40,673 nt of DNA. Origin: an uncultured Clostridia bacterium. Its GTDB lineage: Bacteria > Bacillota > Clostridia > Oscillospirales > Acutalibacteraceae. Shown here one piece after another: positions 1-40,673 of this stretch; the first letter of the stretch is position 1, and each line of letters starts with the position of its first letter. The DNA lies in NCBI GenBank assembly GCA_947627725.1, contig CANQXE010000020.1, positions 1-40,673 on the forward strand, read 5' to 3'. Below the pieces are notes generated by a model. The model searched no databases. It worked only from the letters and a program-made list of their open reading frames with translations, and was not told the origin of the DNA. Position numbers and translations under genes: made by a program.

Positions 1-21
1 ATTTTCGTAAATACCCCGATA

Positions 22-441
22 TTACAGCATTTGCTGACCCTGTATCGGGGTTATGTCTATATCGGAATAATTTCCGTCTTGTCCGATTAACTCGCAATCG
101 GGCTTTTGTTTTTCCGCAATAAATCCACCAAGATAATTCGGTACATAATCAGATAACCAAGTGCCGTATAACTGTGAATGGGTAGCGATTCGCCACATTG
201 CAAGTTTGCCCATACTTAGTTCGACATCATCAAAAGGATAAAGCAGATTTGTAAGATTATCATTTTTAAAGGCATACACCTTTTCAAATTTCGAGCCGTT
301 CAGGAGGATTCCGCTTTCGGTCAGCATATCATTGATTCCATCAATCCAATCCTGAAGTTCACCACCGCATCCTTGAAGAATGAGTCCTTCCTTATCATTC
401 ATCTTGCGCAAATCGTCAGTAGTTACAATTTCTATTGACAT
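22..441 (-). CDS. conserved hypothetical protein of integrative elements
   Basis: This 139-residue acidic protein has no signal peptide or membrane segment. I recognise it only as a type often found beside ArdA-like genes in clostridial integrative elements and know no function for it. The ATG at 441 has an AGGAG ten bases upstream, inside the end of the preceding gene, and the two genes overlap by 10 bp, so they are translationally coupled. The middle, around residues 80-105, holds the motif-like stretch GKLAMWR followed by THSQLYGTWLSDYVPN. Cytosolic location is inferred from composition. Its place behind an anti-restriction gene suggests a role in element establishment, which is inference only. 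Confidence 0.75.
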   Translation of the reverse strand: MSIEIVTTDDLRKMNDKEGLILQGCGGELQDWIDGINDMLTESGILLNGSKFEKVYAFKNDNLTNLLYPFDDVELSMGKLAMWRIATHSQLYGTWLSDYVPNYLGGFIAEKQKPDCELIGQDGNYSDIDITPIQGQQML

Positions 442-1979
442 AAACCCATATCTCCTGACTGTTCTTCTGATTCTTCGAAATCCTCATTTTCTTCAGGGTC
501 GAAATCTGAGTTGATAAAATCTTTGATACTCATTTCAACATCGAGAAAATCGGGGATACCGTCAATCTCTTTTTCAAGATCGATATATTCATCTTCGCCT
601 AAATCAAACGGCTCTTTAGACAATATTGTACCTGAGAAATCAACGCCTACCTTTTCTTCAAGTGTAGCATAGATATATTCCGCACCTGATCTGAATTCGT
701 ATTTATACAGACCTTCGGGTATTTCTTCCGCTTTCAGCCTGTCCTCTGTAAAAAGAACGTGCTTAGATAAAAAATCAGCAAGCATAAATTCATGCTTACT
801 CTCATTGCCGAGTATCTGTTCGTTACTGCTTTTCAGCAATATGCCGTATGGTGTATAACCGCCCTGCAGTTCATCCATAAGTCTGTCACCAAGTGCATTC
901 GTATTAATCAATTCCAAATATTCTTTCGGAAAGGTTTCGTCAAGATATTGGTTCAGATAATCCTTTGCAAAATCGGAAGGGTACACATTGAAATATTTAA
1001 GGTTATATGAGTCAACATTTTTTAAAATGGATTCAATCTTATCCATATCTTCAAGCGTTTCAATACCCTCATAAAATAACGCTGCCTTGAATTTGATTGA
1101 CTGTATTTCATCAAGAAAAAGAAAACCTTTAGCAAGCTCATTGATTCTCTGCAATTCATCAAGGGTTATCTTGTTATGCATCCCATCTGCATATTTTGAT
1201 ATCTGCGGTATTGCAGATTCAAAGTCTATCAATTTAAATTCCGTTACATTTGTCAAATTGAAAAATCGCTCTGAATTTTCATTTAGTGGAACAGTAATCC
1301 AGTTCTGAAGGAGTCCATCATCTGCAATATCAAGCCTGAACAGATAATTATCAACCGCATTATCAGGTAAACTTTCACCGTTAAATACTTCTTTAAGTTC
1401 AAAACCTGCTCTTGAAATATAACAACCATTTACATACACACCGTTTTCTTCTGTACGATGAGCTTCACCTATTTTTTCAGCATCAAGGAATTCAATCATT
1501 TCATCTGACAGATTTTCAATTCCCTCAAACATTCCGTTGTCAATGAGCATTTCACCCAACTCTGTGTCATTGAAAATATTTGATGCGACCGGATAATCAT
1601 CCAAACTGTAGGTCAGATTTATAAGGTCCTTTATGCTTATAAAATCACTCTCATAATACTCTCCTACAACAAGAGGGAGCAGGGCATTATACGCTGCAAG
1701 CTGTGTATTGTCAAATTCACTAATTTGCTTTGCGAGGTAATTCAACTCATATATGGTTACACCATCAAATCGCAATTGACTTAACAAAGGAACTCTTTCA
1801 CATTCGGAAATGCTCAGTGGCATCATATCTGTTTTCACAAGATAACCTCTGCACTTATCAACTGCATCATCAATTTCGTAAACACTTGCCGGCAGATATA
1901 TATCTGCATAATATTGTTTTGATGGGTCATCTGTGTTTTCTGCTGATATTTCAATCAGCATAATTTTTTTCATTACCAT
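432..1979 (-). CDS. ArdA-like anti-restriction family protein
   Basis: An acidic protein of about 515 residues. The N-terminal part (roughly residues 5-190) resembles ArdA, a DNA-mimic inhibitor of type I restriction: an Ile-Tyr-Leu-Pro strand is followed by ELNYLAKQISEFD and a run of Asp/Glu-rich helices. Classical ArdA is about 170 residues, so this is a long clostridial-type relative whose C-terminal half I cannot assign. The upstream frame is open to 2012, but the AGGAG at about 1987-1991 lies nine bases before the ATG at 1979 (MVMKK), so I use that start. The acidic tail ends inside the next gene. Protecting incoming single-stranded element DNA is the inferred role. The ArdA label is moderate; the gene itself is certain. 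Confidence 0.7.
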   Translation of the reverse strand: MVMKKIMLIEISAENTDDPSKQYYADIYLPASVYEIDDAVDKCRGYLVKTDMMPLSISECERVPLLSQLRFDGVTIYELNYLAKQISEFDNTQLAAYNALLPLVVGEYYESDFISIKDLINLTYSLDDYPVASNIFNDTELGEMLIDNGMFEGIENLSDEMIEFLDAEKIGEAHRTEENGVYVNGCYISRAGFELKEVFNGESLPDNAVDNYLFRLDIADDGLLQNWITVPLNENSERFFNLTNVTEFKLIDFESAIPQISKYADGMHNKITLDELQRINELAKGFLFLDEIQSIKFKAALFYEGIETLEDMDKIESILKNVDSYNLKYFNVYPSDFAKDYLNQYLDETFPKEYLELINTNALGDRLMDELQGGYTPYGILLKSSNEQILGNESKHEFMLADFLSKHVLFTEDRLKAEEIPEGLYKYEFRSGAEYIYATLEEKVGVDFSGTILSKEPFDLGEDEYIDLEKEIDGIPDFLDVEMSIKDFINSDFDPEENEDFEESEEQSGDMGLCQ

Positions 1980-2006
1980 TTTCATCATCTCCTTTGGATA
2001 AAAAAT

Positions 2007-2034
2007 AAGCACCTATCATTTCTGATAAGTGCTT
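2007..2034 (-). terminator. intrinsic terminator after the BRO-type gene
   Basis: A 12-bp stem with one G-U pair on the minus strand encloses a four-base loop and is followed by ATTTTTTATCC. It ends the BRO-type gene just before the ArdA-like gene. Confidence 0.75.
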
Positions 2035-2046
2035 TGAAAAAATTAA

Positions 2047-2916
2047 TTATTCATTTTTGTCTGAAACATCTTCAATGGTTTTTACTACAACCTCATTCAG
2101 CTGCACGGCATTTTTTGAGGTAATAACGGATTTGCCTGTCTGAGCTTCAATAGATTTGCGTGCATCACCTGCGATTTTTCCGCCACGACCTGCGATGCTT
2201 TTGCTTTCGTCAAAGGTTTCGGGTTCTTCGCTTTCAGATATTTCCCTTGTAGCAGTTTCAGCAAGCATATTGAGTATAAGTTCTGTTGTGCTCATATTGT
2301 CACGCAAATTTTCTTTTTTTAATCCTTTAAAATTTTTGTACTTGCGTGTTGACATTCCTGACCATGCTTTTGTGATTTCATCAGTAAGAATTGCATATTC
2401 AGCACCTTGCTGTACACCTCGTTTTTGCCATTCGGCAGTTAATTCGTTTCGTACACGAATAGATAATACTCTTTGATGTATCCATTCCTCGCTGTAACCT
2501 TTCTTCTGATAGGTTTCTACTGCTCTGTCAATACTGAGTTCAGGATCAATCGTTTCTTCAATTCTTTCTCTGCCAACCTGTGCGAGCCACATTTTAAAAG
2601 GTTCAGCTTTTTTTGACGGAACAGACTGAATAATTCTTAAAAGTTGTTCGGTATCTGCAACATCGGTTTTATATCTTTTTCCGTCTTTAGGTGATTTCAA
2701 TTTCAGTTGGTTACAAGATGTAACCGACTCATTGCCTTCTTTTATAAGACGGTGTTTCAAAACTTTCCAATAATTTTTTGCGTGGTCATAGTCTAATTGG
2801 TCTGTTAAAACCAGTATTACATCAACAATAGAAAAATACCATTCTTCTTTTTCATTATCCCAAGCAGTTCGTATTTTTTTATTTTCAAAAAGTTCAATGT
2901 TTTCACTATCCGGCAT
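2047..2916 (-). CDS. BRO-family (Bro-N) antirepressor-like DNA-binding protein
   Basis: A 289-residue protein. Residues 8-125 match the Bro-N domain pattern: an IRTAWDNEKEEWYFSIVDV opening, a DYDHAKNYWKVLKHRL segment, and a DVADTEQLLRIIQSVPS stretch. The family is common on phages and integrative elements, where it acts as an antirepressor or DNA-binding regulator. The C-terminal half carries a Lys/Gly-rich segment (AGRGGKIAGDARKSIE) of unknown role. A GGAGG six bases before the ATG supports the start. It has its own terminator (2007-2034), so it is probably a separate transcription unit. The target is unknown. Confidence 0.85.
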   Translation of the reverse strand: MPDSENIELFENKKIRTAWDNEKEEWYFSIVDVILVLTDQLDYDHAKNYWKVLKHRLIKEGNESVTSCNQLKLKSPKDGKRYKTDVADTEQLLRIIQSVPSKKAEPFKMWLAQVGRERIEETIDPELSIDRAVETYQKKGYSEEWIHQRVLSIRVRNELTAEWQKRGVQQGAEYAILTDEITKAWSGMSTRKYKNFKGLKKENLRDNMSTTELILNMLAETATREISESEEPETFDESKSIAGRGGKIAGDARKSIEAQTGKSVITSKNAVQLNEVVVKTIEDVSDKNE

Positions 2917-2972
2917 ATTACTACCTCCGATATTTCATCACAAAAATATTTTATCATATATTGAAAAATAAC

Positions 2973-4256
2973 TCAATAAATATCATTGCTTTTTATAAAA
3001 TCGTTCCCGTAGTAAATTCTTTTTAATTGTTCACCTAAAGCAGAAATGACAGGAACGCTAACCGCATTACCCGCCATTTTATATAATCTTGCATCGGACA
3101 TGCCGATTGCTTTGACTTTATCAAATTGTTTATCTGTAAACCCTTGCAGTCTGAAACATTCTCTCGGAGTTAATCGTCTGATATATCCGACAAAGAAATT
3201 GCCGCTTTCATCGGTTATAATCATAGCCGTAACTGTATCTTTATTTGGATTCTCAATCGTCCAGTGGTTATTGAATGCGTCACCGATTTCAAGCAATTCA
3301 TCCGCTGTAAATTCCTTGAGTATCACCATAACGGCAGAATGCTCGCATTTATGATTGCTGACTCCTGCATTATGCCTTGCAGTGATACACCTTGCAAGCT
3401 CGGTAATCTTTGCATTCGGATTCATATCTATAAAATAAAAGACTTGTGTGCTGTTCGTTGTCAGCGTATGTGCAAGCTCAGCACCGACTCTGCCTCGTCT
3501 TGAATTCATAGTCAGATACGATATATCAATACTGTCATTTGGAAATGCAAACTGATAACCGTCTTTTGTATTTGATTTAACAGGCAATGGAATTAAATAG
3601 AGTCCTGAGCTTCCTCCGCCGCCTGATGCAGTAAGGGTTATTCCGACTCCATCGGCTGCGTATACTCTTTGACCTTCACTTCCCGGCACTCGTCTGACAA
3701 TAGTCTTTGGATTTGTATCGGGGAAAGTGAATACTTCGCCGGCACATTTTCCTCTAAGAAATCCTGTAATATACACTCTTTTTCTGGCTTGGGGAACTCC
3801 AAAGTTTGCGCTGTTAAGCACTGTCCATGAGACATCATACCCGATTTTATCCAACGCATTGAGGATGGTCGCAAATGTCCTGCCTTTGTCATGGTTAAGC
3901 AGTCCGGGAACATTTTCAAGGAACAAAAGAGCGGGTTTTTTAACGGCAGCAATTCGGGCAATCTCGAAGAACAGCGTTCCTCTTGTATCATTAAATCCGT
4001 TTCTTCTGCCTGCGATTGAAAATGCTTGGCAGGGAAAACCGCCGCAAATAAGGTCGATATCGGGTAAGTCATCGGGATTGATTTTTGTTGCATCTTCAAA
4101 ATACATCTCTCCTTTCGTATCGTACATCGCCTCATACGCTCGCCGAGCATACTGGTCGATTTCACAATAGCCGATGCATTCAAATCCCCCGACAGCTTCC
4201 AGTCCTGAACGGAAACCTCCGATACCTGAAAACATATCTAAATATTTAATTGACAT
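2973..4256 (-). CDS. DNA (cytosine-5-)-methyltransferase, orphan
   Basis: A 427-residue C5 cytosine methyltransferase with its motifs in order. Motif I is DMFSGIGGF at about residue 7 (AdoMet binding), motif IV is GGFPCQAFS near residue 73 with the catalytic Cys, motif VI is LFLENVPG near residue 115, and motif VIII is QARKRVYITG near residue 157. A target-recognition region of about 150 residues follows, then motifs IX-X with RRLTPRECFRLQGF and GNAVSVPVI. Everything needed for catalysis is visible. No restriction endonuclease lies beside it, so it is probably an orphan that protects the element or alters host methylation. The recognition sequence cannot be read from the protein. The ribosome binding site is weak. 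Confidence 0.95.
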   Translation of the reverse strand: MSIKYLDMFSGIGGFRSGLEAVGGFECIGYCEIDQYARRAYEAMYDTKGEMYFEDATKINPDDLPDIDLICGGFPCQAFSIAGRRNGFNDTRGTLFFEIARIAAVKKPALLFLENVPGLLNHDKGRTFATILNALDKIGYDVSWTVLNSANFGVPQARKRVYITGFLRGKCAGEVFTFPDTNPKTIVRRVPGSEGQRVYAADGVGITLTASGGGGSSGLYLIPLPVKSNTKDGYQFAFPNDSIDISYLTMNSRRGRVGAELAHTLTTNSTQVFYFIDMNPNAKITELARCITARHNAGVSNHKCEHSAVMVILKEFTADELLEIGDAFNNHWTIENPNKDTVTAMIITDESGNFFVGYIRRLTPRECFRLQGFTDKQFDKVKAIGMSDARLYKMAGNAVSVPVISALGEQLKRIYYGNDFIKSNDIY

Positions 4257-4297
4257 AGGGCATTACTGCCCATCGTTATTTCTTCTTCCGTTTCACC

Positions 4298-4615
4298 TCA
4301 CATACTCATTGTTGGTTCTGATTCTTCAATCAGTTCTTCCATAGATTCTTCAACGCAGATGGCATTGTTTTCTTCTGCAATTTCCTGTTCGGTAAGTTTT
4401 CTGAAACTGTCTTCCTGAGGACAAATTCCAAGCGTTCTGCCGTTATCCCAGTTCATATGAATTGTACCAAGATCATCAACATGATCTACTGTTCCTCTTG
4501 TACCGGGTGAAACAGCCTGTGAATCATTCATTGACAAAAGTTCGATTCTTGTTCCTTTTGGATATCGTTCTTTGTATATCTTTGCTTCTCTTTCAAGTCT
4601 TAAAAATTCGTTTAT
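4298..4615 (-). CDS. DUF4314 protein, probable non-AUG start
   Basis: A small protein of about 105 residues with a DUF4314 core: GTRIELLSMND, then PGTRGTVDHVDDLGTIHMNWDNGRT, a small beta-barrel-like module. The family is common in conjugative elements of Clostridia; its function is unknown. The start is odd. A perfect AGGAGG lies at 4625-4630, and the codon nine bases downstream is ATA at 4613-4615, continuing as NEFLRLEREAKIY. The only upstream in-frame start-like codon, a TTG at 4645, lies inside the preceding terminator hairpin. I list the ATA start as the best reading; the next in-frame ATG would delete part of the DUF4314 core. Confidence 0.75.
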   Translation of the reverse strand: MNEFLRLEREAKIYKERYPKGTRIELLSMNDSQAVSPGTRGTVDHVDDLGTIHMNWDNGRTLGICPQEDSFRKLTEQEIAEENNAICVEESMEELIEESEPTMSM

Positions 4616-4640
4616 TGTAAAACACCTCCTAAAAGTAAAA

Positions 4641-4670
4641 GGCAACTGATTTGAATCAGTTGCCTTTTTT
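4641..4670 (-). terminator. intrinsic terminator after the DUF6075-like gene
   Basis: A perfect 10-bp stem (GGCAACTGAT with ATCAGTTGCC) encloses a four-base loop and is flanked by T-runs on both strands. On the minus strand it ends the gene at 4678; the Shine-Dalgarno of the DUF4314 gene follows directly. Confidence 0.85.
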
Positions 4671-4677
4671 ACTTTGC

Positions 4678-5034
4678 TTAATTTAAATTTAATCCTTTTC
4701 TTGCTATTTTTATTGCATCAATAATTATTTTGAAATTCTTATCACTGTACAATTCTTTATCAATTATATCTTCAAGCAGTACTTCGTCACCTAAAACCAT
4801 ACTTTTAGCAAATTGCCATAATTGATGAGAATTAACACTAATGCCTTTTATGTTTATTTGATTAAAATCTATGTAATTATATTTTATGGAATTTTTTGAA
4901 GTTTCCCATAAAAAGTCATCACTTGTTATTGTATATAAGGCTGATAAGAATTTCCTATTGAAATACGAATTTGATTGCTTTAGTGTTCCAATCTCATTCA
5001 AAAATCTTTCTTTATGTTTTTGTCCTGTGAACAT
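4678..5034 (-). CDS. DUF6075-like hypothetical protein
   Basis: A protein of about 118 residues beginning MFTGQKHKERFLNEIG. The opening and the spaced aromatic residues resemble a small family annotated DUF6075 in clostridial mobile elements; no biochemical role is known to me. No membrane segment or Cys cluster is present. GGAGG lies eight bases before the ATG at 5034, while the alternative ATG at 5040 is only two bases from it, so 5034 is preferred. It is followed by its own terminator (4641-4670). Confidence in the gene is high; the family name is a recollection of pattern. Confidence 0.65.
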   Translation of the reverse strand: MFTGQKHKERFLNEIGTLKQSNSYFNRKFLSALYTITSDDFLWETSKNSIKYNYIDFNQINIKGISVNSHQLWQFAKSMVLGDEVLLEDIIDKELYSDKNFKIIIDAIKIARKGLNLN

Positions 5035-5162
5035 ATACATCGCCTCCGTATTTAATAGAATAATATATATAATGTAATAAAATAGCAGTAATTCAATTTT
5101 GCTTATATAAAATGCAAAACTGTAGTTTAAATCATTTATTCCTGTCCCGATTTAAAGGAATA

Positions 5163-5400
5163 TCATAAACGGATTTTGGTAATCCTCATTGGAATCTCAC
5201 CAGCCCCATCCAAGCGGCCCGCTGCCATAGCGGAAGTATCATTATAAGTTTGTACTTTCATTGCAATCTCTTTCGCACCACCGCAAGAGAAAAGATATTA
5301 CTGTTGTTCGCTCCCTATAACAGATCCTGGCGCAGTAATACTTTCTGCTGAGACGATTTCACACCCCTCATACAAACCAAAGTATTTATGATATTGGTAT
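5163..5400. ncRNA. candidate structured RNA or decayed coding island
   Basis: A GC-richer island in a roughly 410-bp gap. Nested stems are visible: TATTACTG/CAGTAATA at 5296-5303 and 5333-5340, TCTCTT/AAGAGA with an inner GC pair at 5267-5272 and 5285-5290, and CCGCT/AGCGG at 5219-5223 and 5229-5233. The minus strand also has a 32-codon open frame at 5163-5261 (MKVQTYN...) that could be a small peptide or the tail of a decayed gene. Both readings are possible; I do not recognise either. Confidence 0.3.
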
Positions 5401-5403
5401 TCA

Positions 5404-5434
5404 GTTTTATGAAAAGAAAAAGTCCTTTCATAAA
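5404..5434. repeat. perfect 10-bp inverted repeat
   Basis: TTTTATGAAA and TTTCATAAAA are separated by 11 bases, just downstream of the sigma-like gene and at the edge of the structured island. No long T-run follows on the minus strand, so it is either a weak terminator or a boundary hairpin. Confidence 0.5.
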
Positions 5435-5451
5435 ATAGAAAATTCGGGGGT

Positions 5452-5949
5452 CTATTTTTCGGGGGTATTTTCAAAAAAATTCAAATATTTTAAAAATTTT
5501 TTCTTTGCTCCCTCTACAGATTCGTGAATTGTAGAGATATGTTTGCCTTCTTCCATAGCAATTTCTTTATATGTCTTTCCATCAATATAGTATTTTATAA
5601 ATCTGCTTTTTGGTTGGGGAGAGAGCATATTGATTGCTTTTGTAACATTTGAATTATCATCAAAACTAATTTCGGTTGAGTTAATTTGCATTAGTTTATT
5701 TGATGATGAATATTCAATTGGCTTTTCTTTTCTCATACGATGTTTTGCATCATTATTATTAAAAGCAGTTATTGTATTTTTATAATCCAACCATTCATTG
5801 CTTGTTAAAACTGTATATTGAGAACTTAATATTTTTTTAGCAGTATCTTTGTCAATTTCGAATAGTGGATTTAAAACTACAATATATGGATTTCCTTGAT
5901 AATCACGATAGTCATCACTGATATCATAAATTTCTAATATCTTTTTCAT
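5452..5949 (-). CDS. sigma-70 region-4-like / phage-type sigma factor homologue
   Basis: A 165-residue protein. The C-terminal 60 residues read like sigma region 4: INMLSPQPKSRFIKYYIDGKTYKEIA, then a recognition helix in HISTIHESVEGAKKKFLKYL. The N-terminal part lacks a clear region 2, so it is more like the short sigma-like regulators on phages and integrative elements than a complete sigma factor. GGAGG lies just before the ATG. A 10-bp inverted repeat (5958-5984) sits directly upstream of the ribosome binding site. Inferred role: transcription control of element genes. It could also be a plain helix-turn-helix regulator. Confidence 0.7.
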   Translation of the reverse strand: MKKILEIYDISDDYRDYQGNPYIVVLNPLFEIDKDTAKKILSSQYTVLTSNEWLDYKNTITAFNNNDAKHRMRKEKPIEYSSSNKLMQINSTEISFDDNSNVTKAINMLSPQPKSRFIKYYIDGKTYKEIAMEEGKHISTIHESVEGAKKKFLKYLNFFENTPEK

Positions 5950-5957
5950 ATTTCCTC

Positions 5958-5984
5958 CGATTTTTAAAATGTTGTTAAAAATCG
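5958..5984. promoter_or_regulatory. inverted repeat in the leader of the sigma-like gene
   Basis: CGATTTTTAA and TTAAAAATCG are separated by seven bases, directly upstream of the GGAGG of the sigma-like gene. It may be an operator or a leader hairpin. Confidence 0.4.
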
Positions 5985-6028
5985 AAGGCTATGGATATTT
6001 TGCAATTGACTGCTGCCAGAAACGAAAA

Positions 6029-6052
6029 AAAGAGTGTACGAATACACTCTTT
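6029..6052 (-). terminator. intrinsic terminator (second of a tandem pair)
   Basis: The 9-bp stem AAAGAGTGT/ACACTCTTT is followed by a T-run on the minus strand. Together with 6089-6128 it isolates the XRE gene from the sigma-like gene. The rest of the 5950-6330 gap is AT-rich and featureless. Confidence 0.7.
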
Positions 6053-6088
6053 CTACAAATTATATTTAAATAATAAGATAAAATAAAA

Positions 6089-6128
6089 ACAGCAAATCTA
6101 CACATGAAAATAAGCATAGATTTGCTGT
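6089..6128 (-). terminator. intrinsic terminator downstream of the XRE regulator
   Basis: The perfect 12-bp stem ACAGCAAATCTA/TAGATTTGCTGT is followed on the minus strand by TTTTTATTTTATC. Confidence 0.75.
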
Positions 6129-6329
6129 TCTAAAACGATAAGCAAAACTGCGAAAGCGTTAAGTAAAAATACAATAGTGTTAAAATAACTAAAAAAATAT
6201 AAACATTATTGAAGATTATGTTTACGATTCTTATAAATAATTATATTATCTTACTATTGTAAATGCTAAATTATAATAACATTATTGCGTCTTTGTCTTA
6301 CAATGTATTAGAAATTTTTAATTTTGGTA

Positions 6330-6668
6330 TTATTTTTTGCTATCATGTTCAAAACGGTCTAAGAAATGATCCATCGTTTTAAAAGTAAATTGTCTGTCTT
6401 TAGGTAACAATCTCATTGCTCTTTCGGAAATTTCGTTAAGTTTAATTTGAGCGCCAATTTGTGTTTCACAGCAAAGCATATAATCTAAAGATATTCCCGA
6501 TAAATTTGAGAATTTTATGAAAAAGTCGATGCTGGGTTCTCTTTTTCCATTTTCAATATGGCTTATATATGTTGTGTCACAGTCTAGTAATTCTGCAAAC
6601 TTTTCTTGTGAAAGTTTTTGCGATTTGCGATATTCTTTAATGACTTGTCTGTAATAATTTGTTTCCAT
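6330..6668 (-). CDS. XRE-family helix-turn-helix regulator
   Basis: A protein of about 112 residues with an XRE-type domain at residues 5-62: QKLSQEKFAELLDCDTTYISHIENGKREPSIDFF carries helices 2 and 3. The tail is short and helical, without a peptidase domain, so it is a simple cI/SinR-like repressor. The frame is open to 6677 from a GTG, but that GTG overlaps the Shine-Dalgarno GAGG; the ATG at 6668 (METNYY) is the better start. It is divergent from the regulator at 6797, and the shared intergenic region carries a TGTCAA/TTGACA operator. Likely role: repressor of element functions. Confidence 0.88.
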   Translation of the reverse strand: METNYYRQVIKEYRKSQKLSQEKFAELLDCDTTYISHIENGKREPSIDFFIKFSNLSGISLDYMLCCETQIGAQIKLNEISERAMRLLPKDRQFTFKTMDHFLDRFEHDSKK

Positions 6669-6734
6669 AATCAGCACCTCTTTTCAATACATATATAGTA
6701 TAGACAATTTAAGAGTTTTATTTAATTGCCTGTT

Positions 6735-6772
6735 TGTCAAATATTGACAGATAGTCATTATTTTGATAATAT
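6735..6772 (+). promoter_or_regulatory. promoter with overlapping operator between divergent regulators
   Basis: TTGACA at 6744-6749 and TAATAT at 6767-6772 are 17 bases apart and drive the plus-strand regulator. The perfect inverted repeat TGTCAA-ATA-TTGACA (6735-6749) overlaps the -35 box, as expected for a repressor site. Confidence 0.65.
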
Positions 6773-6796
6773 ATAATCAAGTTATGAGGTTTAATT

Positions 6797-7330
6797 ATGA
6801 ATCAAAAAATAAAGTTTCTTCGTGAAACATTAGGCTTAACAGAAAAAGAAATATCATCTTTTTTAAACATATCATCATATAAGTATGTTTCCTTTGAAAA
6901 AACAGCAACAGATATACCGTGTGATATTCTTATATTGATTTCAAGAATTTATGGTATTAGCATAGAATTCCTGTTGGATAGCAAATTCACTGAACAGGAT
7001 TTGTTGTCTGAATTGGAAAGACAGGGACTTATAGATGAAAATAATGTATTAGATAGATTAAGGCAGAACATATTGCAAAATAATGATACCAAAATTACAT
7101 ATCGTTCAATTAGAAAGGTTAAAACCAGTTTTCAAGAAAATATTATTAATTCTATTAATAAATTTATAAGGGATAGTGGAAAAAGTTTGTTTGATTTTGC
7201 AAAGTATATTGATATAGATAATCAGAGCCTAGATTCAATACTATCAAAAAAGAGATTCATAGAGCTTGATGAACTTATTGGTATTTCAGAAAAGTTCAAG
7301 ATTTCAGTAAATGACATCATTAATGGATAG
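6797..7330 (+). CDS. two-domain helix-turn-helix regulator
   Basis: A 177-residue protein. Residues 3-60 form an XRE-like helix-turn-helix (LRETLGLTEKEISSFLNIS, then ISRIYGISIEFLL). Residues 120-175 look like a second, diverged copy (GKSLFDFAKYIDIDNQSLDSIL, then ISEKFKISVNDII). Two such domains in one chain are unusual, though seen in some element regulators. GAGG lies seven bases before the ATG, and a good promoter precedes it. It is transcribed away from the XRE gene and abuts the left 32-bp repeat. It could control either the element or the neighbouring agr block; which one is not visible. Confidence 0.8.
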   Translation: MNQKIKFLRETLGLTEKEISSFLNISSYKYVSFEKTATDIPCDILILISRIYGISIEFLLDSKFTEQDLLSELERQGLIDENNVLDRLRQNILQNNDTKITYRSIRKVKTSFQENIINSINKFIRDSGKSLFDFAKYIDIDNQSLDSILSKKRFIELDELIGISEKFKISVNDIING

Positions 7331-7364
7331 TTCAGAATGGATTTTTATAGTTGTTTATTGAGTA

Positions 7365-7404
7365 TTGTTTATATATTACCGTTCAGTATATAACTACATT
7401 GGTT
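7365..7404 (+). repeat. left copy of 32-bp direct repeat with AgrA-box-like half-sites
   Basis: Bases 7365-7396 match 30265-30296 at 31 of 32 positions; the only difference is G at 7386 against C. The core TACCGTTCA is followed 21 bp later by ATTGGTTAA, which is the LytTR-type half-site period also seen upstream of agrA. Confidence 0.8.
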
Positions 7405-7417
7405 AATAAAAGAATAC

Positions 7418-7442
7418 GGAGAAGGTTTTGTGGACCCTCTCC
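7418..7442 (-). terminator. terminator at the end of the agr operon
   Basis: GGAGAAGG and CCCTCTCC form an 8-bp stem with one mismatch, with T-rich flanks on both strands. It lies between the agrD stop and the left repeat. Confidence 0.65.
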
Positions 7443-7449
7443 ATATTTT

Positions 7450-7599
7450 TTAAAATTTGAATTTGTTCATTGCTTCAGGTTCTTTTGCCTGATGGAAAAT
7501 CATCCCACACGCAGAATTTGAAGTTGATATGCCGATTATTAATGCTAAAGCAGCAAAAGAACTTCCGAATTTCATGATGAAATTTTTAATTTTTTGCAT
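7450..7599 (-). CDS. agrD: AgrD-like cyclic lactone autoinducer precursor
   Basis: A 49-residue peptide, starting MQKIKNFIMKFGSS, directly after agrB. It has the three AgrD parts: an amphipathic N-terminal helix with a hydrophobic stretch (FAALALIIGIS), a Cys-containing core (SACGMIF) and an acidic recognition tail (HQAKEPEAMNKF), matching the QPKEPE-type tail of clostridial cyclic lactone autoinducers. The expected product is a thiolactone ring from Cys31 to about Phe35, formed by AgrB with removal of the tail. GGAG lies eight bases before the ATG, inside the end of agrB (14-bp overlap), so the two are translationally coupled. The exact ring residues and N-terminal trimming are inference. 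Confidence 0.88.
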   Translation of the reverse strand: MQKIKNFIMKFGSSFAALALIIGISTSNSACGMIFHQAKEPEAMNKFKF

Positions 7600-8185
7600 T
7601 TTTAAATCTCCTTTCTATTTTACTGATAAGTAATGAAAATGCAACTAAATCAATCCCATAGCAAAGGGAAAAACAATATTTATTTATGAATAAATCTTGT
7701 ATTTCACATAATTTTAAAATCATAAATGAAATTATTAGTATAGCTGCAAGGCTCTTACTTATTATTTTAAATCTTTTATATTGTTTTTCAGTGAATGGCT
7801 TGTTTTTATCTTGTATAGGAGATAAAAGAAAGATGATAATTAATCCAATTAAAAATATATAAAAATTTGAACTAAAAACTATATTAAATTTTTTTATTAT
7901 TAAAATCAGAGCTAAATAACTTGATAAAGACATGATTGAACATTTGATATAATTATCAGCATGATATCCACCGCAGATTTTTCTGAAAACTGAAAAAGAT
8001 ATGAGAAAAAACATGGAACAGATAAATTCATTGAACAGTATAGATAATATTAATAAAGTAAAATGGCTAATTAAGGATACGATTGTTGTTTCAAAACAGT
8101 AATTATATATTTCATTATCTTCTGAATTGATTATTCTATTTTCAATAAATTTATTTGTAATCTTTTTTGCTAAAGTTTCAATCAT
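7586..8185 (-). CDS. agrB: AgrB-like peptide maturation endopeptidase
   Basis: An integral membrane protein of about 199 residues with five or six hydrophobic segments. The catalytic motif is visible: RKICGGYHAD, then a Cys six residues on (NYIKC), corresponding to the His/Cys pair of AgrB. The family cleaves the C-terminal tail of AgrD and forms the thiolactone. The frame opens at 8212 from a GTG, but GGAG lies nine bases before the ATG at 8185 (MIETLAKK), which is the likely start. It overlaps agrD. A terminator-like hairpin precedes its ribosome binding site, so agrBD may be expressed at a lower level than agrAC or from another promoter. Confidence 0.93.
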   Translation of the reverse strand: MIETLAKKITNKFIENRIINSEDNEIYNYCFETTIVSLISHFTLLILSILFNEFICSMFFLISFSVFRKICGGYHADNYIKCSIMSLSSYLALILIIKKFNIVFSSNFYIFLIGLIIIFLLSPIQDKNKPFTEKQYKRFKIISKSLAAILIISFMILKLCEIQDLFINKYCFSLCYGIDLVAFSLLISKIERRFKNAKN

Positions 8186-8206
8186 TAGTAATTTCTCCAA
8201 AATAAA

Positions 8207-8231
8207 AAGCACTATCTATACAATAGTGCTT
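8207..8231 (-). terminator. terminator-like hairpin between agrC and agrB
   Basis: The 9-bp stem AAGCACTAT/ATAGTGCTT is followed on the minus strand by TTTTTATTTT and then directly by the GGAG of agrB. It could attenuate read-through from agrAC into agrBD. Confidence 0.65.
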
Positions 8232-8286
8232 GAATTAATAAATTTTATAGTCTTATGTAACTTCGTTGATTAAAAATACGAAAGTG

Positions 8287-9567
8287 TTAGTTTTCTAATA
8301 TTATGTATGATGTGAAAATATTATCCGTAAAAGAAAATTTAGCATATCCATTATATTTTTTTGCGATATGAGATATACTTTTCAATCCATAACCATGAGC
8401 TTTTTTGTCTGTTTTAGAAGTTTTTAGGTTGTTAGAGCTAACAGCAGTATTTTTTATGTTTATTATAATATTTTGTTTATCAACTGTAATTGAACCCCAA
8501 ATATCTTTATTAGTATCAGTAACTTTTTGACAAGCCTCAATTGAATTATCAAGTATGTTTCCGATTATTACCGCTATTTCAATTTCATTGATAGTGATAG
8601 GCTCTTTATATTGATATGATAGATTTGCATTAATATTTAATTCATCGCATTTGTTTAGTTTATTCTCAATTATTGAATCGATTGATGGGTGACCGGTATC
8701 AATAACTTTACTTGATTTTTCTATAATATCAATGTTGCTCTGTAATTGGTTAATAGCATTTTCTATTTTTCCGACTTCTAGTTCTGCTATTGCACCTATA
8801 CAGATACTTCTCATATTATGACGAATTTGTCTTATTTCTTCATGTGATGCTTGAAGATCTGCGTAATGCTTTGTTTGCTCACTAATATTATCTTTTAATA
8901 GTTTTAATTCATATTCAGCTTTCGCTAACAAATTTTGTCGATTAATAACACTAAAAGTAATAATATTTGAAAAAATAAGAAAAATGCTTGATATGATAAA
9001 CATTAATTTTAGTTTCGGGTTGTTAATTACAAACATTACTTGGTACATAATTATTAACATTGATAATGTTGTAAAAGGCAGTATGCTTAAAATGATAAGG
9101 TGTTTTATTCCAACATTTTCAATATTTAATTTCCTTTTACTAAAATGAACAATTAGTACTAATAGGAACATAATAAATTTTGATATTAATGTTCCTAAAG
9201 CAAATAGCTGTGGATCCGAATTAATTTCATCAAAATTAATAGTTTTCGTCAACATCAATAAGCCACTTACAATCATTTCGGAGGCAATATTAATTATTAT
9301 AATTGTAATTGACAAAATCATTTTAATATATTGTTTAGAATTATAGATTTGACAAATTGTAAAAGCCGTTATAAATGAGCATATCAGTAGAATTGTACCT
9401 TGAGTAATTAATGATGCTAATGTCTGAAATATTAAAATTAATGAATATGCTATTATTAGATTAGATTTTTTAATTTGTTTTTTATTTGAAAATGTATATA
9501 TAAACATATTGGTTGAATACATTTCAAAAATAGTTCCGAAGATAAGTGCTATGTATTTTACTGCCAT
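8287..9567 (-). CDS. agrC: AgrC-like membrane histidine kinase
   Basis: A 426-residue sensor kinase. The first 205 residues contain about six membrane segments and no extracellular ligand domain, as in AgrC. A coiled linker (residues 215-240) leads to IRQIRHNMRS with the phospho-accepting His. The GHKB-type ATPase follows: GNILDNSIEAC (N box) and KKAHGYGLKSI (G box). The ligand is presumably the AgrD thiolactone. The ATG overlaps the agrA stop (TAATG), and the AGGAG lies inside agrA, so the kinase is coupled to translation of the end of agrA. If agrA terminates early at its internal TAG, agrC translation could fall, which is worth noting. Confidence 0.93.
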   Translation of the reverse strand: MAVKYIALIFGTIFEMYSTNMFIYTFSNKKQIKKSNLIIAYSLILIFQTLASLITQGTILLICSFITAFTICQIYNSKQYIKMILSITIIIINIASEMIVSGLLMLTKTINFDEINSDPQLFALGTLISKFIMFLLVLIVHFSKRKLNIENVGIKHLIILSILPFTTLSMLIIMYQVMFVINNPKLKLMFIISSIFLIFSNIITFSVINRQNLLAKAEYELKLLKDNISEQTKHYADLQASHEEIRQIRHNMRSICIGAIAELEVGKIENAINQLQSNIDIIEKSSKVIDTGHPSIDSIIENKLNKCDELNINANLSYQYKEPITINEIEIAVIIGNILDNSIEACQKVTDTNKDIWGSITVDKQNIIINIKNTAVSSNNLKTSKTDKKAHGYGLKSISHIAKKYNGYAKFSFTDNIFTSYIILEN

Positions 9568-10274
9568 TAAAATCTCCTGTTAATATAATCGGAATATGCT
9601 TCTTTAGTTTTTAGCCTTTTGCGTACACTCATTAATACAACTACACCATTTTTCATTCGTATTTCACTTTCACCAAAATCTTTGATATGCAGCATATTAA
9701 CAACAAAGCCCTGATGGGATTTTACAAATCCGTGTACTTTAAGGAAGTTATACATTTCGTCAAGCTTTCCTACTACTTCATAACTTTCTCCGTTATATAA
9801 ATGGAATACCAGATGTCTGTTATATCCTTCAATATAGCATATATCTTTGATTTCAAGATTAACTGAGTCATTTTGCCATTTTATCGGGATACATTTATGT
9901 ATTTCAGTATATTTTTTGACAATTCTTTGAAATGTTTTATTGAATTCAATTTTATCTATGGGCTTTCTCAAAAAGTTTAAAGGCTCTGTTTCAAAACAGG
10001 AAAATACATAATCGGGATGATTAGTAATGTAAACGATTATCAGAGTAGGAAACTCGCTGCGTAAATACTAAGCTAATTCAATACCATTCATATCACCGAG
10101 TTCAATATCGAGGAACAAGATATCCGGTTCATTTTTTAGGCAGAATGCAACTAACTCTTTAGCAGAATTAAAAGTATCAATTACTCCTTCAGAGTTTTCA
10201 TCAAAATTTGATAAAATATATTCTTTTACTATCTGGCAATATCTTTGCTCATCATCACAAACTAATATTCTCAT
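9567..10274 (-). pseudogene. agrA: AgrA-type response regulator interrupted by an in-frame TAG
   Basis: Reading the frame straight through gives a normal 235-codon regulator: a receiver domain with CDDE at residues 6-9 and the phospho-acceptor in LFLDIELGD (Asp56), the conserved Lys in LRKPID, then a LytTR DNA-binding domain (residues 140-235, with FVKSHQGFVVN). The frame is broken only by TAG at 10068-10070, codon 69, between IELA and YLRSEF. No frameshift is involved, and a single base change from AAG, GAG or CAG would explain it. The receiver fragment alone (68 residues) lacks its last helices, and the LytTR part could only be restarted from a TTG without a good ribosome binding site. Options are a true null, read-through, or a sequencing error. 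Confidence 0.85.
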
Positions 10275-10305
10275 ATTTCACCATAAATATTTATAATTTG
10301 ATAAT

Positions 10306-10376
10306 ATTATATCAAATTATGGAAAAATATTAAATAGTAAATTCATATTCGTTAAGAAAATATACATATTGGTTAA
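10306..10376 (-). promoter_or_regulatory. agrA promoter with 21-bp-period AgrA-box
   Basis: TATAAT lies at 10306-10311 on the minus strand. Upstream are CATATTCGTTAA (10344-10355) and CATATTGGTTAA (10365-10376), identical at 11 of 12 positions and exactly 21 bp apart. This is the paired-site layout of LytTR regulators and implies autoregulation. Confidence 0.65.
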
Positions 10377-10381
10377 AATAT

Positions 10382-10416
10382 AAAAATCCTTCATGTAAAA
10401 AGCATAAAGGATTTTT
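10382..10416 (-). terminator. terminator at the end of the biosynthetic operon
   Basis: AAAAATCCTT and AAGGATTTTT form a 10-bp stem with a T-rich tail on the minus strand. It separates the carrier-protein gene from agrA. Confidence 0.75.
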
Positions 10417-10427
10417 ATAAAATGCTA

Positions 10428-10664
10428 TTATAAATAGCCATCAACTAGTTTAATTATAGATTCAATTGTTGAGAATTTTTCTAAAACCATATCAGAATCA
10501 TCAAATTCAAATTTATAACTGTTTTCAATATCGATTATTAAACTTATTAAAGAAAGCGAATCTAATCCTATGTCAAATAAATTTTGATTTGATGTGATAT
10601 TAGAATTTAATTGCAGATATTTTTTTAATTCATTGACCAAATATTTCTCGATATTTTCTTTCAT
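10428..10664 (-). CDS. acyl/peptidyl carrier protein
   Basis: A 78-residue carrier protein. The phosphopantetheine motif is DIGLDSLSL with Ser36, and helix II continues LISLIIDIENSY; the chain is acidic, as expected. It starts by an ATGA overlap with the amino acid:[carrier protein] ligase-like gene, a strong sign that the ligase loads this carrier with an amino acid on the phosphopantetheine thiol. A host phosphopantetheinyl transferase is needed, as none is visible here. It is the last gene of the minus-strand cluster. A fatty-acid-synthesis carrier is unlikely because no other fatty acid gene is near. Confidence 0.93.
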   Translation of the reverse strand: MKENIEKYLVNELKKYLQLNSNITSNQNLFDIGLDSLSLISLIIDIENSYKFEFDDSDMVLEKFSTIESIIKLVDGYL

Positions 10665-11431
10665 ACTCTATTTTTATTATCCCTTTCTAATAATTCTTGT
10701 ACTTTATTATTGGTTAAAGAAGATATCCAACGTTCCAAACCTACTCCTATACAACCAGTAACAATTGTATTATTTCTATCAAATTGAAATGCCTTACTAA
10801 AGTGAAATCCATGATAATTAATTGAACCTATTGATAATTTTTCACCATTCAAATTAATAATCATTTCCATCTTTTGCTTGTTAATCAGTTGCAATTTCTT
10901 TTTTATAGTATTTTCTCTGCTTGGATAAAACGGATCAGATGCAGCTTCAAGTTTTATATTTAATCCGATACTATTACCGTATTCAACAATTAAGCTCCCT
11001 ATATTATTTAATTTACTCATTACATCATCAACAGTACCAACAACAACAATTTCACGAACTGTAAAATCAATCAATCTTGTTTGTCCGTCAGTTTGTTTTT
11101 CTTCATTCCGATATACCCTAGCCCTGGTTGTAAAAACTCCACTATCTATTTGCCGATCTCCAAATATTGGATAAAAATGCAAACACGCTGAAGGAGTCAA
11201 TAACATATTATCATATTTATTTTGTTCTTTTAAAGGTTTTATTCCGATTATTTGGTGAGGAAATGAATCAAAATAACCTATTTTTTCTAATACATTTTTG
11301 TTAATTATTGCAGGAATATGTACATCAATAGGCCTCATTTGTTCAATTAAGTTGTAAATATCATGATCAATTCTTTTTATTGCGGTTGCCGTTTCACCAA
11401 TTAAACAAATATATTCTTTGTTATTATTCAT
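10661..11431 (-). CDS. amino acid:[carrier protein] ligase-like class II synthetase homologue
   Basis: A 256-residue class II aminoacyl-tRNA-synthetase core without a tRNA-binding domain. Motif 2 is visible as RVYRNEEKQTDGQTRLIDF and VREIVVVG; motif 3 is TGCIGVGLERW near residue 225. Cys83 (PSAC), a Glu of motif 2 and Cys227 fit the Cys/Glu/Cys zinc site of the atypical seryl-tRNA-synthetase relatives that activate a small amino acid and attach it to a carrier protein. The following gene is a carrier protein with a 4-bp overlap, which fits that reaction exactly. The amino acid is unknown; Gly, Ala or Ser would be typical for a zinc-site enzyme. A leader with two alternative hairpins precedes it. 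Cytosolic. Confidence 0.85.
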   Translation of the reverse strand: MNNNKEYICLIGETATAIKRIDHDIYNLIEQMRPIDVHIPAIINKNVLEKIGYFDSFPHQIIGIKPLKEQNKYDNMLLTPSACLHFYPIFGDRQIDSGVFTTRARVYRNEEKQTDGQTRLIDFTVREIVVVGTVDDVMSKLNNIGSLIVEYGNSIGLNIKLEAASDPFYPSRENTIKKKLQLINKQKMEMIINLNGEKLSIGSINYHGFHFSKAFQFDRNNTIVTGCIGVGLERWISSLTNNKVQELLERDNKNRV

Positions 11432-11449
11432 ATTAATTCACATAGCCTT

Positions 11450-11512
11450 TCTGACTACAAATAGAAGTATAAAAATCACGATTACCCTTGTCGTAGTCAG
11501 ACAAGGCGTGAT
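11450..11512 (-). promoter_or_regulatory. terminator-like leader with a competing pairing
   Basis: On the minus strand, CCTTGTC/GACAAGG (with ATCACG/CGTGAT below it, 11475-11512) ends in a T-run, so it looks like an intrinsic terminator. A competing 9-bp pair, TCTGACTAC (11450-11458) with GTAGTCAGA (11493-11501), uses bases of its loop. The ligase gene starts 19 bases further on. Confidence 0.5.
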
Positions 11513-11572
11513 GCGGATTTAGTCATCTCAAAATTATGCCATAGGCAAATTTTTGGGGCAATATAATCGGTT

Positions 11573-11592
11573 TAGTGTGATTATTCACACTA
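11573..11592. repeat. perfect 8-bp palindrome with TTAT loop
   Basis: TAGTGTGA-TTAT-TCACACTA lies between the nucleotidyltransferase and ligase genes. No T-run follows it on the minus strand, so an operator is as likely as an RNA hairpin. Confidence 0.45.
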
Positions 11593-11620
11593 TCTCTTTA
11601 TTTTACATTGTTTTTTAATT

Positions 11621-12676
11621 TTATTCTATGAATTCCATATGTTTAATTGCATTATTTTTTAAGTCGAAATCAAATGCTCTCTGGTATATGTTGATTGGCC
11701 AGGTCTTTAGTTTGCCACTCTTTGTCATATAAACATCTAAATTATTTTCTATTGTATTATTATCATCGCAGTATTTTTGCAAGTCATCATCAACTAAAAA
11801 ACTTGAAAAAGCATTAATTGTTTTTAAACAATAAATAATTTGATTTTTTATTACATATTTTTCAGAATATTCTATAATTTTTGATTTTTCAATATGATTC
11901 ATACTTGATAAAAGCAACATAATATCAATTATTCTAAATAGTTTTAATTCGTTGGTCGGTTCACCAAGTACATAATCTGAAAATACAAATCTTGTCGTCT
12001 CATTATAATAATGGCAACACAAATGAAGGAACATAAATACTCTATTAAGTATTCTACAATTCAAATTTTTGTCGAGATGAGAATTTTTTATTAGTTCGTT
12101 AAATGGTATTTGATTATTTTCAAATCCTTTCCATTGAAATAAAAAATTCAAATCTATATTTATTGGTATACCATTTAACAATTTAACCATATTAACGGTT
12201 TCATGTTTGTACATTTTGCTGAATATAATATCACTTTTTTTTGCTGGTTCTATTTTATCAATATTTTTAAAATAATATCCTTGCGTATAGCCTTCTTTTT
12301 TTAGTATTTTTTCCGCTAAAGAAATTTGTGCGAAATCTATAATTAGGTCTATATCTTTAAACTTTCTAATTACAGGAAATGGATAAATTGAATTGAGGGA
12401 CATTCCTTTAATTAAAATAAATTTAATATTGTTTTGATTAAAAACCCTTGTCAAATCATTTAAAATAATTCTATAATTTAGATAATTGTTACATTCAGAA
12501 TTAAATTCTGATAGTAGCAAATTTTTTAATTTATTATCATAATTATAAAAATAATTAAGCATTAATAAGTCAATTTTATGATAATTATATTTAGAATATT
12601 TATCATAATCATTGAAATCAATATTATTTTTTTGAGTTATTTCATATAACACATTTTGTAAAATATTAAATTCCAT
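11621..12676 (-). CDS. nucleotidyltransferase-fold protein (NTP_transf_5 type)
   Basis: A 351-residue protein with the nucleotidyltransferase-fold pattern near residues 95-130: FILIKGMSLNSIYPFPVIRKFKDIDLIID, that is a KG motif followed by two spaced acidic residues (DID). The C-terminal two-thirds is helical and carries His/Cys residues in LHLCCHYYNE. This group often sits in peptide- and sugar-modifying clusters; the substrate is unknown, and nucleotidyl transfer to a small molecule or a carrier-bound intermediate is inference. AGGAGA lies six bases before the ATG. It is separated from proS by 640 bp containing a terminator, so it begins a new transcription unit. Confidence 0.75.
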   Translation of the reverse strand: MEFNILQNVLYEITQKNNIDFNDYDKYSKYNYHKIDLLMLNYFYNYDNKLKNLLLSEFNSECNNYLNYRIILNDLTRVFNQNNIKFILIKGMSLNSIYPFPVIRKFKDIDLIIDFAQISLAEKILKKEGYTQGYYFKNIDKIEPAKKSDIIFSKMYKHETVNMVKLLNGIPINIDLNFLFQWKGFENNQIPFNELIKNSHLDKNLNCRILNRVFMFLHLCCHYYNETTRFVFSDYVLGEPTNELKLFRIIDIMLLLSSMNHIEKSKIIEYSEKYVIKNQIIYCLKTINAFSSFLVDDDLQKYCDDNNTIENNLDVYMTKSGKLKTWPINIYQRAFDFDLKNNAIKHMEFIE

Positions 12677-13312
12677 AGTATCTCTCCTTTATTATATTAT
12701 TAAACAAAATTGATACAATTTTTAGAAACCCTTTAATAGTGTTGATTAATAATTCATATATGATTTTTATGGGGAAGTATATTATCTATATTTTATTAAT
12801 AAATCTATATTATATGGTAATTTTATTAACATATATAACACTATTAGAATATACATTTGCACTTTTTTTCACAAATTATAAAGAGTTTTTTGTACTTTAC
12901 ATTATTCTCTAAACGACTTATTATGTATTAAGTTTACAATGTAAACATTTTAATACGATAGGTGTATTGCAAATTAATGGCTTGGACAGTGGATTACCAA
13001 TCAAATTGTATTTAATGAATCTAGCTATCTGCTATATCAGTGGATGGGGAAGAAAAGCTTAATAGTGAAAAATGCATAAATTGTTTATATTGTATAGAGT
13101 AGAGATGTCGATACCATTTTTATACTTTGAAACAAACACTATATAATATTTACCCTTATATATTGAGTTCTACAATGTTTTTATTCCCTATGTTTTAACT
13201 GGGGTTTATTCTTTACTGAAGATATAATAAAAGAGCGAATAAACTTTCGTCGTTTATTCGCTACTTTATACATAAATGATAAGTGTACTATATCTAACTA
13301 GGCATTATTGGT
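12677..13312. other. AT-rich gap without a supported gene
   Basis: This stretch contains the proS terminator and no open frame with a ribosome binding site. Short open stretches at 12950-13065 on both strands have fewer than 40 codons and look like decayed sequence. A promoter for the nucleotidyltransferase operon must lie here, but no strong -35/-10 pair stands out. Confidence 0.5.
13235..13261 (-). terminator. intrinsic terminator of proS
   Basis: GCGAATAAAC and GTTTATTCGC form a perfect 10-bp stem with a seven-base loop, followed by TCTTTTATT on the minus strand. Confidence 0.85.
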
Positions 13313-15019
13313 TTATTCATTTGTTAATTCTTTTAATGTTTCAAATATGTTGTTTCTGTTAACAATAAGTCTGGTGTTTTCTTCTCTAATAAGAATTTCA
13401 ACACTGTTTTGTTCGACCGTTTTCGGACTAACAATTATCCTAATTTTCATTCCAAATAAATCTGCATCTGAAAACATTTGTCCTGCACGAATTTCTCTGT
13501 CGTCATATAGAATATCATAATCATATGATTGCAATTCAGAATATAGGTTATCTGCAAATTCTTTTACTTCATTAATATCAGATCTCAGGCAGCATAGCTG
13601 CAAATCCCATGGTGATATTGTGAGTGGCCATATTGGACCGTGTTCATCGTGGTGTTCTTCACATATAGAAGCAACCAGACGACCTACGCCTATACCATAG
13701 CATCCCATTATTGGATTAAAACTGTTTTGGCCGATAGTTGTTGTCATATTCATTTTCTCGGTATATTTATTTCCTAATTGAAATATATTTCCAACTTCTA
13801 TACCATTTTTCAGTTCAATTCTATTTTTGTTGCATTTTGGGCATAAGCAATCTTCGTTAATTTTAGCCACATCAATATAATTAACTTTATTAACATCTCT
13901 ATTAATATTCAATCCTATATAGTGTTCATCAATAGAATTTGCACCACACACTAAGTTCCGTTCATATTCCAATGATTTGTCATAGTATATTTCAAATTTG
14001 TCAGTATCTAATCCTACCGGCCCGATAAATCCTGCTGTTAAATCATTAGAATAATTTAGATTTGCCGGAATAATATCTTCTTCAACTAAATTTCTCAGTT
14101 TAGTTTCATTTACAGTCATATCTCCTCGAATGAAAACAATTATATAATTATTGCTGCTTGTTCTACTGTAAACTACGGCTTTACAAATTCTTCGTTCACT
14201 ATAACCCAATACATTATGCAAATCATCTATTGAACGCAAATTTGGTGTGCTGATTTTCACTAATTTCTCTTGTGTTTCACTTAATATGCTTTTTACATAA
14301 TTACAAGGCGCTGTTTCAACATTTGATTTATAATCACATTCTGAACATATAGCAATTGTGTCCTCACCTATATCTGTAAGATACATAAATTCGTGAGATA
14401 CTTTACCACCCATCATACCAGAATCGGATTCAACACATATAACATCGGATAATCCAACCTCATCAAAAATTCGATTATAAACATCTAAACATTTATAGTA
14501 GTATTCGTTTAGATTTTCTTCTGTTAAATGGAATGAGTAAGCATCCTTCATACAGAACTCTTTTACTCGTATTAATCCTGCTCGCGGTCGCGCTTCATCT
14601 CTAAATTTAGTTTGTATTTGATAAATCATAAAAGGATAGACATTAGGATTTTTTCCAAAATCCTTAACTAAATGCACTGCTGCTTCTTCGTGAGTCATAC
14701 CCAATACCATATCTGTATTGTTTCTGTCTTTGAATCGGACTAATTCTTCTCCAATACTATAATATCTATCGGATTTTTTCCATAAATCAGCAGGCATAAC
14801 AACTGGTAGTTTTACTTCCTGTCCGTCTAGTTTATCCATATATTTGCATAAAATAGTTTCAATTTTTTTGGTAATTCGTACTAGTGGATAATAGTTTGAA
14901 AAAATACCACTCGACATTTGCTTGATGTACCCACCTCTTATTAATAAATTATAACTAATAGTATTGCTGTCAGATGGATTTTCTCTAAACCTTTCGCCAA
15001 TAATTTTTGATACTTTCAT
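13313..15019 (-). CDS. proS: prolyl-tRNA synthetase
   Basis: A 568-residue bacterial-type ProRS that attaches proline to tRNA-Pro in the cytosol. Motif 1 lies near residue 65 (KLPVVMPADLWKKSDRY); a GMTHEEA signature and motif 2 follow (RDEARPRAGLIRVKEFCMKDAYSF); motif 3 is CYGIGVGRLVAS near residue 447. The editing insertion (residues 230-395) with a Cys-rich piece (CPKCNKN) and the anticodon-binding domain (from 470) are present, so it is full length and looks active. It sits inside a biosynthetic cluster, has its own promoter and a proline T-box, and its codons are as AT-rich as its neighbours'. A housekeeping copy is expected elsewhere, so I infer a self-resistance or supply role. GGAGG precedes the ATG. 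Confidence 0.96.
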   Translation of the reverse strand: MKVSKIIGERFRENPSDSNTISYNLLIRGGYIKQMSSGIFSNYYPLVRITKKIETILCKYMDKLDGQEVKLPVVMPADLWKKSDRYYSIGEELVRFKDRNNTDMVLGMTHEEAAVHLVKDFGKNPNVYPFMIYQIQTKFRDEARPRAGLIRVKEFCMKDAYSFHLTEENLNEYYYKCLDVYNRIFDEVGLSDVICVESDSGMMGGKVSHEFMYLTDIGEDTIAICSECDYKSNVETAPCNYVKSILSETQEKLVKISTPNLRSIDDLHNVLGYSERRICKAVVYSRTSSNNYIIVFIRGDMTVNETKLRNLVEEDIIPANLNYSNDLTAGFIGPVGLDTDKFEIYYDKSLEYERNLVCGANSIDEHYIGLNINRDVNKVNYIDVAKINEDCLCPKCNKNRIELKNGIEVGNIFQLGNKYTEKMNMTTTIGQNSFNPIMGCYGIGVGRLVASICEEHHDEHGPIWPLTISPWDLQLCCLRSDINEVKEFADNLYSELQSYDYDILYDDREIRAGQMFSDADLFGMKIRIIVSPKTVEQNSVEILIREENTRLIVNRNNIFETLKELTNE

Positions 15020-15039
15020 AATTTTCCTCCTATAAAAAA

Positions 15040-15310
15040 TAAAATCCTAGACTAATTTATTAGTCTAGGACGATTTATAACCGCGGTACCACCTAAATTC
15101 AGATAAACTGCTCTTTTAATACATCAATCAATGTATTTCCTCTATAACGGTAGGACTCCGATAAGTCTTAATAGGCTTTTAGCCGTTTGACTACTGCTCA
15201 AAGATAGGTTCAATGAATATCTTTTTCTAGACTCTCAGCATATGTCTATTCTCTGTAAAAAAGTTAAATTCATCTACTATTTCTCATCATAGCATTTACA
15301 AATATTCTAT
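15040..15310 (-). promoter_or_regulatory. proline-specific T-box riboswitch
   Basis: On the minus strand the T-box sequence GGTGGTACCGCGG is at 15080-15092. Stem I shows CAGAGA and GCTGAGAG of its distal part, followed by the specifier loop GAACCTATC with triplet CCU (proline). The terminator stem CCTAGACTAA/TTAGTCTAGG (15046-15069) ends in a T-run. Uncharged tRNA-Pro should switch on proS. The UGGU end fits a tRNA with discriminator base A. Confidence 0.95.
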
Positions 15311-15321
15311 TAATTAATATT

Positions 15322-15349
15322 ATTATATATTTTTTCACTAAAATGTCAA
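15322..15349 (-). promoter_or_regulatory. consensus sigma-A promoter of the proS T-box
   Basis: TTGACA at 15344-15349 and TATAAT at 15322-15327 (minus strand) are 16 bases apart. It lies in the 3' end of the aldolase gene, so proS can be transcribed independently of the genes before it. Confidence 0.85.
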
Positions 15350-16342
15350 GTTAAATATTTTATTTATTGTTTTATCAATATTGTCATAAACATATCTTTT
15401 CTTTGACAAATCATCTAAACTGTTTAACACTTTAATCAAATCATTAATGCAAGAAACCTTAGTTAATATGTAATCTATTGTGTTTATATGAGCATTAAAT
15501 GTTGATGAAATAAAACTTTTTAAATTATATCCAGATCTACCGAATATACTATTGTAACGGTATATTACCTCTAATATTTCAATAATATTATAATTAGCGT
15601 CAGAATATTTGTTTAAATAATTTGTACAGATTTCAGTTGGTAAATTACCAGCACCTCGTCCAATTCCAGATAGTGTACAATCAACAACAATTTTTCTACC
15701 ATAATTAATACAGTTTCTCATTTCCTTCATCAGTTCAAATGATTGTAAACTATTATTATGCGTATGTAAACCAATCATTATATTTTTATTTAAGATTTCT
15801 TCAAAACTGTATAGTATTTTTCTCAAATCCCAAGTATTCATTGAACCAAAGGTATCCACTATTGAAAGACAGTTAATTTTAGTTTTATTTGCTATAGATA
15901 ATAGTACTGATAATTCTGATTGTTCATATGATAAAATGTCAACAGGCTGCAAGAATACTTCATATTCTAAATCTAAAATTTGCTCTATTACATTTGGAAT
16001 CAAGTTTAATTCATGCCTGTAAAAACACAAACGAATTACTTCAATTCCTTTCTTGTTACAAGGACCTAAATTATCAAAACTATATCTTGAGAAATCAGCG
16101 AGTACAGTTATTTTTTGGCTTTTTTTGTATGATGTTATTTCTTCAATCTTTTTGTCACGCTCATTTATAAAAACATTGTTTTTATGATTTGATTCGTTTT
16201 GTAAAAAACCTATTTCTATATATTCTATGTTGCTATTGCCCAATGCTTTATAAATTTGTTGATTAAAGTTCATAGAAAAATTTTTATCATATTGATAAGC
16301 GCCATCTCTTAAAGTGCAGTCTAACACATTATAGCAATTCAT
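15338..16342 (-). CDS. DRE-TIM (HMGL-like) aldolase/lyase
   Basis: A TIM-barrel metal-dependent enzyme of about 334 residues. The signature LDCTLRDGAYQ (residues 6-16), the metal-binding GLHTHNN and the barrel-end TLSGIGRGAGNLPTE place it with 4-hydroxy-2-oxovalerate-aldolase/HMG-CoA-lyase-like proteins. In sugar clusters these aldolases are found next to cytidylyltransferases and probably make an acidic sugar or keto acid, as inferred here. The frame opens at 16369, but AAGGA nine bases before the ATG at 16342 (MNCYN) marks the better start, with a 14-bp overlap with the glycosyltransferase gene. An isopropylmalate/homocitrate synthase is less likely because of the short length and the lack of a regulatory domain. 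Confidence 0.85.
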   Translation of the reverse strand: MNCYNVLDCTLRDGAYQYDKNFSMNFNQQIYKALGNSNIEYIEIGFLQNESNHKNNVFINERDKKIEEITSYKKSQKITVLADFSRYSFDNLGPCNKKGIEVIRLCFYRHELNLIPNVIEQILDLEYEVFLQPVDILSYEQSELSVLLSIANKTKINCLSIVDTFGSMNTWDLRKILYSFEEILNKNIMIGLHTHNNSLQSFELMKEMRNCINYGRKIVVDCTLSGIGRGAGNLPTEICTNYLNKYSDANYNIIEILEVIYRYNSIFGRSGYNLKSFISSTFNAHINTIDYILTKVSCINDLIKVLNSLDDLSKKRYVYDNIDKTINKIFNLTF

Positions 16343-17600
16343 GAATTGTTTTCCTTGTTTTTTCTTCAAAATTTGTAGGGATTATATATTCTTTTATTTT
16401 GTTTGTAAAATAATTGTTTTTTTCGGAATATTTTAAATTATTCCATTTATCTAATAAATCTAAAAAATCATCAAGGTTTGAAAAAACGTCAAAAGAGTTA
16501 TTTAATATAATAGGTGCTAAATTAAGTGCATACTCAAATATTTTAATTTTTTTTGCAATTAAATCTAGTACTATAGAACTCGAATGTATTATTGCAAAAT
16601 CAATATTTTGAGAAATTTCATCAAAATCATATGATGATTCATATATAAAAACACAGTGATTTTTATTATACTTATATTTCTTTTTATCTAGAGGGTGTGG
16701 CTTTATAATACATTTATACCCAGTTAATTTACAAATTTCATCAGCTAATAATATCATTTTATTATTAGATTCCTCTGAAAATTCGTGAGTTACACAATCT
16801 AAGAATATGCCGAATGTGTAATTTGTTTTAACTAATAGCCTTTCTTTCTTGCAGTTTGTTTTGTAATGGCTACCTACAATTACTATACTATCTCCATCGA
16901 TTCCGTAATTAGTAAGTTGTTTTTTTGTAAAGTTATTTTTTGCTAAATACAAATCACTTTTAAAATTAATTATTTGACTTTGATTTCTTAAATTGCTATT
17001 TGAGGAGTAAAATATTGGTTGACCATACTGAAAAGTGACCATTTTTATTTTATGAATGTATCGTAAATATGGAACTATAAGGTTTTCAAAAAAACCTGAA
17101 TCGTAAAAACATATACCCACTCTATAATTATAAGGAAAAATGTCCAGATTTTTTTCCAATTCAGTCAAATATGATAATTTTACTGCGAAAAAAATTTTGT
17201 CTTTTAAAGTGGTAACTTCTTTGAATTTTTTCAAATTCGAAGATAAAATTTTAAGATTTTTTTTAATAAGATTAATATCAATCTTACTGTGTTTTTTGAA
17301 TTCTACAATCATTTCATCATAATTGTCGTTATCAAAAATAGTTTTTATATAATCCCATTGGTTATCTCTTTTATCATTACCATGATAATAAGAAATTAGT
17401 AGTAAGTTTGAATTGTTATTTGTTTTTGAAACTTTTACATATTTAAAAAATAAATAATCGAGTAGTAATTTAATAGTATAGTGAATGCTTTTTTCTTTTA
17501 CTTTATATACTTCATTGTAAAGTAACGAATATAGATTAAAATCTGTATTATGTATGGATATGCTATTTTTGCAAAAAATATTTTTATATTTTTTTTCCAT
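16329..17600 (-). CDS. GT-B-type glycosyltransferase with HP motif
   Basis: A protein of about 423 residues, cytosolic or membrane-associated, Lys-rich at the N-terminus. The C-terminal Rossmann half carries CIIKPHPLDKKKY near residue 300, the HP motif typical of sialyl-, Kdo- and capsule-type transferases that use CMP-sugars, followed by FAIIHSSSIVLDLI. It lies between a CMP-sugar-type cytidylyltransferase and an aldolase, so transfer of the CMP-activated acidic sugar is a reasonable guess. The frame opens at 17636 inside the previous gene; the ATG at 17600 (MEKKYKN) with a weak AGAG is likelier. A CDP-glycerol-type transferase is the main alternative. Confidence 0.7.
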   Translation of the reverse strand: MEKKYKNIFCKNSISIHNTDFNLYSLLYNEVYKVKEKSIHYTIKLLLDYLFFKYVKVSKTNNNSNLLLISYYHGNDKRDNQWDYIKTIFDNDNYDEMIVEFKKHSKIDINLIKKNLKILSSNLKKFKEVTTLKDKIFFAVKLSYLTELEKNLDIFPYNYRVGICFYDSGFFENLIVPYLRYIHKIKMVTFQYGQPIFYSSNSNLRNQSQIINFKSDLYLAKNNFTKKQLTNYGIDGDSIVIVGSHYKTNCKKERLLVKTNYTFGIFLDCVTHEFSEESNNKMILLADEICKLTGYKCIIKPHPLDKKKYKYNKNHCVFIYESSYDFDEISQNIDFAIIHSSSIVLDLIAKKIKIFEYALNLAPIILNNSFDVFSNLDDFLDLLDKWNNLKYSEKNNYFTNKIKEYIIPTNFEEKTRKTIHELL

Positions 17601-18252
17601 TTGTCTCTTTTTGGTATTTGTATACCGCGTTAGCAATTATAAAATCCTCCATTGTATCAATATCTATAGCTTCTATTTTTGATGCTTCACAAATATATGG
17701 ATTTATATATGTTCTGCATTTGAATTTTTTATACAAATCTTTTTTAAATATATAAGAAGAAGAAACTTCCATATATATTTTTTCTAAATCCTGAGTTCTA
17801 GATATATTACTGTTATTAAAGTTTAATGGCTGTCCATCTTTCCATAATAGCGAGCATAAGTTGTAACCAATAAAGGCAGATGAATATTCACCATTATTAA
17901 CTTTTTCAATACAAAGATCAATTTTTTTTGAATTAGTAAAAGGGGCAGTTGCATGTGATATACAATATATATCAGCGTCTATTTTATCTATAAATTCATC
18001 CATAATCATTTGTGGTGTTGCTGAGTCACGATCCAATTCTTTTGATCTTTTTAAAAAAATGACATTTGGTAATAAGTATTTTTTTATTCTCTCATCGCTA
18101 CAAAAAACATATATGTCATCTATATGAGAAGACATTAATAATGCTTTTTGTATAAAATGGATTAAAGGTGTTCCGTCAAAAAATTCTTTAGTGTTTTTAC
18201 CCTTTAAACGTTCATTATTTGTTTTTATAGGAATCATTGCAGCAATTTTCAT
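17584..18252 (-). CDS. CMP-sugar (acylneuraminate-type) cytidylyltransferase
   Basis: A 222-residue protein of the NeuA/KdsB cytidylyltransferase family. It begins MKIAAMIPIKTNNERLKGKNTKEF, a nucleotide-binding loop with the Arg/Lys signature, and shows SHATAPFTNSKKID near residue 100 and EAIDIDTMEDFIIA near the end with the metal-binding acidic residues. It should couple CTP to a 2-keto sugar acid or a similar acidic compound. The aldolase two genes downstream could make the substrate. AAAGG lies eight bases before the ATG, and it overlaps the next gene by 17 bp. The actual sugar is unknown. Confidence 0.85.
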   Translation of the reverse strand: MKIAAMIPIKTNNERLKGKNTKEFFDGTPLIHFIQKALLMSSHIDDIYVFCSDERIKKYLLPNVIFLKRSKELDRDSATPQMIMDEFIDKIDADIYCISHATAPFTNSKKIDLCIEKVNNGEYSSAFIGYNLCSLLWKDGQPLNFNNSNISRTQDLEKIYMEVSSSYIFKKDLYKKFKCRTYINPYICEASKIEAIDIDTMEDFIIANAVYKYQKETNGKKI

Positions 18253-18264
18253 TTAATTTGCCTT

Positions 18265-19368
18265 TCATATTTTTGCGTAAATAATAGTTTCAAATTCTGT
18301 ACCACTACTATAATGTCGCATGTATATTTTATATTTAATATTGATTGATTTAATAAATTGTGGAATTTCGATGAAATCAGACCATTTATGATATGCACAA
18401 ATAGCTAGTTTGGGACTATTCCTTTTGATTGTTTCTTGTGCTCCTTCTAGTGCCTGTATTTCGCTACCTTCAACATCCATTTTTATAAAGCTAACATTGA
18501 TTTGATTCAATAAATTATCTAATTTGCATGTTTTAACTAAACAATTGCCATTATCATTTAGTTTTTGATTTGATGAATAATTAAGACCACTTGAAAATGA
18601 ATCAATTGATTCAACATTAGACAATGCTACATTATATGAAACACAATTTTTTACATCGTTTTCATTAAAATTTTTCAGCAGTTTAATAAAATTACAATTA
18701 TCAGGTTCGATGCAAATAATTCTATTATATTCACTAACCTTATCTACAAAATCCAGCACTGTTTCCCCAATAAAGGAGCCACAATCAATAAATGTTTCAT
18801 TATTATTTAAATTGATAACAGTTTCATCAAAATACTTTTTTTTATACTCTAGTGATATTTTTTTTAACCATATAGGATTTCTTGAAATTTTATAATTTAT
18901 TAAGCATGAAAATGTTCTTTTTGATAGATCATCTGCTAATAAATTAAAAGATTTTTCAAAATCGTGTTTTCTTGAAGTAAAGAAATCATTAAAATTATTT
19001 TTGAAGTCCATCCATGCAAAATCCATGACAATTATATTTCCACAGAATAAATCTTTAGCTTGTTCAAAAACACTATCACAGTCAGCACAAGTAATAATAA
19101 GCATTGAATTTTCAGAGGAATAATCACTAAGATAATCAGGTGAATAAATTTTATACTTATCAAGAAATAAATTTCCTGTTTTCAGCTTGTTATTATCAAC
19201 AAAAACTATTTCTATGGGTAATAAGTTTTGTAATTCAATGAATTCAATTAATTTTTCCGCACCTTGGCCTGTTCCCCAAATAATATATTTCTTGTGTTTT
19301 TTCAAAGTTTTTTTGCAATGATTTATATATATTTCATTTGTAGATTCATCAATTTCTAAAGTATGCAT
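18265..19368 (-). CDS. FkbM-family methyltransferase with N-terminal Rossmann domain
   Basis: A two-domain protein. Residues 25-110 look like a nucleotide-binding module (KYIIWGTGQGAEKLIEF, then VFVDNN), similar to those on some sugar-modifying enzymes. Residues 190-365 are an FkbM SAM-dependent methyltransferase (TFIDCGSFIGETVLDF, IICIEPD, then FIKMDVEGSEIQALEGA). FkbM enzymes O-methylate hydroxyls of natural products or glycans. The longer frame to 19383 overlaps the previous stop (ATGA) but lacks a ribosome binding site; AAGG eight bases before the ATG at 19368 (MHTLEIDES) is better. Substrate unknown. Confidence 0.85.
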   Translation of the reverse strand: MHTLEIDESTNEIYINHCKKTLKKHKKYIIWGTGQGAEKLIEFIELQNLLPIEIVFVDNNKLKTGNLFLDKYKIYSPDYLSDYSSENSMLIITCADCDSVFEQAKDLFCGNIIVMDFAWMDFKNNFNDFFTSRKHDFEKSFNLLADDLSKRTFSCLINYKISRNPIWLKKISLEYKKKYFDETVINLNNNETFIDCGSFIGETVLDFVDKVSEYNRIICIEPDNCNFIKLLKNFNENDVKNCVSYNVALSNVESIDSFSSGLNYSSNQKLNDNGNCLVKTCKLDNLLNQINVSFIKMDVEGSEIQALEGAQETIKRNSPKLAICAYHKWSDFIEIPQFIKSINIKYKIYMRHYSSGTEFETIIYAKI

Positions 19369-19379
19369 ATTTATAACCT

Positions 19380-20786
19380 TCATTTATCTAATTCGATATT
19401 ACTTTTTTTCCACTTTTTTTCAAAATAACTATATTTGTATTTATTTACATTTGAACTATCTGAAAAATCAATAGTATTTAAATGCATAATTACAAAATTG
19501 TATATATCGTCAAAATTCCTAATAAGATTTATTGCCTTTCCATTATATATATATACATTGAGGTTATACAACGCAGTAATTGCATTTCCAAAAATCATCA
19601 TTTTTGTTAACTCTTCTGAGGAAAATGTCGAAGAACAGGTAATTCTGTTTTTCTCATCTTTTTCGATCCAGAGGGTTTCATTGTTGCCTTTTTCATGCAA
19701 CAATTCATACATTTTTGTTCCTTGAATTATTGTTAATCTATAGGCACATAAATAAGTAGGATGTATTTCGTCTATAATCTTTTTTAATGTTTTGATAAAG
19801 CCATCAAAATTATCTCCGGGCAAACCAATAATTAATTCTGCTCTCCAGGAAATCATATATTCTTTTAGTAAGGGTAAGTATTGAAATATTGCTTTTAAAG
19901 AATTACTCCTTATATAGCCTGGAACATTTGGATTTAAAGTTTGGATGCCTATTCTTATTTCGCTAATATTACTATTTGCAATAATATTCATATATTCACT
20001 ATCTAAGGTTTCTGTTCTTAAGTAAATAATTAATTTGGAAATTGGTGAATATTTATTGAACATTTTTAAAATTTCTTTTCCTCTTTTTTTACTTCCTCCT
20101 AAAACAGGATCAACTATGAAGACTTTTTTTATTTTATTCTCGCCTATATTTTGGATTTCTTTTTTTGTGAATTCTATTGGGAAACAAGCAACATTGTTTC
20201 TCGTTTTATGTCCGCAGAAAGCACAATTATATGGACATCCTCGTGTTGTTTCAAACCATGTGAATTCATGTATATTTTTTAATCCAATATCTGATATCAC
20301 TCTTTTATCGTATAAAGGAATAGTATTTATTATTGATTCTTCAAATAGAGTTATATCTTCAATTTTATTGTCATTTGAAAAACTTATTTTATCTTTTAGG
20401 TGGTATTTATTTTTAATTAAATTATATATTTGGTGTTCTCCCTCACCAAGGATGATTATTTCATTGTTTTGCCATTGTTTAGGATTTAAATAATTAGCGC
20501 TCGGACCACCCAATATCACTTCTGTCGTTGAATCTATATATTTATTTCTTAATTCTGAACTTATATCAACTGTCCAATTATATAAACCAAATCCTATAAT
20601 ATCCAGATCATTAAAACTGAATTTATAATCATCAATATTAAAATCATCACAATTAATGGTTATAATTTTTACAGATAAAGCATTTAACGATGATAGTTTT
20701 GAGGCTATTCTCAATGTTCCTAATGCATATTTATTAGGGTATTTTTCAAAATCAGAATAATAGCTTATCAGTCCTATTTTTATCAT
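19380..20786 (-). CDS. B12-binding-type radical SAM protein
   Basis: A 468-residue protein. The first 130 residues form a cobalamin-binding-like Rossmann domain (DIIGFGLYNW, VILGGPSANYL, IIILGEGEHQI). The radical SAM core carries the cluster Cys residues in TTRGCPYNCAFCGHKT (Cys184, 188, 191), and ELIIGLPGDNFDGFIKTL follows. Such proteins use a 4Fe-4S cluster and SAM, often with cobalamin, to methylate unreactive carbons or rearrange scaffolds. It overlaps the fused phosphatase gene by 35 bp at its start and the FkbM gene by 4 bp at its end. Which reaction it does here is unknown. Confidence 0.9.
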   Translation of the reverse strand: MIKIGLISYYSDFEKYPNKYALGTLRIASKLSSLNALSVKIITINCDDFNIDDYKFSFNDLDIIGFGLYNWTVDISSELRNKYIDSTTEVILGGPSANYLNPKQWQNNEIIILGEGEHQIYNLIKNKYHLKDKISFSNDNKIEDITLFEESIINTIPLYDKRVISDIGLKNIHEFTWFETTRGCPYNCAFCGHKTRNNVACFPIEFTKKEIQNIGENKIKKVFIVDPVLGGSKKRGKEILKMFNKYSPISKLIIYLRTETLDSEYMNIIANSNISEIRIGIQTLNPNVPGYIRSNSLKAIFQYLPLLKEYMISWRAELIIGLPGDNFDGFIKTLKKIIDEIHPTYLCAYRLTIIQGTKMYELLHEKGNNETLWIEKDEKNRITCSSTFSSEELTKMMIFGNAITALYNLNVYIYNGKAINLIRNFDDIYNFVIMHLNTIDFSDSSNVNKYKYSYFEKKWKKSNIELDK

Positions 20787-22167
20787 TTAATATTCGTTCT
20801 CCTTCGAAAAAAACATTTTTGTATTTTTGCACAATTTCTTTTTGTTCTAATGATAACTCTTTATTGTTTATATAATAATATAAAATACCAATAGCACTTC
20901 GTATCATCATGGAATTTATTATTAATTTAACATCTATATCTGAATATTTTTTTATGAAATTTCTAATTTCTTGATCTAAATCTGATAATTTACCAATTTC
21001 AAATAATATATAGCATGAAAGCAAACATCCTATCTGAAATTCTATACTAGCTGTAACTACATTATCAAAATCAACCAAAAATGGTTTATTGTTTTGAAAA
21101 ATTATATTTTTTTTATGAGGATCCATATATACAATATTTGTTGGTTCAAGTATTTTTTTATTTATATTTTTTATGTCTATGTATTTTGCAAATATTTTAT
21201 CAAAATGATTATGCTTATTAATTTTATTTTGAAATAATTTCAAATACAAGCCTAATGAAATAGGAGGTCTTCGTATATCTTTTGTATCTATTGAAATCAT
21301 ATTGTGAAATTCATTCAGTAAATTTGTTTTTTGAATTGGATTTAATTCTTGATAGTTTAAAGAATCACCTGATATGTATTCTTCAATTTTTTGTATATAA
21401 ATTTCTTTACTATCATAATAGAATTCATAATTATATAGTTCTGGAACATTTTTAAATTTTAATGATAGAAATTTTTGTATTAAATATCCGCTTATTATGT
21501 TCATGGATTTATAATTATAATGTGTTCTTTTTATAATATAATCATGTTCATTTGTACTAACTTTTACTACATATTTTGACTTATTTTTAATTAATGTCGT
21601 ATTGTCTATGTTTTTCCATGGATCATGTAGTATAAAATAATTATTATGTGAAATATCAACAGATGAAAACTGAGACGATTTATAAAACAGATTTACAATT
21701 GTTCTCATTATAATTGCATGCGTAACTACGAGTTTGTCATTAAAACTTTTTTCATAGAATTCGAATAGGAATAGCAGTACTCTTGCTTGGATCACAACGC
21801 TTTTCTCTGAATCCAAAATTTTATCTAGCTCTGCTCTCTTATTCCATAATTCATAATAGTTATGATTATATTCTCTTAAATAATTATGATTCATTGCAGC
21901 AATTGTTCCACAATTAACCTCTTCTAATAATTTGTTTGAAGTAAGTTTTAAATTAAATGTTCGTGAAATAAGGTTTCCCGTTTCAACGGTTCTTTTTAAT
22001 GGACTGCAAATAATTTCATCAATCTCGCTGAAATCGTTTTTACATAAATGTAAAAAATTAAAATTATCAATATTTTCGTGTATTGATAAATCCACTATAT
22101 TTCCTTGAATTATAGAATTACAATTGGCAATTGATTGGAAATGCCTCATTATTATGATTTTATTCAT
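20752..22167 (-). CDS. histidine-phosphatase / APH-like kinase fusion
   Basis: A 471-residue protein joining two opposite activities. Residues 1-175 are a histidine phosphatase: MRHFQSIAN holds the catalytic His in an RHF variant of the usual RHG, then SPLKRTVETG, LLEEVNCG and LVVTHAIIMR. Residues 190-440 resemble an aminoglycoside/choline-type kinase: VYMDPHKKNIIF is a variant of the catalytic HxDxxxxN loop, and FLVDFDNVV holds the metal-binding Asp. The catalytic loop starts Tyr-Met rather than His, so activity is uncertain. A kinase plus phosphatase could add and later remove a protecting phosphate during assembly, which is inference. Confidence 0.8.
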   Translation of the reverse strand: MNKIIIMRHFQSIANCNSIIQGNIVDLSIHENIDNFNFLHLCKNDFSEIDEIICSPLKRTVETGNLISRTFNLKLTSNKLLEEVNCGTIAAMNHNYLREYNHNYYELWNKRAELDKILDSEKSVVIQARVLLFLFEFYEKSFNDKLVVTHAIIMRTIVNLFYKSSQFSSVDISHNNYFILHDPWKNIDNTTLIKNKSKYVVKVSTNEHDYIIKRTHYNYKSMNIISGYLIQKFLSLKFKNVPELYNYEFYYDSKEIYIQKIEEYISGDSLNYQELNPIQKTNLLNEFHNMISIDTKDIRRPPISLGLYLKLFQNKINKHNHFDKIFAKYIDIKNINKKILEPTNIVYMDPHKKNIIFQNNKPFLVDFDNVVTASIEFQIGCLLSCYILFEIGKLSDLDQEIRNFIKKYSDIDVKLIINSMMIRSAIGILYYYINNKELSLEQKEIVQKYKNVFFEGERILNDKNRTDKLLF

Positions 22168-22168
22168 A

Positions 22169-22864
22169 TTACTCTAAATATTTCAAAATACTACTAAGTA
22201 CTTGATTTTTACTATTTTTCCCTTCAATTTTTACTAAATTAAATTTATTACTGTTAGTTTCTAACTTTTCATATAATTCTGCTATTTTATCATTGTTACT
22301 AAATAATGATGTCTTTGCATCGCTTCTATTTTTATTCCTTTTAACAATTTCATCAATAGATAAATGCAAATAAAAGGAATGATCAGCGGGTGGTATTATT
22401 GTTTTTTCATATTCTTGAGTCAGTTGATTTATATTCAAATGATATAAACTCCTATAAAATATTTCATCATAAAAATATCTATCAAATAAAAAAATTTTTC
22501 CTTTATTGTATAGTGGTATTATGACTTCTTTAAACCATAATTCAGCATCTCTTTTACAGGATAAAAACAACTGATATGCATCTGCTGTTTTAAAAAAAGC
22601 ATTTTTACTGTATAATAATTTATCTATTAACTCCTGTGTGTGTTTTGAACGTAAATAGAATCTTGTATATATAACATCGAAACTTTCAAAATAATTATAA
22701 TACTCTTTGATTTCCTTTATACAGTCGTAATTCTCGTTATCACTTAAATCGAATATTGAAGCCGTCTTTTTGCCTTGTTTTTTGTAATAAGATATCAACA
22801 TATTTAATTGTGTTGTTTTTCCAGCACCATCAATTCCTGATATAGATATTATTTTTCCTTTCAT
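22169..22864 (-). CDS. thymidylate-kinase-like P-loop kinase
   Basis: A 231-residue P-loop protein. The Walker A motif is SGIDGAGKTTQLNML near residue 10, and the DR-type motif is LFDRYFYDEIFYRS near residue 115, as in dTMP kinases. The lid region (NKNRSDAKTS) has the Arg/Lys residues expected to bind phosphates. It has drifted in the nucleotide pocket and lies in a natural-product cluster, so it may phosphorylate a nucleoside-like or sugar intermediate instead of dTMP. GAGGTG lies five bases before the ATG, and it is packed one base from the fused phosphatase-kinase. A housekeeping tmk is less likely here. Confidence 0.8.
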   Translation of the reverse strand: MKGKIISISGIDGAGKTTQLNMLISYYKKQGKKTASIFDLSDNENYDCIKEIKEYYNYFESFDVIYTRFYLRSKHTQELIDKLLYSKNAFFKTADAYQLFLSCKRDAELWFKEVIIPLYNKGKIFLFDRYFYDEIFYRSLYHLNINQLTQEYEKTIIPPADHSFYLHLSIDEIVKRNKNRSDAKTSLFSNNDKIAELYEKLETNSNKFNLVKIEGKNSKNQVLSSILKYLE

Positions 22865-22873
22865 ATAATCACC

Positions 22874-24178
22874 TCATAATGAATGAAACACATAAATGGG
22901 TTTGTGTTTCATGTTTTGAAAAACATATTTTTTATTGTTTTTTATTAATTTTGGACAATATGGATCACTTTTAGAAAATGGAATTTTTTCGACATATTTT
23001 CTAACTTGACAACCACCTCTACATTGAGTTTTAATCTTACATTCACTACATTCTTTGTTCGATTGTATTTCATTTATGTAGTTAATTAATTCCTCAGAGT
23101 TGATAATAAAATCTTTTAATGATTTGTAATTACAATAGTTTCCTAGATTTTTCTTATTCATTAGACAAGGAGTGATAATGCCATTAGGATTTATTGTCAA
23201 GAGTTCTTGTGCACCGATGCAGCCCATTCTGTTTGGTAAACCAACATTTAAACAATGATTTGTAGGATTGTTTATTATATCAATTTTAATTAAATGCATA
23301 TACCTTTCTTTGAGGATTAGCAATTCCTTAATTAAATCATAATGAGAAACTTTATTATTAAAGTAATATCCTTGCTCATGATATATTGACCTTTCTGGAT
23401 TCGAAAATTTTATTTTATCAACCCCCAAATCAATAGCTAGAAGTATATCTTTTTCTAATTCCTCAATCGTTGTATTTGGGAAAAATACAGGCTTGATACA
23501 TATTTCTGTATTACTATTTAGGATCTTTTTATTTTTCACAAGAAGTTTAATTCCGTTTACAGCTTTCTTAAAACTGCCCGATCCACGTAATTCATCATTA
23601 TTTTTTTCGTTGTAACTGTCTAAGCTAACGCTAATAGATAACAAATTATATGATAATAATTGCTTGCTATTATTGTCATTAATAAGTGTTCCATTTGTTG
23701 CCATTGAAAGGATCATATCATGAGAATCACAAAAAGAAACATATTCGAATAGTTTACTTTCATCTATCAAAGGTTCTCCTCCTGCCAAATGAACTCTCAT
23801 CACCCCTAAATCATAAAGATCATTCAAAATTCTAACAATGGTTGAATTATTTAAAGTATCGTTATTATAATGAAATTCTCTATTATAACAGTAGGTGCAT
23901 TTTAGATTACATTTAGTTGTGAAATCAAAATATGCTTCTAATGGAACAATTTGAACATCAGTAAATGTATTATCAACGAAATAGAATTTTTCGTTTTCTG
24001 ATAACAAGTTATTTAATCGTAAATAATCTAATACAATAGTTTTGCTTTTTTTAGATTTTTCAATATTGTAAAAATGTTCTGATAAATTTTTATCTTCAAT
24101 AAGATAATACATTTTTTTAGCTTTAATATATATCAAACAGCCATAATTTTCTTTGCGAATAGTAATTAAATTAATCAT
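22874..24178 (-). CDS. radical SAM/SPASM peptide-modifying enzyme
   Basis: A 434-residue radical SAM protein. The cluster motif is CNLKCTYC (Cys90, 94, 97), followed by HLAGGEPL. The C-terminal SPASM region holds the auxiliary-cluster Cys residues (CIGAQELLTINPNGIITPC, then CSECKIKTQCRGGC and YCPKL). The N-terminal 75 residues (GCLIYIKAKKMYYLIE...) resemble a leader-binding RRE-like domain, so the usual substrate would be a peptide, though no precursor gene was found in this window. AGGAG lies seven bases before the ATG. It could act instead on the carrier-bound amino acid. Confidence 0.92.
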   Translation of the reverse strand: MINLITIRKENYGCLIYIKAKKMYYLIEDKNLSEHFYNIEKSKKSKTIVLDYLRLNNLLSENEKFYFVDNTFTDVQIVPLEAYFDFTTKCNLKCTYCYNREFHYNNDTLNNSTIVRILNDLYDLGVMRVHLAGGEPLIDESKLFEYVSFCDSHDMILSMATNGTLINDNNSKQLLSYNLLSISVSLDSYNEKNNDELRGSGSFKKAVNGIKLLVKNKKILNSNTEICIKPVFFPNTTIEELEKDILLAIDLGVDKIKFSNPERSIYHEQGYYFNNKVSHYDLIKELLILKERYMHLIKIDIINNPTNHCLNVGLPNRMGCIGAQELLTINPNGIITPCLMNKKNLGNYCNYKSLKDFIINSEELINYINEIQSNKECSECKIKTQCRGGCQVRKYVEKIPFSKSDPYCPKLIKNNKKYVFQNMKHKPIYVFHSL

Positions 24179-24469
24179 GTTTTAAACTCCTTGATTAGAT
24201 ATGATTGAATTCTATTGCTAATTATATCTAGTTAATAATTAAATTTAACTGATTAATGTAAAATTGTTAGTTAAAAAAGCATAAATGTAAAAAAGATAAA
24301 TAAATCATTTATTAAAAGTAATAATATTGTTTAACTCGAATTTCATATTTCAATTATTTAAATTCGGTACTATATAATTTTGGATTAATCATTACGAGCA
24401 GTATTGATAATGAATATTATTAATCAGAGCATATAGTTACATAAATTCAAGTTGCAATATAATTTTAAG
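24179..24469. other. AT-rich gap; no gene or peptide precursor seen
   Basis: Both strands were read for a precursor peptide. Only frames of 12-13 codons without ribosome binding sites are present (for example an ATG near 24399 and one near 24346 on the minus strand). A promoter for the radical SAM gene may lie here. Confidence 0.5.
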
Positions 24470-25480
24470 TTATAATTCAACTACTTTATTTATAATTACT
24501 TGTTGCTTTTTTTCAATATATATCATTTTATTATATATACGATTAATTAAAATTTGTTGTGGTTTTACATTATATTTAGCACAAAAAATCAAATTGTTAT
24601 ATGCCTTATTCACTAATTGGTTTTGTTCTTCTATTATGTCTTGGCAGCATCCTATTCGCTCTAAAACCAGTTTAATTATTTTTTTATGTTCATATAAATT
24701 TCTGATTTCTTGTAAATATAATTTATCGTTGCTAGGACTTTCATTATTGTCATATATATTTATATGTTCCCTTTTAAATGATTTAATATATAGGTTAATG
24801 CCGTTTGCATCATTATGTACGAATAATCTATGGTGAAATGATACTAACTTAGGATTATAAAATTGTTTTAATCTTTTTAATAGTTTTTTATTTGAAATGT
24901 ATTTTTCTGAATAAGTGGGATTGATTTTTAATGAGTGATTTTGTAATTTACGAGGTCTAAATCGTGTGAATGATTTAGGAACTTTTTTTATAGAGGCAAT
25001 AAGATTATAATATTTAACTTTTATTGTCCCATAATACTCTCCAATACCTTTTTTATTTATGTATCCACAGCAATAAAATTCATTCATAAAATCATCATAT
25101 CCGTAAACCAACCAATCATGACATCGGTCCCTATCCCATTGTATTTCTGATATACCTAAATATTTTTCATTTAAATTAACCATCAAATAGAAGTTGTTAT
25201 CAATTTTGTTTTTTATTTGACCAATACTAACAGTTTTTAATTTAATATTGTGTTTAGTAATGAATCTATGTTTTTCTACATATCCACTTCCACAAAAATC
25301 AATGTGTCCACCTTTATAACTATAATAATGTAAATGAAAGAATTCGTTTATTAATGTTTCACTAATATCAAATCCATTAGCTTCCAAAATACCAAGATAA
25401 AATGCGTTATAAGGATAAGTTTTTATAAAGGGATCAGTATTAAGTGGTAATACCTTTTTTGTTAACATTGTTTTCATCAT
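24470..25480 (-). CDS. C39/BtrH-N-like protein, second copy
   Basis: A 336-residue protein without membrane segments. It shares a scaffold with the gene at 29090: TYPYNAFYLGILEAN near residue 20, then RCHDWLVYGYDD near residue 118 and EFYCCGYINKKGIGEYYG after it. The layout resembles papain-like BtrH-N/C39-like folds, in which an early nucleophile region is followed by a His and a GYDD strand. No Cys sits at the expected nucleophile place, so it may be an inactive scaffold or bind a carrier-linked substrate. The start is uncertain between ATGs at 25480 and 25468. It lies downstream of the two ABC exporters and mirrors the paralog upstream of them. Function inferred only. Confidence 0.55.
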   Translation of the reverse strand: MMKTMLTKKVLPLNTDPFIKTYPYNAFYLGILEANGFDISETLINEFFHLHYYSYKGGHIDFCGSGYVEKHRFITKHNIKLKTVSIGQIKNKIDNNFYLMVNLNEKYLGISEIQWDRDRCHDWLVYGYDDFMNEFYCCGYINKKGIGEYYGTIKVKYYNLIASIKKVPKSFTRFRPRKLQNHSLKINPTYSEKYISNKKLLKRLKQFYNPKLVSFHHRLFVHNDANGINLYIKSFKREHINIYDNNESPSNDKLYLQEIRNLYEHKKIIKLVLERIGCCQDIIEEQNQLVNKAYNNLIFCAKYNVKPQQILINRIYNKMIYIEKKQQVIINKVVEL

Positions 25481-25484
25481 CCTT

Positions 25485-27308
25485 TTAATTTAAGTAATAT
25501 TCGGCTTGAGCATTCCATAATTTTGCATATTTGCCATTCAATTTTAATAAATCATTATGTGTTCCTGTTTCTACAAGTTCTGCTTTATCAAATACGGCAA
25601 TATTGTCACAGAATGCACAGCTTGATAGTCTATGCGATATGTAGATAGCAGTTTTATTTTCTACAAAAGAATTGAATTTTGAATACATAGAACTTTCAGC
25701 AATCGGATCCATTGAAGCAGTAGGCTCATCTAAAATTACTATTGGGGCGTCTTTATATAGAGCTCTTGCAAGTGCAAGCTTTTGAGCTTCACCACCTGAA
25801 ATCTCTATTCCGGATTCTTCTAAGTCTTTGTAAAGATAAGAGTTCTCTTGATTATCCATTTTTAGAATACGCTCTTTAATATCTGCTTTTTCAAATGAAT
25901 CATATAGCTTGGCTTTATCATAATCATCACTTGCCGCAATGTTTTGTGCTGCAGTAAGCGAAAAAATTTTGTAATCTTGAAACACAACAGAATATAGTCT
26001 TCTAATGCTGTCTTTTGTATATTCTTTTATATTAGTACCATTAATATATATTGCACCTTCAGAAACATCATATAGTCTACATAGTAACTTAATAAATGTA
26101 GTTTTTCCGCTGCCGTTTTTACCTACAATTGCATAGTGTTCACCTGTGTTTATTTTTATGTTTATATTCTTCAATGCATATGTTTCGCAATTAGGATACT
26201 TAAATGATACATCTTTAAATTCAATATCAAAATTATTAGCAAAATCTAACTCTTTTGTTCCATATATCATTTCATCCTGAGTATTTAATATTTCAAAATA
26301 GTAATTTACAAGTGGAATTATTTTTTCAGTCTGACCAAATGTCCATGTCATTTTCATGACGCCTTTAACAATTTGCATAAATGAACCGCAGTACAATACT
26401 AATGAGCCAACACTGAATAATCCTAAGAGCCCTTTCACGCCAATGAATAAATATACTCCGAATCCAACTAAAGATGCCAAAATTGCTACGATGGAGCTGG
26501 AACGAGCACACTGTAAAGCTGTTTTTTTCATTATACTTTCGCCATCTGTAACTATTTTACTAGTAGCGATATCGTCTATAATGTTTTGTTCTTTATATAA
26601 TCGTATTTCTTTACCTGTCTTATAATCTGAAAACAAATTTAAAAAGTAATAATAAATTTTGTTGAGAGTTGCATATTGATTCTCTGATTCAAATTGGTTT
26701 TTATTCATTTTCAGCGCAATAAATAAGATTATTACTGCCATGACAATTACAGAAATAATCACACTGAAAAGAAATATAGGCTTTTCAAAAAAGGTTTTAC
26801 CGGTAGAAATAAATCCAATTTTAAATAAAGGGAAAATTAGAATTATTGACAATATGATGGTAACCATTCCGAAAATAAAATCTCTAATCATATATGCAAA
26901 TTGTGTGAATGCAGAATAAACTCGTTCTTGAGATTCAGAATGCTTATGTATTAATTCTTTAAAATTACTATCCTCGAGTTTTGAATATTCAATTCTGTAT
27001 AATTTTTCGGCAATATTTTTCAGCTCATTATTATACATTAGTGTTTTATGAACAAATTGAATGTCTCCTATGTAATTGTTCAAAAAAAATAAGATTAAAT
27101 TTATTATTAAAGCAAGACTGATATTGAATATAATAACTGACACATTTGCTTTACTAATTAGCAAATCCATTATTCTTGAAGTAAAGTAAATGTTTATAAA
27201 AGGCATAATAGCCATTATTATTGCAATAAATATTGAACTTGGAATAATGTTTTTTTCTAATTTTTGCATTTCCTTGAATGCTAATTTGATGGACTTTAAT
27301 TTATTCAT
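25485..27308 (-). CDS. ABC exporter half, membrane and ATPase domains fused
   Basis: A 607-residue type IV ABC exporter. Residues 1-330 hold about six membrane segments; the ATPase follows with Walker A GKNGSGKTTFIKLL, the signature SGGEAQKLALARAL, Walker B IVILDEPTAS and the switch His in ISHRLSS. No C39 peptidase domain is at the N-terminus. It probably pairs with the exporter encoded before it (8-bp overlap) as a heterodimer. Secretion or self-protection export of the cluster product is the inferred role. The start is the ATG at 27308, with AGGAG about 12 bases upstream. Confidence 0.93.
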   Translation of the reverse strand: MNKLKSIKLAFKEMQKLEKNIIPSSIFIAIIMAIMPFINIYFTSRIMDLLISKANVSVIIFNISLALIINLILFFLNNYIGDIQFVHKTLMYNNELKNIAEKLYRIEYSKLEDSNFKELIHKHSESQERVYSAFTQFAYMIRDFIFGMVTIILSIILIFPLFKIGFISTGKTFFEKPIFLFSVIISVIVMAVIILFIALKMNKNQFESENQYATLNKIYYYFLNLFSDYKTGKEIRLYKEQNIIDDIATSKIVTDGESIMKKTALQCARSSSIVAILASLVGFGVYLFIGVKGLLGLFSVGSLVLYCGSFMQIVKGVMKMTWTFGQTEKIIPLVNYYFEILNTQDEMIYGTKELDFANNFDIEFKDVSFKYPNCETYALKNINIKINTGEHYAIVGKNGSGKTTFIKLLCRLYDVSEGAIYINGTNIKEYTKDSIRRLYSVVFQDYKIFSLTAAQNIAASDDYDKAKLYDSFEKADIKERILKMDNQENSYLYKDLEESGIEISGGEAQKLALARALYKDAPIVILDEPTASMDPIAESSMYSKFNSFVENKTAIYISHRLSSCAFCDNIAVFDKAELVETGTHNDLLKLNGKYAKLWNAQAEYYLN

Positions 27309-29073
27309 GATTTGTATTCATCTCCTTATAGTAATAGCTTTGCGCTTGATACATTCTGTAATAAGCACCTTTTAATGCCATTAATTCTTCATGTGTTCCT
27401 GATTCAGTTATTTTTCCGTTTGAAATGAATAATATTCTGTCGCAAAATACTGTTGATGATAAACGATGTGAAATGAAAAATGAAATCTTATCTTTAGTTA
27501 TTTCATTATATTTTTCATATAGTTCTCCTTCAGCAATAGGATCAAGTGCTGCAGTAGGTTCGTCCAAAATCAGTATAGGTGCATTTTTGTATATTGCTTT
27601 AGCTAATAATAATTTTTGCTTTTCTCCGCCTGAAAACTCCGTAGCTTCTTTATAAATATCTTTTATCATTAAAGTGTTTTCTTTATCCTTTAATGACTCG
27701 ATTTTTTCTAATATTCCAGCTTTTTCAAATGAAGAGTATAATTTTTCTTTATCATATTTTTGGGTTGTACTTATATTTTCTGCTATTGACATAGGCATAA
27801 AAAAGTAATCCTGAAATACAACAGAAAACAAATTAAAGTAACTATCTTTTGAATATAAAGATATATCTTTGTTGTTTACGAAAATAGAACCTTGGGTCGC
27901 ATTATATAACCCACAAAGTAATTTGATAATTGTAGTTTTCCCAGCACCATTTTCTCCTATAATTGCAATATTTTCACCTTTTTTTATTTTGAAAGAAATA
28001 TTATTTAGCGTATTATGCTCCGAACCCGGATATTTAAATGATACCTTGTCAAATTCTATAGATTCTACAGAATCAAAATCAATTTTATCATTATTATCAT
28101 TTGCTGTTTCTTCTTCAATATATTCTCTATATAAACCGCAAGATTTACAGCAATATTCCATTCTTGATATTGAACCAACTAATTTTACAATCCAATTTGA
28201 AAAGCCTGAAATTATTCCAAAATAAAATATAAAATCAGAAACATTTATTTTTCCGTTATAGGTTAAATATACTAAATAAGAATAAGCAACTAATTCCCTT
28301 ATGAAATTCAGTATTGCTCTGACACTGCTTACTTTAAAGCTTTGTGGTCCATATTGCTTTGTTATTTTTTCTAAATTGGATATTATTTTTGCAAGTGTAT
28401 ATGTAAAGTAATCTTCAAAATTATATAGTTTTATATCTTTTGAAGCTGATGTATCTTTACTTAAATGATAGAAATAGTAAAATTTTACTGTTGCTCTGCT
28501 TCTTGTTTTATTTATAACCAATTCTTTATCGTGCAAAAATCTCAAAAGAAAGAATTCTATAGCACAGCTAATAAGAATAATTAAAATCATAAATATATTT
28601 ATTCTATAGAGTAATGTCATTGACGTAATTACACCTACAATACAAACAATGATTTGCCCCAGATTATCTATAAATGATGCGGCAGGGGAATAGCTGCTTC
28701 TGTAAAATTCGGATGCTTGTTTATTCCTTTTTCGCCCTTCAAGACTTTCAATATCAATATAGTCCATATACAGATTTTTTCTAAATGCAATAATTGAATA
28801 TCTCATTCGTATAATATTAGAACTTCCTTTTAAAAGTTCTTGCATGAAAGGGTCTAACCATGTAATTAGAGTAATTAATAGACTCAACAGAGCAATAATC
28901 ATTACAAGTCTGTTAATCGTTACACCATCTGTTATACAATCAATCATAACTTTAGGAATGTATGCTGTTATAATTGGTTGCAGGACAAGTGCAGGAACTT
29001 TTATTATAAAATAGATTAAGCTTTTTCTGTCCCATGTTAGCCAATTTTTAATCATATATTTGAAGTTATCCAT
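27301..29073 (-). CDS. ABC exporter half, partner of the next gene
   Basis: An ABC exporter of about 590 residues with six predicted membrane segments in residues 1-310, then Walker A GENGAGKTTIIKLL, signature FSGGEKQKLLLAKAI, Walker B ILILDEPTAALDP and ISHRLSS. Both ATPase sites look intact, as in its neighbour. The frame opens at 29088, but the GGAGG lies inside that opening and points to the ATG at 29073 (MDNFKYM). The gene overlaps the next exporter by 8 bp. Substrate unknown; a heterodimer exporting a small peptide-like or glycosylated product is inferred. Confidence 0.93.
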   Translation of the reverse strand: MDNFKYMIKNWLTWDRKSLIYFIIKVPALVLQPIITAYIPKVMIDCITDGVTINRLVMIIALLSLLITLITWLDPFMQELLKGSSNIIRMRYSIIAFRKNLYMDYIDIESLEGRKRNKQASEFYRSSYSPAASFIDNLGQIIVCIVGVITSMTLLYRINIFMILIILISCAIEFFLLRFLHDKELVINKTRSRATVKFYYFYHLSKDTSASKDIKLYNFEDYFTYTLAKIISNLEKITKQYGPQSFKVSSVRAILNFIRELVAYSYLVYLTYNGKINVSDFIFYFGIISGFSNWIVKLVGSISRMEYCCKSCGLYREYIEEETANDNNDKIDFDSVESIEFDKVSFKYPGSEHNTLNNISFKIKKGENIAIIGENGAGKTTIIKLLCGLYNATQGSIFVNNKDISLYSKDSYFNLFSVVFQDYFFMPMSIAENISTTQKYDKEKLYSSFEKAGILEKIESLKDKENTLMIKDIYKEATEFSGGEKQKLLLAKAIYKNAPILILDEPTAALDPIAEGELYEKYNEITKDKISFFISHRLSSTVFCDRILFISNGKITESGTHEELMALKGAYYRMYQAQSYYYKEMNTNHE

Positions 29074-29089
29074 AATTATGTCCTCCATT

Positions 29090-30073
29090 TTATGGTTTAT
29101 ATGTTTTTAAAATAAGTTTTAATATTTTTCTTTCGTCCTTATTTTCTTTTTTCAATTTTTCATAAACGGTATTTAACGTGTTTCTGTTTCTATTTTGATT
29201 GTATTTAAAGGATAATAGTAAAATCTTATATGTTTCGTTTACTATAGTTTCATATTGAGCTATAGTCGTTTGATCAATATTCATTCTTTTTAAACATAAA
29301 AGAACATTTTGCCTAAACTCATATATGATTCTTATATTTTGAATGTAAATTGTTTTTCGTTTGCTTTTTACAATATTTACTTTTTTGATTTTTCGTAATA
29401 ATTTATCCAAAGAATATATTCCAGCAACCGGATGCCAATATCCATCTCTTGCAAAATGTTTTGGTAAGAACATTTTTTTTACATTGTTATACAAAGTATC
29501 CGGCGTTACTTCTTTTTCTTTCCAATCCAAATTTATTTTAATAAAGTGACTTCTGAAATATGAAGGTGAAGGTTTGATATATCTTGGCAGAACTTTTCTA
29601 AAAGATGTTTCTATTTCTGAGTAACCCAATTTAATTATTCCCATTGTTTCACCATGTCCTGTACCGATATAACTTGAACAATAAAATTGCATTGATGAAT
29701 CATTATATCCATAAATCAGCCAATCGTGACAATAATCCCATGTAGCATGAACACTTTCATTTTGAAAATATTTTTGGTTTAACATAAGAATTGCATAATA
29801 GCCATTATTTATATGGTCTTTTATAGTTTTCACAATATCATTTGTTTCTGGAAACTCAATAGAACTAAATCTGTTGAATTCAAACATTCCGCTATTTCTA
29901 AAATCAATTTTATGAATTGCACTTTTTTTGAAATAATATAATTCTAAAAAATCATTTAGTATGATATCGGTATAATCAATATTATTTGCTTCAAGAATTC
30001 CGAAATAAAAAGCATTATATGGATATGTAAGCATCATCTTTGGTATTTTATATGGTAATATCTTTTGTGCCAT
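29090..30073 (-). CDS. C39/BtrH-N-like protein, first copy
   Basis: A 327-residue protein, paralogous to the protein at 24470. Shared blocks are LTYPYNAFYFGILEAN near residue 16, DYCHDWLIYGYND near residue 113 and QFYCSSYIGTGHGETMG after it. The pattern suggests a papain-like BtrH-N/C39-type fold; in butirosin synthesis BtrH moves an acyl group from a carrier protein to an amine, which would fit the carrier protein here. However, the usual catalytic Cys is not visible, so a non-catalytic role is as likely. It is the first gene of the cluster, starts with MAQKIL after an AGAGAGG, and abuts an exporter gene (one-base gap). Confidence 0.55.
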   Translation of the reverse strand: MAQKILPYKIPKMMLTYPYNAFYFGILEANNIDYTDIILNDFLELYYFKKSAIHKIDFRNSGMFEFNRFSSIEFPETNDIVKTIKDHINNGYYAILMLNQKYFQNESVHATWDYCHDWLIYGYNDSSMQFYCSSYIGTGHGETMGIIKLGYSEIETSFRKVLPRYIKPSPSYFRSHFIKINLDWKEKEVTPDTLYNNVKKMFLPKHFARDGYWHPVAGIYSLDKLLRKIKKVNIVKSKRKTIYIQNIRIIYEFRQNVLLCLKRMNIDQTTIAQYETIVNETYKILLLSFKYNQNRNRNTLNTVYEKLKKENKDERKILKLILKTYKP

Positions 30074-30200
30074 TTTTTAGCCCTCTCTAAAAATATTTAA
30101 TTATTAATAAAGTATCACAAGATAGCAATTAGATTGTTTTTTATGCAATTCTGTTGATGATTTCTGCAATAAAGAAGTTATTGTGGTTATATAAAGTAAA

Positions 30201-30229
30201 AAGAGCTCTCTATCTGACAGAGAACTCTT
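30201..30229 (-). terminator. leader terminator upstream of the cluster
   Basis: An 11-bp stem with one G-U pair (AAGAG..CTCTT) and a seven-base loop is followed on the minus strand by TTTTTACTTT. It lies between the right repeat and the first cluster gene at 30073, so transcripts from the repeat would stop here unless antiterminated. Confidence 0.65.
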
Positions 30230-30264
30230 GGAAAATCAACTTTTATTATTTGTTTTATTTTATC

Positions 30265-30306
30265 TTGTTTATATATTACCGTTCACTATATAACTATTAT
30301 GGTTTA
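30265..30306 (+). repeat. right copy of 32-bp direct repeat with AgrA-box-like half-sites
   Basis: Bases 30265-30296 match 7365-7396 at 31 of 32 positions. TACCGTTCA and TTATGGTTTA have their GTT cores 21 bp apart, as in the left copy and in the agrA promoter. Confidence 0.8.
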
Positions 30307-30331
30307 TATACACATTGTGTTGAATTATAAT
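30302..30331 (+). promoter_or_regulatory. possible AgrA-activated promoter of the 30.4-kb gene
   Basis: TATAAT lies at 30326-30331, with no good -35 hexamer upstream. The second GTT half-site of the right repeat lies in the -35 region, the layout of an activator-dependent promoter. Confidence 0.45.
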
Positions 30332-30399
30332 GAAGTGTTTGTTAAAATAGTTTTGAGATAATATGATTGTTTTAGTTTGAAGTATTTATGGAGTTATAT

Positions 30400-30960
30400 A
30401 TGCGTTGGTCTTTTGAAGAATTAAGACAACTTGGTTTCGGTTTTGTATCAGGAAGTACAAATAAGAAATTCAAAACTATACTTGATAATAATATAAAGAA
30501 AATTGAAAAGCAGCATTTGTCTGAAGGTATAGCTAATAGTTTTAAGAATGGTGAATATAACACATATATCACAACGGATGAGATTGTGTTATATAGAGTT
30601 TATGGATTAACTCCTTCGGGACAAGCTGGTGCAAAACAGCTAGGTGCATTTGCAACTACTGAATTTGCTGAATCTCGTATTGATGTCAAGATGCGCCTTG
30701 CATTAAATCCTCAGTGGAAGAATGCTTTATATATTGAAGAAAAGATAATTGTTCCTAAAGATGTGATTTTGAATATTGGTATCGTTGCGCCCGTTAAATT
30801 GTTGTCGGGTACTATCCTTGAGGGCGGTGCAGATCAGGTTTTGCTGCCAGAGAATTGGTCTGAGGATTGGGTAGTGGGATATCGTTTTGTCACATCAGAA
30901 CCGTTAATGGATTATCCTGAATACACTACGGAAAAGCCTAATGAAATAAGGGTTAAATAG
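30400..30960 (+). CDS. hypothetical protein, possible ADP-ribosyltransferase fold
   Basis: A 186-residue protein. GGAG lies six bases before the ATG at 30400 (MRWSFEELRQ), so I prefer this to the upstream ATG at 30388. LYRVYGLTPSGQAGAKQLGA near residue 66 and LEGGADQVLLPENW near residue 142 are spaced like the Arg-containing first strand and the last (GG-x-Q) strand of ADP-ribosyltransferase-fold toxins. This is a pattern guess, not a firm family match. No signal peptide is visible. It is the first gene right of the island and may be under AgrA control through the right repeat. Confidence 0.55.
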   Translation: MRWSFEELRQLGFGFVSGSTNKKFKTILDNNIKKIEKQHLSEGIANSFKNGEYNTYITTDEIVLYRVYGLTPSGQAGAKQLGAFATTEFAESRIDVKMRLALNPQWKNALYIEEKIIVPKDVILNIGIVAPVKLLSGTILEGGADQVLLPENWSEDWVVGYRFVTSEPLMDYPEYTTEKPNEIRVK

Positions 30961-31049
30961 TAAATTATAAATGTTTTAATACTTGCAAATGAGTATAATA
31001 TCTATTAGAATTGTATTAAGAAATAAAAAGAAAATAGCGGGACAAGTAT

Positions 31050-31632
31050 ATGTCAACATATCAGTTTTATGCAGAACTTGAAGAGTACAAACCAAAAATG
31101 TGGAGAAGATTTTTAATTAATGAAAATATGACGGTTGCACAATTGAGTTATGCTGTTTTAATAATCTTTCGAGCTAATGGAAGTCATTTATTTAACATCG
31201 AGAAACCCTTGCAAAAAGATGCGGCTGCACTTTACGAGATGCCAAACACGAATATGGATATTTCTGATGTAGATATGAATATTATTGAAAGATATTATGC
31301 CACAAAAGAGCAAATACATAATACTGTAAGTTTGAATGACAAAGATAATTGCCTTATTATTAATATGATTTTGGTGATGGCTGGGTATTAAATTAAAATT
31401 GGAAGAAATATATGGCGAAAATAATTTGAAAAATAACGATATACCATATGTAATTTCAGGAAAAGGTTATGGAATTGTAGAGGATTGTGGTGGTCCTCAT
31501 AGTCTTATGCAGATTGCAGAAACGCACAATTTGGAGACAGTAGATTTATCTCTTTTTGATAAAAATGAGCTGAATGATATGTTATTATCAAATATGTCAC
31601 ATTTTCAAATTATGTATGAAAATAAAAAGTAA
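31050..31632 (+). pseudogene. PRiA4b ORF-3-like gene with two frameshifts
   Basis: The first part (31050-31391) reads YQFYAELEEYKPKMWRRF, the family's N-terminal pattern. Near 31360-31385 a different frame reads YDFGDGW, and from 31387 another gives IKLKLEEIYGE and then SGKGYGIVEDCGGPH. Joined, the three pieces make one normal PRiA4b ORF-3-like protein, so the gene has two frameshifts and is probably dead. Its function is unknown; the family is common on mobile elements. Confidence 0.8.
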
Positions 31633-31655
31633 TTGTTTTTTGAATAAAGATAATG

Positions 31656-31685
31656 AAAAGGTGAGCGGTTTAAAGCTCACCTTTT
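31656..31685. terminator. bidirectional terminator
   Basis: AAAAGGTGAGC and GCTCACCTTTT form an 11-bp stem. It is flanked by T-rich sequence and includes the end of the NACHT gene, so it ends both converging genes. Confidence 0.8.
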
Positions 31686-34411
31686 TTGTTTAGAAGCTTA
31701 TTTCTTATTGCTTCAGGTACATCTTCCCAATCCGCATTAGATAGATCTGCTTCAATTAGTATTTCAATAATTTCATTGTTTGATAAATTAAATTGTGACA
31801 TTTTAACATTTTGTAATTTAGCATCTTTTAAAGAACAATTTTGCCAGTTTACATTTTTTATTGTGGCACCATTAAAATCTGCCCTTTCAAGATCAGCATC
31901 GGCAAAATCTGTATTAATTAGTTTTGCTTCATCTAAATTACACCCTACAAGACTAGTTCCACAGAATGAAGTATCTTTTAATAATGACTCACATAAATAA
32001 GCACCATCTAAAAAAGCATTATTAATTACAGACATGGTTAAATCGGAATTTGACAATGAAGCAGATTCCATATGAGAACTTGTAAAATCACATTCCATGA
32101 GGTTAGAGTCTTCCATAGAACAACTATTAAGTAAAGATTTATAATATGTAGAATTATTTAATTTGCAATGGTTCAATTCACATCCACTTAAAACAGATTC
32201 AGAAAAATCAGAACCAGAGAAATTAGTAAAAGATAAATCTTTCCACATTATATTGATATCTTTAAAATCACTAGATTCTAAGTGTGCAATTGAATCACAT
32301 TGAACATTTCCTCTTTGCCTTATCAGTGAAACTATTTCTAATAATCGCATGATATTTTCTTCGGTGTTTTTTATTGACTTTAATAAATCCTGATAGTTTT
32401 TTATATGTATTTTATTTCCTGAATTTTCTTCGGAAATTTCAATAGGCCAGTTTATATTAAAAACACGAGGAACAATACTACTAATAACATCTATATATTT
32501 TTCAAAAGAGAAACGAGGATCGTATTCTAATAGGCCTTCTATAAATTCAGTTGTTTCAATTCCAAGCAAACTCTTTGATAGTAAATAAAAAATTCGTTTG
32601 TAAAATTCATCACTTTTTAAGGTGCTTATTTCCATTATCGTATTCAATATTTCTAAAGCAGATAAATATTCATAAAAAGTTTTGTGAATAAACTCAATTT
32701 CTGATTCATTAGGGTTATAATCATTTGTTTTTTCTCTAAAAAAGAAGAGTAATAATAGTTTTGAAGGGTTACTGATTTTATGATAATTAATCCATTGATT
32801 AAATAAAAATTCGTTGCCTGTTTTTTTACAGTATTCTTCAATTTTAGAAATATAAATACTTCTACTATCACTTTGCCATGCACATAATCCTGTAATTGAT
32901 AGCATTTTTCTGTATTCGTCTAATCCCCATGAACTATAATCTTTTTTATCTCTACTATATTTTCTTGTATAAACACATTCTAAAATATGATTATATATTT
33001 CAACCGAGTGGTGAATTGTTTCTATCGACTTATTTGAATATTTTATAGTCCAAGCTAATAAGAATAACAGAAGAGGGGATGTGCTTAAATCTTTTAAATG
33101 TTCTCTATTAATTATATCGTTTAAATCATATGAAATATTAAATACATCAGTTAGTTTAGACCAATAGTTTATTCTTAAATCTTTTTCTAATAGGTTATAT
33201 TCTTTCATATTAGAAAAATTTTTTCTTTCTTTTATAGGTATAAACAATGGTAAAACTTCTATATGTAAGAACTGTTCCGTTTCGGAAGAACAGTAATTAA
33301 TTATCTTTTTTCTACCACTGATGATTACTTTGCCTTTTGTATTCCATATGCTATTTTTTAATTCGCGAACTAATTCTAAAGCATTATCCCAAACATTTAC
33401 TTTTATTTCATCCAATCCGTCTAAAATAAGAATTACCGGTAAATCATTTTCCCTATCATAATTTTTCATCCATGAAATTGAATTAATATATGATTCCAAT
33501 ACCGATAAAGCAGGAATTTTATCAGAAAAATTTAATCGAAATAAATCAATAAATATAACTCTTTCACCGATATCAACTAATGATTCAGCCAGTTTTTTCA
33601 TAATTGTAGACTTACCACTTCCAGGATCACCGGAGACCATACACATATTACTGTTTTTGTCTTTTATCCATGACATCAATGACATTCTAACATTAACTAT
33701 ATCTCTGCTATAGTTTTTAGTTGTACCGTATAGATCTATATATATTTGTTTTAATGTTATATCATCTTCAAAGACATTTTGATTTGAAAAATCTAATATC
33801 TTTTTTTGATATGCTTCTAAATCATTAAGCATATCAATATAATTTCTAGTTGGATAATCCAAATCCAACAATAGATTGTGGTAATTCTTATCTTTAAACC
33901 ATTCGCAACTAAATGCTTTTGTAAAATAAATTGGCCATTTATTTTTTATTGTTATTATTGTGCTAATAGAAAGGAAATTTGATAACCATTCGCATAATCT
34001 ATTTCTATAGAAATTTGAAAATTCAGAGTTGGCAGGATGAAATAAAAAATCGTAACCTATTGAAATAGTGCAGTCTTTTATAAAAAGTTTTGTGTCTTTT
34101 GCGATATCATTTCTTGGGAATATTAAATAATTATCATTTAAAATATTATATGTAGCAGAATAAAGACTGTTTTTTATTAAAGTCCACATTAATCCATCCG
34201 TAGTTTTAGATATATGGATGCATCCAAACATTTCGATGAAGTCACCCAATGAATTTAGGACAATATTTTTTGCTGCTTCCTGATCATGTGATGCTCGTAC
34301 TATTTTTGTTGTCACAGATGTAACTTTTGCTAATAGTTTATTGGCGTCAATTTCGATTTTATAGTTATTGTCTTTATCTTTAAAATTAAAACCATTAGAA
34401 TAATCTTTCAT
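31670..34411 (-). CDS. NACHT NTPase with C-terminal pentapeptide repeats
   Basis: A 913-residue STAND NTPase. Walker A is GDPGSGKSTIMKKL near residue 261, and Walker B is VILILDGLDEIK near residue 326, typical of NACHT domains. A helical middle follows, and residues from about 725 to 885 form pentapeptide repeats (for example FSGSDFSESVLSG, LINTDFADADLERADFNGAT), a right-handed beta helix that can sense ligands. The N-terminal 200 residues have no recognised effector. Bacterial NACHT proteins are known anti-phage sensors, so a defence role is inferred. The upstream DUF4062 gene, on the same strand 160 bp away, may provide the effector or partner. Confidence 0.88.
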   Translation of the reverse strand: MKDYSNGFNFKDKDNNYKIEIDANKLLAKVTSVTTKIVRASHDQEAAKNIVLNSLGDFIEMFGCIHISKTTDGLMWTLIKNSLYSATYNILNDNYLIFPRNDIAKDTKLFIKDCTISIGYDFLFHPANSEFSNFYRNRLCEWLSNFLSISTIITIKNKWPIYFTKAFSCEWFKDKNYHNLLLDLDYPTRNYIDMLNDLEAYQKKILDFSNQNVFEDDITLKQIYIDLYGTTKNYSRDIVNVRMSLMSWIKDKNSNMCMVSGDPGSGKSTIMKKLAESLVDIGERVIFIDLFRLNFSDKIPALSVLESYINSISWMKNYDRENDLPVILILDGLDEIKVNVWDNALELVRELKNSIWNTKGKVIISGRKKIINYCSSETEQFLHIEVLPLFIPIKERKNFSNMKEYNLLEKDLRINYWSKLTDVFNISYDLNDIINREHLKDLSTSPLLLFLLAWTIKYSNKSIETIHHSVEIYNHILECVYTRKYSRDKKDYSSWGLDEYRKMLSITGLCAWQSDSRSIYISKIEEYCKKTGNEFLFNQWINYHKISNPSKLLLLFFFREKTNDYNPNESEIEFIHKTFYEYLSALEILNTIMEISTLKSDEFYKRIFYLLSKSLLGIETTEFIEGLLEYDPRFSFEKYIDVISSIVPRVFNINWPIEISEENSGNKIHIKNYQDLLKSIKNTEENIMRLLEIVSLIRQRGNVQCDSIAHLESSDFKDINIMWKDLSFTNFSGSDFSESVLSGCELNHCKLNNSTYYKSLLNSCSMEDSNLMECDFTSSHMESASLSNSDLTMSVINNAFLDGAYLCESLLKDTSFCGTSLVGCNLDEAKLINTDFADADLERADFNGATIKNVNWQNCSLKDAKLQNVKMSQFNLSNNEIIEILIEADLSNADWEDVPEAIRNKLLNKKGEL

Positions 34412-34521
34412 ATTACCACCACTAATATTTTACTATAATTCTGTTAATTATTGATTTTATAAGAATATTATATCATTGTTAAATATTTTGTTCAACGAAA
34501 TAATTATAACCATAAATACCA

Positions 34522-34561
34522 AAACCACCCTTGCTCTTTGTTCAAGTAGAGAGGGTGGTTT
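34522..34561. terminator. terminator-like hairpin between DUF4062 and NACHT genes
   Basis: AAACCACCC and GGGTGGTTT are 22 bases apart, with inner CTCT/AGAG pairing. T-rich sequence follows on the plus strand but only TTTTGG on the minus strand, so read-through into the NACHT gene is possible. Confidence 0.55.
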
Positions 34562-34570
34562 ATGTTTGTT

Positions 34571-35671
34571 TTATTTTTTAGATAACTCTATGAAGTCAAT
34601 ACTGTTATCTATCAGCCAATTTATTTCATCAAAGTAAACATTAAAAAGACAATTTGGGTTTTCATTTTTTTCACAATAAACGGTTGGCATCATTGGCGAT
34701 TTGCTTTTGGTCATAACCGCAGGATTTGAAATAATTTGATTATCAAATCGATATAATGATTTTGAAGGGAACCCATCATGAAAATAGATGAATAATTTTG
34801 CCCCACTTTTTTTGCCATTAGATGTTGCTTCGTTATATATTGCCTTCCAAATATCTAAAACTTCAGCTGTTTTATTATTTAAGTATTTTCCTTCTTGTCC
34901 AATAAAATCAGCATAAGGATTAAAAAATATATTTCTATTATCAAGCAATACTACGCGAATAGTAATATCCTCATCTTTTAATTTGTTTTTCAAAGCATTT
35001 CTATTTGAGTTTGTCCATGTCATTCCATGAATGTGGACAATATCAATATATTGCTTAGTATTCTGAATAATATCGTTATAATTAATATTTTCTACATTTG
35101 TATATACTTTTTTTAATCCTAGCATCAAAGGATTATCATCTGGTGAAATTTCATATATTTCATTTCCTTTAATCCAACCATCCGCAGGACACTCTTCAAT
35201 GAGTTTGGTTAAAGATGATTTAATATTTGAAATTAACTCACCAGGATTAGCCCAGAACTTCACATTTGAATTAGATTTAACTTTTTTTGAAAATCTCTCT
35301 AATCTCTTTTTTCCTGCTTTAGTTGGTTCAACTTTTGCAGAAACAATATTACCTATATCATTGTGAATAAATGCAATTATAGGTTTACCAATGCTTTTGG
35401 CATAATTATATTCCATTTCTGTAAAACCACATTTATTACCAGAATCATCTTTACCTAAGGAACCATATTTGCCTGCAATTATTAATAAATAATAATCACA
35501 ATCGTCAATAACACTTTTTATAACTTCCCAAGATTCTTTATTGGCAGCAGGAAACAATTCCATACCAGCTGGAATACAATCACTCTCTAATAATGCATTT
35601 GATACTAATTTTCGTTCTTCTATAAGATCTTCATATGTAGAACTAACAAAAACTTGATATTTTTTATTCAT
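34571..35671 (-). CDS. DUF4062 protein, likely partner of the NACHT protein
   Basis: A 366-residue protein. The N-terminal 100 residues match DUF4062: KYQVFVSSTYEDLIEERKLV, DYYLLIIAGKYGSL and FTEMEYNYAKSIGKPI, a TIR/SLOG-like nucleotide-binding fold that may process a nucleotide signal. The remaining 250 residues (with KVYTNVENINYNDIIQ and LFIYFHDGFPSKS) are unassigned. In animals DUF4062 is often fused directly to NACHT (NWD1, NPHP3-like proteins); here the two are neighbouring genes in the same order, which supports a joint system. The Shine-Dalgarno is weak. Confidence 0.85.
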   Translation of the reverse strand: MNKKYQVFVSSTYEDLIEERKLVSNALLESDCIPAGMELFPAANKESWEVIKSVIDDCDYYLLIIAGKYGSLGKDDSGNKCGFTEMEYNYAKSIGKPIIAFIHNDIGNIVSAKVEPTKAGKKRLERFSKKVKSNSNVKFWANPGELISNIKSSLTKLIEECPADGWIKGNEIYEISPDDNPLMLGLKKVYTNVENINYNDIIQNTKQYIDIVHIHGMTWTNSNRNALKNKLKDEDITIRVVLLDNRNIFFNPYADFIGQEGKYLNNKTAEVLDIWKAIYNEATSNGKKSGAKLFIYFHDGFPSKSLYRFDNQIISNPAVMTKSKSPMMPTVYCEKNENPNCLFNVYFDEINWLIDNSIDFIELSKK

Positions 35672-35890
35672 TGTTACACACCATTTTTTTGTAATTATAA
35701 CGATATTTTACAATATTTATCATTATTAGTCAAATAATAATTATATAAGATTCAGATTATAAAATATGTTTATCAAAAAAGTTATTTGTGTATATTTAAT
35801 AATTTTATTCAAAATAAGTTTGAGAGATTTTTGAGAGACTAAGAAGTGAAAACTTGGCTTTATATGGTGTTTTTTTGGAATAATTTGTTT

Positions 35891-35935
35891 ACTCTGACTC
35901 CGTCATTTAAGGTTCGAATCCTTATACCTCTGCCA
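35891..35935 (+). other. 3' half of tRNA-Gln(CUG): attachment-site remnant
   Basis: From ACTCTGACTCCGT the sequence follows the anticodon loop (anticodon CTG), variable loop, T arm (TAAGG-TTCGAAT-CCTTA) and acceptor strand TACCTCTG with CCA. The 5' half is absent, replaced by AT-rich DNA. This is the expected signature at the far end of an element that integrated in a tRNA gene. Confidence 0.85.
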
Positions 35936-35940
35936 GATTT

Positions 35941-35970
35941 GGACAGTTCATATTGAACTGTCCATTATTT
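35941..35970 (+). terminator. tRNA-type terminator behind the tRNA remnant
   Basis: GGACAGTTCA and TGAACTGTCC form a perfect 10-bp stem with a three-base loop, followed by ATTATTTTT. Confidence 0.8.
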
Positions 35971-35991
35971 TTCGCCTTTTGGCACATTTTT

Positions 35992-36012
35992 GCACCTTTT
36001 CAGGTGCTTTTT
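35992..36012 (+). terminator. second intrinsic terminator
   Basis: GCACCT-TTTC-AGGTGC is followed by TTTTT, 22 bases after the first terminator. The remaining 36013-36222 has repeated TGTGACAC/TGTGCCAC words, possibly recombinase arm sites, and the leader of the next gene. Confidence 0.7.
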
Positions 36013-36222
36013 AAGTTTGCTTTTATCTGAAATGAGACACTTGTGTGACACTAATGTGCCACTAAATCCAAATCTCAATTGCACAAAACAGCCAAACCTT
36101 GCCAATAAAAATGCAGACACTTAACAGACATTGCTGTGTTTATAATATGTCCCTTGTGTATAGAGTTTTTATAATTATTATGATATAATTTAGTTAGTTT
36201 TATATGATGGGAATAATTTGTA

Positions 36223-37359
36223 ATGGATAAAAATAAACTATCATTTGAAATATTGAAGTTAATTGATTTGAAACAAGAGGGTGAGTATTGGGATTTTAAA
36301 AGAGAGTGGCATAAAAATAAAACTGATTTACTTCATGATATAATTTGTATGGCGAATAATCTGACAGGACATGATGGTTATATAATTATTGGCGTTGATG
36401 AAGACGATAATTATTCATTGGTGGATGTTTCAAATAATGAAAATAGATATAATACTCAAAAAATTGTCGATTTTTTGTCTACGAAAAAATTTGCAGGCTA
36501 CATCAGACCAAAAGTATATGTTGAAACTTTGTCTGTTGAAGATACATATATTGATGTGCTTGTAGTTGTAAGTGATGATAATGTTCCTTATTATCTTGCA
36601 GAAAGATATGATGGAGTTCATCAGAATAATATTTATACAAGAGTTGGTGATACTAATACTTCAATTAATAGGTCTGCCGATTTAAATGATATTGAAAAAC
36701 TGTGGAAAAGAAGGTTTGGAATAGATTTACCAGCATTCGAAAGATTTAAAAAGTATTTAAGGAACACAGAAGATTGGGAAGAATTGGAAAATGGAGAAGG
36801 ATTGTATTATAAATATGATCCGGATTTTAGAATAGTAGAAACTCCAGATGATTGTAGAACAGCATATGAATATTATATGTTTTCACAATTTGATAGTAGA
36901 CCCCATTGGTATTTGATTAATTTATATTATAATCAAACTCCATTAAAAGAAGTTTTATGTAATCTGCTTGATGGTGGTAGACATTTTACACCGGTACCTG
37001 ATTGGAGAATGATCAAGATTAAGGATGGCAGTGATTTTTTCTATCGTAGTTTCGTTAAAGATTCATTAAAATATTTATTAGAAAATCTTTTGTTTGATAG
37101 TAATAGTTCAGAAACACAATATTCAAGAATGAGATTAATGTCCTGTATTTTAATATTTGATAATGAAAATGAAAGAAGAGAATTCGAGTATTATGTATTT
37201 GAAAATTATGATAAATATGATGTTGAAAAATACAAAAGCGATATTCCTTATATTGAAGATATAGATGGATATAATTGTGAAATTTTTAGATATGACTATA
37301 AAAATGCATTGCTTTTGCGGGATATGTTAAATGAATTTCGAGTAGAACATAATCATTAA
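36223..37359 (+). CDS. AlbA_2 (Schlafen-like) domain protein
   Basis: A 378-residue protein. Residues 12-135 match AlbA_2: GEYWDFKREWHKN, CMANNLTGHDGYIIIGVDED and DDNVPYYLAERYDG, with YTRVGDTNTSINRS after it. The domain is found in nucleic-acid-binding and some anti-phage proteins. The C-terminal 200 residues, Tyr/Asp-rich, are unassigned. It lies between the attachment remnant and the integrase, a usual place for cargo genes; defence is inferred. The start is the ATG at 36223. It ends in a strong terminator. Confidence 0.8.
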   Translation: MDKNKLSFEILKLIDLKQEGEYWDFKREWHKNKTDLLHDIICMANNLTGHDGYIIIGVDEDDNYSLVDVSNNENRYNTQKIVDFLSTKKFAGYIRPKVYVETLSVEDTYIDVLVVVSDDNVPYYLAERYDGVHQNNIYTRVGDTNTSINRSADLNDIEKLWKRRFGIDLPAFERFKKYLRNTEDWEELENGEGLYYKYDPDFRIVETPDDCRTAYEYYMFSQFDSRPHWYLINLYYNQTPLKEVLCNLLDGGRHFTPVPDWRMIKIKDGSDFFYRSFVKDSLKYLLENLLFDSNSSETQYSRMRLMSCILIFDNENERREFEYYVFENYDKYDVEKYKSDIPYIEDIDGYNCEIFRYDYKNALLLRDMLNEFRVEHNH

Positions 37360-37360
37360 A

Positions 37361-37396
37361 AACTATCTCCATTGTGTACAATGGAGATAGTTTTTT
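37361..37396. terminator. long-stem terminator
   Basis: AACTATCTCCATTGT and ACAATGGAGATAGTT form a near-perfect stem followed by TTTTTT. It ends the AlbA_2 gene and faces the end of the integrase gene. Confidence 0.85.
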
Positions 37397-37447
37397 GGAC
37401 TTTTATATTGTTTGTCCTCAGATTTTGAGGGAGGGGCGGTTCGTAAT

Positions 37448-38575
37448 TTAAGCCGTCTTGAATTTGCTTTCTGTAAACTCTGCAAGCCTTTGACGGTTCT
37501 GTTCGAATACCTCGTCTACCATATGCGTGTATATCTTTGCTGTTACTGAGATATCACTATGTCCCATTAATTCTTTAGCTACATTGATGGGAACTCCTGC
37601 TGCCTGACAATCTGTGCAGAATGTGTGTCGGAGTAGATAAGGTTCTAAATCTTCGGCTAATGTTGACTCAATGATTTGATTACGATATACCTTTGCACCA
37701 TTTGCAATATCCATTTCTCTTTTGAAGTTGTGCCATGCATGATAGAATGCATTTTCATCCATTGGCAGATTAGGATTTTTGCATCTCACAAATACATATT
37801 GTTCGTTTAAGTTTTTAGCCTTGTGTTCACGCAGGGCTTTTACTAATTGTGGTGGCATTGGAATCTTTCTGCCTGTTCCTGCTTTTGTTTTGCTTTTACC
37901 TACAGTTAAGATTGCATTATCAAAATCAACCCAATCCCATTCCATTCGACGTATTTCAGCAGGCCTGAGTCCACACCATAACATTGTCAGCACCATTGCG
38001 CCTGCATAGTGATTTGGAACTTGTTTTAAGATTAACGCTCGTTCTTCGTCAGTGATAGGCCTGCGTTTACCTTCTGTGACTTGAGGTAACACAATATCTT
38101 CTGCAGGATTCTCACCGATTAACTTTTGTTTCTGTGCTTTTCTTAGCACTCTACGCAAAGTCATTCTTATTTTAGATACATTGGCTTTGCTGTAACCAAC
38201 ATATTTGTTTAAGAATCTTTGACAATCATCTTCGGTAATATCGCATAGCTTGAACTTTTCAAAGTATGGAATGATGTTGCTGTAAAGATAATATTTGTAA
38301 TCGCTTTTTGTTGTATCGCTGATGTTAGCATTTTTGATATTAAGTTCATACCAATTATCAGCGAATACTTTAAAATTAATTTCAGGAAAAATAGTTTTAT
38401 TTTTTAGTTCGTCCTGTTCTCGCTGCCATTCCAACAGTTTTTGTTCCATATTCTTTTTAACTTGTCGTTCACTCTTGCCGCGAGCGGTCAATCGAATTTT
38501 GTTGCCATCGTTGTCTGTAACCTGACGAGTCATCCGATATAGTATTGAACCGTCAGGTCGTTTTTCTTCGTACAT
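37448..38575 (-). CDS. int: tyrosine-type site-specific integrase
   Basis: A recombinase of about 375 residues for insertion and excision of the element. An N-terminal arm-binding region precedes a SAM-like core-binding domain (about residues 55-140). The catalytic domain shows MLWCGLRPAEIRRMEW (Arg), YLLRHTFCTDC (His-x-x-Arg region), LMGHSDISVTAKIYTHM (His and the nucleophile Tyr). AAAGGAG lies eight bases before the ATG at 38575 (MYEEKRPDG); the upstream frame from 38599 is unlikely. It reads towards the tRNA remnant 1.5 kb away, so it probably uses the tRNA-Gln site. Confidence 0.95.
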   Translation of the reverse strand: MYEEKRPDGSILYRMTRQVTDNDGNKIRLTARGKSERQVKKNMEQKLLEWQREQDELKNKTIFPEINFKVFADNWYELNIKNANISDTTKSDYKYYLYSNIIPYFEKFKLCDITEDDCQRFLNKYVGYSKANVSKIRMTLRRVLRKAQKQKLIGENPAEDIVLPQVTEGKRRPITDEERALILKQVPNHYAGAMVLTMLWCGLRPAEIRRMEWDWVDFDNAILTVGKSKTKAGTGRKIPMPPQLVKALREHKAKNLNEQYVFVRCKNPNLPMDENAFYHAWHNFKREMDIANGAKVYRNQIIESTLAEDLEPYLLRHTFCTDCQAAGVPINVAKELMGHSDISVTAKIYTHMVDEVFEQNRQRLAEFTESKFKTA

Positions 38576-38654
38576 TAAATCATCTCCTTTGTGACACATA
38601 TTACTCTTTTGGTACTTGAATATCTATCACCAATACCAACAAAGATTTATATGT

Positions 38655-38861
38655 TTATTTGTAAACCTTTTTGAGAATATCATAAAGATAATATTTCTTG
38701 CTGCCGGTAAGTTCAGCTGTTGGAATATCTGCAACAAGTTTTCTTGCAGATTCTCTGCTGATACCAAATACTTTACCCACTTCAGTTACATTCAAAAAGT
38801 AACCAAACTGTCCGGAAATTTCAGTTGCTATTGATTTTAATTCATTCGTAGTTTTCTTCAA
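38655..38861 (-). CDS. xis: excisionase-like small DNA-binding protein
   Basis: A 68-residue protein with a winged-helix/excisionase pattern: GYFLNVTEVGKVFGISRESARKLVADIP contains the helix-turn-helix, followed by KKYYLYDILKKVY, a typical wing and tail. Its size and position just upstream of int fit a recombination directionality factor. An AGGAG is present before the ATG at 38861, and it lies 11 bases after the ribbon-helix-helix gene, so the three form one operon. It could alternatively be a MerR-like regulator. Confidence 0.8.
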   Translation of the reverse strand: MKKTTNELKSIATEISGQFGYFLNVTEVGKVFGISRESARKLVADIPTAELTGSKKYYLYDILKKVYK

Positions 38862-38872
38862 ATAATCATCTC

Positions 38873-39280
38873 CTATTCGTTGTAGTATCCTGTGATAATA
38901 TCAATCAGATTCACTTTCCCTCTTGTTCTGCGAACATTATTGATAGCTTCTTTTCTCATATCTTCAATTTCATCTTTGCGGTAATCAAATTGTTCAGCAA
39001 TCATTCGCATAACCATTTCCAATTGAACGGCATAACGGAACAGACCTTTTGATATTGCTTTTGCATTATCTTCTGAGCAATCTGCAATAGCTTTTGCTAG
39101 TTTATCACTGATAATACTTTTATTTTCTTTCAGTAACTCGTCAGCAATGAAATTCTCAACAGTACAGGAATAGAATTCATTGCGCGATTTGAAACCATAA
39201 TCTTTTAAAAATTTATCTGCATTTTTAATTAAATCTTTGTCTAAATAAAGACTGATTCTTTGTTTATTTTCTGAATCCAT
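38873..39280 (-). CDS. ribbon-helix-helix protein, possible relaxosome component
   Basis: A 135-residue protein. Residues 5-50 match a ribbon-helix-helix DNA-binding domain (RISLYLDKDLIKNADKFLKDYGFKS), and the rest is helical (VQLEMVMRMIAEQFDYRKDEI). Such proteins act as relaxosome accessory factors or plasmid-type regulators in conjugative elements. It sits next to a long intergenic region with a 12-bp inverted repeat (39386/39559), where it may bind. No relaxase gene is in the window. AAGGAGG precedes the ATG. Confidence 0.8.
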   Translation of the reverse strand: MDSENKQRISLYLDKDLIKNADKFLKDYGFKSRNEFYSCTVENFIADELLKENKSIISDKLAKAIADCSEDNAKAISKGLFRYAVQLEMVMRMIAEQFDYRKDEIEDMRKEAINNVRRTRGKVNLIDIITGYYNE

Positions 39281-39790
39281 AAGACCTCCTTAATTTTGAA
39301 TACACCAACCTGCAACACCGATAAATTTGCTTTGAAATTGGTGCTTTTCCTTTATTTACGACACCCAAACTTACACCAAAGTGTGTTTATAGGCACATAG
39401 CATAACCCCTAACAATTTTGATTACAAAACTCATGAAATATGCCTTAACAGTGGGATAATTCGGTCGGCACTGCCGTCCGATGTGAGCTGCAACAACGCC
39501 TATTATGGCGTTGCTGCTTTCTCCTGCTTGAAAATCGACCTTGAGAATATGGCTGAATTGTGCCTATAAAACTGTTGTCACAAATGCCTTCCTTTGGTCT
39601 TTATGTTTGATTTTGATTAGTGACTTTCCTAAAATACAAACTCTCTAAATTTTGCCGACAGTTTTGCGACAGGCTTTTATTGTGAGCGAAGTGAATAACA
39701 AAGTTCTCGGGACACATTAAAAATCTTTTGATTTTGTTAATGGGTGAGGTTTTTTATTACTTTGTCATCACATAGTAAGGTAGGGGTGGC
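39281..39790. other. non-coding region, possible origin of transfer or control RNA
   Basis: About 510 bp without a gene. The 12-bp inverted repeat TTTATAGGCACA (39386-39397) / TGTGCCTATAAA (39559-39570) encloses a GC-richer stem, CAACGCC/GGCGTTG near 39494-39513. Conserved-looking, structured DNA next to a ribbon-helix-helix gene would suit an origin of transfer, but no relaxase nick site can be assigned. Confidence 0.4.
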
Positions 39791-40063
39791 TCATAATTTG
39801 TTGACCGTATATAAATTACTCAGCTGAACATTATCCATATATCTTTTTGAAATTTCAATGTAGCCGTTTTCTTTTAAACTGGTCAATGCTTTCCTGCATG
39901 AAGTTTCACCGATATTGCAATGCTTAGCAATATTGGGAACAGAATAATAACTCTGTCCACGCTTGTCTTTGGCTCTGTTCAAAAATGAATACACAACAAA
40001 TTCAATAGGTGTGAATCCTTCATTGAAAATTTTATCAGGTAATTTGAAATAATAATCTTGCAT
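39791..40063 (-). CDS. replication-initiator-type helix-turn-helix protein
   Basis: A 90-residue protein beginning MQDYYFKLPDKIFNEGFTPIEF. It resembles the N-terminal part of replication-initiator (RepA-N-like) or winged-helix element proteins, with FVVYSFLNRAKDKRGQSYYSVPNIAKHCNIGETSCRKALTSLKENGYI as the helix-turn-helix. GGAGG lies five bases before the ATG at 40063; the upstream frame reaches 40129 but has no ribosome binding site. The chain is short and lacks the rest of a replication protein, so it may be a regulator. It follows the style of element genes that control copy or transfer. Confidence 0.75.
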   Translation of the reverse strand: MQDYYFKLPDKIFNEGFTPIEFVVYSFLNRAKDKRGQSYYSVPNIAKHCNIGETSCRKALTSLKENGYIEISKRYMDNVQLSNLYTVNKL

Positions 40064-40306
40064 ATCAAACCTCCTTTCTGGAATTTTATAGGTATCAGAA
40101 TGCAAAATGACAAAACAAAAGTCGGGCATTGAAACCTACACATACTTTTACACAGACTACTCCCTTGTGTGAGGAACGCTATGTAAATATGTATTCGTTT
40201 CAATGTCCGACTTAATATCCGTATCGTTCATTAAACTTGAAAAAATTAGTTTTAACTTTTAGTTAAACTATAAATAAAATAAAAAATATTCAATTGTAAT
40301 GTATAA

Positions 40307-40327
40307 TGTTGGCTTCCTTTGCCAACA
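40307..40327. repeat. 7-bp hairpin
   Basis: TGTTGGC and GCCAACA flank a seven-base loop, in an AT-rich region upstream of the replication-type gene. Role unknown. Confidence 0.4.
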
Positions 40328-40411
40328 ATATTTAGTTTAGCAAAATTTAACTTTGCTGTCAAATAATTTTTTATCATATTGCATATAACAAATTCTTGTG
40401 ATAAAATAAAA

Positions 40412-40577
40412 CTGCTAAACGAAATCTTAATATATCAATCTTTTGACAAGCGTGTATTTTTATTTAGGTAAAAATGCAGGCTCTGTTTTCACATGCTTTC
40501 ATTAGATTGATGTAGAATTTCGTTTAGCAGCGAGAGTTTGCGTTTTTCATGCGTAGTCTTTCGGCTGCGCATTTTTT
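40412..40577 (+). ncRNA. candidate structured small RNA with terminator
   Basis: CTGCTAAACGAAAT (40412-40425) pairs perfectly with ATTTCGTTTAGCAG (40517-40530), and the adjacent ATATCAATC/GATTGATG extend the pairing. A terminator follows: ATGCGTAG/CTGCGCAT with a T-run (40549-40577). No gene of adequate size is in this region, so a control RNA of about 165 nt is a reasonable candidate. Confidence 0.4.
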
Positions 40578-40635
40578 ATTGTTCTCTTTCGCTTAATATT
40601 CTCATATACGAATAATGAATTGAATATAGAGAAAC

Positions 40636-40673
40636 CGTCAGAATTTTAATCATTTCTGACCAAAATTCTGACG
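40636..40673. repeat. 12-bp inverted repeat at the window edge
   Basis: CGTCAGAATTTT and AAAATTCTGACG are perfect and 14 bases apart. It could be an operator, an iteron pair or a terminator; the sequence beyond the edge is needed to tell. Confidence 0.5.

Follow-up and report, generated by a model that had tools for sequence, protein, structure and literature searches.

An uncultured Clostridia bacterium carries a putative pathway for an amino-acyl, sugar-containing product as exchangeable cargo behind a constant export frame

What is made by the 16 genes, all in the same orientation, that occupy positions 10428-30073 on the minus strand of a 40,673-nucleotide contig from an uncultured Clostridia bacterium (the window)? 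All features given below lie on that strand. Six of the 15 adjacent gene pairs overlap, which points to an operon-like arrangement. An initial annotation had proposed a secreted amino-acyl, sugar-containing small molecule, made by a gene combination that it did not recognise from any described pathway. Every gene it named is an open frame where it had placed it, and profile searches (Pfam and NCBIfam models, scores in bits, each read against the model's own cut-off) place its carrier protein, aldolase, cytidylyltransferase, FkbM protein, two radical SAM enzymes, histidine phosphatase and ABC exporters above cut-off in the families claimed. Its list lacked a T-box with a prolyl-tRNA synthetase (ProRS), an NTP_transf_5 gene, a pair of twin proteins and an agr unit (7450-10274). 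The proposed product is still the best reading, and among the open-licence papers listed by the searches no described pathway with these genes came up.

Conservation of the whole block as one pathway, which the annotation had named as possible support, was contradicted by gene-order comparison with other genomes. The element recurs in a genome of the same genus, G021, but with a different middle: in a blastn comparison with G021 (C30:1-40000) the window aligned over 3239-10368 at 84% and over 24557-31712 at 81%, and within 10369-24556 the sole match was 81 nt of a leader RNA whose G021 copy sits outside the G021 cargo. The middle segment is 14.2 kb here and an unrelated 13.8 kb in G021. Both genomes have the order twinA-ABC1-ABC2-twinB, the agr unit and flanks beyond both, with everything in between swapped. 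Since exporters, twins and agr are shared while the middle is unrelated, the element consists of a constant export and regulation frame and an exchangeable biosynthetic cargo. The frame includes ABC exporter halves 1 (27301-29088; 89% to G021) and 2 (25485-27308; 84%), with ABC_tran scores of 110 and 114.4 bits (cut-off 25), and the paralogous twinA (29090-30073; 77%) and twinB (24470-25480; 66%), which are 33% identical to each other.

In each cargo a carrier protein is accompanied by a loader, but the loaders differ, being a synthetase core here and an adenylation enzyme in G021 (TIGR01733, 292.6 bits, under the cut-off of 317.4). The only cargo protein in common (blastp, E 1e-4) is the NTP_transf_5 nucleotidyltransferase (11621-12676; 82.1 bits, cut-off 31.2), at 25% identity. 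We rejected this gene as a frame marker, as it occurs in 144 of 300 family genomes; among 30 such loci inspected, with flanks up to about 1.5 kb, three showed an ABC match and no twin or ACP match turned up at any. In a distant third twin locus (G053) a carrier protein is fused to FkbH (209.6 bits, cut-off 146.65), with a SPASM radical SAM enzyme, an ABC pair, NTP_transf_5 and one twin as neighbours. A genome-wide scan with four twins returned 36 stretches and one locus, on G021's contig JAMPEQ010000007.1, from a collection in which the window's own genome is possibly absent. Neither megablast of 10000-30300 nor tblastn of twinB and the 16329-17636 protein matched plasmids.

A 26-nt oriT-like direct repeat has its outer copy upstream of twinA (30265-30290; 0 mismatches, chance mean 0.00) and its inner copy after agrD (7365-7390; 1 mismatch), and two more copies (1 mismatch) occur in the genome upstream of genes read as mobilisation genes. 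An earlier reading of the repeat as a LytTR box was given up for the oriT-like site. The agr unit comprises an AgrD-like signal precursor of 49 aa (7450-7599; named from sequence and position), AgrB (7586-8212; 126 bits, cut-off 23), an AgrC-type GHKL histidine kinase (8287-9567; from profile and G021 comparison) and an AgrA-type LytTR response regulator (9567-10274), which is interrupted by an in-frame stop codon and has an intact relative in G021. The cargo-bearing element would be mobilisable, its frame made up of agr quorum sensing, the two ABC half-exporters and the two twins, and product export would be under agr control.

Within the cargo, a carrier protein with GLDS serine 36 (10428-10664; PP-binding 41.1 bits, cut-off 20.8) adjoins a stand-alone class II synthetase core (10661-11431). 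The description of the latter as amino acid:[carrier protein] ligase-like held at the level of tRNA-synt_2b (41.4 bits, cut-off 29.3) but not at that of the equivalog: the best NCBIfam model, 'amino acid--[acyl-carrier-protein] ligase', gave 85.2 bits, under its cut-off of 357. Its catalytic core matched Bll0957 (E 1.3e-14), with C83, E110 and C227 aligned to C/E/C positions that we take to be zinc ligands. It thus resembles Bll0957-type ligases in its class II core, its C/E/C positions and its adjoining carrier protein, and differs in its sub-cut-off equivalog score and its length (256 aa, where the PDB chain has 346). The ligase is not part of a conserved block, being found in one of 300 family genomes (its own) and two of 398 phylum genomes, the second with a relative that is 30% identical over part of its length. 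Plasmid relatives are 24-30% identical, and searching genome-wide with the ligase as sole query yielded 42 pattern stretches and no relatives, in a collection that possibly lacks its own genome. One distant relative bears a putative carrier-protein-like tail. Judged by its sequence, the enzyme would activate an amino acid and then load it onto the carrier protein.

The sugar part is suggested by a CMP-ulosonate-type cytidylyltransferase (17584-18252; CTP_transf_3 55.6 bits, cut-off 22.6) linked to an HMGL-like aldolase of a kind that can form a keto acid (15338-16369; 56.9 bits, cut-off 29). A 41-46% identical cytidylyltransferase adjoins the HMGL gene in 7 of 29 fetched HMGL loci, and this recurrence supports a CMP-activated ulosonic-type sugar as what the two enzymes would make, the exact substrates being predicted; six more of the 29 have a weak, 22-29% match. 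The gene between them (16329-17636) had been called an HP-motif glycosyltransferase: the motif is present, but the protein matched nothing in Pfam or NCBIfam and had no credible counterpart among PDB sequences, leaving a putative transferase of unproven family. The region around IIKPHPLD can be aligned over 25 columns with the HP stretch found in polysialyltransferase-like proteins (E 0.0013, probability just 18%).

These features could instead belong to a cell-surface glycan locus, in which the CMP-ulosonic module, the HP-motif protein, FkbM and the radical SAM enzymes build a glycan bearing a carrier-activated amino acid, the ABC pair flips it, and the ProRS is a passenger. The cytidylyltransferase-HMGL pairs elsewhere do lie in polysaccharide-type loci, with polyST/GT52-like genes at both of the two loci whose neighbour proteins were tested, and MsbA is the top-scoring model for both ABC halves, under its cut-off. 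We nevertheless consider this unlikely. The 16 genes (two of them without a profile match above cut-off) include none recognised as a polymerase, initiating transferase or flippase, and the same frame in G021 carries an adenylation enzyme and no recognised sugar-activation gene. The CMP-ulosonic modules of polysaccharide loci likewise set a CTP_transf_3 gene beside an HMGL aldolase; here the module lies in a small-molecule-like cluster, with a histidine phosphatase gene in place of the HAD phosphatase of one such locus (L045).

The remaining cargo enzymes are a radical SAM/SPASM enzyme (22874-24178; CNLKCTYC), a B12-type radical SAM enzyme (19380-20786; CPYNCAFC), a thymidylate-kinase-like P-loop kinase (22169-22864; 58.4 bits, cut-off 27), an FkbM-family methyltransferase (18265-19383; 53.6 bits, cut-off 22.7) and a supposed phosphatase-kinase fusion (20752-22167). 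The phosphatase half of the last was upheld (His_Phos_1 54.7 bits, cut-off 21.7), but the C-terminal, possibly APH-like kinase half is visible as a motif only (APH E 0.17). The two radical SAM enzymes score 47.4 and 78.6 bits (Radical_SAM cut-off 29.5), and the best five NCBIfam matches of the B12-type enzyme are all B12-type families, each far under cut-off. A phosphonate pathway, raised by a PhpK-like match of this enzyme, was rejected (65 bits against a cut-off of 600, and no PEP mutase match). Together with the HP-motif protein, the kinases, phosphatase, FkbM and radical SAM enzymes would build the CMP-sugar into a scaffold.

Residues 27-395 of the SPASM enzyme align with PDB 5wgg, presumably CteB. 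This alignment, and the SPASM, ABC, ABC and twin genes of G053, would suit a RiPP pathway in which the SPASM enzyme matures a small peptide exported by the twins and ABC pair. Such a pathway is improbable here, as the eight gaps scanned held no convincing precursor ORF, the cargo genes are mostly of sugar and carrier type, and no radical SAM enzyme was recognised in the G021 cargo.

For the amino acid-sugar product, the amino acid and sugar parts would be joined, perhaps via the twins, and the ABC pair would export the conjugate. Among the 50 PDB matches listed for the twins, just six cover 200 residues in the alignment, each of them CcbD or AziU2-U3, which suggests a possible CcbD/BtrH-like fold; a PDB profile search with nine twin sequences gave three matches, none credible. 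None of the nine has a Cys in its first 30 residues (the N-terminal catalytic Cys of CcbD is C19, per the PDB title). The lincosamide (celesticetin/lincomycin) and butirosin pathways share with this cargo sugar kinase, phosphatase and nucleotidyltransferase chemistry. They also have a carrier-bound amino acid and a papain-like CcbD/BtrH-type joining enzyme (described in part of PMC10318531), CcbD coupling carrier-bound proline to an amino-sugar (passage in PMC12945683). They differ from this locus, where a synthetase core takes the loader's place, sugar activation is of the CTP type, the twins lack an N-terminal Cys, no octose genes were recognised, and two radical SAM enzymes and an exporter and agr frame are present.

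The best clue to the target of the product is the second ProRS (13313-15019), of bacterial type with an editing domain (PRK09194 596.8 bits, cut-off 558), preceded by a proline-specific T-box (15063-15299; 115.7 bits; specifier CCU, its column read against the genome's other T-boxes). It is distinct from the housekeeping enzyme: the chromosomal ProRS is family I (archaeal/eukaryotic-type), the cargo enzyme family II. A spare ProRS of the other family that would protect the maker points to proline charging as the putative target. Albomycin, mupirocin and indolmycin are antibiotics against aminoacyl-tRNA synthetases with a spare resistant synthetase (passage in PMC9437257); the likeness is the second, evolutionarily distinct enzyme in the cluster, and the differences are that here it is a ProRS in a family I/II pair under T-box control, in a cluster whose product is predicted.

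The ProRS might instead be a general T-box stress copy hitch-hiking in the cargo, or a feeder of prolyl-tRNA for biosynthesis, and so uninformative on the target. We regard this as a real but less probable possibility. Bacterial-type ProRS does occur sporadically, in three of 40 further genomes of the genus, in unrelated surroundings (one on a contig of only 4.7 kb), two of the three with a T-box, and synthetase-like enzymes may use aminoacyl-tRNA in biosynthesis (part of PMC12945691). Against this, the gene sits inside the swapped cargo, G021 lacks a full family II copy, the enzyme shares no more than 55-56% identity with the copies elsewhere in the genus, and no tRNA-dependent transferase was recognised.

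We see about an even chance that the cargo of a mobilisable frame makes an exported conjugate of a carrier-activated amino acid and a CMP-sugar, with the family II ProRS for self-protection. More speculative, and rather unlikely as a whole, is a quorum-sensing-controlled mobile plug-in platform, with one export frame, interchangeable carrier-protein pathways and non-homologous loaders, whose plug-in here makes an aminoacyl-ulosonyl inhibitor of family I ProRS, against which a family II ProRS induced through the T-box would give self-resistance. If true, this would open a path, accessible to experiment, towards a natural product of bacterial origin that acts on prolyl-tRNA synthetase, a target for which the natural example in one review passage is plant febrifugine (PMC7916415), and would show a bacterium swapping whole biosynthetic modules behind a single exporter; the paired elements here and in G021 make the frame/cargo rule directly testable.

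An intrinsic-terminator-like hairpin follows the ProRS gene (13234-13262). This hairpin, intergenic gaps of 318, 636 and 189 nt between 24178 and 10428, and a leader RNA of terminator/antiterminator type ahead of the ligase gene (11428-11609) suggest at least three transcription units over that interval. The leader has no Rfam match. It is abundant and covarying, is present in 61 of 80 genus genomes, and offers a putative bistable regulator open to study.

The window (contig C20, 1-40673) belongs to a draft genome of 58 contigs and 2.46 Mb, and its gene block comprises 16 genes between 30073 and 10428, all on the minus strand. The gene list of the initial annotation is correct, as judged by profile and reading frame checks, with two of its items supported by motifs alone. 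Its proposal of a conserved, unrecognised pathway is recast here: in G021, a same-genus genome that is also a draft assembly, 13.8 kb of unrelated sequence stands in place of the window's 14.2-kb biosynthetic middle. When the paralogous twin proteins (twinA, 29090-30073, and twinB, 24470-25480) were used as query, 10 of 300 genomes matched, own included, in a sample of 135 genera drawn from the family of the window genome. The only close relatives among these were in G021, and a genus-wide search of 80 genomes matched just two, the window genome and G021. Contig C30 of G021 carries twinA (77% identity), the ABC genes at 27301-29088 (89%) and 25485-27308 (84%) and twinB (66%), which together with the agr genes stand in the window's order. 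The DNA is 84% identical over 3239-10368 and 81% identical over 24557-31712, and between these blocks the sole match is 81 nt belonging to a leader RNA; in G021 the copy of this leader is not within the cargo.

The G+C content is 25.8% in the agr part, 25.6% in the cargo and 27.2% in the exporter and twin part, compared to 37% in positions 1-5000 and 33.5% in 37000-40673; a phage-type integrase is encoded at 37448-38599. A 26-nt direct repeat (7365-7390 and 30265-30290; chance expectation of the pair 0.00 in 100 shuffles) encloses the agr genes, biosynthetic genes, exporters and twins, and is present at both equivalent positions in G021, thus bracketing both elements. Because two further copies in the window genome, with 1 mismatch in a 20-nt core, stand upstream of putative mobilisation genes, we take these repeats to be oriT-like sites. 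As read from sequence, a mobile export platform would carry exchangeable cargo, and the block would be one such cargo. Possible defence genes adjoin the element at 31670-37359: a STAND-like NTPase with pentapeptide repeats, a DUF4062 protein and a Schlafen AlbA_2 protein.

The G021 cargo encodes a CYTH-adenylation enzyme, a carrier protein, an NTP_transf_5 protein 25% identical to that of the window, a protein with weak likeness to FMN reductases, a deoxynucleoside-kinase-like protein and several proteins that match no profile. A distant third locus, in G053, has a SPASM radical SAM protein, two ABC halves, a carrier protein-FkbH fusion, an NTP_transf_5 protein and a twin. The three loci appear to use different loaders within a common carrier-protein-plus-exporter logic, the G053 case resting on 23-30% identities. 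By sequence comparison the window's ligase-like protein (10661-11431) aligns across the whole of the Bll0957 catalytic core. The genes for this protein and for the carrier protein (10428-10664) share 4 nt. Two Bacillota plasmid relatives of the ligase adjoin carrier proteins and BtrH N-terminal-domain proteins. A locus in another genome (G404, contig C10) encodes a class II synthetase core with what reads as a C-terminal carrier-protein-like region.

The cytidylyltransferase (17584-18252) is of the CMP-ulosonate type; it scores 73.1 bits with PseF, below the cut-off of 205.7, and its PDB matches are CMP-NeuNAc synthetases. Matches to the HMGL aldolase (15338-16369) at E 1e-20 occur in 68 of the 300 genomes sampled from the family, counting the window's own. 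Among 29 fetched neighbourhoods, the window's own not counted, a cytidylyltransferase 41-46% identical stands beside HMGL in seven, with a weak match in six more. One locus (L045) continues from this pair to a HAD phosphatase, and in two (L046, L048) the tested neighbour protein is of GT52/polyST type. These three neighbourhoods fit a route from a keto-acid sugar through a phosphatase step and CMP activation to transfer, and the products of 15338-18252 would follow the same route.

The cargo prolyl-tRNA synthetase (ProRS; 13313-15019) scores 596.8 against a bacterial-type equivalog cut-off of 558, and the housekeeping ProRS on contig C7 has a ProRS-C_1 domain, characteristic of archaeal/eukaryotic-type enzymes. 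The T-box ahead of the cargo gene (15063-15299) has the specifier CCU in a column aligned to the genome's other leaders. In five of the eight others this column reads GUA, UUC, UGC, AAC and ACC, and the genes that follow appear to encode synthetases for Val, Phe, Cys, Asp/Asn and Thr; of the remaining three, one, before a LeuA-like gene, was unreadable in this column and two were left out. The cargo enzyme would probably serve in self-resistance; against this reading, ProRS-II also occurs in 3 of 40 other genus genomes (55-56% identity, T-box with two of the three) in different surroundings. It is plausible that the cargo product is directed at ProRS. A decayed family II ProRS fragment on contig C22 (9076-9239; L007 3083-3288) is nearest to the cargo enzyme (21 residues at 86%, 50 at 50%).

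The leader RNA preceding the ligase-carrier unit (11428-11609, minus strand; z -5.1) has a hairpin with an apparent GTG-TGA start-stop, a terminator and an antiterminator, and an Rfam search with the window copy matched no family. A model made from two copies only, those of the window and G021, detected the leader in 61 of the 80 genomes searched in the genus, these two sources included, with a maximum of 28 per genome. We aligned 30 loci (L142-L171), best first and one per genome, from 30 of the 61 genomes; the leader ends where an open frame starts in all 30, and the downstream genes appear diverse. Terminator and antiterminator structures each outscore 500 of 500 shuffles, which do not allow for relatedness; the antiterminator is the more independent test, since the model included the terminator and left the antiterminator out. 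Its inner helix is 97% paired, with both sides changed in 5 of 13 pairs, and its outer helix only 64% paired. The leader is thus abundant in the genus and, by these structures, predicted to be bistable.

The agr genes adjoin the cargo. The window's AgrA-type regulator (9567-10274) is broken by an in-frame stop, its G021 relative is intact, and the agrC open frame is shorter in G021 than in the window; the G021 stretch noted in this comparison is L102 13679-14707. The AgrD signal region differs between the two. A pemK RNA motif lies at 5186-5245, and G021 has one too. The record JAMPEQ010000007.1, titled 'MAG: Bacteroides sp.', carries the genes of G021 contig C30; its agr and pemK content is Bacillota-like in appearance, which raises the possibility that the record is misnamed.
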